Assembly: GCF_020005165.1 (NCBI RefSeq)
Contig: NZ_JAHCLT010000003.1
Span: 124,001-188,000, forward strand
From: Kangiella taiwanensis
Lineage (GTDB): Bacteria > Pseudomonadota > Gammaproteobacteria > Enterobacterales > Kangiellaceae
DNA length: 64,000 nt
Direction: 5' to 3'
Below the pieces are notes generated by a model that was not told where the DNA came from, made no database searches, and saw only the letters and a list, made by a program, of their open reading frames with translations. The translations under genes were made by a program, and so were the position numbers. Position 1 is the stretch's first letter. Each line of letters starts with the position of its first letter. This document shows positions 1 to 64,000 of this stretch, piece after piece.

Positions 1-510
1 TCATTACGCGAGCAGATTGCCACCGTATCGCAAAACGTCGTTCTGTTTAACAACACCATACGCCATAACATTGCTTACGGCAGGCTCGAAGATGCGACGG
101 ACGAAGAGATCATCAAAGCCGCCAAGGATGCTTATGCGTGGGAGTTTATTGAACAGCTGCCGCAACAACTTGATACGCAGGTTGGTGATAATGGACTGTT
201 ACTTTCAGGAGGTCAGCGTCAACGAATCGCTATAGCACGTGCCATGCTGAAAGATGCTCCTATTTTAATCTTAGATGAGGCGACTTCCGCTCTTGATACC
301 GAGTCCGAGCGCCATATTCAAAAAGCACTGGAAGCACTGATGGTGGGAAGAACCACAATCGTTGTTGCACACCGACTATCGACTATTGAGAGCGCTGACA
401 AAATTCTAGTAGTCAAAGAAGGGCGTATTGTTGAAGCAGGCTCACACGCTGAGTTGATGCAGCAAGAAGGCGAATATACACGTTTACAACAAATGCAGTT
501 TAGCGAGTAA
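1..510 (+). CDS. msbA: Lipid A export ATP-binding/permease MsbA, C-terminal part (5' truncated by window)
   Basis: The frame is open from base 1, so only the nucleotide-binding domain of this ABC exporter is visible. MsbA flips lipid A-core across the inner membrane. The visible part has a Q-loop segment ([10 protein letters not shown]), the ABC signature [14 protein letters not shown], Walker [13 protein letters not shown] and the H-loop VVAHRLSTI. These are the expected elements in order, ending about 60 residues after the H-loop. It sits 5 bp upstream of lpxK, the usual partner in gammaproteobacteria, and this supports MsbA over a generic ABC exporter. The transmembrane domain is outside the window. 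Confidence 0.9.
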
Positions 511-515
511 CTGGC

Positions 516-1472
516 GTGGCTATTTCAAAAAGCCAATCCTTTTTTGAGCAGCTGTGGTATCGACCATCACCTTTGTGGCTGTGGTTGTTTTTTCCTTTGC
601 AGCTGTTGCTTCGAGGCGTTGTATTTATTCGCCAAATCTTCTATCGGTTTGGCATCTTTAAGTCTACCCAATTATCCAAGCCTGTTGTCGTGATTGGCAA
701 TATTAATGTTGGTGGTACAGGCAAAACTCCGTTGTCTATTTATATTCTGCAGTGGCTACAATCAGAAGGTTATCAGCCTGGTCTTGTCACTCGCGGTTAT
801 GGTGGAACTGCTGAAAATCACCCTTTGGTGCTTGATGACGATACGTCGCCTGAAATATGTGGTGATGAACCTTATCTGATTTTTCATAAAACCAACGCCC
901 CAATTGTTGTCGATCCTAACCGAGCTCGGGGTGGTCAAAAGCTGATTGAGTTAGGTTGCGACATCGTTATTTGTGATGATGGTTTGCAACATTACGCTCT
1001 AAAACGTGACCTAGAAGTTGCGGTTGTTGATAGTAAACGAGGACTTGGTAATGGCTGGCTTATGCCGATGGGGCCACTCAGAGAGCCGCCCTCACGGCTG
1101 AAGACTGTGGACATGATTATACGTAATGGTGAATCCATGACCCTTAAACCGCTGCCAATTGAAGGTGTAGGGCATAATACAACGATGTCTGCCTCTGTGG
1201 TTGATGCGGTGGCAGCCATTGGTCATCCACAGCGTTTTTTTGATACGCTTAAAAGTGTGGGCTTGGAGGTTATTCCTCACAGTTTTCCGGATCACCATCA
1301 ATACAGCGCAGAGGATTTTACAGGTATGACAGGACCAATCGTCATGACCGAGAAAGATGCGGTAAAATGCCATCATATCGCAGATAGTCGAATGTATTAT
1401 TTGCCCGTAGAAACAGAGTTATCCAACGAAGCTGCTGACGAATTGCAGCGCCGGCTATTAGAATTACTGTAA
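516..1472 (+). CDS. lpxK: Tetraacyldisaccharide 4'-kinase LpxK
   Basis: LpxK phosphorylates the 4' position of tetraacyldisaccharide-1-phosphate to make lipid IVA, on the cytoplasmic face of the inner membrane. The 318-residue protein has the family's N-terminal membrane-associated helix (about residues 18-40) and the P-loop [11 protein letters not shown] near residue 65. A conserved CDDGLQHY segment lies near residue 155. The length is normal for LpxK. The start is GTG at 516, five bases after the msbA stop, which implies translational coupling. Followed by ycaR and kdsB, it forms the classic lipid A/Kdo operon. Confidence 0.95.
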
Positions 1473-1494
1473 GAAACACGACAGAGTACTGCTT

Positions 1495-1674
1495 ATGGAC
1501 CATAAATTAATTGATGTTTTAGTTTGCCCATTATGTAAGGGTGAGCTGCAATACAAGAAAGATGCTAAAGAACTGATATGTCGTTTCGATAAGTTGGCCT
1601 ATCCAATCCGTGACGATATTCCTGTAATGCTAGAAGAGCAAGCACGTAAAGTCTCCTCTGAGGAGCTCGATTAA
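1495..1674 (+). CDS. ycaR: Trm112/YcaR family small protein
   Basis: A 59-residue protein starting at ATG 1495 ([16 protein letters not shown]) and ending EELD. It carries the CPLCKG zinc-knuckle-like motif and the [11 protein letters not shown] segment typical of YcaR/Trm112-like proteins. Its stop codon shares one base with the kdsB start (TAATG). In E. coli the same gene lies between lpxK and kdsB. The biochemical role in bacteria is not firmly settled; eukaryotic Trm112 is a methyltransferase activator. The call rests on motif, size and position. Confidence 0.9.
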
Positions 1675-2453
1675 TGGCTGTTGCTGGAGAGCATTCGTTC
1701 TACGTTGTGATTCCTGCTCGTTACGCTTCGACACGCCTACCGGGCAAACCGCTATCGTTGATTGGTGATAAACCAATGATCCAGCATGTTTATGAGCGTG
1801 CCATGCTGTCTGGTGCCAAAAAGGTCATCGTAGCAACAGATGATACTCGGATTGAAGCGGCAGTCAAAGAGTTTGGCGGTGACGTTTGTATGACTCGTGA
1901 CGATCATGTTTCTGGCAGCGACAGACTGGCTGAGGTTTGTCAGCAGTTATCTTTCGTTGATAACGACATTGTCGTTAATGTTCAGGGTGATGAGCCTTTT
2001 ATTTCCCCAGAAAATATCTCTCAAGTGGCGGCAAATCTCGCAGAACACAACGACTGTGTCATGTCGACGCTGAGCACTCCAATTATAGATAATGATGAGA
2101 TCTTTAATTCAAATGTCGTAAAAGTGGTGTCTTCCGTCTCAGGAAAGGCTTTGTATTTTTCAAGAGCTCCTATTCCATGGCAGCGGGGTAGCTTTGAAGA
2201 GCAAAAGGTAGGGGCCAATGATTTTTGCCAACGCCATATTGGTATTTATGCCTACCGGGCAGGCTTTTTAGCCATGTATGTCCAGATGCCACCAGCAGAG
2301 ATTGAGAAGCTAGAATCACTGGAACAGCTTCGCGTTCTTGCAAACGGCCATCAGATTCATGTTGAAGCCGCACAAGAAGTCCCTGGTCTAGGAGTCGATA
2401 CAGAGGAAGATTTAAAGGCGGCTAATCTCTATTACCGCCAACACCAGCTCTAA
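1674..2453 (+). CDS. kdsB: 3-deoxy-manno-octulosonate cytidylyltransferase (CMP-Kdo synthetase)
   Basis: KdsB activates Kdo with CTP to give CMP-Kdo for addition to lipid IVA. The 259-residue protein shows the nucleotidyltransferase N-terminus VVIPARYASTRLPGKPL, the acidic metal site VNVQGDEPFI near residue 105, and the segment YFSRAPIPWQR near residue 165. A C-terminal LESLEQLRVL segment is also typical. Length is normal. It overlaps ycaR by one base and belongs to the msbA-lpxK-ycaR-kdsB operon, so activation of Kdo is genetically coupled to lipid A synthesis and export. Confidence 0.96.
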   Translation: MAVAGEHSFYVVIPARYASTRLPGKPLSLIGDKPMIQHVYERAMLSGAKKVIVATDDTRIEAAVKEFGGDVCMTRDDHVSGSDRLAEVCQQLSFVDNDIVVNVQGDEPFISPENISQVAANLAEHNDCVMSTLSTPIIDNDEIFNSNVVKVVSSVSGKALYFSRAPIPWQRGSFEEQKVGANDFCQRHIGIYAYRAGFLAMYVQMPPAEIEKLESLEQLRVLANGHQIHVEAAQEVPGLGVDTEEDLKAANLYYRQHQL

Positions 2454-2474
2454 ATAGAATCAAGGTGAGGCTTT

Positions 2475-2966
2475 ATGACTCGTTTTTCAGTTTTGTTTGT
2501 GTGTTTAGGCAATATTTGTCGCTCGCCAACCGCAGAAGGTGTTTTTCAGCACAAAGTGGAGCAGGCCGGACTGTCTGATCAAATACGAGTCGACTCAGCT
2601 GGTACCAGCGCATTTCATGTCGGTGAAGCGCCAGATAAGCGTTCACAACAAGAAGCAAAGAAGTTTGGCTACGACTTGTCTTACATACGATCGCGCAAAG
2701 CTGAAGCAAAGGATTTTGTTGATTTCGACCTGGTGATTGCCATGGATTTAGAAAATTACCACAATCTATCACTATTAAAAACAACAGGTTACGACGATAA
2801 ATTAAAGCTTTTTATTCGTGATTATGCCCCTGAACTTGATATTGAAGAAGTGCCAGATCCTTACTATGGTGGCGCTGAAGGCTTCACTAAAGTCCTTAAA
2901 ATGATTGAAATTGCAAGCGACAATTTACTGAAAGAAATTCAAGGTAAGCTCAATGAAGCCAAATGA
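2475..2966 (+). CDS. Low-molecular-weight protein-tyrosine phosphatase
   Basis: A 163-residue cytoplasmic phosphatase of the LMW-PTP family, which removes phosphate from tyrosine residues. The catalytic P-loop CLGNICRS (C-x5-R-S) is at residues 10-17, and the general-acid aspartate motif DPYYGG is near residue 137. It begins 21 bp after kdsB and overlaps the next gene by 14 bp, so it is probably in the same transcript. In some bacteria such enzymes act on exopolysaccharide tyrosine kinases, but no kinase of that type is nearby. The substrate is unknown. Confidence 0.92.
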   Translation: MTRFSVLFVCLGNICRSPTAEGVFQHKVEQAGLSDQIRVDSAGTSAFHVGEAPDKRSQQEAKKFGYDLSYIRSRKAEAKDFVDFDLVIAMDLENYHNLSLLKTTGYDDKLKLFIRDYAPELDIEEVPDPYYGGAEGFTKVLKMIEIASDNLLKEIQGKLNEAK

Positions 2967-3492
2967 CGTACTTGATTTTTGGTTTGGTGAAATCCAGCCG
3001 AAAGACTGGTGGATTAAGAGCGATGCATTCGACCGCACGATTCAGTCTAGATTTGGCGACTACCATGCTGCAGCGGCTTTAGGAGAGCTGTATCAATGGC
3101 GAAATACTGCCAAAGGTTATCTCGCTGAGATTATTATTCTCGATCAGTTTTCGCGTAATATATTCAGAAACACTGCAGAGGCCTTTGCCTATGATGCTCA
3201 GGCTCTGACGTTAGCTCAACTGGCAGTGCAACATGAGCATGACCGCGAACTGTCTCTTTCTGAACGTCAGTTTTTGTACATGCCTTATATGCACAGCGAG
3301 TCGAAACTGATCCACCAACAGGCAGTTCCTTTATTTAAGTCCCTTGGCGCGGATAAAGGATATGACTTTGAGCTAAAACATAAAGAGATTATCGATCGCT
3401 TTGGACGATACCCACATCGAAATGAGGTGCTAGGTCGCCAATCCACAGAAGAAGAGCTAGAGTTTTTGAAACAACCGGGCTCTTCTTTCTAA
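2953..3492 (+). CDS. DUF924 family protein
   Basis: A 179-residue soluble protein with the DUF924 hallmarks: DVLDFWFGE at the N-terminus, an IIILDQFSRNIFR segment near residue 60, FLYMPYMHSE near residue 110, and the final FGRYPHRNEVLGR motif. The family is all-helical and TPR-like; its function is not established. It overlaps the phosphatase gene by 14 bp, which suggests translational coupling. No signal peptide is visible. Confidence 0.85.
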   Translation: MKPNDVLDFWFGEIQPKDWWIKSDAFDRTIQSRFGDYHAAAALGELYQWRNTAKGYLAEIIILDQFSRNIFRNTAEAFAYDAQALTLAQLAVQHEHDRELSLSERQFLYMPYMHSESKLIHQQAVPLFKSLGADKGYDFELKHKEIIDRFGRYPHRNEVLGRQSTEEELEFLKQPGSSF

Positions 3493-3554
3493 ACCTGACG
3501 TTATAAAGTAAAGATAAACACCCAGCAACATAGCATTGTCGGACGATATTTTAG

Positions 3555-3560
3555 TATAAT
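3555..3560 (+). promoter_or_regulatory. Candidate -10 box for argS
   Basis: A perfect TATAAT hexamer lies 50 bp upstream of the preferred argS ATG (3610), in an AT-rich stretch after the DUF924 stop. No good -35 is seen at the ideal spacing: TTGTCG at 3536 is only 13 bp away. The hexamer falls inside the extended reading frame that opens upstream at 3559, which argues against that longer start. Confidence 0.45.
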
Positions 3561-3609
3561 GCCGGCAGTTTTTACGATGACTCATTCCATTAACTTAAGA
3601 CTTATTAGC

Positions 3610-5376
3610 ATGTTAACCACCATTGAACACGATTTAAGCCAATTATTTGGTCAAGCATTTGAAGCAAACGACTTATCTTTCGATTTTGGCAACACGGTCC
3701 GCTGTAACCGACCAGAGTTAGGTGACTTTCAGTGCAATGGTGCTATGGCTGCAGCAAAGCAGGGCGCAGGGAACCCTTTCGTTACTGCCGAGAAGGTGGT
3801 TGCAAACCTTGCTGATAATGACATCATCAAGAATGTCGAAGTCGTTCGTCCTGGTTTTATTAATATTTTTATTAACGAGAACTACCTTGCGAACAAGCTT
3901 GCAGCAGTTTCGAGTGATACGTCTTTTGGTACGGCTGAAGATCTGTCTGAGACAAAAGTCATGATCGACTTTGGTGGCCCAAATGTCGCCAAGTCTATGC
4001 ATGTCGGGCATCTGAGAACCGCGATTATTGGCGACTCACTACAACGTATCTTCCGCTTCAAAGGTTATACCGTTGTTTCCGATGCCCATTTAGGTGATTG
4101 GGGAACGCAAATGGGGATGTTGATCGAGGGTCTTAAGAAGCGTCAGCCAGACCTGCCTTATTTTGATAAAGACTATACAGGGCCTTATTCAGAAGAGTCT
4201 CCTGTGACGATTCAAGATCTTGAAACCATTTATCCAGAAGAGTCAGGGCTCTGTAAATCAGACGATGAAGCTGCGGAAAAAGCTCGTCAGGCCACCTTAG
4301 AGTTACAGAATGGTCGCGAAGGCTATCGAGCGCTATGGCAACACTTTGTGTCGGTATCCATTGCTACATTGAAGCGTGATTACGGTGAGCTTGGTGTAAC
4401 GTTTGATTTGTGGAAAGGGGAGAGCGACGCCGACCCATTTATTCCAGCAATTCTTAAAGAGTTAGAAGATAAAAATATCTCGATTAAGGACCAGGGTGCC
4501 TTGATTGTTCCTATCGTTGATGATGAGGGCGAGAAGGTAATGCCACCATTGATTTTGCGTAAATCAGATGGTGCAGTGATGTATGGTACGACAGATTTGG
4601 CCACGCTGTACGAGCGTGTGTACGAAGACAAAGCTGATATTGTTTTGTATGTGGTTGATGGTCGTCAACAGCAACACTTTAAACAAGTATTCGCAGCTGC
4701 TGATCTCATGGGTATGAACAAGACGACAACATACGAACATACCTACTTCGGTACGGTGAACGGCAAAGATGGCAAGCCGTTTAAGACTCGTACTGGTGGC
4801 GTGATGAAGCTTCATGACTTGATCCTGATGGCGAAGGAAGAGGCTCGCAAGAAATTAGCGGAGTCAAATTTTGGTGTCGACTTTGATGATGCTGAAAAAG
4901 AAGAAATCGCGCATAAAGTCGCGATTGCGACATTAAAATTTGCCGATCTTCGCAACTTCCGTATTAAAGATTACATCTTCGACTTAGAGAAATTTAGTGA
5001 GTTTGAAGGCAAAACAGGTCCTTACTTACTGATGCAAGTCGCTCGAATTAAATCTATATTACGCAAAGCAAAAGACATTAACGCTGAGCCTGGTGAGTTA
5101 CAGGCAACATCCGACAACGAGCGTGCTTTGACGTTTAAGCTACTTGAATTCAATGCTGCGATGGATAAAACCATCGACAAACGTGCGCCACACTTCTTGT
5201 GTGAACACCTCTACAACTTAGCGCAAGAGTTCAGTTCATTTTATCAAAAACAACATATCCTGAAAGAAGCCGATCAAGACAAGCGTGCGAGCTTATTGAA
5301 ATTATCAGCGGTATGTCTTAATCAGCTGGAAATGGGCCTAGAACTATTAGGCATTGAAACATTAGAACGAATGTAA
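3610..5376 (+). CDS. argS: Arginyl-tRNA synthetase
   Basis: ArgRS charges tRNA-Arg. It is a class I enzyme. The N-terminal tRNA-recognition domain includes the VEVVRPGFINIF segment, and the HIGH-type motif appears as HVGH in PNVAKSMHVGHLRTAIIGD. The KTRTGGVMKL segment stands where KMSKS lies in other class I enzymes; ArgRS often lacks the canonical form. The C-terminal helical anticodon-binding domain ends in LGIETLERM. I chose ATG 3610 (MLTTIEHDLSQ, 588 residues) over an upstream in-frame start at 3559. The shorter form matches family length, and the extension overlaps a likely promoter. Confidence 0.95.
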   Translation: MLTTIEHDLSQLFGQAFEANDLSFDFGNTVRCNRPELGDFQCNGAMAAAKQGAGNPFVTAEKVVANLADNDIIKNVEVVRPGFINIFINENYLANKLAAVSSDTSFGTAEDLSETKVMIDFGGPNVAKSMHVGHLRTAIIGDSLQRIFRFKGYTVVSDAHLGDWGTQMGMLIEGLKKRQPDLPYFDKDYTGPYSEESPVTIQDLETIYPEESGLCKSDDEAAEKARQATLELQNGREGYRALWQHFVSVSIATLKRDYGELGVTFDLWKGESDADPFIPAILKELEDKNISIKDQGALIVPIVDDEGEKVMPPLILRKSDGAVMYGTTDLATLYERVYEDKADIVLYVVDGRQQQHFKQVFAAADLMGMNKTTTYEHTYFGTVNGKDGKPFKTRTGGVMKLHDLILMAKEEARKKLAESNFGVDFDDAEKEEIAHKVAIATLKFADLRNFRIKDYIFDLEKFSEFEGKTGPYLLMQVARIKSILRKAKDINAEPGELQATSDNERALTFKLLEFNAAMDKTIDKRAPHFLCEHLYNLAQEFSSFYQKQHILKEADQDKRASLLKLSAVCLNQLEMGLELLGIETLERM

Positions 5377-5435
5377 TTGTTAAATATACAAATATTACCA
5401 ACTGTTCTTTTGAAAAAAGATTAAGGTTCGTTAAG

Positions 5436-5462
5436 ATGGCTCTACTATAGAGCCATTTTTTT
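5436..5462 (+). terminator. Rho-independent terminator after argS
   Basis: A perfect 9-bp stem (ATGGCTCTA / TAGAGCCAT) with a 3-base loop is followed at once by a run of seven T. It lies 60 bp after the argS stop and just before the next gene. Confidence 0.9.
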
Positions 5463-5478
5463 GGTGTAACGAAAACTT

Positions 5479-6912
5479 ATGAACAAAGAATTATTGAAAG
5501 AGCAGGCTTATATCAACGGACAATGGATTTCTGCAGATACTACGTTTGAAGTGGATAATCCTTTCGATAACGGCGTTATCGCCTCTGTAACTGACTGCAC
5601 AAAAGAGCATGCTGAGCAAGCTATTCAGGCAGCAGATACAGCCTTCAAGTCTTGGTCAAAAACCACTGCTAAAGAGCGCTCTCAACTCTTACATACTTGG
5701 CATGACCTTATTATTGAAAATGTTGAGGATTTAGCTGAGTTATTAACCATTGAACAAGGCAAGCCTCTAGAGGAAGCAAAAAATGAAATCCTGTATGGCG
5801 CTTCTTATATCAAGTGGTTTGCTGAAGAAGCGCTTCGAATTAATGGCGATATTTTGCCGTCGCCGGATGGTGATAAGCAAATACAGATTCACAAATTACC
5901 CGTGGGGGTTGTCGGCATTATTACTCCATGGAATTTTCCACAAGCAATGATTGCCCGTAAAGTGGCGCCAGCATTAGCAGCAGGGTGTACCGTTGTCATA
6001 AAACCTGCAGCAGAAACGCCCTTGTCGGCTTTGGCCATGGCTGAGCTTGCCGATCAAGCCGGTATTCCTAAAGGCGTTATTAACCTAGTGCCAACAACAT
6101 CCTCATCGGAGATAGGCCAAGTTCTAACATCGAGCTCAGTCGTTCGAAAGATATCGTTTACAGGCTCCACAGCAGTCGGCAAAAAACTGATTGCTCAGTC
6201 CGCAGAAAATGTTCAAAAAGTTACTATGGAGCTAGGTGGTAACGCTCCGTTTATTGTTTTTGACGACGCTAACATTGATGATGCCGTTGATGGCTTAATG
6301 GCAAGTAAGTTTAGAAACTCTGGGCAAACGTGTGTTTGTGCTAACCGTATTTTCGTGCATGAGACTTTGTATGAAGAGTTCATAAAGCGCTTAGGCAAGA
6401 AAGTATCGGCTCTAGAGCTCGGTAATGGGTTAACTGATTCTGTGCAGATTACGGCCCTCATCAATCAACAAGGCATTGATAAAGTCCTACGACTGATCAA
6501 TCAGGCTACTGAGTCTGGTGCTGAAATCTTAGTTGGCGGGAGTGTCAGTAAAGAGTTTAAGAATATTATTCAACCGACTGTTCTCTCGAAAGTGAATAAA
6601 GATATGGATATTGCTTGTGAAGAAATCTTTGGTCCAGTTGTGGCTCTGATTCCATTCAGTGAAGACGATGAAGTAATTGCTGCCGCTAATAGTACCAGCG
6701 CCGGCCTTGCTTCATACGCTTATACAGAAAACCGTCATCGTATTAAGCGACTCGTTCAAGACTTAGAGTACGGCATGGTTGGAATCAATACAGGCAAGCT
6801 GTCTAACGAAATGGCACCATTTGGTGGCGTTAAAGAGTCTGGCATGGGCCGAGAAGGTTCGAAGTATGGTATTAGCGACTACTTGGACATAAAGTACGCT
6901 TGTATTAACTAA
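5479..6912 (+). CDS. gabD: Succinate-semialdehyde dehydrogenase-type aldehyde dehydrogenase
   Basis: A 477-residue NAD(P)-dependent aldehyde dehydrogenase. It has the TPWNFP cofactor motif, VIKPAAETP, the Rossmann FTGSTAVGKKL, the general base in TMELGGNAPFIVF, and the nucleophile in NSGQTCVCANR. The paired cysteines of CVCANR and the overall pattern are those of GabD, which oxidises succinate semialdehyde to succinate. The ATG at 5479 follows the argS terminator, so it needs its own promoter. It converges on a BCCT transporter, so a related substrate from quaternary-amine breakdown (such as trimethylaminobutyraldehyde) is a possible alternative; that is inference. Confidence 0.85.
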   Translation: MNKELLKEQAYINGQWISADTTFEVDNPFDNGVIASVTDCTKEHAEQAIQAADTAFKSWSKTTAKERSQLLHTWHDLIIENVEDLAELLTIEQGKPLEEAKNEILYGASYIKWFAEEALRINGDILPSPDGDKQIQIHKLPVGVVGIITPWNFPQAMIARKVAPALAAGCTVVIKPAAETPLSALAMAELADQAGIPKGVINLVPTTSSSEIGQVLTSSSVVRKISFTGSTAVGKKLIAQSAENVQKVTMELGGNAPFIVFDDANIDDAVDGLMASKFRNSGQTCVCANRIFVHETLYEEFIKRLGKKVSALELGNGLTDSVQITALINQQGIDKVLRLINQATESGAEILVGGSVSKEFKNIIQPTVLSKVNKDMDIACEEIFGPVVALIPFSEDDEVIAAANSTSAGLASYAYTENRHRIKRLVQDLEYGMVGINTGKLSNEMAPFGGVKESGMGREGSKYGISDYLDIKYACIN

Positions 6913-6936
6913 TCTTGACTGTATGTTTTAGCCAAT

Positions 6937-6964
6937 AAAAAAGCCCCTAACTAGGGGCTTTTCT
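6937..6964. terminator. Bidirectional terminator between gabD and the BCCT gene
   Basis: The inverted repeat AAGCCCC (6941-6947) / GGGGCTT (6954-6960), extendable by two bases, has A residues on the left and T residues on the right. It can end transcripts arriving from both of the convergent genes. Confidence 0.85.
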
Positions 6965-6979
6965 GTTTTGTTAACCGAC

Positions 6980-8590
6980 CTATTTTTTATAGTTAAGTTT
7001 ATAAGCTGATCGTAAGCCCATAAATAAGCTGACACACATCAGTAATAGGACGATAGTGAAGGGCAGTCCCACTGTGACAGCTGCAGCTTGCAAGGCTCCC
7101 AAAGCTGCTGCACCGCCACCATATAGTAATACTGCGGCAATCACACCTTCCATTGTGGCCCAGAACACTCGCTGTGTTACTGGTGCGTCTAATTTACCGC
7201 CAGCAGTAATGCTATCGATAACCAAAGAACCAGAGTCAGATGAGGTGATGAAGAACACTAACACCAGAATAATGGCGATTGTTGAGGTAATGGTTGTTAG
7301 CGGCAGATTCTCGAGCATCTGAAATAGAGCTAGAGAGCTTTCACCAATACCATCTGCCAGCTTGCCGACTTCGTTTTTGACTTGCTCAATACCCGAGCGG
7401 CCAAAGACGGTCATCCAAACCGCGGTTAGCAGAGTAGGGATGATTAGTACCGCTGATACAAACTGTCTTACGGTTCGGCCTTTTGAAACACGAGCAATAA
7501 ACATACCAACGAATGGTGACCATGAAATCCACCAAGCCCAATAGAAGATGGTCCAGCCTTTATAAAAGCCCTGATCTTCACGACCAATCCAATTACTCAG
7601 AGGAATGACATTTTCAGCGTAGCTGACCAGTGTTTTACCAACGCCACCTAGCAACATGACGGTAGAGCCCGCTACAAAGACAAATATCATAAGGATTGCA
7701 GCGAGTGACATATTGATATTACTTAAGACTTTAACGCCGCCATCTAAACCTCTGACAACTGAGAAGATCGCGATTACGGTCACCCCGAAAATAATCGCGA
7801 GTTGAGTCGTGATGGTGTTAGGAATGCCTTCATATAAAAAGTGAAGGCCGCCTGCTGCTTGGCTAGCACCAAACCCTAACGATGTTGCTAAGCCGAAAAT
7901 TGTAGCTAAAACGGCTACCGTATCGATCACATTACCTGTCGCTCCCCAAACGCGATCACCAAAAATAGGGTAGAAGGTGGAACGAATGGTTAGGGGTAAG
8001 TTACAGTTGTAAGCGAAAAATGCTAAGGATAACCCGACAACTGCGTAGATACCCCATGGGTGTAAACCCCAGTGAAACATCGTGGCGCCCATGGCTGCTT
8101 CTTCTGATTCAGGAGCGCCAGGCGGTACATTGAATGGTGTTGCGCCATCGCTTGTAAAGTAACCCACGGGTTCTGCGACACTGAAAAACATCAACCCAAT
8201 GCCCATGCCAGCAGCAAATAGCATTGCAAACCATGAGAGTAATGAAAACTCTGGCTTAGCTTGCTTACCTCCTATACGGACACGCCCCAAAGGTGACAGC
8301 AAGAGGAACAAACAAAAGAGGACAAATATATTCCCCGCAATCATAAATAACCAATCAAAATTATTGATTGACCAGCCTTTTGCTGCTTCATAATAATCAC
8401 TTGATTGCTGAGGAAAGAGAAGGGTGAGGATGACGAAAAGAACAACGAAAAATGCGGACGCAAAGAAAACAGGGTTGTGTAAGTCCATACCTAGGACTTC
8501 GACATTATTCTCCCCAACAGTATGGTCTGCATCGTATTTTTCGTGTAATGGGTTGCTTTTTGAATTGTGCTCTTGAACAGAGTCACTCAT
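6980..8590 (-). CDS. BCCT family betaine/carnitine/choline transporter
   Basis: A 536-residue inner-membrane transporter with about 12 membrane segments. The BCCT signature region YWAWWISWSPFVGMFIARVSKGRT is present near residue 350, including the tryptophan-rich box that binds quaternary amines. A glycine-rich AAGMGIGLMFFSVAEP segment, typical of the first repeat, lies near residue 130. A good ribosome site (AGGGGGA) precedes the ATG. It starts 9 bp after the upstream porin-like gene, so the two are probably co-transcribed. The likely role is uptake of glycine betaine, choline or carnitine for osmoprotection or nutrition; the exact substrate cannot be read. Confidence 0.92.
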   Translation of the reverse strand: MSDSVQEHNSKSNPLHEKYDADHTVGENNVEVLGMDLHNPVFFASAFFVVLFVILTLLFPQQSSDYYEAAKGWSINNFDWLFMIAGNIFVLFCLFLLLSPLGRVRIGGKQAKPEFSLLSWFAMLFAAGMGIGLMFFSVAEPVGYFTSDGATPFNVPPGAPESEEAAMGATMFHWGLHPWGIYAVVGLSLAFFAYNCNLPLTIRSTFYPIFGDRVWGATGNVIDTVAVLATIFGLATSLGFGASQAAGGLHFLYEGIPNTITTQLAIIFGVTVIAIFSVVRGLDGGVKVLSNINMSLAAILMIFVFVAGSTVMLLGGVGKTLVSYAENVIPLSNWIGREDQGFYKGWTIFYWAWWISWSPFVGMFIARVSKGRTVRQFVSAVLIIPTLLTAVWMTVFGRSGIEQVKNEVGKLADGIGESSLALFQMLENLPLTTITSTIAIILVLVFFITSSDSGSLVIDSITAGGKLDAPVTQRVFWATMEGVIAAVLLYGGGAAALGALQAAAVTVGLPFTIVLLLMCVSLFMGLRSAYKLNYKK

Positions 8591-8599
8591 GAATCCCCC

Positions 8600-9703
8600 T
8601 TAGAAATAGTAACCAATATTAATGTTTAAACGTGAACGCCATTTTTCTGGGCCTTCATATATACCAATGCCTGGGCCGCCAGCGAACCACATATTCTTAC
8701 CCGCGATCCAATCTACATAGGTATACAATCCGTCTTTTATTAGAGTACAGCCCGTAACGTTTTGAATCGAATCTGTTAGGCCAGGTTTGTTTTGTGTCGC
8801 GGTATAAGTAAAGTCGTTATAACAAACCACTTTATCCAAAAAGTCATTGCCGACTTCAAAAGTTTTGGCGAGATTAAAGCTAGTGACATTGGCTTCAGCC
8901 GCAATCTCAAAAGGGAAGTCGAATGCTGACATAGCAATTCGATTGTTTTGCGTTTGAAGTTCTGGCGCAGCCTCAAAGTCGTAGTAAATATGCTGAAGCT
9001 GTAGATTCCAGCTATCGAAATTACCATCAAAGTGAACCGCAGCGGCGACATGGTCACCTTTTTTACCGGTAGTACGGTTACGGAACTTGCCCGCCTGAAC
9101 GGAAGCTCCTATAACATGATCCCCCCATTGATATTGCGCACGAAAATTACCATGCCCATCTTCTTTATTGTCGCTGCCATCGATACTGGCAACATCGAAA
9201 GAGTAGCGTCCATATCGAGCAGAGTCATCGTATTCGCTATTAAAGAAATAGGCCGTATCGAATGTCCAGTCACCGGTTGTTTTAGTCCACTTAGCGCCGG
9301 TATCATAGTCATCTTCAAAACCTAAATAGTAGGTTCCACCAAACCAAAAACCATGAGATGCGTAAGGGCTAATACCAAAAGGAACTTGTGATACACCCAC
9401 AGCTAAGCGATTAGATTCATCGAAATTGTAGCCAACTTCAGCGTGATGAACTGCATTAAAGGTTTGATAAAAGCGGAACTGAGAATCGACGAACCATTTA
9501 CCTTTAGTGATATCAACGTCAACAGCAAACAGCTCAAAATCAAAAGCACCATCGCTGTCATCATCATAATCTTTCCAACCGTAGTTAAGACGAACAGCTC
9601 CGCCTAATTCAACATTGGTTTCGTCACTAAAAGCAACTGTCTTTGTAGGGATAAATAAAACACCAGATAACATAAGAGTTACAGCTGTAACTTTAGAAAA
9701 CAT
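8600..9703 (-). CDS. Porin-like outer-membrane beta-barrel protein
   Basis: A 367-residue protein with a signal peptide (MFSKVTAVTLMLSGVLF, then a cut near residue 24). The rest is rich in alternating aromatic and polar residues (for example GGAVRLNYGW, FVDSQFRFYQTF, YYLGFEDDYDTGAKW), and it ends in NINIGYYF. The terminal aromatic residue is the usual barrel-insertion signal. It lies directly upstream of the BCCT transporter and may provide outer-membrane passage for the same solute. The start ATG has a GAGGA site. The adjoining transposon end is 154 bp upstream, so part of the native promoter region may have been displaced. Confidence 0.8.
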   Translation of the reverse strand: MFSKVTAVTLMLSGVLFIPTKTVAFSDETNVELGGAVRLNYGWKDYDDDSDGAFDFELFAVDVDITKGKWFVDSQFRFYQTFNAVHHAEVGYNFDESNRLAVGVSQVPFGISPYASHGFWFGGTYYLGFEDDYDTGAKWTKTTGDWTFDTAYFFNSEYDDSARYGRYSFDVASIDGSDNKEDGHGNFRAQYQWGDHVIGASVQAGKFRNRTTGKKGDHVAAAVHFDGNFDSWNLQLQHIYYDFEAAPELQTQNNRIAMSAFDFPFEIAAEANVTSFNLAKTFEVGNDFLDKVVCYNDFTYTATQNKPGLTDSIQNVTGCTLIKDGLYTYVDWIAGKNMWFAGGPGIGIYEGPEKWRSRLNINIGYYF

Positions 9704-9856
9704 AAGTCCTCATGTCTGATAAACAATCTTTATACTATACTGGTAAGAGCTCCAAATTTAAACCTAATCACACCTAAATATGCGCATAACTTATATTATG
9801 TTAAATCATGTTTTGTGTAAAGTATCAAGACTTGAGTTACAAAGTCACCTGTTTCT

Positions 9857-9997
9857 TGTACAAACAAGACAAAGTTGTCTTATAGTCCAAGACAAAGTGT
9901 ATAAACAAGAAAATGTTGATGTAATATGTACGGAAGATGATAAAAGTAACAATAACAACTTAAAGTTGATGTTTAGACTTAATGGTATGGAAAAAAA
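9857..9997 (+). repeat. Left transposon end with repeated TnsB-like sites
   Basis: Site L1 (9857-9877) starts at the terminal TGTACA. CAAGACAAAGT recurs at 9888-9898. L2 (9898-9918) matches L1 at 18 of 21 positions (TGTATAAACAAGAAAATG...). A weak fourth similarity, TGTACGGAAGATG, lies near 9927. The closely packed repeats resemble the overlapping TnsB sites of a Tn7 right end. The 75-codon open frame running through this region is not considered a gene. The tnsC stop follows at 9998. Confidence 0.75.
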
Positions 9998-10981
9998 TCA
10001 GTTATAATCGACAATTGTTTGCGAATAATCAAAAATCAATTTTTCTACCTCGGGAGTCATGGCTTCCTCAAGGAATTGCGTAGTTAAAAGCAGCTCCTCG
10101 TTATCTTGTTTATTAATTTTATAAAATAAATGCATACAATATATAAAAAATATTTCTGTAGAGATTTCTAGATCTAAATATGGCTGCTTATACTTCTCTG
10201 AGGTTCTAGTAAACAGCTCCCATACTTCTTTGGAGTAATTCTGTAGTCGAAACCCTTCTCTATATGCCTTCGGGGCAAAATAATTTGATGTGCTACATTT
10301 TTTTCCTTTATGTTTTACATCAAATAAGTCATAACCTCTAAGTAAATTTTCAATATCTTTTCTTGACCGTAGCCCAGGCACTCTCTCTTCTTGTGCAAAA
10401 AACCTTGATATTAGATGTGTTTTCCGAGATTGCTTTAACCACTTTCTTTTATCATTTAGTTCCGGCTCACCTAACAGTACAGATATAACTTTAACTCCGT
10501 TCGCTCTTACTTTATTTGTTAAGCTTTTTAGCAACTCTAATTCATTTATACCCAAATATTGCGCTTCATCAATAATAAATATTAATTTCTTCTCCGGTGT
10601 ATCAATGGCACGAGATGTAAAGAGCTTAACAAGTCTGTTCTCATTGTCAGTTACACCTCCTTTAATATGACTCGTGTCAATCTCCTCAGCCCAGTTAAAC
10701 TTGTTTAAAAGTGATTTATAAAAATTGTTTGGCGATTTTTTATAATCTTTCGTGTCAGCTATATATGAGAATATAGGGACATCTATATTGAATATTTTTG
10801 CTTTGTTAATTTTGATATACTCTATTGCTGTGCTCTTCCCTACTCTAGGGTAAGACCAAAGTACGCCTCCTGGGATACTATATGTATACCAGTATAGTAT
10901 TTTATTGATTACAACATCGATAGTAGATGTTGGTAATATTAGTTCACCTGTATAGAATGGATGTGTGCTATCTATGTTCAT
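9998..10981 (-). CDS. tnsC: TnsC-type AAA+ ATPase of Tn7-like transposon
   Basis: A 327-residue ATPase expected to link the target selector (TniQ) with the TnsA/TnsB transposase. The Walker A segment is SYPRVGKS (residues 43-50), in which S43 replaces the usual first glycine; Walker B is LIFIIDEAQ with D138/E139. A sensor-like VISVLLGEPEL follows. The ATG overlaps the tnsB stop as ATGA, implying translational coupling. It is the last gene of the operon and ends about 140 bp from the left tip. The TniB/TnsC family call is firm, and the pairing with TnsA places it with Tn7 rather than Tn5053. Confidence 0.9.
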   Translation of the reverse strand: MNIDSTHPFYTGELILPTSTIDVVINKILYWYTYSIPGGVLWSYPRVGKSTAIEYIKINKAKIFNIDVPIFSYIADTKDYKKSPNNFYKSLLNKFNWAEEIDTSHIKGGVTDNENRLVKLFTSRAIDTPEKKLIFIIDEAQYLGINELELLKSLTNKVRANGVKVISVLLGEPELNDKRKWLKQSRKTHLISRFFAQEERVPGLRSRKDIENLLRGYDLFDVKHKGKKCSTSNYFAPKAYREGFRLQNYSKEVWELFTRTSEKYKQPYLDLEISTEIFFIYCMHLFYKINKQDNEELLLTTQFLEEAMTPEVEKLIFDYSQTIVDYN

Positions 10982-12786
10982 AAGCTATCAAAAATATCAA
11001 AGCTGGGATAAGTGAAAGTACGTTTTGTCTTTTCTTTTTGTGGTTTATTTATATTAGTTCGTTGCGCTCTGTCTATTTCACTTTGCTTTAATTTTTTCAC
11101 AACATTTTTCTTTTGTTGATTTAGTTTCTTAGTATGTGCCAATACAGAACCTACATAGTCATATGCATCAAGTTCAATTTCTTCAGTGCTTAGCAACTTA
11201 TTAATTAACTCTCTATCGTAATAGGAGTGCCTTTTGCTCCATTTATTCTCTACAACAAAGTCACATAACTCCTCTCCATTAGATAAGTAGACCTTCAGTG
11301 TTCTTAGATCCAATAAGTTGTAAATGACATTGACCTTTTCGCCATAGTAACAATACGCTAGTTCGACATTTGTTGGATAATATTTAGCTCTTTTGAAGTT
11401 TATATGAGGCGGGCGAACTTGGCTCTCGGTCTTTCCTCTTATAGTTGCCTTTAACCTTCTATTTAGTAAGTCGTATACTGCATCTGTTTTAATTTTCCTG
11501 TATGGGAGAATATTTAATTCTGAATATTCTTTGATATAGTTGTTGGGGGACATGCAAATTGATGAGTGCCATTTATTGTTGTATTCCGAAATAGATTGCT
11601 CTATTAACTCCTTTATAAACTCGTAAGTAATTTCATTATCTCGCGCAAATTTATCAGGCTTGCACCGTTTTGGACTAGAATGCTTAGAGCCTAGGCTTGA
11701 TGGTAATATGTCAGATGATTTAGACCGAAGTGTCCCAAATACGCGCTCCACAACTGCATTTCCTTTAGGTCTTCCTCCAGGATTTAATCTTACAGTAGCG
11801 CCAGTGGCACGGCTTAACTTTTCAATTAATTGAGGTGAGCGGTGTGACATGTGGTTATCAAGCGCTATCAAGTCAAAAGCTATACAAGAAGATAAATTGC
11901 TACCAATCACATCCGTGTGGACTGTGTATAACTCCTCTCCTGTCAAAGAGTTTATTAAACAGTAAATTAGATCTAGCAACCGGTAATTTGAGTTCAGCGA
12001 AAATGAGTAACCGAGAATTTTTTTGCTTGCCACATCGATAGCAAGTATTAACCAAAACCTGTAGATTACTAATGCTTGCCCACTGTATGGGTTGTATGTG
12101 CTGAGTAGGAATGCAACATCTTCTGAGTGCCCATCAATTTGAACTATTGCAAATGGTCGCTTTGATTTTGGTAAAACCCCTTCAATACTACTACTAACGT
12201 CCTGAAAAGCTCTAAGATCATTAGCAATATCAATTGAAACTCTATTGTGCGTGTCATCTATTATATTGTGCCTTGAAAGGTTTTTGCAATATTGCCGAAG
12301 TGACTCCCGCCCCTTTGTTTTAGTGCACAAAGGATACTCACTATCTGAGAGTTTTAACTTTTTACATAGAGAAATAAATGATCTGTGAATATTAGTTAAT
12401 GATAGTTCTCTAAACTTAACACCTTCAACTCGTTTGCCAAGGTAAAGCTTTTCAATGTGCTCCTTTAATTCAGGGTAATCAATTATTAACTTCTTGAAAG
12501 CTCCTTGATAACCTTTATTGGACTTTTTAGTGTAACTCTTGACTCTTTTGTATGGAATTAAGCCTTTGAATCCAACTTTTACTCCGTATCTATCTCGACT
12601 TTCACACCTTTCGATCAATCTAATTAAGCTATTTCTAGCTATCCCAGTTACTTTTTGTATCGCTGAATACTTTGAACCTGAAATACGCATCAAAACTGCC
12701 TTTTTCCTATTGCAGTAAATAGATTTATTACTTTTACTAAGAGATGCTTCGTCAACACTTGGCCAATCATCTGTTGAGATGTTCAT
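10978..12786 (-). CDS. tnsB: TnsB-type DDE transposase
   Basis: A 602-residue integrase-fold transposase that binds the transposon ends and joins 3' ends to target DNA. An N-terminal helix-turn-helix region (about residues 25-65, ending ARNSLIRLIERC) precedes a retroviral-integrase core. The catalytic triad reads as D218 (VQIDGHSED), D310 (IALDNHM) and E347 (GNAVVERVFGTL). A WLILAIDVASKKILGY strand, typical of TnsB/Mu transposases, lies between the first two. The C-terminus is basic and lysine-rich, as expected for contact with TnsC. It follows tnsA by 2 bp. The catalytic site looks intact. Confidence 0.93.
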   Translation of the reverse strand: MNISTDDWPSVDEASLSKSNKSIYCNRKKAVLMRISGSKYSAIQKVTGIARNSLIRLIERCESRDRYGVKVGFKGLIPYKRVKSYTKKSNKGYQGAFKKLIIDYPELKEHIEKLYLGKRVEGVKFRELSLTNIHRSFISLCKKLKLSDSEYPLCTKTKGRESLRQYCKNLSRHNIIDDTHNRVSIDIANDLRAFQDVSSSIEGVLPKSKRPFAIVQIDGHSEDVAFLLSTYNPYSGQALVIYRFWLILAIDVASKKILGYSFSLNSNYRLLDLIYCLINSLTGEELYTVHTDVIGSNLSSCIAFDLIALDNHMSHRSPQLIEKLSRATGATVRLNPGGRPKGNAVVERVFGTLRSKSSDILPSSLGSKHSSPKRCKPDKFARDNEITYEFIKELIEQSISEYNNKWHSSICMSPNNYIKEYSELNILPYRKIKTDAVYDLLNRRLKATIRGKTESQVRPPHINFKRAKYYPTNVELAYCYYGEKVNVIYNLLDLRTLKVYLSNGEELCDFVVENKWSKRHSYYDRELINKLLSTEEIELDAYDYVGSVLAHTKKLNQQKKNVVKKLKQSEIDRAQRTNINKPQKEKTKRTFTYPSFDIFDSL

Positions 12787-12788
12787 AG

Positions 12789-13490
12789 CTATACACTTAT
12801 TTGAGTTCTATTGGAAAGCTGCGCGCTTTGTAGATCAGTTTGTACCTTTCCTTCTAAAGCTAATAAGAAAATGTGAGAGATGATTTCTTGGGTAGAGTAG
12901 TCTGATTTAAGTTCAAATAAGAATTCTTCTAAGGACTTATCATATATAGCAGAGCATAATGACAATATTCGTTTGATAAGAAGAGTATTTTTTGAAAGTG
13001 TAATTAAAAATGGATATATTTCTATCCAATTTTGAATCAATGTACTTTGATTTCGCAAGGATTTTTCTGTTATTACTTTTAAGCTAACCCCCTGCTTTTC
13101 TATTAATCCATAAAACTTATGCAGCCTCTTAGGCAGTGTAACACCATTATATTCTATTAGATGCTTTGACTCTTTAACTTCTATTATAGCCTCCTCTCCA
13201 TTTTTATTTTTTATCCAAGCATCCATTGTGTAATATTCTCCATTTTTTTTTGCGAGCCTTGGAAATTGCTCACATGCCGAAGTAATGTCATGATCAATCT
13301 CTATAAGTAGCCAGTTATAGTACTCTAGTCTGGATTCAAGAGTTATTAAGCGCTGCAGCTTAATGCTATATAAATAGTAAATATCATTGGATATAACCCT
13401 CCCCTTGCTAATCTTATGTGGGGTGACCTGTCCCCAATAAAAAGAGTATTTATGATTAGAATATTTCATAAGGATACAGGGAGCTAACAT
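12789..13490 (-). CDS. tnsA: TnsA-type endonuclease
   Basis: A 233-residue PD-(D/E)xK nuclease that cuts the 5' strands at transposon ends, making transposition cut-and-paste. The family pattern is clear: ESRLEYYNWLLIEID with E56, a CEQFPRL segment, YTMDAWI with D90, and AIIEVKESK with E104 and K106. The active site therefore appears complete. The second half is helical, as in the TnsC-interacting domain. The frame overlaps the end of tniQ by 35 bp; an in-frame ATG at 13469 would cut the overlap to 14 bp and may be the true start. Confidence 0.9.
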   Translation of the reverse strand: MLAPCILMKYSNHKYSFYWGQVTPHKISKGRVISNDIYYLYSIKLQRLITLESRLEYYNWLLIEIDHDITSACEQFPRLAKKNGEYYTMDAWIKNKNGEEAIIEVKESKHLIEYNGVTLPKRLHKFYGLIEKQGVSLKVITEKSLRNQSTLIQNWIEIYPFLITLSKNTLLIKRILSLCSAIYDKSLEEFLFELKSDYSTQEIISHIFLLALEGKVQTDLQSAQLSNRTQISV

Positions 13491-14748
13491 ATGCTTTAAT
13501 ATCTATTTGATAAATGTAACATTCGACGCTATTTGAAATTTTTTCTAGTTCAATTAATTCGTTAAAACGTCTATCTACAAAGTCCATTGGCCTCTGATCA
13601 AATATGTATAGCTCAACCCTTCTTCCTTCCGTAACAAAAAGATAAAAAAATATGTAGTCGATATATGGTCGTCTTAAAAGCTTCTTAGTAAAATATTTCT
13701 CATTAATTAATGCATCAAAGTAGGCCAGTCTTAGATAGGTTGTTAGCCTCTTCCTTAATAAATATGGCACCAATTTTTTATATTTAAATATTATCGGATA
13801 CTCTATATCCTTTAAGTCAGTTCTCAGCCGGAGAGCTAAATCCTTATTTGACAGAATTTTTTTTTGAAATTCTGTTGCTCTATTTTTATATCCTAATTTT
13901 TCTTCGTTTGTCAGATTGCTGTTTTCTATCAAGCTATAAAACTTGCGTATGTAAACCCTTTCAAACTGACGCAAAATATTATTAACACACAATTCTAGCC
14001 ATTCATTAGTATTTATAAAGCTTTGATCTAATGGAGCAATTTTAGAGTAATCAATAGATGTGTATATATAAGGCTTTCTAAGTACAATACTCATCCAAAA
14101 ATAATATTTTTTTATGTGAAACAATAGCTTTTTAAAGTTACAACTTCCTAGGATGTTACAAATGTTGACATTAACCACATTAAATAACTCATTATCCTTT
14201 ACATGCCGGTTTATATAATTTTTAAAGGGAATAACTTCTTTTAGTATTAGCTTTTTGAAGTCTTCATCTGGTAGAAATTTGTCTTCGTTAAACAGGGTGT
14301 ATTTACACTTTGTGCAATAAATTACCCCTGACTTTCTTGTCAAATCCCTAGACTCGCATGAGGGGCATCTTGTTGTAAGTACGCAACCGTGGATTAAGCA
14401 AAGTCTAAAATAGCTGTTATGAAAAACAGCATGGAAGTTGTGCATTGCACATTTAGGGCAGAAATAGAATGGGCTAATATTTTCAGGCCTAAGAGCATGA
14501 GAGGTGTTAAAATTCCTTGTTCCAATGTAATCAATTTTATATAAAAAATATCTGCTTGGTTGAAGATTAAAAACTTTTATAAGGTTGGTAGAGTTACCAC
14601 TTAAAAATGGTCTGTTAGAACGATTGGGTTTAATGCCAAACAGTTTTAAGGCATCTTGGTATTCTAACTTATCTATATAAGATAGTTTGTATATTACTGA
14701 AATTATCGATTCAAATGGATATAATAAATTTTTATTTACGATAAACAT
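13456..14748 (-). CDS. tniQ: TniQ/TnsD-type target-selection protein
   Basis: A 430-residue protein with the TniQ zinc-binding region: CPKC (C97, C100), RLCLIHGC (C117, H120), RCPSC (C128, C131) and YCTKC (C145, C148). The N-terminal segment (YPFESIISVIYKLSY) resembles the family's opening helices. TniQ/TnsD proteins choose the insertion site by recognising DNA or a partner complex. At 430 residues it is between short TniQ and full TnsD, so it may read a specific DNA site by itself. It is the first gene of the operon, preceded by a GGGGGA ribosome site, and very AT-rich. No glmS, comM or tRNA gene lies beside the element, so its target is unknown. Confidence 0.9.
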   Translation of the reverse strand: MFIVNKNLLYPFESIISVIYKLSYIDKLEYQDALKLFGIKPNRSNRPFLSGNSTNLIKVFNLQPSRYFLYKIDYIGTRNFNTSHALRPENISPFYFCPKCAMHNFHAVFHNSYFRLCLIHGCVLTTRCPSCESRDLTRKSGVIYCTKCKYTLFNEDKFLPDEDFKKLILKEVIPFKNYINRHVKDNELFNVVNVNICNILGSCNFKKLLFHIKKYYFWMSIVLRKPYIYTSIDYSKIAPLDQSFINTNEWLELCVNNILRQFERVYIRKFYSLIENSNLTNEEKLGYKNRATEFQKKILSNKDLALRLRTDLKDIEYPIIFKYKKLVPYLLRKRLTTYLRLAYFDALINEKYFTKKLLRRPYIDYIFFYLFVTEGRRVELYIFDQRPMDFVDRRFNELIELEKISNSVECYIYQIDIKAYVSSLYPYEIF

Positions 14749-15000
14749 TATCTATCCCCCAACCATAAATACTTAACTACATAAATACATATAAGTCCTT
14801 ATAAATCAACAAGATAAGTTTGTTATAATAAATATAATAAATACCAAGTAGGTAGTAATACCGTGTAAAAATAAGTGGTTATAACTAAATTAATGGTAGT
14901 AAATTTTTTGTCTATAAAACTATATTTTGTGGATGAAGTCTCATTTATAAGTTCTTCATAAATCAATGTTAAGTTTCTTCAAGGCTATATCTTTATATAC
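14749..15000. promoter_or_regulatory. Spacer between tniQ and hipB with promoter-like repeat copy A
   Basis: This extremely AT-rich spacer must hold the promoter of the tniQ-tnsABC operon, read leftward. It contains the short palindrome ATAAGTCCTTAT (14791-14802) and copy A of a repeat (14793-14833) whose core ATAAGTTTGTTATAATAA (14814-14831) recurs perfectly at 30931-30948. No open frame of note is present. A single -35/-10 pair for tniQ could not be chosen with confidence. Confidence 0.55.
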
Positions 15001-15249
15001 CTACCAGTTTTCCTCATCTATTTCTGGCGGCGGTACTTTTTCTTGAATACTGACTTCAAGATTTAAAGAAGACAAAACCATAAATAGTATGTCGAGTTTT
15101 TTGCTTTCTCCACCACGCTCTAAATTTGAAATAGTAGCTTGCCGTAAGTTGAAGGTTTTAGCTACATCAGATTGTGAAAGATTTTTCTTTTTTCTAAATC
15201 GTCTAATAGCCTGCCCAAGTTCTAAGGCTGAACGCGCTGTTATTATCAT
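15001..15249 (-). CDS. HipB-like XRE family transcriptional repressor
   Basis: An 82-residue helix-turn-helix protein. The sequence RFRKKKNLSQSDVAKTFNLRQATISNLERG (residues 17-46) is a typical Xre/HipB DNA-binding domain; the following LDILFMVLSSLNLEVSI matches the short beta-strand tail of HipB. An excellent AGGGGGGAAG ribosome site precedes the ATG. Two TATAC-N8-GTATA operators overlap its own promoter, the spacing known for E. coli HipB (TATCC-N8-GGATA), so autorepression is likely. Unusually, no hipA follows: the next gene is tniQ, and the only HipA-like kinase is at 31407, at the other end of the element. It could also control tns expression. Confidence 0.85.
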   Translation of the reverse strand: MIITARSALELGQAIRRFRKKKNLSQSDVAKTFNLRQATISNLERGGESKKLDILFMVLSSLNLEVSIQEKVPPPEIDEENW

Positions 15250-15283
15250 GCTTCCCCCCTACTAAGAAAGCCCAAACTAGTAA

Positions 15284-15328
15284 TATACGGATTAGAGTAT
15301 AGTTTCATTTTATACGGTTTTCAGTATA
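15284..15328 (-). promoter_or_regulatory. hipB promoter with two palindromic HipB-type operators
   Basis: Two 18-bp sites, TATACGGATTAGAGTATA (15284-15301) and TATACGGTTTTCAGTATA (15311-15328), share the form TATAC-N8-GTATA and are 27 bp apart. On the minus strand a promoter can be read: -35 CTGAAA (15324-15319), 17-bp spacer, -10 TATACT (15301-15296). The first site covers the -10 and the second covers the -35, a layout for autorepression. Confidence 0.75.
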
Positions 15329-15650
15329 AAGAAAAGACATGCGAATCAAAGTAAGAAAATAATTCAATTTGCGTTGACTAAAATGTCTTTGCTCTAAATT
15401 ACTCGAAAAGCATACGTTAAAAGTCATTTATAAGTAGGCCGGCATTAACTCTTGATGAGGTATGGTCAAGATTCGTGACAATTCGACCAAAGTCTTAACT
15501 ATAAGAAATATATCGAATACCCCAATGAAATCAAACCAGATTTTGTGCTCTTGACACACCCGTTGTTCAATTATTTTTTGCATTTGTTATATCTATGCTT
15601 TCAACTTATAATTTTACTATGCACTTCAGTATCGATGATACGCTTAAATT
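15329..15650. other. Intergenic region between hipB and merR, no gene seen
   Basis: About 320 bp without a credible coding frame. It must contain the merR promoter near its right end (AT-rich TTTTACTAT near 15612 is a weak candidate). Nothing else recognisable, such as an IS remnant, was found by eye. Confidence 0.5.
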
Positions 15651-16043
15651 ATGTATGTAATTAGTCAACTCGCAAAACTTGCAGGCGTGAATGTTGAAAC
15701 CGTCAGATATTATGAGCGGTGCGGGTTAATTGCACAACCGGAAAAGCCCGCTAAAGGTTATCGTCATTATCCTGAAGCGACTTTGAGTCGCATTCGATTT
15801 ATTAAACGAGCTCAAGAGCTGGGATTTTCTTTGGATGAGATCGCTAACTTACTGATACTCGAAGAGTCCTCTTGTCAAGAAGTACAAAGTATAGCCAGCC
15901 ACAAACTTGCCAGTATTCGTGACAAAATGGCCGATCTACGCCGTTTAGAATCTAGTCTGAATGATTTACTGAAACAATGTGCAAATAATTCTGAACAGAC
16001 GCATTGTCCGATTATTACCTCCCTTCTTCCACACAATAAATAA
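15651..16043 (+). CDS. merR: Mercury-responsive regulator MerR
   Basis: A 130-residue MerR-family activator/repressor. The winged helix (AKLAGVNVETVRYYERCGLI, residues 8-27) is followed by a long dimerisation helix. The three Hg(II)-binding cysteines are present as C75, C110 and C119; their spacing of 35 and 9 residues is identical to that of Tn501 MerR (C79, C114, C123). It is encoded on the same strand as the mer structural genes, with the operator-promoter lying between merR and merT, rather than divergently. This implies a separate merR promoter upstream. Confidence 0.95.
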   Translation: MYVISQLAKLAGVNVETVRYYERCGLIAQPEKPAKGYRHYPEATLSRIRFIKRAQELGFSLDEIANLLILEESSCQEVQSIASHKLASIRDKMADLRRLESSLNDLLKQCANNSEQTHCPIITSLLPHNK

Positions 16044-16060
16044 AAAAATCGCCAAATCTC

Positions 16061-16092
16061 TTGACTCCGTACTTGGATACGGAGTTTATACT
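16061..16092 (+). promoter_or_regulatory. MerR-controlled promoter/operator PmerT
   Basis: -35 TTGACT (16061-16066) and -10 TATACT (16087-16092) are separated by a long 20-bp spacer containing the perfect dyad CTCCGTACTTGGATACGGAG (16065-16084). Overlong spacers with the dyad between the boxes are the signature of MerR-family promoters, which the regulator untwists when metal is bound. It lies 34 bp upstream of merT. Confidence 0.93.
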
Positions 16093-16125
16093 ATTTGCCA
16101 TTAAATCATTTAAATTGAGTAAACC

Positions 16126-16473
16126 ATGACAAAAAACAATTCCAGTTTACCATTAGCTGGCGGTATTGCAGCTGCTATTGGTGCGGGGCTTTGTTGTGCT
16201 GGGCCCCTCGTTTTGTTGTTACTGGGAGTTAGTGGCTCTTGGATTGGCAATTTGACCTTGTTGGAGCCATACCGTCCCATTTTTATCTTGTTGGTTGTGG
16301 CTTTGTTTAGTTTTGCAGGCTGGAAAGTATACCGACCTCTAGAAAACTGTGAAGCAGGAACCGCTTGTGCAACACCGCAGGTGCGTAAACGTCGCCAAAT
16401 CATTTTCTGGGGAACCGCGTTCATTGCATTAATATTGGTTACGAGCAATTACTGGATCATGTGGTTTGCTTAA
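16126..16473 (+). CDS. merT: Mercuric ion transporter MerT
   Basis: A 115-residue inner-membrane protein with three hydrophobic segments (about 8-35, 47-68, 88-110). It moves Hg(II) from MerP into the cytoplasm for reduction. The vicinal cysteine pair GLCCAGPL (C23-C24) is in the first helix, and the second pair (ENCEAGTACATP) is in the cytoplasmic loop, matching MerT. It is first in the operon merT-merP-merC-merA. Confidence 0.94.
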   Translation: MTKNNSSLPLAGGIAAAIGAGLCCAGPLVLLLLGVSGSWIGNLTLLEPYRPIFILLVVALFSFAGWKVYRPLENCEAGTACATPQVRKRRQIIFWGTAFIALILVTSNYWIMWFA

Positions 16474-16514
16474 GCCGTTGATTGAATATCTTACTGTAAC
16501 ACTTGGAGACAATG

Positions 16515-16804
16515 ATGAAGAAATTCGCTCTATTATTCCTACTGTCTGTGCTTAGCTTAGGTGCACTTGCCAAACAGCACACTGTTATTCTTGAAGTCCC
16601 TACTATGAACTGCGTGACCTGCCCAATTACGGTGAAAAAAGCCTTGCAACAGGTTGAAGGCGTTAGTAAAGCTAAAGTCACCTTTGAAGATAAGTTGGCT
16701 GTGGTGACTTTTGATGATGAGAAAACGACAGTGCAAAAGCTAACAGAGGCTACAAAAAATGCTGGTTATCCTTCCTTAGTTAACCAAACTATGGGAGAAG
16801 GCTG

Positions 16805-16805
<1 letters not shown>
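16515..16805 (+). CDS. merP: Periplasmic mercury-binding protein MerP
   Basis: A 96-residue protein with a cleavable signal peptide (MKKFALLFLLSVLSLGALA) and one heavy-metal-associated domain carrying the TMNCVTCPITV motif (CxxC). It scavenges Hg(II) in the periplasm and passes it to MerT. I chose ATG 16515, six bases after GGAG; ATG 16512 and an upstream TTG are also in frame. The stop overlaps the merC start (TGATG). Confidence 0.94.
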
Positions 16806-18899
<2,094 letters not shown>

Positions 18900-19016
18900 G
18901 CTTTATCTTTCGTCGGAAAAGATATTTATGAGTCGGCTTTTGGTTTCAAGTGGTACGGTACTACCAATGTACTGCATATTTCTTCGTGGAAAGTTTCTTC
19001 AGTAACTGTTTGAGAG

Positions 19017-19937
19017 CTAGCCTCGAGCAAGATATTTGGCCACAACAGGAGATGTGATCATCTGAATTACTGCAAAGAATGTGGCTGGTATTACTATTTC
19101 TGATGGCAACCCGGATGCAGCCACAAAAGCCGCTGCAATGCTAAATTCTTTTTTGCTTACAGTAAATAGGTATGCGATGACTTCCGGTCGGTCTGCCGTT
19201 ATAAACCGTGAAGCCATTCCAATAAAGTAGCCACAAAGATTTAGACTTAAAGCTGCTCCAGCAATTACAAAAGCATACCATCCATAACCAATGATGGTTT
19301 CTGCATTGGGAGCCACTACCGCAAGTAATATTACAAGGTAGAAGACTGACCCAATTCCTGCGTAAGTCGAATCATGCTGTGAAATAATCGTCGGAAACTT
19401 GGTGCGTAAGGTTACACCGAGAATTGTAGGCACTAGAACAACCAGAACTAACTCCAGGATGATGGAAACGATAGGGACTTCTAGCTGTATTCCTGTCAGC
19501 CACAGAAAAAAGAGCGGAACTATGAAAGGAGATAAGGCTGTATTGACCGCATTGAAAACGGCGGCCAAGGCAACGTTTCCACGAGCCATCAGTACTAAAA
19601 GAGGAGAAGATACATCTGTTGGCAGAGTGCCAAGCAGAGTTTGGCCTGTAGCAAGCAATCCGTTTCCAAAAAAAAGGCGACCAGTCAAGAAGCCTGCAAT
19701 TGACATCGGGCCATAGACTAGCACCATTGCCAAAAACTGCCTTGACGGTTTGCGAAAGACTATTCGTACGGCATGTGCATCAAATGTAAGGCTGATCACA
19801 AACATCAGAATCGCAAGTAAAGGGGCTATCGAAGAGCCAAGGTACTTCCCGGATTCGGGGAATATCAGGCCAACACCAGCTACAATAATCACAAACCAAA
19901 CAAGATTTGATTCAACGAAATAAATTAATCGACGCAT
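19017..19937 (-). CDS. Bile acid:sodium symporter (BASS) family transporter
   Basis: A 306-residue membrane protein with about nine or ten hydrophobic segments. It has the family features TLPTDVSSPLLVLMARGNVALAAVFNAVNTALSPFIVPLFF (about residues 105-145) and SKKEFSIAAAF near residue 265, matching the BASS/ACR3 fold with its two crossover helices. Some relatives export arsenite or antimonite, but the Acr3 cysteine is not seen, so the substrate is unknown. It lies 16 bp after a DUF318 permease gene, an apparent two-gene operon, convergent with merA. Confidence 0.8.
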   Translation of the reverse strand: MRRLIYFVESNLVWFVIIVAGVGLIFPESGKYLGSSIAPLLAILMFVISLTFDAHAVRIVFRKPSRQFLAMVLVYGPMSIAGFLTGRLFFGNGLLATGQTLLGTLPTDVSSPLLVLMARGNVALAAVFNAVNTALSPFIVPLFFLWLTGIQLEVPIVSIILELVLVVLVPTILGVTLRTKFPTIISQHDSTYAGIGSVFYLVILLAVVAPNAETIIGYGWYAFVIAGAALSLNLCGYFIGMASRFITADRPEVIAYLFTVSKKEFSIAAAFVAASGLPSEIVIPATFFAVIQMITSPVVAKYLARG

Positions 19938-19953
19938 AAGTCAAGGGTACCAG

Positions 19954-21195
19954 TTACTGAGTAGCCTCAACAACTCCAGCTAGTAAACCTCCGGCAAGCC
20001 ATATAATTGCAAATACGACCAGAAATGACATTACCTTATCAATTAGTGACTTCTTCTTTTGTTTCTGCTCCTGATCATTGTTTTTGTCATGACTCTCCTT
20101 GTTCGATCTATGCCATAGCCAGAATAAACCTAGATTAATGGTAAGGAATATTCCATTGAGTATTGATTGATAATTGAGTTTAAAAAACTCTCTATCACCC
20201 GGGGGAACGGTAGCTTTAAAGTCTGGCAGTAACCCCAAAAATGCTAGGACATAATGCATAACGAGAGCAGATACGGTAATGGCAATGAGCATCAAAATGA
20301 GAATATAGAGTGCCATTTTCCAGCCATAGTACTTTGCATTGATACGCAGTACTGGCAGCACCACAAGGTCGGAAAATATGAACGCCATGACTGCTGCGAA
20401 TGTTACACCCTGTCCAAACAGTACGGCGGCAAGGGGGATGTTACCCATAGAGCCTATAAAAGTAAAAAAAGCAGCCAGCGGAGCTACCAAGGTTTGCAGC
20501 AACACTGAACCAAAATCTAGATCCGCGTTACCACCAGAACCAACAAACAATGCTTGAAAGAAGCTGCTAGGAACCATTGCAGATATAACGCCTGCTACCG
20601 TGAAGCCGATTAAAACATCACGCCATACCATTCGCCACTCCATGACATAGTTTTTACCTATACTCTGCCAACTACGATAACTTGTCAGTTTCTGTTTCCA
20701 GTTTTGACTATTATTTTCAGACTGTTCGGCATTGCCTTGTTGATGCTCACGTGCTTGTGCTTCTAGCCGTTTAGGACGTGTTATTCTAATAAGCAGCCAG
20801 GTTACTAGAATCAGTAACAGCCCCCCTACATATTCACCCACAACAAATTGCCAGCCTAGAAAAATAGCGATTACCATCCCTAATTCAATGACAAGGTTGG
20901 TCGAAGCCAAAAGGAAAGCCAGTGAAGGAGCAAGGCCAGCGCCTTTATTAAAGATGGTTCGAGTAGTCGAAAGCGCGGAAAAACTGCATGAACTGGATAT
21001 AAAACCGAAGAAGGTTCCTAGAAACATACTGCGTGGGCCGTCTTCTCCCATCGCCTTTTGCATCCGCTCTCGGGTGATTAGCACTTGAATTAAACTGCTG
21101 ACTAGGTAGCCAAGGATAAATGCCCAAAGCGCCATCCAGAAGAAGCCCAGACTGGTCACTACTGCTTCATTCCAAGTATCTAGAAACTCTTGCAT
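19954..21195 (-). CDS. DUF318/ArsP-like permease
   Basis: A 413-residue inner-membrane protein of the UPF0718 permease family. It has two clusters of helices: residues 10-140, with the FGFISSSCSFSALSTTRTIFNKGAG segment, and residues 190-330, with FFTFIGSMGNIPLAAVLFGQGV. A polar, glutamine-rich cytoplasmic loop lies between them, and a further hydrophobic segment is at the C-terminus. ArsP members export trivalent organoarsenicals; others are uncharacterised. Its place among Hg and Zn/Cd genes and before a BASS transporter suggests metalloid or organometal export (inference). Confidence 0.8.
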   Translation of the reverse strand: MQEFLDTWNEAVVTSLGFFWMALWAFILGYLVSSLIQVLITRERMQKAMGEDGPRSMFLGTFFGFISSSCSFSALSTTRTIFNKGAGLAPSLAFLLASTNLVIELGMVIAIFLGWQFVVGEYVGGLLLILVTWLLIRITRPKRLEAQAREHQQGNAEQSENNSQNWKQKLTSYRSWQSIGKNYVMEWRMVWRDVLIGFTVAGVISAMVPSSFFQALFVGSGGNADLDFGSVLLQTLVAPLAAFFTFIGSMGNIPLAAVLFGQGVTFAAVMAFIFSDLVVLPVLRINAKYYGWKMALYILILMLIAITVSALVMHYVLAFLGLLPDFKATVPPGDREFFKLNYQSILNGIFLTINLGLFWLWHRSNKESHDKNNDQEQKQKKKSLIDKVMSFLVVFAIIWLAGGLLAGVVEATQ

Positions 21196-21369
21196 TATTC
21201 AGCTACCTCATTAATTCTAAAAGCAATAAACTAACCCTAATAACATCGTATATATTGAGCCAGTTAAGTCCAGCCCCCTCCCCTTTGTAACCGTATCAGG
21301 GATATTAGAATTCTAACCTCTTTGAAATGGTCACAATTAGTCCGAATTTATTAAGTCTTACTCTCCGAA

Positions 21370-22257
21370 TTACAAAGCTTGGGGCTCATCGCGGCATTCC
21401 TCATTACTCATTTCAAGCTCAATGGTCGTATGTTCTAAATTAAACTCACTCAATCGTTCTGCTATGGACTTTTTTAACTCCAGTTGTTGTTGAATAGACA
21501 GTGCCTCTTGTAAAGCTAGATGAGCAGTAAGTACATGATGCTCTCCATCTAAAGACCACAAGTGCAGGTGATGGATACTGTCCACTTCTTCAAGTTCTAT
21601 TAAGGTCTTATAAACTGACTTTGACAGTTCTTTGTCAGGGATTGCCTGTAAAAATAACCTTATAGTGTGCCAAAGGTTTTTAGCAACATTAATTAAAATA
21701 TAGAGAGTGAAAAGAATCGACAAAGCTGGGTCAAGAATGGGCCAGTCAACAAAAAGAAGTACGATGGAAACGATTAAAACTGCAACCCAACCCAGTACAT
21801 CTTCCAATAAATGCCAGTTGAGTATACGCTCATTAAGAGTTTTGCCTTTACTTAATTTATAAGCCGCAAACCCATTAACTAGCACTCCAAAAACGGCTAA
21901 GGCGATCATGCCCTCAACCATAGGCATTTCTGGTTGCAGAAGTTTAGGAATAGCTTCTGTCAGAACCCATGCAGAGCCAATAATCAGAACTAGGCCATTA
22001 ATAAGAGCTCCAAGCAGTGATAATCGGCGGTAACCATAGGTAAACTCTGAGTTTGAACCTTTCTCACTAACTTTACTAAGAAACCAAGCAAATCCAATGG
22101 ATAAACTGTCGCCAAGATCATGGACTGCATCGGCCATGATGGCGGTACTATTGGTTAAGATGCCTCCTATAAACTCGATAATGGTAAAGGTGACATTCAG
22201 AAAAAATGCCCATCCTATACGATTATTTGAACCTTGAGAATGTGAATGATCATGCAT
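21370..22257 (-). CDS. Cation diffusion facilitator, CzcD/ZitB type
   Basis: A 295-residue CDF transporter that exports Zn(II), probably also Cd/Co, in exchange for protons. Six membrane segments are visible. The metal site has the Zn-type pattern HDLGD (TM2, in MADAVHDLGDSLSIG) and HLLED (TM5). The N-terminus is histidine-bearing (HDHSHS), and the cytoplasmic C-terminal domain contains SIHHLHLWSLDGEHHVLTAHL, typical of ZitB/CzcD. It lies 34 bp after another CDF gene and probably shares its CadR-type promoter. Confidence 0.92.
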   Translation of the reverse strand: MHDHSHSQGSNNRIGWAFFLNVTFTIIEFIGGILTNSTAIMADAVHDLGDSLSIGFAWFLSKVSEKGSNSEFTYGYRRLSLLGALINGLVLIIGSAWVLTEAIPKLLQPEMPMVEGMIALAVFGVLVNGFAAYKLSKGKTLNERILNWHLLEDVLGWVAVLIVSIVLLFVDWPILDPALSILFTLYILINVAKNLWHTIRLFLQAIPDKELSKSVYKTLIELEEVDSIHHLHLWSLDGEHHVLTAHLALQEALSIQQQLELKKSIAERLSEFNLEHTTIELEMSNEECRDEPQAL

Positions 22258-22291
22258 ATAACGTTACCTCTTGCGGGGCTCTATCCCTTCT

Positions 22292-23194
22292 TTAGGATTT
22301 AATCTTCAATATACGAAAACCACCTGTTAAAACAATTAAGCCAATGATAAAGCCAATGATTAAGTCTGGGTATTGCGACCCCGTCCATGCTACCAACCCC
22401 CCAGCAACAATAACACCAAGGTTGGCGATGACATCGTTAGCAGAAAAAATCCAGCTTGCTCTCATGTGAGCGCCGCCATTTCGCTTTTTGGCAATTAAGA
22501 TTAAGCACCAGACATTTGCTACCAAGGCAATTAAGCCAAACACCATCATAAGGTTTGACTCAGGCTCACTCCCTTGAACCAGTCTCCTCACAACTTCTGT
22601 TAATACACCCAGAGCTAATAAAATCTGTAACCATCCTGATATATGCGCTGCACGGAGTTTTTTTCGGACGCCATGTCCAACGGCGTATAGTGCCACCCCA
22701 TACACTGCTGCATCGGCAAACATATCCAATGAATCAGCTATCAATCCGGTCGATTGTGCCCACCAGCCGATAACAAGTTCTGTAATAAACATCACTGCAT
22801 TAATAGCTAATAGCATTTTAAGTATCCCAGCTTCCTCTGCTTCTTCATTTTGTGCCGTCAACCTTGCTTTATGGATAATCTCGCTGTCCACAGCGTTGGT
22901 TGATTCCAATCTAGCCCCAAGTCCAAGAGACGTTATCCGGTCTTCTACCATGTCCCTGAGTTCAAGGTGATGAAACACTCTAACTATGCGTTTAGGTGTA
23001 TCAAACTCGAGGATTACACTTGGCTCAAGACTGTCCAGTGCCATTCGGATCATGCCTTCCTCTGATGGGCAGTCCATTTTAGGAACGTGGTATTCGCTTA
23101 CATGTGCCCCTTCAAATGACTTATCGTCGTTAGTAATATCTTGTGTTTTATCTGTAGCACCGGCTTTGCAGTCACGGTTACATTTCTGGCTCAT
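22292..23194 (-). CDS. CDF-type cation transporter with degenerate N-terminal HMA-like domain
   Basis: A 300-residue protein. Residues 1-30 are hydrophilic with CNRDC. Residues 34-100 form an HMA-like fold (VPKMDCPSEEGMIRMALDSL) in which the usual CxxC is reduced to one cysteine. After this come CDF membrane helices with DSLDMFAD (D-x3-D, TM2) and SANDVIANLG (TM5). It lacks the long cytoplasmic C-terminal domain of CzcD, as in the short 'cation transporter' subgroup. A MerR-type promoter lies directly upstream, divergent from cadR. Likely a Zn/Cd/Pb-related exporter. Confidence 0.85.
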   Translation of the reverse strand: MSQKCNRDCKAGATDKTQDITNDDKSFEGAHVSEYHVPKMDCPSEEGMIRMALDSLEPSVILEFDTPKRIVRVFHHLELRDMVEDRITSLGLGARLESTNAVDSEIIHKARLTAQNEEAEEAGILKMLLAINAVMFITELVIGWWAQSTGLIADSLDMFADAAVYGVALYAVGHGVRKKLRAAHISGWLQILLALGVLTEVVRRLVQGSEPESNLMMVFGLIALVANVWCLILIAKKRNGGAHMRASWIFSANDVIANLGVIVAGGLVAWTGSQYPDLIIGFIIGLIVLTGGFRILKIKS

Positions 23195-23223
23195 AGGTAT
23201 ACCTTGTATTAATGGACACCAGT

Positions 23224-23254
23224 AGTTTAAACTCTCTAGTCACTATAGAGTCAA
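23224..23254 (-). promoter_or_regulatory. CadR/ZntR-type operator-promoter for the two CDF genes
   Basis: Read leftward: -35 TTGACT (23254-23249), 19-bp spacer, -10 TAAACT (23229-23224). Between and partly over the boxes is the dyad ACTCTATAGTGACTAGAGAGT minus strand (23251-23231), with 9-bp arms and one mismatch. This is the MerR-family layout and resembles ZntR/CadR sites. It is 30 bp upstream of the first CDF gene and just before cadR on the other strand. Confidence 0.88.
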
Positions 23255-23269
23255 GTGCGAAACTCAGAT

Positions 23270-23677
23270 ATGAAAATTGGTGAACTTTCAACATTAACCG
23301 GGTGTTCGGTTCAAACGATACGTTATTATGAAAAAGAACACCTTCTTCCAAAAACTCAGCGGAGTGAGGGCAACTTCAGGCTGTACGATGATGCATCAGT
23401 CGAACATTTATTGTTTATTAAGCGTTGTAGAAGCCTTGATCTTAGTTTATCTGAGATCCGGCAGTTATTAGAGTTAAGGTACTCGCCTAATGCTCCCTGC
23501 GATGAAGTCAGCCATATGCTTTCGTCCCATATTAATCATGTCCGGGCACGGATTGAAGAATTAATCAATCTGGAAGATCAACTGGCTTCACTTCTACACA
23601 GCTGTCCTAGTCAGGGAACTGTGAAAAAATGCGAAATCCTGAAAAATTTAACCGCGACGCAAAAAATCATGAGTTAA
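23270..23677 (+). CDS. cadR: CadR/PbrR-type MerR-family regulator
   Basis: A 135-residue metal-responsive regulator, divergent from the CDF genes. The winged helix is ELSTLTGCSVQTIRYYEKEHLL. Metal-site cysteines C77, C112 and C121 have the 35/9 spacing of this group; CadR/PbrR proteins use them for Cd, Pb or Zn. ATG 23270 is preferred to an upstream in-frame GTG at 23255, which would overlap the operator. Confidence 0.9.
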   Translation: MKIGELSTLTGCSVQTIRYYEKEHLLPKTQRSEGNFRLYDDASVEHLLFIKRCRSLDLSLSEIRQLLELRYSPNAPCDEVSHMLSSHINHVRARIEELINLEDQLASLLHSCPSQGTVKKCEILKNLTATQKIMS

Positions 23678-23720
23678 TAGCACTTTTTAACGCGGTAGAT
23701 CCTATTCCAATATAGAAAGT

Positions 23721-23745
23721 TGCCGGCTCCTAAGGGGAACCGGCA
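23721..23745. terminator. Hairpin between convergent cadR and czcA
   Basis: TGCCGG / CCGGCA arms, with further CTCC/GGGGA pairing, form a GC-rich hairpin in the 77-bp gap between the two stops. There is no T run, so it may be a simple barrier or a factor-dependent terminator. Confidence 0.4.
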
Positions 23746-23754
23746 GACAGTTAG

Positions 23755-26700
23755 TTAAGTCGTTAGTGTTTTTTCCTTCAGTTTACCTTTTGAAAACCAG
23801 GCAAACAAAACGGGTAGAACAAACAGGGTTAAAAATGTGGCTGTTATCAACCCGCCTACGATAACGCTGGCTAGTGGCTTTTGTATTTCTGCGCCAACGC
23901 CATTTGATAACAACATTGGTATTAAGCCTAACGCAGAAGTCACCGCTGTCATTAATACTGGTCTAAGCCTGGATACAGCACCATCAAATACGGCTTCGCT
24001 AACAGGTAAGCCATCCTTGATACGCTGATTGATACTTTCAACCATTACTACGCCGTTAAGTACCGCAACGCCAAACAGAGTAATGAATCCGACAGAACTG
24101 GGTACCGATAAATACTGTCCTGAAATCCAGAGTGAAAATACCCCGCCAATAACGGCCAGTGGTACATTTACTAGAATCAGCATAGCCTGACCGATAGATG
24201 CAAAGGCAAAATAAAGCAACAAGGCGATAAGCGCCAGCGATAATGGCACAACCAACGACAAACGTTTTTGTGCTCGCTGTTGATTCTCGAATTGTCCGCC
24301 TATGTCCACGGAATAACCCGTCGGCAAATCAACCTGCTCAGCAATGGCTGTACGAATGTCTGCAACCACACTGCCCATATCACGTCCCTGCACATTGGCC
24401 TGAACGACTACTCTGCGCTGAACATCGTCTCGGCGTACCTGCGGTGGGCCGGAAGCAATATTCACAGAGGCCACATCGCCGAGGCGAACCCAGGCTCCTG
24501 AAGGTGCCTGCAAACGAAGGTCAGCGATAGTGTCACGATCTTGACGAAAGCGTTCATCCAGTCGAACATAAATATCATAGCGTTCGTTACCATTGATGAT
24601 TTGTCCAGAGCTGGCGCCGCCAAGTCCATCACGCACCACTTCCATGACATCCGCCACGTCGAGCCCATAACGAGATAGAGCTCGGCGATTAGGCTTCACA
24701 ACCAATTGAGCTTCACCGACAATTTGCTCCATGGCAACATCGCGAGCGCCCTCGACTTCTTTAACTACAGCCTCTATTGCCTGTCCCTTTTTAGCCAACA
24801 CATCAAGTTCTTTGCCAAAGAGTTTAATCGCCAGTTGTGCTTTAACCCCCGACAGCAGCTCGTCCACACGGGTCGCAATCGGTTGTGAGAAATTGAACAG
24901 TAAGCCTGGATGTTGCTCGAGTTTTTGCTCCATCAGTGATTGAAGTTCATAACGATTATCAGCGCTGCTCCATTCCGCCACAGGCCTAAGACCAATATAT
25001 ATCTCGATATTGTTCACTGGTTCAGGATCACCGCCAATTTCGGCACGCCCAATACGTGACAGCGCATAAGTGACTTCGGGGAACTCCATCAGCATCGCTT
25101 CAAGCTTAGGCGCTACTTCGAGCGCAGTATCTAGGCTGGAGGAAGGAGCTAGCGTTACCCTTAGGTTAACCGTTCCTTCTTCTAGCTCAGGCACAAACTC
25201 GGTACCCAGGCGCGGTATAACCAGTGCCGTAGCAATCACCATCACCACAGAAATACCCACCACGATTTTTCTGTGGTTCATGGCCCACGACAAGCCCTTG
25301 CGATAGAGTCTATCAAGTGGTTTCAAGACGAAACTTTCCCGTGGTCGTATCCCTTTGCGAAACAAATAGGTGGCCAAAGCTGGGACTATGATTAAAGCTA
25401 CAATCACTGCAGACAACATAGACAGCATGATACTGATAGCCATCGGCTGGAATAGTTTGGCTTCGACCCCTTCAAAACTGAATAGCGGCATGAACACAAC
25501 TAAAATAATTGCTGTAGCAAAAAATATGGGTCTTGCTACCTCTCTTCCAGCCTCTTGTAAGCGTAAGGGAATGCCATGATTATCATGGGAAGCATCAACA
25601 GGATCGGAAGTGTTGTCCCGAATCATTACCTGTCTATCTTTATCATGGGTGGCATCGGGATGGGTCAAATGTTTGAACATGTTTTCGACCATCACTACGG
25701 AACCATCCACGAGCATACCAATGGCTACAGCAATCCCCCCCAGCGACATTAAATTCGCCGAAATACCGAACCACGCCATCACCATCAAGGCAATACCGAT
25801 GGAAATTGGGATTGAAATCAGCACTAGTAATGTGGCACGCAAGTTCATTAGGAACAGCGCCAAAATAACGACAATGAAGACAAACGCCAGTAATAGAGCA
25901 TTGACAACAGTATCAACCGCTTGCGTCACCAGGTCAGCCTGATCGTAATAAGGCTCAAACTTAACTCCTTCCGGTAACGCCTGATTAATACGTTCGACAC
26001 GGGCATTAACCCCATCAATGGTGCTTTTAGTATTGGCTCCTAAACGTTTTAATACAATACCAGAGACGACTTCCCCCAGTTCCTCAACCTTTCCATCAGG
26101 GGTTCTGCGTGTCATGGTCACTGCCCCTTGGCGGATTTCACTCCCCAGACTCACTTTGGCCACATTAGATACTGTGATAGTAGTGCCATCGACTGTTTTC
26201 AGGGGGACTTGGCGGAGCTGTTCCAGCCCTTGCTTGCCATGATCGAGCCAGCCGGTACCTCGGATCACTAATTGCTCCTGGCCACGATTCATATACCAAC
26301 CTCCAACATTGGTATTGTTTCGCTCCAGAGCCGCCATGATGTCGTTCTGCGTTAGACCGTAAGATAATAGCTTTGACGGATTCAAATCGACCTGATACTG
26401 ACGCACCTCGCCGCCGAAGGACAGCACATCGGTCACGCCTTCGGCTGGGATAAGCAATAATTTTACCACCCAGTCATTTAAGCTGCGTAGCTCCATTGCA
26501 TCGAAGCCCGATCCGGATTCGGCAACCAGTAAATACTGATAGACCTGCCCCAGCCCCGAAGTATTTGGGCCCATTTCTGGTGTACCAACGCCTTCAGGAA
26601 TCAGCTCTTTAGCAGCTTGAAGTCGCTCGAATACCAGTTGTCGGGCAAAATAAATATCGGTTCCTTCTTTGAAAACCACGGTGACGCCAGACAAGCCAGT

Positions 26701-26961
26701 CTTTGAGATAGACCTTACTTCTTCTACGTCAGGCAAGGCGTACATCACTGCTTCAATCGGGTAGGTTATCAGCTGCTCAACTTCTTCAGCAGCCAAGCCA
26801 GGAGCTTCGGTGTTGACCGAGACCTGAACGTTGGTAACATCTGGAAATGCATCAAGATTCAGCCTTGGAATAATAAAAAAGGCACTGACCGTTAGAGTAA
26901 TAAGCGCAATCGCAACCAGCAAACGGTTAGTGACCGCCCAATCGACAATTCGATTAAACAT
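23755..26961 (-). CDS. czcA: Heavy-metal RND efflux pump, CzcA type
   Basis: A 1068-residue inner-membrane RND transporter of the HME class. It pumps divalent cations from periplasm or cytoplasm through the CzcB/CzcC channel using proton flow. The N-terminus is typical (LNLDAFPDVTNVQVSVNTEAPGL), and the TM4 proton-relay segment is AVAIGMLVDGSVVMVEN. Two periplasmic porter regions and the second membrane half are complete. A hydrophilic insertion of about 40 residues (PDATHDKDRQ to NHGIPLRLQ) follows TM4 and contains several His/Asp residues. Good AAGGAG site. Third gene of czcCBA. Confidence 0.93.
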   Translation of the reverse strand: MFNRIVDWAVTNRLLVAIALITLTVSAFFIIPRLNLDAFPDVTNVQVSVNTEAPGLAAEEVEQLITYPIEAVMYALPDVEEVRSISKTGLSGVTVVFKEGTDIYFARQLVFERLQAAKELIPEGVGTPEMGPNTSGLGQVYQYLLVAESGSGFDAMELRSLNDWVVKLLLIPAEGVTDVLSFGGEVRQYQVDLNPSKLLSYGLTQNDIMAALERNNTNVGGWYMNRGQEQLVIRGTGWLDHGKQGLEQLRQVPLKTVDGTTITVSNVAKVSLGSEIRQGAVTMTRRTPDGKVEELGEVVSGIVLKRLGANTKSTIDGVNARVERINQALPEGVKFEPYYDQADLVTQAVDTVVNALLLAFVFIVVILALFLMNLRATLLVLISIPISIGIALMVMAWFGISANLMSLGGIAVAIGMLVDGSVVMVENMFKHLTHPDATHDKDRQVMIRDNTSDPVDASHDNHGIPLRLQEAGREVARPIFFATAIILVVFMPLFSFEGVEAKLFQPMAISIMLSMLSAVIVALIIVPALATYLFRKGIRPRESFVLKPLDRLYRKGLSWAMNHRKIVVGISVVMVIATALVIPRLGTEFVPELEEGTVNLRVTLAPSSSLDTALEVAPKLEAMLMEFPEVTYALSRIGRAEIGGDPEPVNNIEIYIGLRPVAEWSSADNRYELQSLMEQKLEQHPGLLFNFSQPIATRVDELLSGVKAQLAIKLFGKELDVLAKKGQAIEAVVKEVEGARDVAMEQIVGEAQLVVKPNRRALSRYGLDVADVMEVVRDGLGGASSGQIINGNERYDIYVRLDERFRQDRDTIADLRLQAPSGAWVRLGDVASVNIASGPPQVRRDDVQRRVVVQANVQGRDMGSVVADIRTAIAEQVDLPTGYSVDIGGQFENQQRAQKRLSLVVPLSLALIALLLYFAFASIGQAMLILVNVPLAVIGGVFSLWISGQYLSVPSSVGFITLFGVAVLNGVVMVESINQRIKDGLPVSEAVFDGAVSRLRPVLMTAVTSALGLIPMLLSNGVGAEIQKPLASVIVGGLITATFLTLFVLPVLFAWFSKGKLKEKTLTT

Positions 26962-26977
26962 AGAGTCTCCTTAATGC

Positions 26978-28288
26978 TTAGTGGTTATGGGGATCAAAAC
27001 CGCCTTTGGCGATTTGTGATGCAACAAAAAAGGCACCATTGGTAACAATACGCACACCTGGCTCAATGCCTGTGATTTCACGTAATGCCCCCAGCGCACG
27101 TCCCAGTTCTACCTCTACTGGACGGTATTTACCGGAACTCACTTCGACATAAACTGCCCAGTCGCCATCGGGGTTACGCATCAGAGCGGATTCCTGAACT
27201 GCCAATACAGGTTTTTCAGTACGGAAGCGAAAAAAGACCTCAGCGAACTGGCCTGGATGCAATTTATGCTCCCGGTTATTCACCAACAGGCGTACCGTTC
27301 GAGTACGAGTCACAGGATCGATGGTGTGCGCCTCCTGTGACACTTTGCCCTGAACACGTAAATCACCGGCAACAATGTCCGCTAATGTTCCAACGGGAAG
27401 TGACAGTGAACGATCTGCGGGCAGATGAGCCTCTACCCAAAGTTGTTTCTCATTGGCCAGTTTAATCAGAGGAGTACCAGATTCGACCCTTTGCCCCTGC
27501 TCGAAGTCGTCAGATAGCACAGAACCATCCGTTTCGGCACGTAGGGTGTATTGTCCCAATGCTTTAATATCTTGTGATGCCAGAGACTTCAAATCTGATT
27601 CAATTAACCCATAGGCCTGTAAGGTCGCACGAGCCGCTTCCCAGCTGGCTTTGGCACGGATATATCGTTGTTCTCCAACGGTTTTGCGGCCAAGCTCCCG
27701 GACTCGTTGCCACTCAGGCCAAGCGGTACGATAGTCTGCCTGTGCTTGCGCGACACTCTCGCTGAACAGGGTAACCAGTGGCTGCCCTTGCTTGACGTGG
27801 TCGCCTAGCGCAACATGACGGCGCAATACTACTGACGGTACTCTCGGAGATACTTGGTAACTGGTGTAACCATTGGATAGGATCTCACCCGGTGCGTAAA
27901 ATTCAAAATTTACCTTCTTTGCAGTAAGGGTGCCAACTTGGATATCAGCAAGTGTCATTTGAGAAGTGCTCAGTGACGCAGAATTAGCGGTTTCTCCATG
28001 GCCGCGTTCATCTTCCTTGCCATCGCCCTCACTATGTTCATCATCATGGCCTTCACTGTCGGAGCTGCCGTTAGGGTGATTTTCCTTATTGGCATGACTT
28101 GCATCTTCATCACCCGCGTTAGGTTCGTGCTCCTGATGGGAAGTGCCTTCCTCTTGTTCGTGAACCTCTGAAGCAGACGTGGTTTTGTCATGCACATGTT
28201 TTGAGCCACTTGTAATTTCGGCATGCGCTGGGTTTACCGTAATAATTCCAGCGCCCAAAATAGCGATCAATATTTTGTTCATATTCAT
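26978..28288 (-). CDS. czcB: Periplasmic adaptor (membrane fusion) protein, CzcB type
   Basis: A 436-residue adaptor joining CzcA to CzcC. After a signal peptide (MNMNKILIAILGAGIITVNPAHA) comes a long His/Glu/Asp-rich stretch (residues 27-105: EHEPNAGDEDASHANKENH and similar) likely to bind metal in the periplasm. Barrel-sandwich/lipoyl (PRVPSVVLRRHVALGDHVKQGQPLVTL), alpha-hairpin and beta-barrel regions follow. It lies 16 bp before czcA and 2 bp after czcC. Confidence 0.92.
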   Translation of the reverse strand: MNMNKILIAILGAGIITVNPAHAEITSGSKHVHDKTTSASEVHEQEEGTSHQEHEPNAGDEDASHANKENHPNGSSDSEGHDDEHSEGDGKEDERGHGETANSASLSTSQMTLADIQVGTLTAKKVNFEFYAPGEILSNGYTSYQVSPRVPSVVLRRHVALGDHVKQGQPLVTLFSESVAQAQADYRTAWPEWQRVRELGRKTVGEQRYIRAKASWEAARATLQAYGLIESDLKSLASQDIKALGQYTLRAETDGSVLSDDFEQGQRVESGTPLIKLANEKQLWVEAHLPADRSLSLPVGTLADIVAGDLRVQGKVSQEAHTIDPVTRTRTVRLLVNNREHKLHPGQFAEVFFRFRTEKPVLAVQESALMRNPDGDWAVYVEVSSGKYRPVEVELGRALGALREITGIEPGVRIVTNGAFFVASQIAKGGFDPHNH

Positions 28289-28290
28289 GT

Positions 28291-29544
28291 TTATTGTCCT
28301 GTTTTCAATTCGTTGCTGGCTTCGCTGTGGGGGGGCACTGCAGGGGTAATTAAACGGCCGGATTGCAACAATACTTCTGTTAGAGCAAGTTGGGTCTGCT
28401 TTTCCAGTGAAATACCGGCCAGTAGGCTCTCTGCACGTTGATTTAATGCTAACAAGTAATCAGTGGTAGACAGATCGCCACTACGCCACTGGCGTTCTAA
28501 CAAGTCAGCACTATTCTCAACTCTGCCACGAGCAAGTTCTAGCCATTGACGATATTGTTGGTCATAACGTTTCCAAGCAGCTTGTGCCGCCTGCCAATCA
28601 AACCGTAGCTTGCGATAAACAGCTAAGAAACGCGCCTCAGCTTCTAGCGCTGCACGGTTAGCCACACGAGTTTCGGCACTATAGTCATTGCGGACATTCA
28701 GGGGGATGGAAAAGGTCAATCCTACTGAGTTTTCTCCCCCATCGCGGCCGGCATTAAGACCAAATGTAGGCTCTGCCTTGGCAGCACGTCGAGTGACTTC
28801 GACTCCTTCCTTGACTGACTTCCAGTGAGCCTGGGCGCTGGCAACGGCTGGATGTTGCAGTAACTCTTGATCATTAATGGATATAGGTTCTTTAGGCCAG
28901 AAGTCTTCTGGAATGCCACCCCGTTCAGGCGTCCACTGTGGTAAAAGTTCGCGCACTTTGTTTTCAGCCTTTTGTAAAGCGACTTCAAGTTCAGCGACCT
29001 GTGCTAGCTGTTTTGACAAGGATAAAAAGGTGAGCTCAGCATCAATACTACCGATATCACCTGCTTTTTGGCGTTTCTCAGCCAGGTTTAGTAGAGCGTT
29101 AAGCTGATCTTTTTGATCCAGAGCAATGGTGGCTGCACGATTACTGGCTTGCCACTCGACCAATGCTGATAATGCTTCGGCGGTTTTTCTCATGAGCCGC
29201 TGACTATACTGTGCTTTAGCTGCTTGTCGGATAAAAGCTGCTTGCTGCTTTTTTGCACCTCGTCTATCCCACCAGTCGACAGTTTGAGAAATACCTACAC
29301 GGTAGTTATTTTCTTCACCGCTTTGCTCTAGTTCAGAGGACAGCTCTGGGTTGTAGAGTGGCTGTTCTGATGCGTCAGCGGTGGCCTTGAAGCCCTGTAA
29401 CTGTTCTCGGGCCGCGATGACATCGGGGTGCTGCTTTACTTGAGATACCAACCAGCGTTGCCAATCGGTTGATTGCGCCTGTGCTGAAGGTATCAATAGA
29501 TACAAAGCAGCACACATCGCATAAGAAACTGACAGTTTCTTCAT
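28291..29544 (-). CDS. czcC: Outer-membrane efflux channel, CzcC type
   Basis: A 417-residue TolC-family outer-membrane factor. The signal peptide (MKKLSVSYAMCAALYLLIPSAQA) is followed by two similar halves of long helices; the VGISQTVDWWDRRGAKK and VGLTFSIPLNVRNDYSAET strands mark the barrel segments, as in CzcC. It is the first gene of czcCBA; czcI lies 100 bp upstream. Confidence 0.9.
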   Translation of the reverse strand: MKKLSVSYAMCAALYLLIPSAQAQSTDWQRWLVSQVKQHPDVIAAREQLQGFKATADASEQPLYNPELSSELEQSGEENNYRVGISQTVDWWDRRGAKKQQAAFIRQAAKAQYSQRLMRKTAEALSALVEWQASNRAATIALDQKDQLNALLNLAEKRQKAGDIGSIDAELTFLSLSKQLAQVAELEVALQKAENKVRELLPQWTPERGGIPEDFWPKEPISINDQELLQHPAVASAQAHWKSVKEGVEVTRRAAKAEPTFGLNAGRDGGENSVGLTFSIPLNVRNDYSAETRVANRAALEAEARFLAVYRKLRFDWQAAQAAWKRYDQQYRQWLELARGRVENSADLLERQWRSGDLSTTDYLLALNQRAESLLAGISLEKQTQLALTEVLLQSGRLITPAVPPHSEASNELKTGQ

Positions 29545-29644
29545 GAAATTTCCTCACAATTATAAATTAAAGTACATCAGGCATAGCGACATAGATACTT
29601 GCACAACGCTATACCTAGGAGTAATAAGTTTATTTGTACTTCAA

Positions 29645-30010
29645 CTAAGCAATTGGAGGTGGATTTTCAGGGAATCCAATATGAGAGTGATAATGGGAAC
29701 GGTAGTCTGAAATAGCGCCTCTCTGATAAAGAGAAGCAGAGACGTCTTGACGACTAATTAAGAATATATGTGATGAACCATGACAATGACAACAGTGATG
29801 GCAGTCAGGCTGATAAATTACACGGTCTTTAGATTCGGCTGGCGACTTATCCATATCAGCCAAAGATGCCTGAGCATCACCCTGGTGTTCATGCTCAAAG
29901 GAAAGATGTTGAGCGCCAGACTGATGAAATTTATGAACATCCGCCACGGCAACTACCGATTGCAGGGCAATCAGAATAGCCAAAAAACATATCAAATAAC
30001 GGCGGTTCAC
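29645..30010 (-). CDS. czcI: CzcI-like periplasmic metal-responsive protein
   Basis: A 121-residue protein with a signal peptide (residues 1-24) and dense His/Cys clusters (FEHEHQ, CHHCCHCHG). The tail, YHSHIGFPENPPPIA, resembles the conserved SHIPEGPERPQW ending of CzcI proteins. CzcI influences expression of czcCBA in Cupriavidus, by a mechanism not fully known. It is upstream of czcC on the same strand, the usual place. Confidence 0.75.
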   Translation of the reverse strand: MNRRYLICFLAILIALQSVVAVADVHKFHQSGAQHLSFEHEHQGDAQASLADMDKSPAESKDRVIYQPDCHHCCHCHGSSHIFLISRQDVSASLYQRGAISDYRSHYHSHIGFPENPPPIA

Positions 30011-30300
30011 AATAAAAAGATTCTCTACATTTAATCTAATGACTTTAAGTTGCCAAATTCTAACAGATTATGCATTAGCCCACAAAAATTAGATACCAAA
30101 CTTTAGATGCGTGCCGCAAAAAGCGTTCTGATGAAAGAATTATCGCGTAAACGTTTAATCTAATTCCTACTTTTTTGTAGATTCATTAAGCGCTTTGAAA
30201 GCGCTAACTCTTTTTAAGTTGCACAATAGAAGTGTTTAGACTTTGTTCTTAAGCAGCTCAGTTGACGAAAAAAATTAATAAACCACTATGAACTAACTAG
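30011..30300. other. Intergenic region upstream of czcI, no gene seen
   Basis: About 290 bp between the czcI start and the end of the exonuclease gene. It should contain the czc promoter, read leftward. A dyad AGCGCTTTGAAAGCGCT (30189-30205, 8-bp arms) is the only clear structure; it could be an operator or the exonuclease terminator. No metal-regulator gene is adjacent. Confidence 0.5.
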
Positions 30301-30837
30301 TCACAACTGAGGCATTAGTCTCAAAACATTTAGCGCAGTGAATGCATCATTTAATGCCGAGTGGTGAGGCTCTACGATCTCAGCCCCCACAATTTCGGCA
30401 GCTTTCTTCAGTCCTACTGGTTTAATTCTTATTGGACGAGACTTTCTAAACGCTTTCTTTAGGTCGATATACTCCAGTTCAAACGTTGTGTTCTTTAGCT
30501 CGTATTTTGAAATCTGCTTTAAGATAAATGTTCTATCAGAGATGCCCCAGCTAGCAATCTTATTAACGTTGTTGGATTGCACCCATTTATCGAACCTTTC
30601 CATGACCACAGGAAACTCGGGAGCTGAGTCTACTTTTGACTGAATATCACCCAGAAGCTCCATGCACTCTTCGGATAGCTCTGGATTAGACATAGGTTTT
30701 ACATAACTATTAAAATTGGATTGAATCTCGTAATTTTCATCAACGACTACGGCTCCAAGCTCTAAAAGCTCTGACTTATTCTCTTCCTTCTTCCAATGAT
30801 TTGCAAAGCTACACTCCTGATCAAAAATCATCAGCAT
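30301..30837 (-). CDS. DEDDh-type 3'-5' exonuclease-like protein
   Basis: A 178-residue protein of the RNase T/DnaQ superfamily. ExoI appears as IFDQEC (D-x-E), ExoII near residue 95 as SWGISDRTFIL, and ExoIII as HHSALNDAFTALNVL (H-x4-D). An LLELGAVVVDENYEI strand and GLKKAAEIVG helix match KapD/Eri1-like exonucleases. The catalytic set appears intact, so it should trim 3' ends of DNA or RNA. The frame opens with a TTG at 30840, but ATG 30837 after AAGGAG is the better start. Divergent from the nucleotidase-hipA pair. Confidence 0.8.
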   Translation of the reverse strand: MLMIFDQECSFANHWKKEENKSELLELGAVVVDENYEIQSNFNSYVKPMSNPELSEECMELLGDIQSKVDSAPEFPVVMERFDKWVQSNNVNKIASWGISDRTFILKQISKYELKNTTFELEYIDLKKAFRKSRPIRIKPVGLKKAAEIVGAEIVEPHHSALNDAFTALNVLRLMPQL

Positions 30838-30859
30838 CAATTATTCTCCTTTGCGCTTT

Positions 30860-30889
30860 GACATAGACATAGACATAGACATAGACATA
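30860..30889. repeat. Five tandem GACATA hexamers
   Basis: GACATA is repeated five times without interruption in the 130-bp divergent promoter region between the exonuclease and the nucleotidase-hipA genes. Copy number could change by slippage and alter spacing in either promoter. Confidence 0.95.
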
Positions 30890-30907
30890 ATAGTAGCATA
30901 AAGTGAA

Positions 30908-30950
30908 TAAAGTCTATAAATATCAATGATATAAGTTTGTTATAATAATT
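30908..30950 (+). promoter_or_regulatory. Promoter-like repeat copy B upstream of the nucleotidase-hipA operon
   Basis: The core ATAAGTTTGTTATAATAA (30931-30948) is identical to copy A at 14814-14831, and the preceding 20 bases are also similar (AAGTC, TATAAAT, CAA). It contains a consensus TATAAT (30941-30946), 20 bp before the nucleotidase ATG, and follows a small dyad ATATCAATGATAT (30920-30932) that could be an operator. Confidence 0.6.
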
Positions 30951-30966
30951 AAAGGGTGCATGTTTC

Positions 30967-31401
30967 ATGATCGTTTATGTGGATATAGATGGCGTTTTAG
31001 CTGACTACGATCGCGCTTATGAAGAAGTGCGTATGGGTATGCCAGAAACCAAGTACCCTCAATCACTACCTGGTTTCTTTACAGGCCTTCACCCAATTCA
31101 AGATGCTGTGACAAGCTTTCAAGTTCTTTCACAACATCACGATACTTACATTCTTACAGCGCCGTCTAATAGAAACCCTCTTAGTTACACAGAAAAGCGT
31201 TTATGGGTAGAAGAGCACTTAGGCTTTGATGCCACAGAAAAACTCATCATTTGTTCCAATAAGGGGTTACTTAAAGGTGATATTTTGATTGATGACAATA
31301 TAGATGGCAAAGGGCAAGAAAACTTTGAAGGTAAGCTTATTAAGTTCGACCGAAGGATTAAAGGTGCTTGGCAGCAGATCATCCAGCAACTCTGTGGTTA
31401 A
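30967..31401 (+). CDS. 5'(3')-deoxyribonucleotidase-like HAD hydrolase
   Basis: A 144-residue HAD-fold phosphatase of the NT5C family. Motif I is VYVDIDGVLADYD (two catalytic aspartates), motif II YILTAPS, and motif IV DILIDDNIDG. Such enzymes remove phosphate from dNMPs. The length is short but normal for bacterial members. It lies 5 bp before hipA, so the two are almost surely co-transcribed. Nucleotide removal next to a HipA kinase and an exonuclease suggests a stress or defence role (inference). Confidence 0.82.
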   Translation: MIVYVDIDGVLADYDRAYEEVRMGMPETKYPQSLPGFFTGLHPIQDAVTSFQVLSQHHDTYILTAPSNRNPLSYTEKRLWVEEHLGFDATEKLIICSNKGLLKGDILIDDNIDGKGQENFEGKLIKFDRRIKGAWQQIIQQLCG

Positions 31402-31406
31402 TTGCC

Positions 31407-32522
31407 ATGATCAATAAAGTATACGCATTCATCGAGGGTTTAGAGGGTACACCGTTGTTATGTGGAGAGTTGGTCTTAAATAAAGATAAAACCACAAGCT
31501 TTACGTATTCAGATAACTACTTATCTCACCCTAATACATTCCCACTTGATCCACTAAACCTTCCACTGGGTAACAATGTTTGTCACTCTGACACTGCTAA
31601 TTCCACTTTTGGGGTTTTCACCGATGCAGGCGCAGACTCTTGGGGCAAGAAACTACTTCATAACATTTACTCTAAGCAACCCCAAAATATACTTGAATAT
31701 CTCCTTGCTTACTCTGGTACAGGGGTCGGTTGTTTGAGATTTAGCCTTTCACGCAATTCAGTGAAATCTAGACTTTATCAGAACAAGCTTAAGGACATCC
31801 CGCAAATTCTCACTGCAAAGAATGATGCGCTGTCAGGCGAAAGTCTGTCCAAGCCAAGTTCTAACATACTTTCTAAAGGAATTGGAATAGGAGGTGCAAG
31901 ACCCAAGAGTGTTCTTACTATTGATGATATAGACTATATCGCAAAGTTTCAGAGGATTGATGATAAGTTTAATAATGTTAGAGCTGAGCATGCGACGATG
32001 AGTTTGCTGCAGAAAATCACTGGTAATGTTGCACAGACTCACATTGTTGAGAGCCTAAGTGAAGAAATATTATTGGTTAAAAGGTTCGACTTGGAATATG
32101 GTCGGCCAACCCACCACTTCATCAGTGGGCATTCGATAATAAACATGAATAAAGTAAAGGAATCTATGGCTACGAATAGGTACTCTTACGGCTTTTTGGC
32201 TGAATTTATATTGAAGTATGGAGCTGAGCCTGAGCGAGACGCTGAAGAGCTATACAAGAGAATGGTCTTTAACGTCTTAATAGGTAATACTGATGACCAT
32301 CCTAGAAATCATGCATTCCTGTATTCTTTCGAAAAGAAAAACTGGAGGTTATCGCCGGCTTACGATGTACTGCCTATATTGTCTAGAGGACAACATGGAC
32401 TAGGTATTGGACAAAAAGGACGAGTCGGAAGCATTTATAACTTACTATCACAGCACTTCCGGTTTAGTTTAGATAAAATATATGCACACGATATCGTTAC
32501 GTCAATTCAAAAAGCTGTTTAA
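31407..32522 (+). CDS. HipA-family serine/threonine kinase toxin
   Basis: A 371-residue kinase. The N-terminal subdomain contains FGVFTDAGADSWGKKLL and YLLAYSGTGVGCLRF, both HipA features. The C-terminal domain has GGARPKSVL, the catalytic loop GNTDDHPRNHAFL and the metal-binding LSPAYDVLP. These residues match active HipA, which phosphorylates glutamyl-tRNA synthetase and stops growth. ATG 31407 is 5 bp after the nucleotidase stop; an in-frame upstream start at 31368 overlaps that gene and is rejected. No antitoxin gene is adjacent; the HipB-like protein is encoded at 15001-15249. Confidence 0.88.
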   Translation: MINKVYAFIEGLEGTPLLCGELVLNKDKTTSFTYSDNYLSHPNTFPLDPLNLPLGNNVCHSDTANSTFGVFTDAGADSWGKKLLHNIYSKQPQNILEYLLAYSGTGVGCLRFSLSRNSVKSRLYQNKLKDIPQILTAKNDALSGESLSKPSSNILSKGIGIGGARPKSVLTIDDIDYIAKFQRIDDKFNNVRAEHATMSLLQKITGNVAQTHIVESLSEEILLVKRFDLEYGRPTHHFISGHSIINMNKVKESMATNRYSYGFLAEFILKYGAEPERDAEELYKRMVFNVLIGNTDDHPRNHAFLYSFEKKNWRLSPAYDVLPILSRGQHGLGIGQKGRVGSIYNLLSQHFRFSLDKIYAHDIVTSIQKAV

Positions 32523-32866
32523 GTATCTTGGCAACAATTAATTGGATTTCTAGCTGCTCGTAAAGTTCTTGAACGAACGCTAACCCCTTTACACCAAACA
32601 CTTCTGTTTTGGTTCGTTCAATGATATTTCCTAAATGAGTGACAGAAAGAACCTCTTGCCTTAAACTGCACTTGCACTCCATCTAAATAGACCTGAGAGT
32701 TGCAGCAGTAGATCCCAACTTCGTACTAAAAGCGGGTCTCAAACGTAACATCGTACAAATTCGATACAAAACGTCTTGTAAATTACAATCTTTTGCTAAT
32801 ATTAAAAGCTTGCGTTACAAGTAAAAGTTGATAAGTGAGGGTAATATCAATATCTTAAATAAAGCC
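32523..32866. other. Right subterminal region of the transposon
   Basis: No convincing gene. A 61-codon minus-strand frame (32497-32682) overlaps the hipA end and shows no family I know. From the right tip inward, an ACAAGAC core within TTTACAAGACG lies at about 32769-32788 (minus strand), and TGTACGATG lies near 32755. These may be extra, weaker TnsB sites. Confidence 0.45.
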
Positions 32867-32885
32867 ACTTTGTCTTGTTTGTACA
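32867..32885 (-). repeat. Right terminal inverted repeat
   Basis: Minus strand TGTACAAACAAGACAAAGT is identical over 19 bp to the left tip at 9857-9875. The tip ends in TGT...ACA as in Tn7-type elements. The bases just outside are TCTAG. Confidence 0.85.
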
Positions 32886-33025
32886 TCTAGGCGCTTAGGT
32901 ATGCTACACCCTAGTAATATCATTGCTTTACTCTTCCTGACAAAAAAGCTCATGACACTCAAATTATCTGCTGATAGACTCAAACGACACTTTAGAATTT
33001 CTTCATAGTAAACATAGAGATAACA

Positions 33026-33517
33026 ATGATAAAAACTTTTCAATGGATAATGGCTTTACTATTTATTTGCTTAGCATCAACGAACTCAAAAGCCGCCCCT
33101 AAAGAATCTGGCAATGACATAGAGTTGATTAACACTCTATTCGAAAACTATATGGCTAAGTACAATCATTACTTATCTCATAGCGAATTCAACAAAGAGC
33201 CAGACTTGTATCATGATAATGTAATGATCGTTTCAAATAGCAATGGCTCAAACACATTGAGTTCAGATAATTTATATGAGCAAGTTAAAGTTTTTCTTGA
33301 TTCCTTGAAGGCTAAAGGCGTACATAACGTACAGTGGGAGTCTACTAATATACAAATTCTAGACACTAATCTTGCGGTTGTGAGTAATATCGCAGTGCGT
33401 TACTTGATTAATGGTGACATTCATAACAAGGTTGGCGCCACCTATTTTGTTAATAAATACAAAGGTGAGTGGAAAATTTCAGCCTTTTCAGTGCATGACT
33501 ATACAAATACTCTGTAA
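33026..33517 (+). CDS. Secreted NTF2-like/SnoaL-type protein
   Basis: A 163-residue protein with a signal peptide (MIKTFQWIMALLFICLASTNSKA). The mature part has the NTF2-like arrangement: an N-terminal helix (LINTLFENYMAKYNHYL), then LYHDNVMIVSN, and a strand-rich C-terminus ending GEWKISAFSVHDYTNTL. The function is unknown. It is the first gene to the right of the transposon; its start is 140 bp outside the right tip. Confidence 0.7.
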   Translation: MIKTFQWIMALLFICLASTNSKAAPKESGNDIELINTLFENYMAKYNHYLSHSEFNKEPDLYHDNVMIVSNSNGSNTLSSDNLYEQVKVFLDSLKAKGVHNVQWESTNIQILDTNLAVVSNIAVRYLINGDIHNKVGATYFVNKYKGEWKISAFSVHDYTNTL

Positions 33518-33664
33518 TTAGGTGTACAGGCTGGGCTAATACTGACCCTGATAGTTTTAATATAAATGTCAGTGGCTTAGCTAATTAAGTGGTATCCGAT
33601 ACTTCATATGATAAACTTCGTGACCTCATTTGTATTACAGCATTAAACAAGCAAGACAGATAGC

Positions 33665-34288
33665 ATGCTAGATACCACTTTACTATTGCTTTTTATTCCC
33701 ACATTTCTAGTGATTTCTGCTACACCTGGTATGTGTATGACATTGGCGCTGACGCTAGGCATGAGCATTGGCGTTCGGCGCACAATGTACATGATGTGGG
33801 GAGAATTAATTGGTGTGGCCATGGTTTCAGTATTGGCTGTTGTTGGTGTTGCTAGCATCATGCTGAATTATCCCTCCGCTTTTCTCGTCTTAAAATATGC
33901 TGGCGGCGCATACCTTGTCTACCTGGGTATCCAAATGTGGCGTTCACGCGGAAAAATGGCTATCGACTTGGCAGACAACTCTTTTGACACAGTCTCAGGG
34001 CGACAGCTAGCAATACAAGGTTTTGTTACGGCTATTGCCAACCCTAAAGGTTGGGCTTTTACCGTTTCGCTATTACCCTCCTTTATTAATCCAGACATGC
34101 CAATGCCGCCTCAGCTTGCCGCTCTGGTTGTTATTATATTGTTGAGTGAATTTACCTTTTTAATGCTCTACGCCACTGGCGGTAAGACGTTAAGACGTAT
34201 GCTTGAGCGAAGCGACAATGTACGGCTAATTAATCGCCTCTCAGGAAGCTTAATGATTGCCGTTGGTATTTGGCTAGCAGTTTCGTAG
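33665..34288 (+). CDS. LysE/RhtB family amino-acid exporter
   Basis: A 207-residue inner-membrane protein with about six hydrophobic segments. The opening LLLFIPTFLVISATPGMCMTLALTLGMSIGVRRTM and the AGGAYLVYLGIQMWR and ANPKGWAFTVSLLPSFI motifs are typical of the LysE superfamily, which exports amino acids such as threonine, homoserine or leucine. The substrate is unknown. Stand-alone gene, convergent with the next one. Confidence 0.9.
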   Translation: MLDTTLLLLFIPTFLVISATPGMCMTLALTLGMSIGVRRTMYMMWGELIGVAMVSVLAVVGVASIMLNYPSAFLVLKYAGGAYLVYLGIQMWRSRGKMAIDLADNSFDTVSGRQLAIQGFVTAIANPKGWAFTVSLLPSFINPDMPMPPQLAALVVIILLSEFTFLMLYATGGKTLRRMLERSDNVRLINRLSGSLMIAVGIWLAVS

Positions 34289-34316
34289 CCACCTGATTTT
34301 GCTTTAAACTACAGTT

Positions 34317-34748
34317 TCATAACACAAAATATACGACAAATGCATATCGCAGGAACTTCCCTACTGTCAACAAAATAATAAACCATAGTAGTTTTACCCT
34401 TAGGATCCCCGCTATTACAGTTACTGGATCTCCAATAACCGGTACCCATGCAAACAGTAAAGCAGCTAATCCATACTTGTTGAATCGTGCCTCAGCATTT
34501 TCAAACTGAGACTCAGTCATCCGCAACCACTTTTGAATAACTGTTTTACTTGCTAGAAGTCCTAAGTAATAATTGGTTAACGATCCCAAAACATTGCCAA
34601 CGGTTGCAATCATCAAAAGTTTTGCAGGCGATAAACCATTAAGTAGAAGCCCTGTTAATACGAGCTCTGAACTTAATGGCAAAATCGTTGCGGACAGAAA
34701 AGCTGTAATAAATAGCCCCAGGTATCCGTTTTCTGATAAGAAATCCAC
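34317..34748 (-). CDS. yqaA: YqaA-type DedA/SNARE-associated small membrane protein
   Basis: A 143-residue membrane protein resembling E. coli YqaA. Features are ENGYLGLFITAFLSATILPLSSELVL, an NVLGSLTNYYLGLL segment, and the ALLFAWVPVIGDPVTVIAGILR motif of the DedA/VTT fold. DedA proteins are linked to lipid scrambling and membrane homeostasis; the role of the short YqaA group is unclear. Confidence 0.85.
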   Translation of the reverse strand: MDFLSENGYLGLFITAFLSATILPLSSELVLTGLLLNGLSPAKLLMIATVGNVLGSLTNYYLGLLASKTVIQKWLRMTESQFENAEARFNKYGLAALLFAWVPVIGDPVTVIAGILRVKLLWFIILLTVGKFLRYAFVVYFVL

Positions 34749-34798
34749 CCTCTTCTTACTCTAAGCCTAACTCTCTGTCTTTTACATTAGTACTCAAC

Positions 34799-36100
34799 TT
34801 ATTTGTCTTTATTGTATTTAAGGAAGAGTAACTCTGTGATTGTTAAAACTATTAATACTGCAATCGTAATCCAAATAATAAGTACATCTGACTGTAATTT
34901 AATCCAGCAGAATGCTACTAGTACTACCAAGTCTAAAATAATAGCCATTACTGGGAAAAAAACATTAATTTCAGCATCGTTTTTTAAGTGCTTTATTGCT
35001 CCAAAATGTATAGCGATATCCATAATCAAGTAGAATATTGCACCTACTGATGCTATTCGGGATAAGTCAAACAAGATGGTCAACAAGATTGCTATTACTA
35101 CTATATATACCACAGAATGTTTTTGTATCGAGCCCGGCATCCCAAAGTGACTATGCGGGACAAGCTCCATTTTAGTTAGCATTGTAAGCATACGAGAAAC
35201 AGCAAATATACTTGCAATCACACCTGAAACGGTCGCAATAATCGCGAAGATAACTGTGATTGTTAGGCCACCCTGACCAAAAGCTGGTTTTGACGCTTCT
35301 GCTAGAGCGTAATCTTTTGCTTTAATTATTTCCGGTATAGATAAATTGCCCATCACAGCAAAAGTAGTTAATAAGTACACAACCAAGCAAATTATCAGTG
35401 ATGCGACAATCGAGCGCCCGATATTAACTTTAGGACTGTCGATTTCATCACCACTGTTTGTAATTGTTGTAAAGCCTTTAAACGCTAAGATACTTAGAGC
35501 TACAGCAGCTATAAATTTAACACTGTTACTAGAATCCGTTATAGCCGCTTCACCTGTAAGGTTTATCGCACTAAAATCAAACCCAAATGCCCAAAGCCCA
35601 CCCAGTGATAACAAAAGTAAGCCTATAGTCTTGAAGAAAGCCATAATAATTGACAAGCGCTCAATGTACTTATTGCCAATGATATTTATAACAAAGGCTG
35701 ATAGTAATAATAGAGTCCCAAGGATAGGTTCAGCCCACTCCCCTAAACTTTTAAGTTCAAAGAGTTGCAGAGTGTATGAACCAAAGGTTCTGGCTACTAA
35801 GCTTTGATTGATAACCATAGATAAGAGCATCAATAATGCAAAAACTGCGGTTGGCAGGGTTTTGCCATAAGCCTTTTTTAGAAACATAGCGACACCGCCT
35901 GATGACGGATGAACCTGAGAAAGCTTTATATATGTATAGGCACTAAAAGCTGAAACTATTGCTCCTACCACAAATGCGATAGGGAAGTATGAACCTGCAA
36001 GCTCGGCGATTTGACCGGTTAGTGCTAAAATCCCTGCTCCGATCATAACGCCAGTACCCATTGAAACCGACCCTATAAGGGTTAACTTAGAATTGCTCAT
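34799..36100 (-). CDS. APC family amino-acid permease
   Basis: A 433-residue membrane protein with about 12 hydrophobic segments. The unwound TM1 motif GVMIGAGILALTGQIAELAG and the TM6 region SILAFKGFTTITNSGDEIDSP are characteristic of amino acid-polyamine-organocation transporters. The substrate is unknown. It lies 34 bp after an NTF2-like gene and might be the last gene of the copper-cluster transcript. Confidence 0.9.
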   Translation of the reverse strand: MSNSKLTLIGSVSMGTGVMIGAGILALTGQIAELAGSYFPIAFVVGAIVSAFSAYTYIKLSQVHPSSGGVAMFLKKAYGKTLPTAVFALLMLLSMVINQSLVARTFGSYTLQLFELKSLGEWAEPILGTLLLLSAFVINIIGNKYIERLSIIMAFFKTIGLLLLSLGGLWAFGFDFSAINLTGEAAITDSSNSVKFIAAVALSILAFKGFTTITNSGDEIDSPKVNIGRSIVASLIICLVVYLLTTFAVMGNLSIPEIIKAKDYALAEASKPAFGQGGLTITVIFAIIATVSGVIASIFAVSRMLTMLTKMELVPHSHFGMPGSIQKHSVVYIVVIAILLTILFDLSRIASVGAIFYLIMDIAIHFGAIKHLKNDAEINVFFPVMAIILDLVVLVAFCWIKLQSDVLIIWITIAVLIVLTITELLFLKYNKDK

Positions 36101-36134
36101 ACTTCCTCCTTAATGGTTTGCGAAAAAATTAAAC

Positions 36135-36602
36135 TTAAGACCAGTGAACTCTAATCACTTTCCAGCCATCACTGTTTTTCTTAAGAACTAAAGTTTCTAC
36201 AGTAACTTTATTGAAATCTTTGTTCTTATATTTCCCGGTCATTTTGGAGCGTGAACTCGATATAGCAATATCACCATGAATCATGATATTTCGCTCTAGC
36301 AACTCAGTGGCCATATGTTTAAGAAACTTCATGTCGGACTTCATGTGATGGCTGGCGTACTCTTCAAGCGAACGCTCTGCCCCACTTCCTTCAAAAATTA
36401 GTACATTGTCCGCTAATATTGACCTTATTGTGGCTTCATCTGAACTTCGCAAAGCTGTATGAAGCTCAGCAACAACTTCACCTACTTTGGTATCAGTGTT
36501 GACCATCATTTGATTAGATTTATCTTCTTTTTTGCCATGCGAAAAACTTGAAGTACTGATACCCGTTATTACTATAAATAATAATATTTTGCTTAGTTTC
36601 AT
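36135..36602 (-). CDS. Secreted NTF2-like (DUF4440/SnoaL-type) protein
   Basis: A 155-residue protein with a signal peptide (MKLSKILLFIVITGISTSSFS) and an immediate HGKKEDK stretch. The mature fold, ELHTALRSSDEATIRSILADNVLIFEGSG, then a strand region ending DGWKVIRVHWS, matches the SnoaL/DUF4440 group. It lies 8 bp after copD on the same strand, so a role in the copper response is plausible but unproven. Confidence 0.75.
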   Translation of the reverse strand: MKLSKILLFIVITGISTSSFSHGKKEDKSNQMMVNTDTKVGEVVAELHTALRSSDEATIRSILADNVLIFEGSGAERSLEEYASHHMKSDMKFLKHMATELLERNIMIHGDIAISSSRSKMTGKYKNKDFNKVTVETLVLKKNSDGWKVIRVHWS

Positions 36603-36610
36603 ATTTTCTC

Positions 36611-37489
36611 CTAGTGATTTATTCCGACAACAGTGGTTAGAATTGCGGTTATTAGCAGTACGCTATAACCAATAATGTTTTCTCTTTTAATCGATAGAGC
36701 TACTTTGTTTTTATCTACTTCACCTTTCTTTAGCTTTTCAGCTAAATTAAATTTATGATAAGCCGCCAAGCCAAACATTATGACCACCAACGTGACCTTT
36801 GATAATAAGGCTATCAAGTATTCAATAGAATCTTGGTTATTGTCGAGAATGATTAGTTTATAGGTCAGCGATAAACCAGCAGCTAACAATAGGATAACGA
36901 TTCCAGTCCCGATCTTAGAGTACTGATGCAGCGTATAATTGACTTGTTTCGTATCGACACCTTCGACCAGTTTGTAAAGGGGCTGCAATGACCCAATCCA
37001 AGCCAAAGCTACAAATATGTGTAATATCAAGGTTCCTTGCCAATACCATGCCAAGTCCGAAATATGTCCCACAGTAGAAAAAGACCACAGAACGGACATA
37101 ATAGCAGGCATAAGTAATGACGTTGTTACCGACCAATGGGAGCGCAGTAATATTTTGTTTAGGACGCTCCATACAGCAGCAAAGTAGACTAAACCAAAAG
37201 CTCTGAAAATTAGCAGGTCTCCATTTCCGGTAGCATAAAGCAGCTTCAATATATCTACATCAAACATACCCAGCAGGCCAGACTGGGAGAAAGCCCCGAC
37301 TTGCAATAAAAAATATCCTACTGTACTAACCGCACCGACTAGTGACATCACACTGATAAATTTAATTTGTCGCTTAAGCGCTGGTCGATATAGGAACACA
37401 AATAACAGTGTTCCTAGCGCCACAGAAACTCCAACATAAGATCCAAACTTGAAAAGTGTGGATACTAAGGCCCACATATCTAATGTCAT
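36611..37489 (-). CDS. copD: CopD-type copper transport membrane protein
   Basis: A 292-residue inner-membrane protein with eight or nine hydrophobic segments. A histidine in WSFSTVGHISDLAWYWQG and the LHIFVALAWIGSLQPLYKLV segment match CopD. CopD, with periplasmic CopC, imports or handles copper. It directly abuts copC (1-bp spacing), a typical copCD pair. Confidence 0.88.
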   Translation of the reverse strand: MTLDMWALVSTLFKFGSYVGVSVALGTLLFVFLYRPALKRQIKFISVMSLVGAVSTVGYFLLQVGAFSQSGLLGMFDVDILKLLYATGNGDLLIFRAFGLVYFAAVWSVLNKILLRSHWSVTTSLLMPAIMSVLWSFSTVGHISDLAWYWQGTLILHIFVALAWIGSLQPLYKLVEGVDTKQVNYTLHQYSKIGTGIVILLLAAGLSLTYKLIILDNNQDSIEYLIALLSKVTLVVIMFGLAAYHKFNLAEKLKKGEVDKNKVALSIKRENIIGYSVLLITAILTTVVGINH

Positions 37490-37855
37490 CTACAGCTCCT
37501 TTGAGCTCAACACTTCAAATGACAAGCTACTATTCATCTTGTGAGAGTCTGTTCCCATGATTACCCACTCAGCTTTGTACTTACCTGCTTCAAGCTCAGG
37601 GACTGGGATCACAAATTCAGCTGTCGGAGCATAAGTAAGTTTGTAATCTAAGTTAATCTCTCCATTACCTGCATGGCTTAACTTAATGCTTACTAGACGA
37701 ACTTTTTTAGAGTAGCTGAATGTCAGTGAGCTAGGACTTGACTCTAGAGCCTCACCAGAGGCTGGTGAGGTCTTAACAACTTTGACATGAGCGGAAGCTA
37801 TATTGAAGATTGCTACAAACCCTAAAACGAATACAGTGTAAATTATATTTTTCAT
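37490..37855 (-). CDS. copC: Periplasmic copper-binding protein CopC
   Basis: A 121-residue protein with a signal peptide (to ASA, about residue 22). The mature protein begins HVKVVKTSPASGEAL, giving the N-terminal histidine used for Cu(II) binding in CopC. The IMGTDSHKMNSSLSFEV ending carries the second conserved histidine. The fold is an immunoglobulin-like barrel. It lies 9 bp after cusA. Confidence 0.92.
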   Translation of the reverse strand: MKNIIYTVFVLGFVAIFNIASAHVKVVKTSPASGEALESSPSSLTFSYSKKVRLVSIKLSHAGNGEINLDYKLTYAPTAEFVIPVPELEAGKYKAEWVIMGTDSHKMNSSLSFEVLSSKEL

Positions 37856-37864
37856 AATTGACCT

Positions 37865-40800
37865 TTAAAGATTAAGTGACTTCTTTTTCCACAAATAGAA
37901 AACAGCTGGAATCACTACAAGAGTTAAAATGACAGCGCTGGCCATCCCGCCAACCATTGGTGCTGCAATGCGACTCATTATTTCGGAGCCGGTGCCTGTC
38001 CCATAGAGAATTGGTAATAAGCCGACAATAATTGATAATGCAGTCATCATTACAGGGCGTACTCGCTGCCCTGCTCCCACATCAACAACGTCTTTTAACT
38101 GTTCGATAGTTGGTGACGCTCCTAACTCGCGTGACTTTTTGAGCATTGCTTGGTACGATTGGTTCAGATAGACCAACATAATGACACCAATCTCAACAGC
38201 CACCCCTGCTAAGGCTATAAAGCCAACACCTACAGCAACAGAGAAGTTGAAGCCTTGTAAGTACATCAGCCAAATACTGCCAACCATCGCTAGGGGTAAT
38301 GTCCCCATAATGATGGCGACTTCGGCAAAGCTCTTAAAGTTTAAGAAAAGCAAGAGTATGATTATTGCTAAGGTCAGCGGTATGACATAGGTAAGCTTTT
38401 CTTTTGCTCGAAGCATATACTCGTACTGCCCTGACCAATTGATGGCATAACCTGCTGGGAGATCAAGTTTTTCAGATACGACCTGCTGTGCATTTTCAAC
38501 ATAAGAACCCAAGTCAACATCATTAATGTCAACCAAAGTCCAACCATTCAACCGAGCATTTTCACTCTTGATACCAGGGGGACCATCTTTTACTTTTACT
38601 GAAGCGACATCGCCTAACGCTAGGCGTTGCTTACTTGATGTAACAATAGGAAGTTCAGCAAGTTTTTCAGGAGAATCTCGATACTCTTGAGGGTAACGAA
38701 CATTAATCGGATACCGCTCCAACCCTTCAACAGAGTAAGACACATTCATTCCACCAACTGCTGCCCCTATGACATTTTGAATCTCTCTGATGCTCAGTCC
38801 AAACCTAGCAGCTTTAACTCGGTCAATATCAATATCAATGTAACGTCCACCTGCTACTCGCTCTGAATAAACGGAACTGGTCCCAGGAATATCTTTAAGT
38901 ATTAACTCTAACTCTTTACCAATACTCTCTATTTTTGATAAGTCTGGTCCTGATACTTTAATACCGACAGGCGTTTTTATACCTGTTGCGAGCATATCAA
39001 TTCTAGTTTTAATCGGCATAACCCAGGCGTTGGTTAACCCTGGGAATTTAACTAATTGATTCAATTCTTCTTTTATGGTGTCTGTAGTAACCCCTTCTCG
39101 CCACTCTGACTTTGGCTTGAACTGAATAAAGGTTTCAATCATTGTCAAAGGAGCAGGGTCTGTCGCTGTTTCAGCACGTCCAATTTTCCCAAAGACAGTA
39201 TCCACTTCAGGTATTGTCTTGATAAGCCTGTCCGTTTTATGAAGGATTTCTCTAGCTTCACCAACGGATAAGCTTGGATATGTTGTTGGCATGTACATTA
39301 AGTCGCCTTCATCAAGAGGTGGTATAAACTCAGTACCGATTTTGTTTGCGGGCCAAAAACCTACGACAAGTATGACTAAAGCACCAGCCAGTATGCTTTT
39401 AGGATAAGTTAGAGCTACTCTCAGTACAGGCTTGTAGATGAAGGTTAAGAAGCGGTTTACTGGATTAGCATGCTCTGCACGAACTTTCCCTCGAACAAAG
39501 TAACCCATCAATACCGGTACTAACGTAATGGCTAGAGCGGCGGATGCTGCCATGGCATAGGTTTTTGTAAAAGCCAAGGGAGAAAACATCCTGCCTTCTT
39601 GTGCCTCTAGCGTAAAAACAGGCACAAAACTCACTGTAATAATCAGCAAACTAAAGAACAAAGCCGGCCCGACTTCTTTTGCTGAGTTATAAACAATTTC
39701 CCATCGATTTCTTGAGGTTAGCGGGGTTCGTTCCATATGCTTATGCATATTTTCAATCATCACAATCGCACCATCAATCATGGCACCAATGGCAATAGCA
39801 ATACCGCCAAGAGACATAATGTTAGCATTAAGCCCTTGAAGCTTCATGATAATAAAGGCAACTAAAATTCCTATGGGTAAACTAATGATAGCCACTAATG
39901 ATGAGCGTATGTGGAACAGAAACACAATACAGACTAGCGCTACAACACCAAACTCTTCGAGCAACTTATACCAAAGGTTGGTTACAGCGTCTTGAATCAA
40001 CCCTGATCGATCATACACAGTAACAATCTCAACGCCTTCGGGAAGGCCTTTTTTAAGTTCTTCCAGCTTCTTTTTAACGCCATCAATAGTTGCTTGCGCG
40101 TTTTCTCCATAGCGCATAACCACAATACCACCAACGACCTCACCTTCACCGTTGAGATCGGCTATACCCCGCCGCATTTGAGGGCCTGTAGTAATCTCAG
40201 CAACCTCCCCTAATAAAAGCGGTGTTCCTTTGACATTGGTTCCAAGAGGGATATTTTTTAAATCGCTGGTACTATCAATGTAACCGCTAGCGCGCACCAT
40301 GTACTCTGCTTCTGCTAGCTCTACTACTGAGGCTCCGACTTCTTGGTTTCCTTGCTGAATAGCAACTTTAACCATTTCTAAAGGGATGTTTAATGCTCGC
40401 AATTTTTCAGGGTCAACTTTGACTTGATATTGCTTGACCATTCCACCCACGGGCGCCACTTCTGATACACCAGCGACTGTCTGCAATTCGTACTTTAGAA
40501 ACCAGTCCTGAATGGAGCGCAGTTCACTTAAATCATGTTTACCGGTTTTATCAATTAGTGCATAAAGATATACCCAACCAACACCTGTTGCATCTGGTCC
40601 CAGTTGTGGCTTAGCTGTATCAGGTAAACTAGGGGCAACCTGACTTAAATATTCAAGCACCCTACTTCGCGCCCAATAGAGATCGGTCTCTTCATCAAAG
40701 ATGACATAGACATAGGAGTCGCCAAAGAATGAAAAGCCGCGGACGGTCTGTGCGCCAGGCACTGAAAGCATTGCAGTGGTTAAAGGATACGTTACCTGGT

Positions 40801-40987
40801 CTTCAACCACTTGCGGTGCTTGGCCAGGATAATTTGTTTTAATGATGACCTGGACGTCGGAAAGATCAGGTATAGCATCAACAGGCGTTTTTTTAAACGA
40901 ATAGACTCCTAGACCCGCGATAATTATTGTGGCTAATAAAACTAAAAAGCGGTTTTTAATTGACCACTTAATGGTTTGATTAATCAT
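37865..40987 (-). CDS. cusA: Cu/Ag RND efflux pump CusA
   Basis: A 1040-residue HME-RND transporter. The TM4 segment AIAIGAMIDGAIVMIENMHKHM and the periplasmic methionine-bearing segment NAWVMPIKTRIDMLATGIKTPVGIKV are those of CusA/SilA, which export Cu(I) and Ag(I). The C-terminal half is complete. It overlaps cusB by 8 bp. It has the methionine residues expected for monovalent metals, unlike the divalent-type czcA inside the transposon. Confidence 0.94.
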   Translation of the reverse strand: MINQTIKWSIKNRFLVLLATIIIAGLGVYSFKKTPVDAIPDLSDVQVIIKTNYPGQAPQVVEDQVTYPLTTAMLSVPGAQTVRGFSFFGDSYVYVIFDEETDLYWARSRVLEYLSQVAPSLPDTAKPQLGPDATGVGWVYLYALIDKTGKHDLSELRSIQDWFLKYELQTVAGVSEVAPVGGMVKQYQVKVDPEKLRALNIPLEMVKVAIQQGNQEVGASVVELAEAEYMVRASGYIDSTSDLKNIPLGTNVKGTPLLLGEVAEITTGPQMRRGIADLNGEGEVVGGIVVMRYGENAQATIDGVKKKLEELKKGLPEGVEIVTVYDRSGLIQDAVTNLWYKLLEEFGVVALVCIVFLFHIRSSLVAIISLPIGILVAFIIMKLQGLNANIMSLGGIAIAIGAMIDGAIVMIENMHKHMERTPLTSRNRWEIVYNSAKEVGPALFFSLLIITVSFVPVFTLEAQEGRMFSPLAFTKTYAMAASAALAITLVPVLMGYFVRGKVRAEHANPVNRFLTFIYKPVLRVALTYPKSILAGALVILVVGFWPANKIGTEFIPPLDEGDLMYMPTTYPSLSVGEAREILHKTDRLIKTIPEVDTVFGKIGRAETATDPAPLTMIETFIQFKPKSEWREGVTTDTIKEELNQLVKFPGLTNAWVMPIKTRIDMLATGIKTPVGIKVSGPDLSKIESIGKELELILKDIPGTSSVYSERVAGGRYIDIDIDRVKAARFGLSIREIQNVIGAAVGGMNVSYSVEGLERYPINVRYPQEYRDSPEKLAELPIVTSSKQRLALGDVASVKVKDGPPGIKSENARLNGWTLVDINDVDLGSYVENAQQVVSEKLDLPAGYAINWSGQYEYMLRAKEKLTYVIPLTLAIIILLLFLNFKSFAEVAIIMGTLPLAMVGSIWLMYLQGFNFSVAVGVGFIALAGVAVEIGVIMLVYLNQSYQAMLKKSRELGASPTIEQLKDVVDVGAGQRVRPVMMTALSIIVGLLPILYGTGTGSEIMSRIAAPMVGGMASAVILTLVVIPAVFYLWKKKSLNL

Positions 40988-42467
40988 GTTGATGCTCCTT
41001 CATTTCATGATGTAACTTCGTAATGAGGAACCCGCTATCACGTATTTCAAAAGTGAAATCAATATTCTCACCAACATTAAATTCATCAAGTGAAATTGAA
41101 GCGACCACACTGAAATCCATCGTCATAGGACCTCGATTCCATTTTTCTATGGCTCCACGAGAAATGTTAACGGTTTGCGCTTCCGTATCAACAGAGTTAA
41201 CTAGTCCTTTAACTCTAGCCGAGGGTGGCATGTCAGACTTTTGATCAGCCTTGCTATCTGCAAAACGTTTAAAGTCGGATTCGATACTTGATTCCGAGTC
41301 GATCAAGAACTGTCCACTCAACACAACGTTATCGCCAGCAACTAACCCCTCCAGAATTTCGACCGAATTATTGGTTGTTCGACCAATATCAACACTGACC
41401 GATTTGAACTTGCCATCACCTAGAGCTAAAACCACGCGATTATTGTTCTCTGTGCGGATGACAGCATTGTGTGGCACTTGCAAAACTTCTTCATCGGACT
41501 CGGTGTTTATAGCAATGTCAGCAAACATATTGGGCTTCAGCTTGTGATCAGGATTATCAAACTCAAGGCGAACTTTTGCAGTTCGATTAGTTGAGTCAAC
41601 CATTGGGTAAATATAGTCGACTGTCCCCGTCCATGTTTTAGACGGTAAATAATCAAGCTTCATTTGGGCAGTCTGGCCTTCATGAACGTAAGGAATTTGA
41701 CGCTCGAACAACTCAACTTCGACCCATACAGTCTCCAAACTACCAAGGGTCATAAGCCTAGTCCCCGGCTTAATAAAAAAGCCTTCTCTAATATTCAAAT
41801 TATCGATGACACCATCTGACTCGGCGTAGAACGTGACGTTTTGTAGTGGTTGACGCGTTTTATTAATTTTTTGCAACTCGTCGTTACTGAAACTCAATGA
41901 CTTCAAGCGCTGTTTTGCGGCGCTTAAGAGTGTTTGATTATTGCGTTTTTTTGCTAATAAGTACTCTTGCTGAGCATTGACTAGTGCCGGCGAATAGAGC
42001 GTATAAAGGGGTTGGCCTGCTTCAATATACTGTCCGTTATGGCTGACGAAAAGTTTTTCAATCCAACCATCGGTTCTTGAATGAATATGCGTCAACGTGG
42101 TTTCATCATACGTAATATAACCAACGGTATTTAATCTATCGATGAGTGATGATTTTTTAGCTTTCCCAGTTTTAACGCTTAAGTTGTTAATGACATCTGG
42201 GTGAATCTTTATTGTGCCTGGACTATCCTCGTCATCCCCGTCTTCTTCATAAACAGGAACCAAATCCATCCCCATGGGCGATTTGCCAGGTTTGTCCCGA
42301 CGGTAATTAGAATCCATAGGTGCAACCCAATACAAAGGTTCTTTCTTTGCTGAAGCTTCGGCCCCAGAGCTATGGCTACCATCTGAAATAAATTGATTTG
42401 CCACAATCATAGCCGTGATCCCGACCGCAAAACCAGTTATAGCGAAGATGATTGATGTCTTATTCAT
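40980..42467 (-). CDS. cusB: CusB adaptor with C-terminal CusF-like domain
   Basis: A 495-residue periplasmic adaptor. After a membrane anchor (residues 4-25) there is a YWVAPMDSNYRRDKPGKSPMGMDLVPVY metal-binding segment, then lipoyl, hairpin and barrel regions. From about residue 415 a CusF-like domain is fused (GLVNSVDTEAQTVNISRGAI, then PMTMDFSV). In it the methionines are kept, but the histidine and tryptophan ligands of CusF appear replaced (SRGAIEKWNRGPMTM). The ATG at 42467 has an AGGAG site; the longer open frame upstream only overlaps cusC. Confidence 0.92.
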   Translation of the reverse strand: MNKTSIIFAITGFAVGITAMIVANQFISDGSHSSGAEASAKKEPLYWVAPMDSNYRRDKPGKSPMGMDLVPVYEEDGDDEDSPGTIKIHPDVINNLSVKTGKAKKSSLIDRLNTVGYITYDETTLTHIHSRTDGWIEKLFVSHNGQYIEAGQPLYTLYSPALVNAQQEYLLAKKRNNQTLLSAAKQRLKSLSFSNDELQKINKTRQPLQNVTFYAESDGVIDNLNIREGFFIKPGTRLMTLGSLETVWVEVELFERQIPYVHEGQTAQMKLDYLPSKTWTGTVDYIYPMVDSTNRTAKVRLEFDNPDHKLKPNMFADIAINTESDEEVLQVPHNAVIRTENNNRVVLALGDGKFKSVSVDIGRTTNNSVEILEGLVAGDNVVLSGQFLIDSESSIESDFKRFADSKADQKSDMPPSARVKGLVNSVDTEAQTVNISRGAIEKWNRGPMTMDFSVVASISLDEFNVGENIDFTFEIRDSGFLITKLHHEMKEHQHD

Positions 42468-43854
42468 GGCTTTCTCCTGAAGGATCATGCAGTGTAGATT
42501 GATTATTCGGTTTAGAGTACAAGGAGTTTGCTGGTGTATTGATGAGCCCCATGAACTCTTTAGAGTTGCTAGCTTGATAGTAATTAGCGCGAATTTTGGC
42601 CTTTTCAATGTCAACCGCAATTTCTAGAGCGGTCAGCTGAACATTAACCTCATCAACTCGAGCTCTAACCAGCTCTGCAAAATCTGCTTCATTGTTACTA
42701 TAGGCAATCATTGAAGCTTCACCCTGCTGTTTTACCTGTGGAGTTAAAGACTCTCTATATAGAGTCTCTCTCTCTTTCAACCGTTGAAGGCTGGCAAGTT
42801 GAGTTGTCATCCCTGAATGAAGTTGCTTTAACAGTAATGCTTTTTCTTCTTTTTTGGCTTCCTTCATATAAGCAGCACTTTTAACATCTTGATCTTGCTT
42901 GTTGTCGGAAAAAAGAGGCAAATCAAAGCTGACACCCACACTAAAGAAATCAGGGCGCTCCATTCCATCTGGCGCATTCTCACGAAAGGCATAGCTTCCG
43001 TTAACAGCAAACTGTGGCTTATAGCCTTGCTCTTGCAGTTCAATTGTTTTGAGTGAGACTTGTATGTCTTTATCTATTGCTTTAACTAAAGGATGTTGTT
43101 GCAAAGCATTATTGCTTTCTAACAATCTAATTTCTGGTAGCGTCTTACTGACAAAGTTTTGATTATCATGTTGCTGATGAGATAAGTAACTTTGTGGCAA
43201 TGGAACATACTCACTTAATTTACGAATAGAAGTGTCGAGCTGTTCAGAAAATACCGTGAGTTGGTCTTGCAACTTGGCAAGCTCCAAGTCAGCACGAATC
43301 ATTTCCTGTTGGCTGGTCTTAGACAGCGCTGAGGTATAGCTGATTTCGGCAGCTTCTCTGAGTTCTTCAAACAAGTACTGTTTGTCATTAATCAGCGCAA
43401 TGCTATGTTGAGCCTTGTAAACGTCAAGCCACAAAGTGCCAACCACCATAATCAAATGGTTTTTTCTATTTTCTCTAAGGTGTGGCTCTAAGCCAGCTGT
43501 CAGCTTATTGATATCACTTTTAATGTCTAGTGAGTCTCCCCGTGCAAAACTTTGGCTTAAACCTAGCTTGAACTGCGTCATGGCTTGGCTGTTAAAACTG
43601 AAGTCATCGACAGGCACATTGGCTAAACTAATCGATGCTTTAGGATCGGGTAAGCTGGACTGAGATTTTGCTTGTGATAATAAGGACTTTTCTTTGTAGG
43701 TGCTTTTTTGCAACCAAGGGTCACTTTCAAGCGCCATAATTAAGGTTGACTCTAATGTATAGCCATAACCTGAATTCCTAGCTTCTTCGGCATAAAGAGC
43801 TTTAAATTGGAAAACTCCAATAAATACAACAATAGTAAATTTAAGGGTACTCAT
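42460..43854 (-). CDS. cusC: Outer-membrane efflux channel CusC-like
   Basis: A 464-residue TolC-family protein with a signal peptide (to about residue 22). The helical repeats contain LPDPKASISLANVPVDDFSFN, a segment typical of channels paired with CusAB. It is the first gene of the cusCBA-copCD transcript and overlaps cusB by 8 bp. Its promoter must lie in 43855-43983; no clear CueR or CusR box was identified there. Confidence 0.88.
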   Translation of the reverse strand: MSTLKFTIVVFIGVFQFKALYAEEARNSGYGYTLESTLIMALESDPWLQKSTYKEKSLLSQAKSQSSLPDPKASISLANVPVDDFSFNSQAMTQFKLGLSQSFARGDSLDIKSDINKLTAGLEPHLRENRKNHLIMVVGTLWLDVYKAQHSIALINDKQYLFEELREAAEISYTSALSKTSQQEMIRADLELAKLQDQLTVFSEQLDTSIRKLSEYVPLPQSYLSHQQHDNQNFVSKTLPEIRLLESNNALQQHPLVKAIDKDIQVSLKTIELQEQGYKPQFAVNGSYAFRENAPDGMERPDFFSVGVSFDLPLFSDNKQDQDVKSAAYMKEAKKEEKALLLKQLHSGMTTQLASLQRLKERETLYRESLTPQVKQQGEASMIAYSNNEADFAELVRARVDEVNVQLTALEIAVDIEKAKIRANYYQASNSKEFMGLINTPANSLYSKPNNQSTLHDPSGESHE

Positions 43855-43983
43855 AACCTGCGGTCTCTAGTAAACATTTTAACGTACAGCGACGTCACTA
43901 AAGGAGGTTGAGCGATTTATAGCGGTTCTAGAAAGAGAGGTATAAATGGCTCACCAATTTCATTTGTATAGATCTATCCTGTG

Positions 43984-44400
43984 TTAACTGAAAATTGGTG
44001 GCTTATAAAAGGAGTGGAGCTCGAATGAGTGAAAGTTTGGTTTATATAAATTGATTAGGCTGGATTGACGGTAAACTTCAGCTTGCCCTGCCGTTGAAGC
44101 TAACATCATAGCCACACAAGTTGCCATGTCACAGCCTGAAGACATGTCACAACAAGGCATGGTTTCTCCGGCTGGAACATCCTCTGCATCATGCTTACTA
44201 TGATTAATAGGACTATGATTAACAGAGCTATGATCTGTAGAGTTATGGTCCATACTGCTATGAGACATGCTCATCGTCATGGCTGTTTTATCATTGTTAG
44301 GTTCTGAACCCATATCACAATGCTGATTAAAAGCCGTAAGCTGTCCCGCCACAGAAAGTAGCGTTAATAGCAAAATTATACGAATGGCTTTTGAGTTCAT
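43984..44400 (-). CDS. Secreted His/Met-rich putative metal-binding protein
   Basis: A 138-residue protein with a signal peptide (MNSKAIRIILLLTLLSVAGQLTA). The mature region is strikingly rich in His, Met, Ser and Cys (MSMSHSSMDHNSTDHSSVNHSPINHSKH), followed by MPCCDMSSGCDMATC. Such composition suits binding of Cu(I)/Ag(I) in the periplasm. It lies 130 bp upstream of cusC on the same strand and may share regulation. ATG 44400 gives a proper signal peptide; the frame extends further upstream without support. No named family recognised. Confidence 0.7.
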   Translation of the reverse strand: MNSKAIRIILLLTLLSVAGQLTAFNQHCDMGSEPNNDKTAMTMSMSHSSMDHNSTDHSSVNHSPINHSKHDAEDVPAGETMPCCDMSSGCDMATCVAMMLASTAGQAEVYRQSSLINLYKPNFHSFELHSFYKPPIFS

Positions 44401-44692
44401 ACTGTTAACAACTTGAGTAATGGCTATTATTCTATTGAAGTAACGCCCCAGAGGCAAATCTAATACAGTCTATTTACCTAGGTTTACAGTTAACTCTTTC
44501 CACAAAAATGGTTGATAAGGCTGTGGATAAAATGATTAGGCTCTACTCTGCGTGGGTTTTAGCTAGATTGTTGAATTTTTGACAAGCTCAGAATGTAAAC
44601 AACTATACCGCTTTGTAATGCCAACTATCTAAATCAATAATTTGTTTAAAATCACTAAAGTTGGTAATTTGGATATAAATATTAAAGGGTTT

Positions 44693-45610
44693 ATGCTCAT
44701 GAGTGACTTACTAAAATCAAAACCAAATAACGACTGCACTAACACACCCTGCTCATCTATAGAGCAGTTAATTGAGCCAAAAGAGAAAGATCTGGGTGGT
44801 TTTTCGGTAAGGCGTTTATTCCCCACCGTAGGTAGAAAAGCAGTAGGCCCGTGGGTGTTTTTTGATCATATGGGCCCAGCTAGTTTTGAAGCTGGTCAAG
44901 GCATTAATGTTCGCCCACACCCACACATAGGTATCGCCACTGTAACCTACGTGTTTGAAGGAGAAATCCTGCATAGGGATTCATTGGGTAGCTATCAAAC
45001 GATTACACCGGGGGATATCAACTTGATGGTTGCAGGTAAAGGCATCGTGCACTCAGAAAGAGAGCGTCCGGAAATAAGCAATACGGCTCATAGCCTTCAC
45101 GCACTACAGTTATGGCTAGCATTACCTGAAGATAAAGAAGAAATGCAACCGGAGTTCCATCACTACCCTGCGGAAAACATTCCATGTGTCACTGATGAGG
45201 ATGTGCAACTTAGAGTTATGATGGGGACAGCTTATGGCGTAACATCACCGGTCAAAACCTTTGCTGAAACCTTATATGTGGAAGCTGATTTTGCTTCAGA
45301 GCAGTCTTTAGCATTACCAAAAGTTCAAGAATTGGCGATATATGTGGCAAAAGGCAGCGTAACGGTAGATGACACCGTCATCAACGAGCACTCTATGGCT
45401 GTCATTAATACTTCCCTAGATGTAAGCGTTCTTGCGCAGAAAAACACACGATTAGCCATTATCGGTGGCGAAAACCTTGGCAAACGCTATATTGATTGGA
45501 ATTTTGTTTCCAGCTCTAAAGAACGAATTGAAGAAGCTAAAGAAGACTGGAAAGCAGAGCGCTTTCCTAAGGTTCCAGGGGATGAGGATGAGTTTATCCC
45601 CCTCCCCTAA
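44693..45610 (+). CDS. Pirin family protein
   Basis: A bicupin of about 305 residues. The first cupin carries the pirin metal-binding pattern: FFDHMGPASF, then RPHPHIGIATVTYVFEG with two histidines, and GKGIVHSER. Members can act as quercetin 2,3-dioxygenases or regulators; the true substrate here is unknown. ATGs at 44693 and 44699 are both plausible after AAAGGG; the frame upstream of them looks non-coding. It converges with purT with only 13 bp between stops. Confidence 0.88.
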   Translation: MLMSDLLKSKPNNDCTNTPCSSIEQLIEPKEKDLGGFSVRRLFPTVGRKAVGPWVFFDHMGPASFEAGQGINVRPHPHIGIATVTYVFEGEILHRDSLGSYQTITPGDINLMVAGKGIVHSERERPEISNTAHSLHALQLWLALPEDKEEMQPEFHHYPAENIPCVTDEDVQLRVMMGTAYGVTSPVKTFAETLYVEADFASEQSLALPKVQELAIYVAKGSVTVDDTVINEHSMAVINTSLDVSVLAQKNTRLAIIGGENLGKRYIDWNFVSSSKERIEEAKEDWKAERFPKVPGDEDEFIPLP

Positions 45611-45623
45611 AACTATGCAAGTT

Positions 45624-46805
45624 TTACAGCGTAACTTTAACTGATTTTGAAACGTTACGAGCTTTAGCCCTGGCGCTTTCAACATCAAGGCCATTGGCTA
45701 GTGCAACACCCATACGACGCTTTCCTTTAACTTCAGGCTTTCCGAATAATCGAAGGTGAGTATCAGGTTCCAACAGTGACTCCTCAAGGTTACCAAAACT
45801 TACTTGATTCGACTCGCCCTCAACTAAAATAACTGCTGAAGCAGACGGACCATTTTGTCGAATAACAGGAATAGGTAAACCTAGTATAGCTCTAGCGTGT
45901 AATGCGAACTCGGATAAGTCTTGAGACACCAATGTCACTAAACCTGTGTCATGAGGCCGTGGCGACACTTCGCTGAAGATAGCTTCATCACCCTTAATAA
46001 AAATTTCCACACCAAAAAGTCCAAACCCACCCAAATCATTGGTCACGGCTTTTGCCATGTACTGAGCTTGCTGCAGGGCTTGTGGCGACATAGCCTGTGG
46101 CTGCCAAGATTCACGATAGTCGCCGTCTTCTTGTGTATGACCAATTGGTTCACAGAAGTGAGTGCCATTAACCGCACGAACCGTTAATAGTGTGATTTCG
46201 TAGTCAAAATCCACGAACCCTTCAACGATGACTCTGCCCTCGCCCGAGCGACCACCTTCTTGTGAGTATTGCCAAGCTTTATCGATATCTGATTCTGATT
46301 TTATCGTCGACTGGCCCTTACCGGAACTGCTCATGACAGGTTTAACAACGCACGGAATACCGACTGCTTTTACTGCTGCTTGGTACTCTTTATAGGTGTC
46401 AGCGAACTGATAAGGCGACGTTTTCAGGCCTAATTCTTCAGCAGCCAAGCGTCGAATACCTTCTCGGTCCATTGTCAGATTTGTCGCTCTGGCGGTTGGG
46501 ATTACAGTGAAACCTTCTTTCTCTAACTCGAGCAAAGTTGATGTCGCGATAGCTTCAATTTCAGGAACAATTAGGTGTGGACGTTCTTGCTCTACCAGTT
46601 GCCTTAATGCGGCACCATCTAGCATGTTAATGGCAAAGCTTTTATGGGCGACCTGCATCGCTGGAGCATGCTCATAACGATCGACGGCAATAACCTCTAC
46701 GCCAAAACGTTGTAACTCAATGGCGACTTCTTTACCAAGCTCTCCTGAGCCGAGTAACATGACTTTTTTTGAGGACGATGAGTAAGGAGTTCCGATTGTA
46801 GACAT
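45624..46805 (-). CDS. purT: Formate-dependent phosphoribosylglycinamide formyltransferase PurT
   Basis: A 393-residue ATP-grasp enzyme that uses formate and ATP to formylate GAR in purine synthesis, replacing folate-dependent PurN. The N-terminus [31 protein letters not shown], the ATP-grasp motif [14 protein letters not shown] and the [12 protein letters not shown] segment are diagnostic. Length matches E. coli PurT. Confidence 0.96.
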
Positions 46806-46911
46806 AGTGTTTCATATAAAATTTTTGTTTAAGGTTATCAGCGGATAATCACAGGTGCAACTTGTTTAGGAGTATGCTTAAATATTCCCATCCACTAGAA
46901 AAGGTCATATC

Positions 46912-47673
46912 GTGACAATGCTTAAAGCTTTTCTTATTACCAGTGTTTTTGTACTAACAACCCTTTGTCAACAAGCCAAAGGTCAACAAGTCAAAGTAGA
47001 CTGCAATCTATCCCCAAAAAACATTGAGCGACTTCTCAAAGACAACCCCTCATCGATCAGTAAAAGCTGTTTTGAGAATGACCAGAATGTCGCCAGTATT
47101 ATCACTCAACTGACTTTTGAATATGAAAACCCCGCTGCTGCGGCTACTTTTTTCAGCCTTTCGCAGTTACCCGAAGACAAACGTTCTATCTTGCCTAGTA
47201 AGCTTATCAGCGCCTTTCACAAAGATGTCTTAGTTAGACGCAGTCAGGGCTCATTTAAGCAACCAGGCTCCTGCGAGCAAGTTCGACAAAAATTAAAGCT
47301 CTATCAACTGGTATCAGAAAAACTTAATCTATCGCGTACGACCGTATGGGAAGACTTTCATCTAATACAAGCGTACTATCATCAACTTCTTGGTCATAAA
47401 TCTGAAGCAGAGAGTGTTATAGATACAATATTTGAACAAATCCCCATTTCGGAACTCCCGGACCTTAATTTATTGTCTGACATTGGTTATGAATTAACCG
47501 ATTACCAATTATCCTTTTACCTAAAGTTTTTTGATAATAGGAGAAATATAGAGCGCTTATCAAAAGATAAGAGCCAACAAGGGTTATACGAAGCAGTGCT
47601 GAAGGAACGTGCAATGTATAAACAACAGTTGAAAGCCGCATCAAAGCCCAGTAAAACAATTCGGTGCAAGTAA
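46912..47673 (+). CDS. Hypothetical secreted helical protein
   Basis: A 253-residue protein with a signal peptide (about MLKAFLITSVFVLTTLCQQAKG) and a mainly helical remainder. Four or five cysteines are present, with one near the very end (TIRCK). No domain is recognised. The start is GTG 46912 after AAAGGT, or ATG 46918. It ends 6 bp before an E1-like gene and is probably co-transcribed with it. Confidence 0.6.
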   Translation: MTMLKAFLITSVFVLTTLCQQAKGQQVKVDCNLSPKNIERLLKDNPSSISKSCFENDQNVASIITQLTFEYENPAAAATFFSLSQLPEDKRSILPSKLISAFHKDVLVRRSQGSFKQPGSCEQVRQKLKLYQLVSEKLNLSRTTVWEDFHLIQAYYHQLLGHKSEAESVIDTIFEQIPISELPDLNLLSDIGYELTDYQLSFYLKFFDNRRNIERLSKDKSQQGLYEAVLKERAMYKQQLKAASKPSKTIRCK

Positions 47674-47679
47674 CAAGAT

Positions 47680-48423
47680 ATGCTAAGTCAATCTGAGCTA
47701 CTACAATTTAGCCGTCACATCATCCTCCCAGAAATAGATATCCAGGGCCAGGAGGCTATTAAGAGCAGTCATGTCTTAATAATAGGCCTAGGGGGGCTTG
47801 GTTCGCCTGCTGCTATGTATTTAGCAGCGGCCGGGGTCGGTGAGATGACTGTCGTCGATAACGATTTAGTCGAAACGTCAAACTTGCAAAGACAAATCAT
47901 TCATCAAACAAACACCGTAGGCAAGTCCAAAACTGAGTCTGCGCGTGCTGCTATAGAATCCTTATCACCCTACACTAAGGTTAACACCATTTCAGAAAAA
48001 GCCAGTCGAGAAGTCTTGGGACAGTTTAACTCATCAAATCTTACTCTTGCGCTAGACTGTACAGATAATTTTGAAAGTCGATTTCTGATTAATGAATGGT
48101 CAGTAGCGAATCAAATACCACTTGTCTCAGCAACAGCCGTGGCCTTTTCTGGTCAACTGGCTGTGTTTAATCGTAAGCAAGAAGATGCCTGCTATCACTG
48201 CTTGTACTCGAATATGGATTTGCCAGAAGGTGACTGTACAGATCAAGGAATTTTATCGCCGGTAGTAGGCACTATGGGCAGTTTGCAAGCCACAGAAGCA
48301 TTAAAGCTTATTCTTGAACTAGAACAACCAAATGGCAGCTTTTTACTGAAATACGAAAGTTTGAAAACAACATTTCAAAAATTTAAGGTTCCCAAGGATC
48401 CTAATTGTAGTGTCTGTAGTTAA
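47680..48423 (+). CDS. MoeB/ThiF-type E1-like adenylyltransferase
   Basis: A 247-residue enzyme that adenylates the C-terminus of a ubiquitin-like sulfur carrier (MoaD or ThiS). The ATP-binding VLIIGLGGLGSPAAMYLAAAGVG, the DNDLVETSNLQRQIIH motif, ALDCTDNFESRFLIN and the zinc cysteines CYHC ... CSVC are present. MoeB and ThiF cannot be separated here, as no thi or moa genes adjoin. Its stop overlaps the convergent zntB stop by 4 bp. Confidence 0.92.
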   Translation: MLSQSELLQFSRHIILPEIDIQGQEAIKSSHVLIIGLGGLGSPAAMYLAAAGVGEMTVVDNDLVETSNLQRQIIHQTNTVGKSKTESARAAIESLSPYTKVNTISEKASREVLGQFNSSNLTLALDCTDNFESRFLINEWSVANQIPLVSATAVAFSGQLAVFNRKQEDACYHCLYSNMDLPEGDCTDQGILSPVVGTMGSLQATEALKLILELEQPNGSFLLKYESLKTTFQKFKVPKDPNCSVCS

Positions 48424-49355
48424 TACCATTTCTTAAATTTAAACCACAGCATTAAACCTATGGCTATGACTAGGCATAGGCCAGATACAAACCAAAAAGC
48501 ATTGCTATCTTCTGTTCCTGGCAATCCAGCAACATTCATACCCAGCATCCCCGAAAGGAACGTTAAAGGTAGGAAGATGGCTGAAATGATCGCTAAGACA
48601 TACAGTCGATTGTTTTGCTCATATCCGATTTTAGCCAGTAATTGCTCTTGAAGTGCCATAGAGCGCTCTCTGGAAAGCTCGAGGTCCTCGAGTAATCGAG
48701 CAGTTTTGTCACGGTCATCCTTCATTTCTTCCAGTAGCTCAGGGGTTAGCAGTGGGCTGTCTGTTCGGCTTAGTTTTTCAAGCGCATCTTTTTGCGGAGT
48801 GAGATAGCGTCGCACTGTAGCTGCCTGACGTCTGAGGTTACCGAGCTCTGTACCCAGCCCTCGACTATCAGCAGTTTCAATGCTTTCCTCTTGAACATCT
48901 AACTGCTCTTCAAACTTTTCAAAGAAATCTTCAATACGAATGGCTAAACGCTCTATGAGTACTGCTAAAAACTCACCTGGGGTTTTAGGGCCAATGTTGT
49001 TCTGCAAGTTTTTTATAATATCCTGCAAAGATAAACTTGAACGGTTGCAACTGGTGATCACTGTATTGTTGTTAATCCAGAGCCGTATCGAAATCATATC
49101 TTCCGGATCAGCATCAGGGTTTAGATTAACGCCACGAAGACAAATTAAAATAGACTCTTCATCTTGGTAAACGATAGGTCTTGTTTCAATTTTGAGCAGT
49201 TGTTCTTTATAAAGATTATTCAACAAGGGGTTTTCATCAAGCCACTTACAGTCTTCTTCAACGGAGTAATTCATTCTATACCAACGATAAGCTCTTGGCG
49301 CATCGTCTGTTTCAGTGATAAAGCCGCCTTTGTTAGAAATATCGAAATACTCCAT
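48420..49355 (-). CDS. zntB: ZntB/CorA-family cation transporter
   Basis: A 311-residue protein with a cytoplasmic helical N-terminal domain and two C-terminal membrane segments. The signature SGMLGMNVAGLPG carries the GMN motif after the first segment. CorA moves Mg/Co and ZntB moves Zn; the N-terminus and length are closer to ZntB. It overlaps mscS by one base (TAATG), making a two-gene operon. Confidence 0.85.
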   Translation of the reverse strand: MEYFDISNKGGFITETDDAPRAYRWYRMNYSVEEDCKWLDENPLLNNLYKEQLLKIETRPIVYQDEESILICLRGVNLNPDADPEDMISIRLWINNNTVITSCNRSSLSLQDIIKNLQNNIGPKTPGEFLAVLIERLAIRIEDFFEKFEEQLDVQEESIETADSRGLGTELGNLRRQAATVRRYLTPQKDALEKLSRTDSPLLTPELLEEMKDDRDKTARLLEDLELSRERSMALQEQLLAKIGYEQNNRLYVLAIISAIFLPLTFLSGMLGMNVAGLPGTEDSNAFWFVSGLCLVIAIGLMLWFKFKKWY

Positions 49356-50266
49356 TATTCTTCACCCTTATCTTGTGGTTTACTTGAATTTCTCTGGTCA
49401 CTAATTGTTATTGGAAAACTGCTCTTCTCATCGAATTTAAAGTGCAAATCTCTCTGAGGAAATGCAATGACAATTCCAGCTTCTTGGAACGCCTTATTAA
49501 TATTGAAGCGGATATCGCTCCGAATCACCCTAAGCTCTCTAACTGCTCCAACACTCGCCCAGAACCACAAATCAAAAATTAAAGCACTGTCACCGAAGTC
49601 TTCGAAGATAACTGATGGTGCAGGGTCATCAATTACAGATTCATGCTCCTTTAGTACTGTCTCAAGAATTTCTTTGACCTTTTCGACGTCACTACCATAA
49701 GCAACACCAACTCTTACTGAGGTTCTGATATTGGGATCGACTAATGTCCAGTTGATAAGGTTAGCTTGAAGTAAACTACTGTTTGGAACCACCATATGAG
49801 CACCATCAATTCGTCGAATCATGGTTGAACGATTACCCACCTCTATCACCCGACCTAAGTGACCATCGTACTCAACAATGTCGTTGATACGAACAGGACG
49901 TTCCGACATCAAAATCCAGCCACTGATAAAGTTATCCATGACTGTTTTTGCCCCGAAACCTACGCCAATCGCTACGGCGCCTGACATGAACGCAAAGGCA
50001 GTCAACGGAACATTAAAAAAAGATAGCACTGTCACGGTAATAATTGCGAGCAAAATAAAGAATATCAGTCGCTTTAGTATGACCAAGTTATCTTCCGCTA
50101 ACTTAAACTTGGCTAATATCTTTCTAGTTATAAATCTTGAGAAGTAATGACTAAACAAAGCCGCGATAATGACAAAAAGAATTGCCAGCAAGAGCTGTGA
50201 CAGGGTGACATCAAACTTGTCGCCAATGGAAAACAGTGGTTTAGAGAGTAATTCCTGCATAGTCAA
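49355..50266 (-). CDS. Small-conductance mechanosensitive channel MscS family
   Basis: A 303-residue channel that opens under membrane tension during osmotic downshock. Three N-terminal membrane segments end in the pore helix AFAFMSGAVAIGVGFGAKTVMDNFISGW. The beta domain has NDIVEYDGHLGRVIEVGNRSTMIRR, followed by the alpha/beta C-terminal cage domain. Length is typical. It is the first gene of an mscS-zntB pair. Confidence 0.93.
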   Translation of the reverse strand: MTMQELLSKPLFSIGDKFDVTLSQLLLAILFVIIAALFSHYFSRFITRKILAKFKLAEDNLVILKRLIFFILLAIITVTVLSFFNVPLTAFAFMSGAVAIGVGFGAKTVMDNFISGWILMSERPVRINDIVEYDGHLGRVIEVGNRSTMIRRIDGAHMVVPNSSLLQANLINWTLVDPNIRTSVRVGVAYGSDVEKVKEILETVLKEHESVIDDPAPSVIFEDFGDSALIFDLWFWASVGAVRELRVIRSDIRFNINKAFQEAGIVIAFPQRDLHFKFDEKSSFPITISDQRNSSKPQDKGEE

Positions 50267-50332
50267 TATGCCTGATGGTCGTTATCAACAATCATAAGAT
50301 ATAAATAAATCCTTGTACAATAAAAAAACATA

Positions 50333-50369
50333 TAAAAAAAGCCTTAACTTATTGTAAGTTAAGGCTTTT
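50333..50369 (-). terminator. Rho-independent terminator after prc (possibly bidirectional)
   Basis: A perfect 13-bp stem (50339-50351 / 50355-50367) with a 3-base loop. On the minus strand, reading from prc, it is followed by a run of T (the A run at 50333-50340). Short T runs on the plus side allow weak action in the other direction. Confidence 0.9.
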
Positions 50370-50391
50370 GATATTGTGACGTTACTAAATG

Positions 50392-52578
50392 CTATATGTC
50401 TTTATCGTTTTTCTCAAAACCTGCAATCAACTCAGGTTTAGTTTTGATTGTTATCAAGTCAGCTAAGATATTTGCTGCTTCTTTGAGTAACACATCAGGC
50501 TCGTTTGAGTCTTCATTTTCTTCATCCGTATCAGCAGTCTCCTCTTCCTCTTCTAGCTCTGCCAAGGGCTCTAGTCCTTGCATTTTGCGCTTGATGTTTT
50601 CACGCTGCAAGCGTAACTCGTCATTCTTTTGTTGTTTAGCAAGACGCTTTTCGTAATTCAACGAGACGACTTTGTTATCACGCTCAACTTTAGCACGCTC
50701 AACATCATCGACAAAGAAAGCAAACTCTTCATTCGACTCTTTGCGCTTTTCATGGCGATACTGTAAGTAAGGCATGAAGTCAGCTAAGTCTCCTGTACGC
50801 TTAAAACTGGCTGAATCAATCGTATCCCAAGCTAGAGCATTGTCGTAAGAACTTTCACCATATTTTTCTGCTTCGAAAATCGTTGGGAATTTAATATCAG
50901 GTTCAACACCTTTGTTTTGGGTGCTTTCTCCAGTAACTCGGTAGTACTTCTCGATGGTTAACTTTAGAGCGCCGACATTCAACTCTGGGTTACGTAAATA
51001 ACGGTTTAAATCGGCGATACTCTGAACCGTACCTTTACCAAACGTATTTTCACCTATGACTAAGCCTCGCCCATAGTCTTGAATTGCACCTGCAAAAATT
51101 TCAGATGCTGAAGCACTAGACCCGTTCACCATTACGGCTAAAGGGCCGTCATAAAGTGTTACGCCATCTTCATCTTCTAACACACGAAGCTGACCACCGC
51201 TACTTTGTCCTTGCACCACAGGGCCTTTATCAATAAACAAGCCTACCAAGTTAACGACTTCTGTTAGAGAACCGCCACCGTTGTTTCTCAAGTCAATAAT
51301 CAAGCCATCAATCGATTCTTTTTTCTGTAACTCACCAATTAATCGTGCAACATCCTGAGTCGTGCTCGTGGTTTCTTCACTTTTCTCACCATCACGAGCC
51401 GCTGCTTCAGAGTAAAATGACGGTAACTCAATAACGCCCAGATTAAACTTTTCACCGTTTTGTTCAACTTCCAAGGTATTGGATTTTGCAGCCTGATCTT
51501 CAAGCTTAATTTCTTCACGAACGATCCGGACAACTTTGGGCATACCATCGCCAGCTTCTGTGTAAGGAATAATTTGTAAACGGACAACGGTACCTGCTTC
51601 GCCTCGAATCAAATCAACGACGTCGTCATTTCTCCAACCTATAACGTCAACCATCTCACCTTTGTCGCCCTGCCCGACACCGATAATCTTGTCGTTCTTG
51701 TGGATTTGACCGGACTTTTGGGCAGGTCCTTTATTGACCACAGAGACAATTTTAGTGAACTGATCTTCTTGGGTTAGGACAGCGCCTATCCCCTGCAGCT
51801 TTAAGCTCATATTAATCGCAAAGTTCTCAAAGCGACGGGGAGTGTAGTATGTCGTATGCGGATCAATCGCAGAGCTGACGGCGTTCATGAAGTAGCCAAA
51901 AACATCTTCGCTTTTAGATTGCGATAAACGTCTAATGGCTGAGCGGTAGCGACTGGTTAACTTTTCTTTAATCTCTTCGTTAGTTTGATCAGCCAGCTTC
52001 AGGTTCAGTGCGTCATTTTTTACACGCTTGCGCCAAATTTCATTGAGCTCGTCCTCACTCTTCGCCCACTCGGCTTCTGTGCGGTCATAAACGAACTCTT
52101 CGTCTTTATCGAAATTTAACGGCTTGTCGAGTAGTTTTAGTGCATACTGATAGCGTTCGCGAAATCGTTGCTCGAATATTTCAAAAAAAGAATATGCAAT
52201 TTCGATTTTGCCGGTTCTTAAAGCATCATCAAATTTGTCTTTGTAAATCTCCAGTTGCTCAATATCTGACTGGTAGAAGTAAGAACGGTTGGGATCAAAT
52301 GTCTTGATAAGCTGCTTAAATGTTTCTTGCGATAATTCATCATTAAATTTCGGATGAGAATAATGACTCTGCATGAGCAAGAAAGCCACTAAACGTCCGG
52401 TTTCACGAAACTTTATCTCTGGCTCCATATTCAAGCTGGCAGGAGCTGGCAAGGAATACACCTCTTCGTGTAGTTCCTTATCAAACTTTTTAGGGGACTT
52501 GCTAGCGCTAGAGTCTGCTATAGCTGTGAAGGAGATACTCAGAGTAAATACCGCTAATAGCCATTTCTTATCTATCAT
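50392..52578 (-). CDS. prc: Tail-specific C-terminal processing protease Prc
   Basis: A 728-residue periplasmic S41 protease that trims penicillin-binding protein 3 and degrades tagged proteins. It has a signal peptide (to SFTAIA), an N-terminal helical domain, a PDZ domain (KLQGIGAVLTQEDQFTKIVSVV), and the catalytic core with VNGSSASASEIFAGAIQDYGRGLVIGENTFGKGT (Ser and Lys). A charged DUF3340-like C-terminus follows. Size fits Prc. The tail is unusually acidic (LEEEEETADTDEENED). Confidence 0.95.
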   Translation of the reverse strand: MIDKKWLLAVFTLSISFTAIADSSASKSPKKFDKELHEEVYSLPAPASLNMEPEIKFRETGRLVAFLLMQSHYSHPKFNDELSQETFKQLIKTFDPNRSYFYQSDIEQLEIYKDKFDDALRTGKIEIAYSFFEIFEQRFRERYQYALKLLDKPLNFDKDEEFVYDRTEAEWAKSEDELNEIWRKRVKNDALNLKLADQTNEEIKEKLTSRYRSAIRRLSQSKSEDVFGYFMNAVSSAIDPHTTYYTPRRFENFAINMSLKLQGIGAVLTQEDQFTKIVSVVNKGPAQKSGQIHKNDKIIGVGQGDKGEMVDVIGWRNDDVVDLIRGEAGTVVRLQIIPYTEAGDGMPKVVRIVREEIKLEDQAAKSNTLEVEQNGEKFNLGVIELPSFYSEAAARDGEKSEETTSTTQDVARLIGELQKKESIDGLIIDLRNNGGGSLTEVVNLVGLFIDKGPVVQGQSSGGQLRVLEDEDGVTLYDGPLAVMVNGSSASASEIFAGAIQDYGRGLVIGENTFGKGTVQSIADLNRYLRNPELNVGALKLTIEKYYRVTGESTQNKGVEPDIKFPTIFEAEKYGESSYDNALAWDTIDSASFKRTGDLADFMPYLQYRHEKRKESNEEFAFFVDDVERAKVERDNKVVSLNYEKRLAKQQKNDELRLQRENIKRKMQGLEPLAELEEEEETADTDEENEDSNEPDVLLKEAANILADLITIKTKPELIAGFEKNDKDI

Positions 52579-52704
52579 TCAATAACCTTTATTTGTTTTA
52601 AGCGTCTTAAGAATAGACTGTCGTACCTTTCTAAGGTTGCGTAAATTTACGTAAAATACAAGTATTAGAGTGTTAAAAAGTGTGATTCTCAGAGTATTGA
52701 TGTA

Positions 52705-52730
52705 AAAAAAGGGCCCTAAAGCCCTTTTTT
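52705..52730 (-). terminator. Rho-independent terminator after the acyl-CoA dehydrogenase gene
   Basis: Inverted repeat AAAAAAGGGC (52705-52714) / GCCCTTTTTT (52721-52730) with a 6-base loop. It gives a GC core and U tract on the minus strand, 40 bp beyond the stop. Confidence 0.88.
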
Positions 52731-52769
52731 GTTCAAAAAGCAAACACTTCTCAGCGTTCTTTGACTGGA

Positions 52770-53948
52770 TTACATGAACGCTTGAAGCCCCGTTTGAGAG
52801 CGTCCAAGGATAAGTGCATGAATATCATGCGTACCCTCATAGGTGTTTACAGCCTCAAGATTCATAGCATGTCGAATGACATGGAACTCGTCGCAGATAC
52901 CATTACCACCGTGCATGTCACGTGACATACGCGCGATATCTAGTGCCTTACCACATGAGTTACGCTTCACGAGCGAGATCATTTCCGGTGCAAAACGTTT
53001 CTCATCGATCAGGCGACCGACGCGTAATGCAGCTTGTAAGCCAATGGTGATTTCCGTTTGCATGTCTGCCAGTTTCTTTTGATAAAGCTGCATAGCTGCC
53101 AATGGCTTATTAAACTGCTTACGCTCTAAGCCATATTGGCGTGCCGCGTGCCAGCAAAACTCTGCTGCACCCATAGCACCCCAAGCAATACCGTAGCGAG
53201 CACGATTTAAGCAACCAAACGGTCCTCTTAAACCTTTAACGTCTGGGAACATGTTTTCTTCGGGTACGAAGACATCGTCCATCACGATTTCGCCAGTGGT
53301 CGAAGCACGCAAAGAGAACTTGCCATCAATTTTAGGTGCTGACAGCCCTTCCATGCCCTTCTCAAGAACAAATCCACGGATGTCGCCTGCTTCATCTTTG
53401 CCCCACACCACAAACACATCAGCGATTGGTGAGTTCGTGATCCACATTTTTGTGCCGGTTAAAGAGTAGCCACCCTCAACTTTTTTAGCGCGAGTTTTCA
53501 TACTCGCTGGATCAGAGCCTGAATCTGGTTCCGTTAAACCAAAGCAGCCGACCCACTCGCCAGTTGCTAGTTTAGGTAGGTACTTTTCTTTTTGCGCTTC
53601 TGTACCGTATTCATTGATTGGGTGCATCACCAAACTCGACTGCACAGACAGAGCTGAGCGATAGCCTGAATCAACACGCTCAACTTCTCGTGCAACCAGC
53701 CCATAAGCAACGTAAGAAGCACCAGCACAGCCGTAACCGTCAATAGTAGAACCCAGCAAACCCAACTCACCAAGTTCATTCATGATTTCACGGTGAAAAT
53801 GCTCGTGGCGATTCGCTTCTAAGACACGCGGCATAAGTTTGTTTTGGCAGTAATCACGGGCTGTATCACGGATCAGTCGCTCTTCTTCAGTTAACTGATC
53901 ATCAAGAAGCAGGATATCATCCCAATGTTCTAGTGTGGCTTTTGACAT
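52770..53948 (-). CDS. gcdH: Glutaryl-CoA dehydrogenase
   Basis: A 392-residue FAD-dependent acyl-CoA dehydrogenase. The segment [36 protein letters not shown], and especially [16 protein letters not shown], with its catalytic glutamate, match GCDH, which turns glutaryl-CoA into crotonyl-CoA in lysine/tryptophan breakdown. ATG 53948 ([20 protein letters not shown]) is chosen over an upstream start at 53999 by family length. Confidence 0.93.
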
Positions 53949-54053
53949 ATTCGTTTTAGTTCTAATAAATGTTGATTGGAATATACGCAATCTTAGCAAA
54001 TATCACCAGTCCATAACCACTGGTCTGATGAGAACTTATGTATTTTGCGTTAC

Positions 54054-54081
54054 GAAAGAAAAAGCCAGCTCGAAAGCTGGC
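54054..54081 (-). terminator. Rho-independent terminator after the S8 protease gene
   Basis: Stem GCCAGCT / AGCTGGC (54064-54070, 54075-54081) with loop CGAA. On the minus strand it is followed by TTTTTCTTT (54054-54063). Confidence 0.85.
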
Positions 54082-54194
54082 CTCTGGGGTATAAAAAGTC
54101 CGTCCCTGGATAAAGCCTCCCACTGGAGATTTAAAACCGTTAATCCTTTGTAATGACCGTCTGAGCTTTATCGACCTGATTAAGCTCTAGGCCA

Positions 54195-56669
54195 TTAGTT
54201 TTGTGATAAGTAGTAGCGACTCATTGCTACTGCGAAATCAGCACGTGACATCAATGATTGTGGCTCAAAGTGCGCAACAATCGTTGGCTCTAAGTCGAAC
54301 GGTCCTTGCTCAACACTGAAGCTCACACCTAGCACACCACGGTCAATAGCGTGTTGTACGTAATGCTTTAAGCCTTCTGGAACCATGTCTTGGTCTGCGA
54401 TAAAAACACGCTCGTCACCAAATGCAGCAGTCAAGTTGCTACCGTCGTAGCTTGAGTCAACACCTTCAAGGCCAAGTGATTGCATCAAAGAGTATGCAAC
54501 GTCTAACTTGCTTACTTTACCTGTCGGGTCAAACGTTGAACCGCTACCTGCCATCACTGGAGCTTGTACTTGCTCGCGGTCTTTTAACGCGCTACCAGTC
54601 TGAGTTACCGCATTAACGCTAGCTGAGCTAGTTGCATTAACGTCAATGAAAGTTTGGTCAGCTGCGTCATTTGATTGACGAATACCTGCGCCAAGCGTTA
54701 GGTAATCAGCCATCTCTGCACGAGTCAGCAAACGGTCGGGTTTGAAGCCATTAGCTGTAGCGTCAACAAGCTGCTCGCTTACCGCGTGCTCAATGAAACC
54801 TTGGGCTGGATGCCCCACGACATCATCTAGACCTACGAAACCATCAGTACGAATCATTTTGATATTAGCTTGGATAGTATCTGGAGCTGCATAACCATTC
54901 GTAACACCAGCTGGGTCTAGAGCAACACCTGAAACAGAACCGATACCGCCGGCTCTAATAACCCACTCACCTGGCTCGCCTGGAGCGACTACAGCGATGT
55001 TTTCACCCAGTACTGGCAATGCAATACTTGAGCCGTAACGCTTGCCTGAAGGGCTTGTTAAGGTCAATGCAACCGTGTTATCCGATACTTGAGCACTTGC
55101 CATAACCAATGAGATATCACCATCTACATTGAATGGAGTGCCTGGGTTATCTCCTACTGGAGCGTAAGGAACACTGGTAGGAAAATCACGGGCTAGTGAG
55201 GTCAATGACGCTGCATTAAAATCACGATTAACTTTTGGTGTTTGACCAAAGTCTTGGCTTTCATCAAGAACCGCTTTCACTGCTGCGTACGCGTTTACAT
55301 AACCCGCACCAGCTTCCCATGGCTCAAGACCTGGCATATTAGTCGCTGTATCTTGCAAGATACGCTTCACGTCACGCCAGTTTAATGATGGGTCAGCTTC
55401 AAGCATTAGAGCAACGATGCCAGAAATATGTGGTGCTGACATTGAAGTACCGCTTGAGTGCGTGTAGTAAGGAACTTGTGCAGGTGGCAACAAATCAACA
55501 TCGCTATCGATGCTTAACCACGAGGTACTACCTAAAGAAGCTCGTGCAGAAGCAATATCAACGCCTGGAGCAGTAATTGTTGGGCGATCTACCCACTCAA
55601 AAGTTTCACCGTCTATTTCTACAGTGCCACCTTTACCTTTCACACCACGAGAACTAAAGTCTGCTAGGTTGCCGTCTTTATCGCCAGCCGCAACAGTTAC
55701 TACCCATGGAGCTTTTTTGAAGTTACCCGTAATAGTACCTTCGCCGTTACCTGAGTTACCTGCTGAGAACACCACGATAACGCCGTTGTCACTTAATCTC
55801 TTAGTGATGACGTTTGTCGGATGGTCTGGATTAAAGTCAGAGCCTACATCGCCAGTGCTACCAAAAGAGTTAGAGATAACACGAATGTTATATTCAAACT
55901 GGTGGCTTAGAGCGTAGTCAAAACCGCCTAGCGTATCTAAAATAAATAAACCTGCACCTGAACCATAACCGATGATTTTAGCGCCAGGAGCAACACCTTC
56001 TTGCTCGCCACTCGACATGCTGCCATTACCACCGATAGTACCAGCAACGTGTGTACCATGACCGCCACCAATATCAGTGTTAGCAATGTTTTCTTGGTAA
56101 GTAATAGGTGCTAAATCGCTGAATGAGCGTAAGTTCGTTTGTGCGAGAACGTTTTGCACAACGTGATTTGGGTATTTTAGATCAGGGTGAGTACCATCAA
56201 CACCTGAGTCATTGACGACAACACCAATGCCTCGACCAGAGAACGGCATGCCTTGGCTACGCAAACTTCTGTCTGCACGCAAGCGATCAACGCCTGTTAG
56301 CTGAGTTGCACCTTGGTTGTCATAAGTCAGTTCTGAGTTGTGCCAAACCGAGCGAACATCATCGCGCTCGTAAATAGCTTCAATTTGAGACTTAGTCGCC
56401 AATAAACCAACGATTGGCACGTTTTGTAGACTGACGCCTGAAGTCACGCCTAACTGTTCTAGTGCGTTTAACTGTAATGGCGAAGCTGGACCGTTACCTT
56501 CGAAAGTCACGATGACTTCGAATACTTGAGTTTCTGACGCCGTTGGAAGCATTTCAGTTAACTCAGGACCTAAAGATTTTGCTGACAAGCCTAAAGAACT
56601 AACACCAAGCCCCGCTGCAAGTACTGCTGCGTGCAATGGCTTAGATTTAAAAATTGATGTTTTTTTCAT
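54195..56669 (-). CDS. Secreted subtilisin-like (S8) serine protease with SLH-like C-terminal region
   Basis: An 824-residue exported protease. A signal peptide (to GLSA, residue 30) and an inhibitor-like propeptide (about 45-115) precede the catalytic domain. The triad is D154 (NDSGVDGTHPD), H204 (GGGHGTHVAG) and S409 (SSGTSMSAPHISG), with oxyanion N305 in SAGNSGNG. After residue 600 there are SLH-like repeats (FIEHAVSEQLVDATANGFKPDRLLTRAEMADYL, and FDPTGKVSKLDVAYSLMQSLGL), which may anchor it at the cell surface. The last 130 residues closely resemble the partial protein at 63561-64000. Confidence 0.93.
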   Translation of the reverse strand: MKKTSIFKSKPLHAAVLAAGLGVSSLGLSAKSLGPELTEMLPTASETQVFEVIVTFEGNGPASPLQLNALEQLGVTSGVSLQNVPIVGLLATKSQIEAIYERDDVRSVWHNSELTYDNQGATQLTGVDRLRADRSLRSQGMPFSGRGIGVVVNDSGVDGTHPDLKYPNHVVQNVLAQTNLRSFSDLAPITYQENIANTDIGGGHGTHVAGTIGGNGSMSSGEQEGVAPGAKIIGYGSGAGLFILDTLGGFDYALSHQFEYNIRVISNSFGSTGDVGSDFNPDHPTNVITKRLSDNGVIVVFSAGNSGNGEGTITGNFKKAPWVVTVAAGDKDGNLADFSSRGVKGKGGTVEIDGETFEWVDRPTITAPGVDIASARASLGSTSWLSIDSDVDLLPPAQVPYYTHSSGTSMSAPHISGIVALMLEADPSLNWRDVKRILQDTATNMPGLEPWEAGAGYVNAYAAVKAVLDESQDFGQTPKVNRDFNAASLTSLARDFPTSVPYAPVGDNPGTPFNVDGDISLVMASAQVSDNTVALTLTSPSGKRYGSSIALPVLGENIAVVAPGEPGEWVIRAGGIGSVSGVALDPAGVTNGYAAPDTIQANIKMIRTDGFVGLDDVVGHPAQGFIEHAVSEQLVDATANGFKPDRLLTRAEMADYLTLGAGIRQSNDAADQTFIDVNATSSASVNAVTQTGSALKDREQVQAPVMAGSGSTFDPTGKVSKLDVAYSLMQSLGLEGVDSSYDGSNLTAAFGDERVFIADQDMVPEGLKHYVQHAIDRGVLGVSFSVEQGPFDLEPTIVAHFEPQSLMSRADFAVAMSRYYLSQN

Positions 56670-56806
56670 GTTTCATGTACCCATTTAGTGATTCCTAATT
56701 GAGCATGCCTGAAACAAGATATGGTGGGTATCGGGGAAAACCCCTAGAAAATTATGTGTTACTACCTATAGTGACTGGTAGGTCCAGATGGGCGAAGTTT
56801 TGTTTT

Positions 56807-57442
56807 CTAAATCAATAGCTTATGCTGTGCGGCGTACTTAACTAATTCTGCAGAATTTGCAACATTGAGCTTATCAAGTACCTTCCCACGATGATTTTCA
56901 GCAGTTTTCACACTAATGTCTAAAATCTTGGCGATTTCTTTAGTCGTTTTACCGTCCACAACTAAATGGAAAACCTCTCTTTCTCGCTTGGTAAGGTTTT
57001 TATAGGGGTCGCTCCACTTTTCAGGTTGTGTATATTGGTTTGCTAGGACTTGAGCCGCATATTGACTAAAGTAACTCTTACCGCTGGCCAAGGTTTTCAC
57101 TGCCTGTATCAATTCCTCACTGGCGCTGTCTTTTAGCAAATAACCGGACGCCCCAGCTCTGACCATGTGGATAACGTATTCTTCTTCTTCATGCATGGTA
57201 AGCACTAAAATACGGCAGTCTGGCAATTTTTGGTGAATGCGTTTAACCACTTCCATGCCGTTAAGTTCTGGCATACTAATATCAATAACCGCAATTTGTG
57301 GCTCCAACTCAAATGCTTTTTCCACTGCTTCAATTCCATTGGAAGCCTCCCCAACGACCACGCAGTCATCATCTTTTGCAAGGATACTCACTAAACCTTG
57401 TCGTAATATCGTATGATCGTCAGCCAGCAATACTCGAATCAT
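56807..57442 (-). CDS. NarL/FixJ-type response regulator
   Basis: A 211-residue regulator. The receiver domain has ADDH at residues 7-10 and phospho-acceptor D54 in VIDISMPELNG; a conserved lysine is in YLLKDSASEEL. The LuxR-type helix-turn-helix is LTKREREVFHLVVDGKTTKEIAKILDISVKTAENHR. ATG 57442 lies 2 bp after the kinase stop. It is partnered with the upstream histidine kinase; the divergent-side target may be the protease gene that starts 137 bp downstream. Confidence 0.93.
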   Translation of the reverse strand: MIRVLLADDHTILRQGLVSILAKDDDCVVVGEASNGIEAVEKAFELEPQIAVIDISMPELNGMEVVKRIHQKLPDCRILVLTMHEEEEYVIHMVRAGASGYLLKDSASEELIQAVKTLASGKSYFSQYAAQVLANQYTQPEKWSDPYKNLTKREREVFHLVVDGKTTKEIAKILDISVKTAENHRGKVLDKLNVANSAELVKYAAQHKLLI

Positions 57443-57444
57443 CG

Positions 57445-58173
57445 TCAATTTGTCCCCATCAATAACATCTTTATTTCACTTCCCTCACCTGGCGCCGACT
57501 GAATCATCAACTGCCCACCAAAGGCAGCGACTCTGTCTTGCATTGCTGATAATCCAAAGCCATCAGGACCAAGCGCCTTGTCGGTATCCATACCTACACC
57601 ATCATCAATGACTTTGACCATGAGCAAACTCGGCTGAGCGACAACTTGGACTTTTATATGATCAGCATCAGCGTGTTTAATCGCATTGGTGATAGATTCT
57701 TGTACCACCCGAAACACGAGTGTCTGTGTTTCACCGTCCAACTCTCGCATCAGTTGAGTCTCTAAAGTGATATCTGCCTTCTCTTCTTCTCGCATTACGC
57801 GTGTTAACCAGTTCAAAGCAGGTTCCAGACCTAAGTCATCCAAAATTCTGGGACGCATCAATCGAGAGATTTTCCGAGTATCGCTAAGTGCCTGTCTTGC
57901 TAACTCCAGGCTGTCTTGTAACGTGGATTGAACCTCTCCTGAAACGTTCCCCTTGCAAGTCAATTCCAGCTGATTAATCAAGGCCGTTAGCAACTGCCCC
58001 ACTCCATCATGTAGCTCACGCGCGATATGCTTTCGCTCATCTTCCTGCACGCGCCAAACACGCTTAGCTAAACTGCGCATCTGAGTATTTCCACTAGCCA
58101 AGTTTTCAGCTATTTGATTTTGCTTCAAACTTAGCGCGTCAAGCATTTTGCTTATTTCATCACTCTTTGTCAT
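57445..58173 (-). CDS. NarX/DegS-type histidine kinase, soluble
   Basis: A 242-residue kinase with a HisKA_3 dimerisation helix carrying the phospho-acceptor H55 in RKHIARELHDGVGQLL, followed by a HATPase domain (VVQESITNAIKHADA, VIDDGVGMD, GFGLSAMQDR). No membrane segment or sensor domain is present, so the signal must come from a partner. It overlaps the large Ser/Thr kinase gene by 14 bp, which suggests that kinase as the input. Confidence 0.92.
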   Translation of the reverse strand: MTKSDEISKMLDALSLKQNQIAENLASGNTQMRSLAKRVWRVQEDERKHIARELHDGVGQLLTALINQLELTCKGNVSGEVQSTLQDSLELARQALSDTRKISRLMRPRILDDLGLEPALNWLTRVMREEEKADITLETQLMRELDGETQTLVFRVVQESITNAIKHADADHIKVQVVAQPSLLMVKVIDDGVGMDTDKALGPDGFGLSAMQDRVAAFGGQLMIQSAPGEGSEIKMLLMGTN

Positions 58174-61100
58174 TGATTAACTCCGTAAACCGATCGAGTT
58201 TTGACTCGTCATTTGAAAAGAAACGTCCTTGCAATGAAATAAAATGTTGCTGTTGTTGTTCTGATAATTGTTGTTTTAATTCGGTAAAGCTTTTCACAGC
58301 TGCTAAGGCGTGCTGTTCTGCTTTTTCTGGATTTTTGATCATGCCGTAATAAATACTTTGCAAACGCTCTATCTGATAATTACGCCAATAGGTTCCAACA
58401 CCTCTTTTAAGCATGACAAGCTGATCTAATGTGGTTTTTAAAGCATCTGCATCATTTGCTTGGGCATGAAAGTAACCGGACAGTATGAGTTTTCTTATGA
58501 GGTAGTAACGGTGCAACTCAAGATCAAACTGCTCAAACTGTTGAATGGCTTGATTGAATGAACCCTTATCAACGTTTTCACTTGATGACAACAGGAGGGT
58601 CTCTAACTGGTGGATTAGATGCTCCAAGGCCGCTTTCGTAGTCACTTGCTTTAACTGTGCTTCCGAGTCTAATACCTTTATATCATTCTCCTCAGAACTC
58701 ATGCTATAGAGATCCAAGCGGGAGGTTAAGGTGTCGAGTCTAAACTGTTGGGATCGATTGTTCTCCTGCCCAACCAATGGCTCAAGTTCTGACAGTACGG
58801 TTCTTACGTTCTCATAATCCCCTGTGGAAAGCGACCAGTCAGCAATCCATAACCCAAACTCAACTTGCCCACGTATGTCTTGTCGCTCTTTAAGCTCGCT
58901 CTTTATCGTTTCTAACTCTAAGATTGGCTGCTCAAAATTACCTTGCAGAAAAGCAATTTTTGCTAAGTAAGCTTTGGCAACGATGGTTTCTTCTGTCAGG
59001 TTCAACTCTTCGGATTTCTCAAGGGCCGACTGATACATCTGATATGCTTCTTGCCAATTACCTTTTTGGAGCTCAAGCTGAGCCATATTTTCATTGACCC
59101 GAATCACTCCCACGGGGTCATCGACTTTTTCGTAATAAGCTTTTGCTTGTTCCCAGTAGATCGTCGCCTGCTCTTCATCTGAAAGGAGAAAGAATATATA
59201 GGCGACATTGTTTAAGCTTTCAGCTTTTAACCAATCATCATCAAGTTTCATGCGAATACTTAACGACGCTCTGAAGTGTTCCAAGGCTTTTGTGTAAGCA
59301 CCCTGCTCTTCCGCAATAACACCAAGCTCGTTAAATAGATCCGCCTGCTTGATAGCATCATTACGCGACTCATTAACGTCCAATGCTCTAAGCAGACTGT
59401 CTTCTGCTTGCTGATACTGACCTTTTACTGCATACACTGAGGCCAGATTGGATAAACTAGTGACTACCCCACGGGCATCATTCACCTTTTCTCGCTTAAC
59501 AAGACCCTGCTGGTAATAATCCAATGCCATCTCGAGCTGACCCAATCGATGATACGCAACGCCAAAGGCATTCAGCACATCGCCTTCTAGCTGTACATTT
59601 TTAAGTTTCTTCGCTGTCACAAGCGCTTTAACTAAGTAATTATCTACTGCCTCTTGGGTATTGCCTTGCCAAATAGCTACTTTTGATAGCTCATACCAAG
59701 CTAGGGGGTGGTTCTCATCTTTGTCGACGATGGCTGTTAAAGCCTGCTTAGCGTCTTCAAGTAACTGTTGTTCTGTGTACAGCTGTGCTAGATCGAATCG
59801 AATTTCATTGTTATTAGGCAGCTGCTTTAGTATTCCTTGGTAAGTCGCAATTGCAGCCTCATTATCGCCAGCTATCAACTCCAGCTCTGCTTGGGTTTTT
59901 TTATGTACCAATGAATTTTCGCCAGAGGTTTCCAGAGCCTTTTGCAAAGCCGATTCAGCCGCTAAAATATCACCACTTTCAGCTTCAATTTGGCCCAACT
60001 GCAACCAGCCTTTGCTGTAGCTCGGAGCGTTGGCTAACAGTGATTCAAGCTCAGCTTTAGCACGTCGCTTCTCACCTTTCTGTAACAAGACCTCCAGCTC
60101 CGATAAACGCTGTAAGTCGATGCTGTCCGGGAGGCTGGTAGATGTCTCAATAGGCTTCAAGCCGAATTGCTTGTTAACGGCAGCAGCCAAACCGCTTAAC
60201 TCTTGCGCTAGATCATCCTTGCTCGATTGAAACTCTAGAATGCTGGTACTGACGACATTGTTACCAGTCACTTGCAAAAACTTAACATTGACTTTGAACT
60301 TGCTTGGACCAATCGGGGTTACCTGCGTATTTAAAAGATAGGAGCTCTGTGTTAAATCACTAATAACCTTCAATTTCGCATCGTCCAGAGGTTGTTTATA
60401 ACCGAGCAGGTCAAGTGTATTTCTCGAACGCTCATGACCAACCACCCTAAGTTCAGGGATTTGCGACAGCTCATCAGAGAGTAAAGACGGCAAGCCGTCA
60501 ACTAACCAAGAGGCAGTAGCCTTAGTCTCGAAGGGCAATACCGCTAGTGAGTTTTCATTGGCTACATCAGCAATCATCGAGTCGTTATTCTCTTGAGATC
60601 CATTTTCAGCTTGATCAGAGCCTGTATACCAATAGATACCAATGACAACAGCCAGTACAAGCGCAAAAGCAGAAACTACAGACACAAATGGTGGTTTATT
60701 GCTAGGGTTGCTGCTTTCGCCTATTAGGTTCTTTATACCCCTTACATCAGTAGGTCGAGAGGAAGGTAATGGTGCTGTACATTGCTGTATAACCTTTTGA
60801 TATGTTGCAAAGGTCTTGGGAAGTTTCACCTTTTGTTGTTGCTGTTTTTCTTTTAATAGCTCTTCCTGCGTTTGTGCCTCATAAGGGGGCTTGCCAATAA
60901 TTAGCTCATAAAGAATAAGCCCAAAAGCGTACAGATCAATGCTGTCCGACTCTTTACCTGATTCAATATATTCAGGTGGCGAGTACAATGGTGTTCCGCT
61001 AATGATGCTGGACACTTCGTCACCTATTGCGCTGGCAATCCCAAAATCAGCAATATATAACTGGTTATTGTGATCAATCAGAATATTGTCAGGCTTTAAG

Positions 61101-61576
61101 TCTTTGTGACGGATACCTTTTGACTCAGTAACCTCGAGGGCAGAAAGGAGCTGCGTGGTAAAGTTTTGAATATCTTGAAGTGCTACAACAGAGTTTTCTT
61201 TGAGCCAATCATTTAACGTTTGTCCTTCGATCCAGTCCATGGTGATGAAATGAGTGTCGCTATCTTCATAATACTCATGAACACGAACAATATTAGGATG
61301 CGACAGTTGCCTTAACGTTAGAATTTCATTCTTAAAATCACGCAAAGATGTGGAGTCAAGCAAGTGTTGGTGCAACACTTTTATCGCAACCGTGGTATCA
61401 AGTTGTAAATCAGTCGCTTTATAGACACAACCAAAACGTCCGCAACCTTGAATTGATTGTATTTTGAATCGACCCACTAAGACCGAGCCGGTCTCTAGGG
61501 TCGCTAATTTGGAAAGAACTTGGGTTTCTTTTAACGAACCGGACTTAGTATCGGGATCTAAGTCATCATGCCCCAT
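58160..61576 (-). CDS. Membrane Ser/Thr protein kinase with FlgO/TolB-like domain and TPR repeats
   Basis: An 1138-residue protein. The Hanks-type kinase domain (about 35-290) has the glycine loop QGCGRFGCVY, VAIKVL, HKDLKPDNILID and ADFGIA, and GTPLYSPPEY; all catalytic residues are present. A membrane segment (about 298-320) is followed by a FlgO/TolB-like nucleotide-type domain (SLAVLPFETKATASWLVDGLPSLLSDEL). Many TPR helices fill residues 480-900. It lies between an FHA protein and a two-component pair in one operon. Confidence 0.92.
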   Translation of the reverse strand: MGHDDLDPDTKSGSLKETQVLSKLATLETGSVLVGRFKIQSIQGCGRFGCVYKATDLQLDTTVAIKVLHQHLLDSTSLRDFKNEILTLRQLSHPNIVRVHEYYEDSDTHFITMDWIEGQTLNDWLKENSVVALQDIQNFTTQLLSALEVTESKGIRHKDLKPDNILIDHNNQLYIADFGIASAIGDEVSSIISGTPLYSPPEYIESGKESDSIDLYAFGLILYELIIGKPPYEAQTQEELLKEKQQQQKVKLPKTFATYQKVIQQCTAPLPSSRPTDVRGIKNLIGESSNPSNKPPFVSVVSAFALVLAVVIGIYWYTGSDQAENGSQENNDSMIADVANENSLAVLPFETKATASWLVDGLPSLLSDELSQIPELRVVGHERSRNTLDLLGYKQPLDDAKLKVISDLTQSSYLLNTQVTPIGPSKFKVNVKFLQVTGNNVVSTSILEFQSSKDDLAQELSGLAAAVNKQFGLKPIETSTSLPDSIDLQRLSELEVLLQKGEKRRAKAELESLLANAPSYSKGWLQLGQIEAESGDILAAESALQKALETSGENSLVHKKTQAELELIAGDNEAAIATYQGILKQLPNNNEIRFDLAQLYTEQQLLEDAKQALTAIVDKDENHPLAWYELSKVAIWQGNTQEAVDNYLVKALVTAKKLKNVQLEGDVLNAFGVAYHRLGQLEMALDYYQQGLVKREKVNDARGVVTSLSNLASVYAVKGQYQQAEDSLLRALDVNESRNDAIKQADLFNELGVIAEEQGAYTKALEHFRASLSIRMKLDDDWLKAESLNNVAYIFFLLSDEEQATIYWEQAKAYYEKVDDPVGVIRVNENMAQLELQKGNWQEAYQMYQSALEKSEELNLTEETIVAKAYLAKIAFLQGNFEQPILELETIKSELKERQDIRGQVEFGLWIADWSLSTGDYENVRTVLSELEPLVGQENNRSQQFRLDTLTSRLDLYSMSSEENDIKVLDSEAQLKQVTTKAALEHLIHQLETLLLSSSENVDKGSFNQAIQQFEQFDLELHRYYLIRKLILSGYFHAQANDADALKTTLDQLVMLKRGVGTYWRNYQIERLQSIYYGMIKNPEKAEQHALAAVKSFTELKQQLSEQQQQHFISLQGRFFSNDESKLDRFTELINDKE

Positions 61577-61638
61577 TAATCTGCACTCCTGTGGCTAATA
61601 GCCAAAATAAGTTTTGCTCAGAAAGTAACACTAACTTA

Positions 61639-62538
61639 TTAGTGTACTGCTAATATTTGCTCTTTAATTGGTTGTTTTTCTGCAAATATATGCTCTGGAA
61701 TATCACTTAATATAGCAGATATTTCGTTTTGTAAAACAATAGCTTCAGAATTAATTTTAATTTGCTCAGAAACTAAGTTGAGAATCTCTAGATCAAGTTC
61801 CGTGAGAACCTTATTGGCTTCTTTACTGTCAGTATAAACAACACCAACCAGGTTATTGCCTGAAAGCAAAGGAATACATGCCAATGCAGCGATTTGTTTG
61901 CGTTGAATACTTTCACGAGAAGCTAGTGCATGCTCTAACTTGACATCCATAGCAAGTACCGGGCTGCGCTGCTGAAGTGCTTTTTGCATCGCACCAACAC
62001 TACCTTCAAACGAACGCGTATGGAAATCTTTCTGCGTCATGCCTTTAGAAGCACAAACAGTTAAATTCTCCGGCGAGTTACCAAGCATCACTAAACCGCG
62101 CTGAGTACCAGTAAGGTTAAGTAATGAGTATAACTGTTCATCGAGTGCTTCTAATAAAGACTGATGAGCCAACTCGTTGTAAGATTTTCTAGACTGCTGG
62201 ATCCGCCAATGATTATGAGCATCAATAGCCTCTAATTGTTGCTTAGATTTGAGCTCAAATAGGCAATCAATATCGCCCAATGAAATGATGTCATTGGATG
62301 AGAGCTGCTGATCGTCAACTTTTTGCCCATTAATTTTGACACCATTTGCGCTTAGACTATCTTTTAAAAACCACTGTTCACCTTTTGCGGTAACGAAGGC
62401 GTGCTTGCGTGACACGCTCGGGTGATTAAGCCTAACCTCACAATCCAAGTCTCTCCCGACTTGATAGTGAGAATCTTCGAACAGTACGCTTTCCCTAGCC
62501 GGCTTATCAGGATAACACGCTGTTATTCTGGCTGGCAT
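61639..62538 (-). CDS. FHA-GAF domain signalling protein
   Basis: A 299-residue protein. The N-terminal FHA domain (YQVGRDLDCEVRLNHPSVSRKHAFV, then SANGVKINGQKV) should bind phosphothreonine. Residues 135-280 form a GAF-like sensor (LYSLLNLTGTQRGLVMLGN ... ALACIPLLSGNNLVGVVYTDS). Next to the Ser/Thr kinase gene, it is a natural phospho-dependent partner of that kinase. It lies 62 bp upstream of the kinase gene and 16 bp after the secreted-protein gene. Confidence 0.9.
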   Translation of the reverse strand: MPARITACYPDKPARESVLFEDSHYQVGRDLDCEVRLNHPSVSRKHAFVTAKGEQWFLKDSLSANGVKINGQKVDDQQLSSNDIISLGDIDCLFELKSKQQLEAIDAHNHWRIQQSRKSYNELAHQSLLEALDEQLYSLLNLTGTQRGLVMLGNSPENLTVCASKGMTQKDFHTRSFEGSVGAMQKALQQRSPVLAMDVKLEHALASRESIQRKQIAALACIPLLSGNNLVGVVYTDSKEANKVLTELDLEILNLVSEQIKINSEAIVLQNEISAILSDIPEHIFAEKQPIKEQILAVH

Positions 62539-62554
62539 AACCTTAAAACCTCAA

Positions 62555-63385
62555 TTAATTGATTAAACGCAAACTAAAACGAAGGGTATTCGCTAGTGCC
62601 ATGAGCTCACCTGCGACATTGTCAATATCGCGGCTTGAGCGCCAGACATCAGGAATATCAATGCCTCTAGCTGCTTCTACCAATTGTTTAAATTCATTTA
62701 ACTTATTACTGGCATGAACATAGTTCTGCTGAGTAATTAATTGTTGGACTTCAGTCAGCTTCGCATTAAGCGAAGTGTAAGTTGCTGAAGACATTTGAGA
62801 AGAAAAGTTGCTAAGCGTAGAGCTTAAATTACTCATTTTGGTGTTAACCACAGTCGTTGGTAATCGAAGGTCTGCCAAGATGAGGAATTGAGAAAACTTA
62901 CCCGTTGTACCTCTTGCTCGGTAACTTCCCGACCCCATGGTCATAGTGATATCTCGGAACTGCCCGCCTAAAGGCGCTTTAAACAACCTTAACGGTGTTC
63001 CTGCAGTATACTCTAAATTATGAGTATGAATATCGACCGTTACTAGACCTTCAAAGGCCAAGCCTTGTGTCGACGGTGGTTCAACGGTAATAAGCATCGG
63101 AAAAGCACTAAGCAAGTTAGTGTCAATAGTTGATGGCAATCGGTTCAAAATGCTCAAATCGGTAATATCAATGACTTCCGCGGTTAACCCGATGCTGTTT
63201 TCATTTAAGCCAATAGCATCTTCGAATGTGATGGTGAAATCAGCTTCAATGCCACCAGCAAGCTCGATTACCGCTTCAATTTTATTCCCTCCATTGACTG
63301 TTAATTCAACTGGCGAACCCTGCACAGTTGCACATAAAAAGCACGCAGCAATGGTAACCGACAAGCGGCTAAGGAAATTTGACAT
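62555..63385 (-). CDS. Secreted protein of unknown function
   Basis: A 276-residue protein with a signal peptide (MSNFLSRLSVTIAACFLCATVQG). The N-terminal 180 residues are strand-rich (VELTVNGGNKIEAVIELAGG, ITVEPPSTQGLAFEGLVTVDIHTHN) and the C-terminal 90 are helical (NKLNEFKQLVEAARGIDIPDVW). A strong GGAGG site precedes the ATG. No domain is recognised. It starts the operon that contains the FHA protein and kinases, so it may be the periplasmic sensor or target of that pathway (inference). Confidence 0.7.
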   Translation of the reverse strand: MSNFLSRLSVTIAACFLCATVQGSPVELTVNGGNKIEAVIELAGGIEADFTITFEDAIGLNENSIGLTAEVIDITDLSILNRLPSTIDTNLLSAFPMLITVEPPSTQGLAFEGLVTVDIHTHNLEYTAGTPLRLFKAPLGGQFRDITMTMGSGSYRARGTTGKFSQFLILADLRLPTTVVNTKMSNLSSTLSNFSSQMSSATYTSLNAKLTEVQQLITQQNYVHASNKLNEFKQLVEAARGIDIPDVWRSSRDIDNVAGELMALANTLRFSLRLIN

Positions 63386-63403
63386 TATATACCTCCAGTG
63401 AGC

Positions 63404-63453
63404 TAAAAACGCCCTTTCTTACTGAACTAACATTACTTTAAGTAATAAAGGGC
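63404..63453 (-). terminator. Hairpin terminator (or attenuator) upstream of the signalling operon
   Basis: GCCCTTT (63411-63417) pairs with AAAGGGC (63447-63453), and the inner arms TTACT/AGTAA extend the stem. On the minus strand it is followed by GTTTTT. It would end transcripts of the second protease gene, 108 bp downstream of that gene's stop, and lies only 20 bp before the secreted-protein start. Confidence 0.65.
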
Positions 63454-63560
63454 TTGCCATCAAAATACTTATATTTAACTCTTTTTGCAACAAATTCTTA
63501 ACATGGGACTAACGGCAAAAGCAGGGAAATCACCCTGCAATTACCTTTCGAATCAAACAC

Positions 63561-64000
63561 TTATTGATAATAGCTATCGTAAGTTCTAGCAATAATTACA
63601 GCATAAGCACCGCGTGAAACTGTATCACTTGGCTTAAAGCGTGCAACAAGTGTTGGCTGTAGGTCAAACGGCCCCTGCTCTACATCAAACTCCACGCTCA
63701 GCAGTGATAAATTAAGCGCAGCTTGAACATGTCCACGGAGCTCAACAGGGATGCTTGCTTGATCAACCACCGGAACTGCTTGGCCATTGTATTGAACCGT
63801 AATATCACTGTCTGCATACTGCTCTGCTTCAGACTGTAGTCCTAGTGACTGCACTAAAGAGTAAGCAAGTTCAGCTCGGTTCACACTCGCATTTGGCTCA
63901 AAATCACTACCTGAGCTACGAACGACGGCATCTTGCGAACGTAGTGCGTCTTTCAAGGCTGCCGCTGGAGCACTGACCGCTTCAGCAAACGCCGCCGCAT
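63561..64000 (-). CDS. C-terminal end of a second S8-type protease paralogue (partial)
   Basis: The frame is open to the window edge. The 146 visible residues (ending RTYDSYYQ) align along their length with the last residues of the protease at 54195-56669: NRAELAYSLVQSLGL against SKLDVAYSLMQSLGL, and VEQGPFDLQPTLVARFKPSDTVSRGAYAV against VEQGPFDLEPTIVAHFEPQSLMSRADFAV. An internal TTG at 63956 is not a real start. The protease domain itself is outside the window, so the full identity is inferred from this similarity. Confidence 0.7.
   Translation of the reverse strand, partial: AAAFAEAVSAPAAALKDALRSQDAVVRSSGSDFEPNASVNRAELAYSLVQSLGLQSEAEQYADSDITVQYNGQAVPVVDQASIPVELRGHVQAALNLSLLSVEFDVEQGPFDLQPTLVARFKPSDTVSRGAYAVIIARTYDSYYQ

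Follow-up and report, generated by a model that had tools for sequence, protein, structure and literature searches.

The window analysed here is a stretch of 64,000 nt from Kangiella taiwanensis (GCF_020005165.1, NZ_JAHCLT010000003.1, positions 124,001-188,000 of the forward strand), and all coordinates are given within it. It contains an element of 23.0 kb (9857-32885), bounded by a perfect 19-bp inverted repeat of the TGT...ACA type. This repeat had been pointed out in a first-pass annotation of the locus; both copies are present, and they form the sole 19-mer inverted pair anywhere in the window. The features of the element and its left flank are as follows:

9779-9806, plus strand: chromosomal dif site; lies outside the element, with 50 bp between it and the left (tns-side) end (pattern and GC skew)
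9857-9875, plus strand: left terminal inverted repeat, 19 bp, TGTACAAACAAGACAAAGT
9857-9918, plus strand: three TnsB-site-like repeats, with cores at 9865 and 9888 and a degenerate one at 9906 (sequence likeness only)
9998-10981, minus strand: tnsC, AAA+ ATPase (AAA_22, E 3.5e-9; leave-one-out profile, E 4.4e-44)
10978-12786, minus strand: tnsB, DDE transposase (leave-one-out profile, E 1.7e-86)
12789-13490, minus strand: tnsA, endonuclease (PF08722, E 2.8e-5, below the cut-off; leave-one-out profile, E 3.6e-13)
13456-14748, minus strand: tniQ-like gene, predicted target selector, first in the operon (hhalign to TniQ of relatives)
15001-15249, minus strand: HTH regulator gene, upstream of tniQ (HTH_3, E 1.5e-9)
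15457-15490, plus strand: remnant of a Tn3-family terminal inverted repeat, at the left edge of the metal block (likeness to the G034/Alteromonas repeat)
15651-18899, plus strand: merR, merT, merP-like gene (HMA domain), merC and merA (Pfam/NCBIfam)
19017-21195, minus strand: SBF-like transporter and ArsP_1 permease (domain search)
21370-23194, minus strand: two CDF cation efflux proteins (Pfam/NCBIfam)
23755-30010, minus strand: czcA-, czcB- and czcC-type genes and a 121-aa ORF (Pfam/NCBIfam)
30028/30029: homology to the Tn3-borne metal block ends here on the right; inferred composite junction
30301-32522: right arm with RNase_T exonuclease, NT5C-like and HipA-like genes (domain search)
32867-32885, minus strand: right terminal inverted repeat, exact reverse complement of TGTACAAACAAGACAAAGT

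Leave-one-out profiles are family profiles built without the K. taiwanensis sequence. The G+C content is 33% in the tns part, 45% in the metal block, 38% in the right arm, and 42-44% in the flanks.

Transposition genes

The four tns frames are open and lie on the minus strand, in an operon that starts with the tniQ-like gene. The TnsB-type transposase and the TnsA endonuclease are both recognised by their leave-one-out profiles, and the TnsC-type AAA+ ATPase is encoded next to tnsB. Conserved residues, which we take to be the catalytic positions, are D218, D310 and E347 of TnsB (invariant in 5/5 aligned sequences), K49 and D138 of TnsC (kept in 5/5), and E64 and D90 of TnsA (kept in 7/7, R721 Tn7 among them); K106 of TnsA is common to K. 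taiwanensis, K. grimontii and R721.

Neither TnsB nor the TniQ-like protein has a Pfam match at E<=0.001, and TnsA scores 25.0 bits against a Pfam cut-off of 26.5 bits. TnsB is less than 30% identical to each relative found; its family profile, own sequence included, matches TnsB/TnsAB in the PDB (a TnsAB at E 8e-12), and the same TnsAB protein is the best PDB match of TnsB searched alone (E 0.13). Single-protein scans with TnsB returned 45 pattern-matching stretches from the genome contig collection and 23 from viral contigs, with no confirmed relative in either. The assignment to the TniQ/TnsD target selectors comes from the N-terminal 150 residues alone: hhalign against TniQ of eight relatives aligns residues 8-159 (probability 96.4, E 1.2e-9). 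Leave-one-out hmmsearch and comparison with R721/R751 gave no match for this protein, its PDB matches when searched alone include no TniQ, the C-terminal two thirds have no detected relative, and the AlphaFold model made without an alignment (pLDDT 38) is not usable for a fold search. The first-pass annotation listed tniQ, tnsA, tnsB and tnsC as intact, which holds for the reading frames; the key residues of TnsA, TnsB and MerA that it had read are there, with the roles that we assume for them.

With Tn7, for which the R721 copy served as yardstick, the element shares TnsA, TnsB, TnsC, a TniQ-family protein, 5'-TGT...ACA-3' ends and repeated motifs near one end that resemble TnsB sites, and the TnsA residues E64, D90 and K106 align. 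It differs in that the TniQ-like gene comes first and in that the 5-bp duplication is absent; R721 TnsB gives no blastp match to the K. taiwanensis protein at E<=10. The K. taiwanensis genes run toward the near end, unlike those of Tn7, which run inward. The TnsB tree, with its long branches, parts K. taiwanensis from R721 and R751 weakly (78/94).

Gene order was examined in 13 relative loci (12 plasmid and one chromosomal), and tniQ follows tnsC in every one. The plasmid TnsABC-TniQ clusters (K. grimontii pNY3A, Burkholderiales, P. aeruginosa p12939-PER) have related TnsC and TnsA and a TnsB that is 23-28% identical, but differ in this gene order and in cargo, such as the CBASS-like genes of K. 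grimontii. The pNY3A element (15.7 kb) has TGT/ACA ends 17/20 alike, a 5-bp duplication AGATA and, by eye, ACAAGA-type end repeats in common with the K. taiwanensis element. It is the one relative of 13 in which a search for TGT/ACA ends plus duplication found convincing ends; the other 12 gave a best pair of 12-13/20, or none at that threshold, in a search that had no shuffle control. These comparisons point to a Tn7-type lineage, new here, whose TnsB and TniQ escape Pfam cut-offs and which has its own gene order.

The metal-resistance block

MerA has the motifs, CCAG among them, that we take to be diagnostic of this enzyme. The czcABC-type genes span 23755-29544 (Pfam/NCBIfam); a CzcA motif was not found in exact form, and the CzcA family call is that of Pfam/NCBIfam. 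The earlier description of a Tn7-like transposon with mercury and Zn/Cd/Co-type resistance genes is supported.

Most of the mer-CDF-czc block is also found within Tn3-family transposons, in the sister Kangiella genome G034 and in the Alteromonas plasmid pKD02, together with a tyrosine recombinase and a KfrA-like gene. The G034 transposon has repeats 35/40 identical, a 5-bp duplication TTCTT and a DDE_Tnp_Tn3 transposase (E 3e-151); pKD02 has a 20-base repeat in two copies and an annotated Tn3-family transposase. Whereas each of these transposons has a transposase and two terminal repeats of its own, the K. taiwanensis block has one repeat, at 15457 (three mismatches in 20 to the G034/Alteromonas repeat, with 0 matches expected), and an extra ArsP_1 permease; no Tn3 transposase was found among the ORFs scanned. 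Judged by sequence, the block is a remnant rather than a member of the Tn3 family. Because it retains a Tn3 repeat and has counterparts inside the G034 and pKD02 transposons, it was probably captured from a Tn3-family transposon, and for this reason the first-pass wording, an element "dedicated" to metal resistance, is too strong. Identity of 82-95% to the G034 copy, along with the extra 1.4 kb with the ArsP_1 permease (19971-21358, absent from G034), indicates that the capture was old or drew on a relative. A megablast of the whole element against 72,556 plasmid records matched a single one, by the metal block alone.

Uninterrupted allele and second copy of the right part

The first-pass annotation had suggested looking for the same element at other loci or for empty sites; an uninterrupted allele and the same right end at a second locus were found. 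A related Kangiella (G017) has an uninterrupted allele, with homology up to 9806 and again from 32891, compatible with borders at 9857 and 32885. Since about 50 bp of the left flank do not align to G017, and the right-flank match is 46 bp (at 87%), the position of the left border is known less precisely than that of the right one. Kangiella SAG07 has, at an unrelated locus, a 6,744-bp stretch of the right part with four mismatches (99.94% identical); the LysE-type gene differs by 22% in the same comparison. A search of this genome for the left arm and the tns genes gave no match (0/1), but it is 55% complete, so that the empty answer shows nothing. A HK gene beside the SAG07 copy occurs in one of 20 genomes, SAG07 itself, and gives no placing relative to dif.

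The uninterrupted allele and the near-identical right part elsewhere argue that the element is real and recently mobile. As far as the sequence of its right end tells, the composite has moved recently among Kangiella species, and from this movement we infer that it may transpose to this day.

The 18-mer of the terminal repeat has three matches with at most three mismatches, against 0.08 expected. The same 18-mer gave ten matches in the genome contig collection, where about 7.5 are expected by chance (even base composition), and nine of the ten are otherwise unlike the element. At the insertion site, the left flank TTTCT and the right flank TCTAG have TCT alone in common, so that the 5-bp target duplication is absent. 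This lowers the claim that the K. taiwanensis copy is a simple undisturbed insertion; the duplication is a trace that can be lost, and its absence does not bar the machinery from the Tn7-like family.

Surroundings of dif

After replication, the chromosome is unlinked at its dif site. The sequence at 9779-9806 resembles, as we take it, E. coli dif and its half-sites, and GC skew goes from plus to minus around it. Among 20 genomes of the genus, 16 have the 26-base pattern (9781-9806, at most three mismatches) exactly once each, and four lack it. The res-site hunters Tn5053/Tn402 and the dif hunters of the IS1202 family likewise have TnsB-related transposases and insert beside recombination sites; IS1202 lies 5 bp from the XerC site, whereas the K. 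taiwanensis element lies 50 bp from what is presumably the XerD side.

Origin and mobility of the element

We consider it very likely that the locus holds a composite Tn7-like transposon of 23.0 kb, with a captured Tn3-family metal block, that recently moved among Kangiella. By analogy with their families, TnsA and TnsB would cut at the TGT/ACA ends, TnsC would act as an ATP-dependent go-between, and the TniQ-like protein would choose the target. An ancestor of the element would have received a Tn3-family metal-resistance transposon and later lost the Tn3 transposase half and one Tn3 end, so that the mer-CDF-czc block would now depend on the Tn7-like machinery.

Against present mobility one may argue that the copy, with intact ends and genes, later became fixed through deletion or recombination and is now an immobile relic. 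The missing duplication, the lack of a further exact 19-mer in the genome and the absence, in our searches, of any relative more than 30% identical would all fit, but the open tns frames and the 99.94% identical right part in another species make this unlikely. Still less probable is arrival in a larger vector (plasmid, integrative element or natural transformation) followed by homologous recombination rather than own transposition: it would account for the missing duplication, and the left end of the SAG07 copy is unseen, but recombination does not predict an identity to SAG07 that runs to the last base of the right end, 32885, and no further, with unmatched flanks.

The 50-bp distance from dif may mean dif-directed insertion or merely a permissive terminus hotspot, and one instance cannot decide. 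For the former, the TniQ-like protein or its complex would recognise either dif or dif-bound Xer proteins; we regard this as rather unlikely. A random site this near to the sole dif found in the 2.56-Mb genome has a probability of about 5e-5, and IS1202-family insertion sequences with TnsB-like transposases are described as dif hunters (PMC10132070). A dif hunter would show repeated independent insertion at a fixed place beside dif; here there is one instance, 50 bp away and noticed after the fact. In G034 a Tn3-family transposon sits on the same side of dif, at a distance of 84 bp, and a general "hot block" has been described at the Kangiella terminus (PMC6000758). No dif was found on the right flank of the SAG07 copy, and every dif-like site in K. 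grimontii has at least five mismatches. Apart from the window and L063-L065, 14 plasmid or same-order loci were scanned, and none has a convincing dif-like site. A broader version, to which we give equally little credence, is that the clade hunts resolution sites of tyrosine recombinases, dif in Kangiella via the TniQ-like protein and starts of recombinase genes on plasmids in relatives. In two plasmid relatives (L008 and L094) the end of the shared sequence, presumably the element end, falls in an annotated integrase gene, no more than 174 and 80 bp, respectively, from the gene start; the two integrase proteins are 29% identical. Six of 13 plasmid loci have an annotated tyrosine-recombinase or integrase gene within 2 kb. 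The shared sequences of L008/L094 and of L089/L091 seem not to start with TGT. The recombinases beside the plasmid relatives may be resolvases of the elements themselves, since K106 is replaced in Burkholderiales TnsA (by R in three of four, by another residue in the fourth) and Tn7-like elements without TnsA are described as tending to acquire tyrosine or serine resolvases (PMC8649781).

Implications

Tn7-like carriers of metal resistance are already on record (PMC10702557, PMC8649781). The Burkholderia BGImetal island is, as described, likewise a Tn7-like element with heavy-metal genes, but has the order tnsA-tnsB-tnsC-tniQ and was detected by means of Pfam models (PMC10702557); the TnsB and TniQ models in that set would not pick up the K. 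taiwanensis proteins. What is new here is the divergent TnsB and TniQ with tniQ first, the Tn3-derived metal block, and a tns-side end 50 bp from dif.

In this element, metal resistance would have crossed into a different kind of transposon and afterwards from one marine species to another. If the link to dif is true, Tn7-like elements gain a nearly universal, single-copy chromosomal address, and the "hot block" of the Kangiella terminus becomes explainable and testable. If the clade does hunt resolution sites, the res-hunting Tn5053 family would have in it a dif-directed counterpart of the Tn7 type, and the build-up of metal genes at the Kangiella replication terminus would be easier to explain.

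Ends and genes of the element

The element (9857-32885) in the 2.56-Mb genome of Kangiella taiwanensis, a gammaproteobacterium that we take to be marine, in agreement with the papers cited here, is a real Tn7-like transposon with metal-resistance genes, divergent and recently mobile. The perfect 19-bp inverted repeat described in the first-pass annotation is exact, as read in the sequence, at 9857 and 32885, and is the sole inverted pair of 19-mers in the 64-kb window; three repeats resembling TnsB sites lie at the left end. An element-free site was found in a related genome, G017, where the chromosome is uninterrupted, with likeness to the left flank extending to 9806 and homology restarting at 32891 (46-bp match, 87%); these stretches are 38 bp apart in G017, against 55 bp of flank in the window that do not align. 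The right-flank motif (at most 3 mismatches) occurs in two of the 20 genomes of the genus, i.e., the window genome and G017. A 5-bp target duplication is absent in the window, where the flanks are TTTCT and TCTAG and only TCT is common; a 15.7-kb relative on K. grimontii plasmid pNY3A (locus L006, 4083-19805) has the duplication AGATA.

The four transposition genes expected inside the repeats are there, with a tniQ-like gene in place of tniQ: tniQ-like, tnsA, tnsB and tnsC are all on the minus strand and run toward the left end, and the tnsC stop codon is 141 bp from the element end. Pfam detects AAA_22 in TnsC, a TnsA domain below threshold in TnsA, and, at E≤0.001, nothing in TnsB or the TniQ-like protein (Mu-transpos_C in TnsB has E 0.0038). 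Profiles of relatives built without window sequences retrieve TnsB (E 1.7e-86), TnsC (4.4e-44) and TnsA (3.6e-13) and miss the TniQ-like protein, which in profile-profile comparison with TniQ of eight relatives scores 96.4% over residues 8-159 (TnsA, as a control, scores 0.1%). Family profiles that include window sequences match TnsB, TniQ and TnsC in PDB; window TnsB alone has a TnsAB as its best PDB match (E 0.13), and the TniQ-like protein alone matches no TniQ there. The residues previously called catalytic can indeed be read at the aligned positions in TnsA (E64, D90, K106) and TnsB (D218, D310, E347), as can K49 and D138 in TnsC, all of them presumed catalytic. The element presumably moves by cut-and-paste and may still be active.

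Relatives of the transposition machinery

The relatives of TnsB, for which the first-pass annotation proposed a search, are distant: tblastn with TnsB finds 65 of 72,556 plasmid records, all below 60% identity and the best at 27.7%. Counting the window genome, TnsB is present in five of 40 genomes of the family (E≤0.001) and in two of 394 of the order (E≤1e-20). A TnsB tree, with weak support and long branches, places the window element with these relatives, apart from Tn7 of plasmid R721 and Tn402 of plasmid R751. In all 13 relative loci compared for gene order (12 plasmid, one chromosomal; tnsA detected in 12, and tniQ several kb away in L089), tniQ comes after tnsC; the window element alone has tniQ first. 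None of seven TnsB and TniQ proteins of relatives (L006, L008, L063, L066) reaches a TnsB- or TniQ-type Pfam cut-off, the best sub-threshold score being that of B. vietnamiensis TniQ (23.9 versus 27 bits). General annotation does not miss this lineage altogether, since some plasmid relatives carry a DDE-type or Mu-type transposase annotation. The pNY3A relative also carries CBASS-like genes (annotated nucleotidyltransferase, ThiF, Mov34 and SAVED). Three genomes of the genus (G032, G016 and G018; loci L063, L064 and L065) have a second, different Tn7-like family, whose TnsB shows 21-23% identity.

Origin of the metal block and recent movement

Most of the block of mer, CDF and czc-type genes (15456-30028), which presumably confers the corresponding resistances, is found in another Kangiella genome, G034, 82-95% identical piecewise; 1.4 kb with an ArsP_1 permease (19971-21358) is absent there. 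The element that contains the G034 block is 18.2 kb long, has a 5-bp duplication and terminal repeats that agree at 35 of 40 positions, and encodes a Tn3-family transposase together with a tyrosine recombinase and a KfrA-like protein. In Alteromonas macleodii plasmid pKD02, two copies of the 20-base terminal repeat flank such a block, and a Tn3-family transposase is annotated. The window has one such Tn3-family repeat (at most 3 mismatches), at 15457, where homology to the block starts, and no Tn3 transposase among the scanned ORFs of the element. The simplest account of these sequences is that an ancestral Tn7-like element would have captured a Tn3-family metal transposon, which would subsequently, if this order is right, have lost its transposase half at about 30028. 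The G+C content (tns genes 33%, metal block 45%, right arm 38%) agrees with capture. Tn3-family transposons nested within Tn7-like elements are already known (PMC8649781).

An exact 18-mer scan of genome contigs for the ends gave ten loci, nine of them without any other likeness to the element and one in Kangiella sp. HD9-110m-PIT-SAG07. The latter is a second locus of the kind that the first-pass annotation proposed to look for: its contig matches 26142-32885 over 6,744 bp with four mismatches and ends exactly at the right terminal base. Here the element lies one base past the point where a LuxR-type response-regulator gene stops, in a flank for which the other 19 genomes of the genus give no DNA match. 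The two genomes have LysE-type genes that differ by 22%, and the element is therefore far younger in both than the species split. Since the junction at about 30028 lies inside the shared part, the right part of the composite, at the least, moved as one unit. No left arm or tns genes turned up in this single, 55% complete genome. The right end of the window element also holds a HipA-like gene (31368-32522), with no HipB-like partner recognised adjoining.

Position beside dif

The tns-side end is 50 bp from 9779-9806, which we take to be the chromosome unlinking site dif by likeness to E. coli dif. The 26-base dif pattern is present as a single copy in 16 of the 20 genomes of the genus and missing from the remaining four. 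As far as 8 kb, GC skew has values of +0.06 to +0.07; from the 6-10 kb window onward it is negative, apart from 14-20 kb, inside the element, where it is positive. The chance of insertion this close to dif is about 1 in 20,000, for a proximity noted afterwards. A CopD-like gene and a second RND efflux gene directly right of the element (36611-40987) fit a metal-rich terminus hot block.

One explanation is that the element is directed to dif, with the TniQ-like protein taking part in the choice; we consider this improbable. It draws on IS1202-family elements, described in PMC10132070 as dif hunters with TnsB-like transposases, and on the plasmid relatives. Between the close elements L008 and L094, shared sequence stops within the initial 174 and 80 bp of two integrase genes, which encode proteins of 29% identity; between L089 and L091, it stops near the start of a gene adjoining an integrase gene. 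Among 13 plasmid loci hand-picked, mostly as high-ranking, from the 65 records, at least six (L008, L009, L089, L091, L094, L096) have an annotated tyrosine-recombinase/integrase gene no more than 2 kb away from tns genes, and no such gene is among the annotations listed for L006, L007, L090, L092, L093, L095 and L097. These neighbors may be targets, resolvases or chance, and a different reading makes them cointegrate resolvases rather than targets. TnsA K106, kept in the window element, K. grimontii and R721, is replaced in all four aligned Burkholderiales relatives (L008, L090, L091, L094), by R in three and by another residue in one, at the Tn7 lysine position, hinting at a cleavage-deficient TnsA with replicative transposition. 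Among the papers listed in literature searches on Tn7 and dif, none stood out as reporting a dif-directed Tn7-like transposon, and none came up for mercury resistance in Kangiella genomes.

Against direction to dif stands the Tn3-family metal transposon of G034, a sister species, which, with both repeats and its 5-bp duplication (L055/L056), lies on the same side of dif, 84 bp away, at nearly the same position in the terminus. Published Kangiella genomes (PMC6000758) likewise show a metal-rich hot block where the GC skew reverses, which in K. profundi holds a Zn/Co/Cd island. Given this second transposon and the published hot block, the spot beside dif may be merely permissive for insertion.
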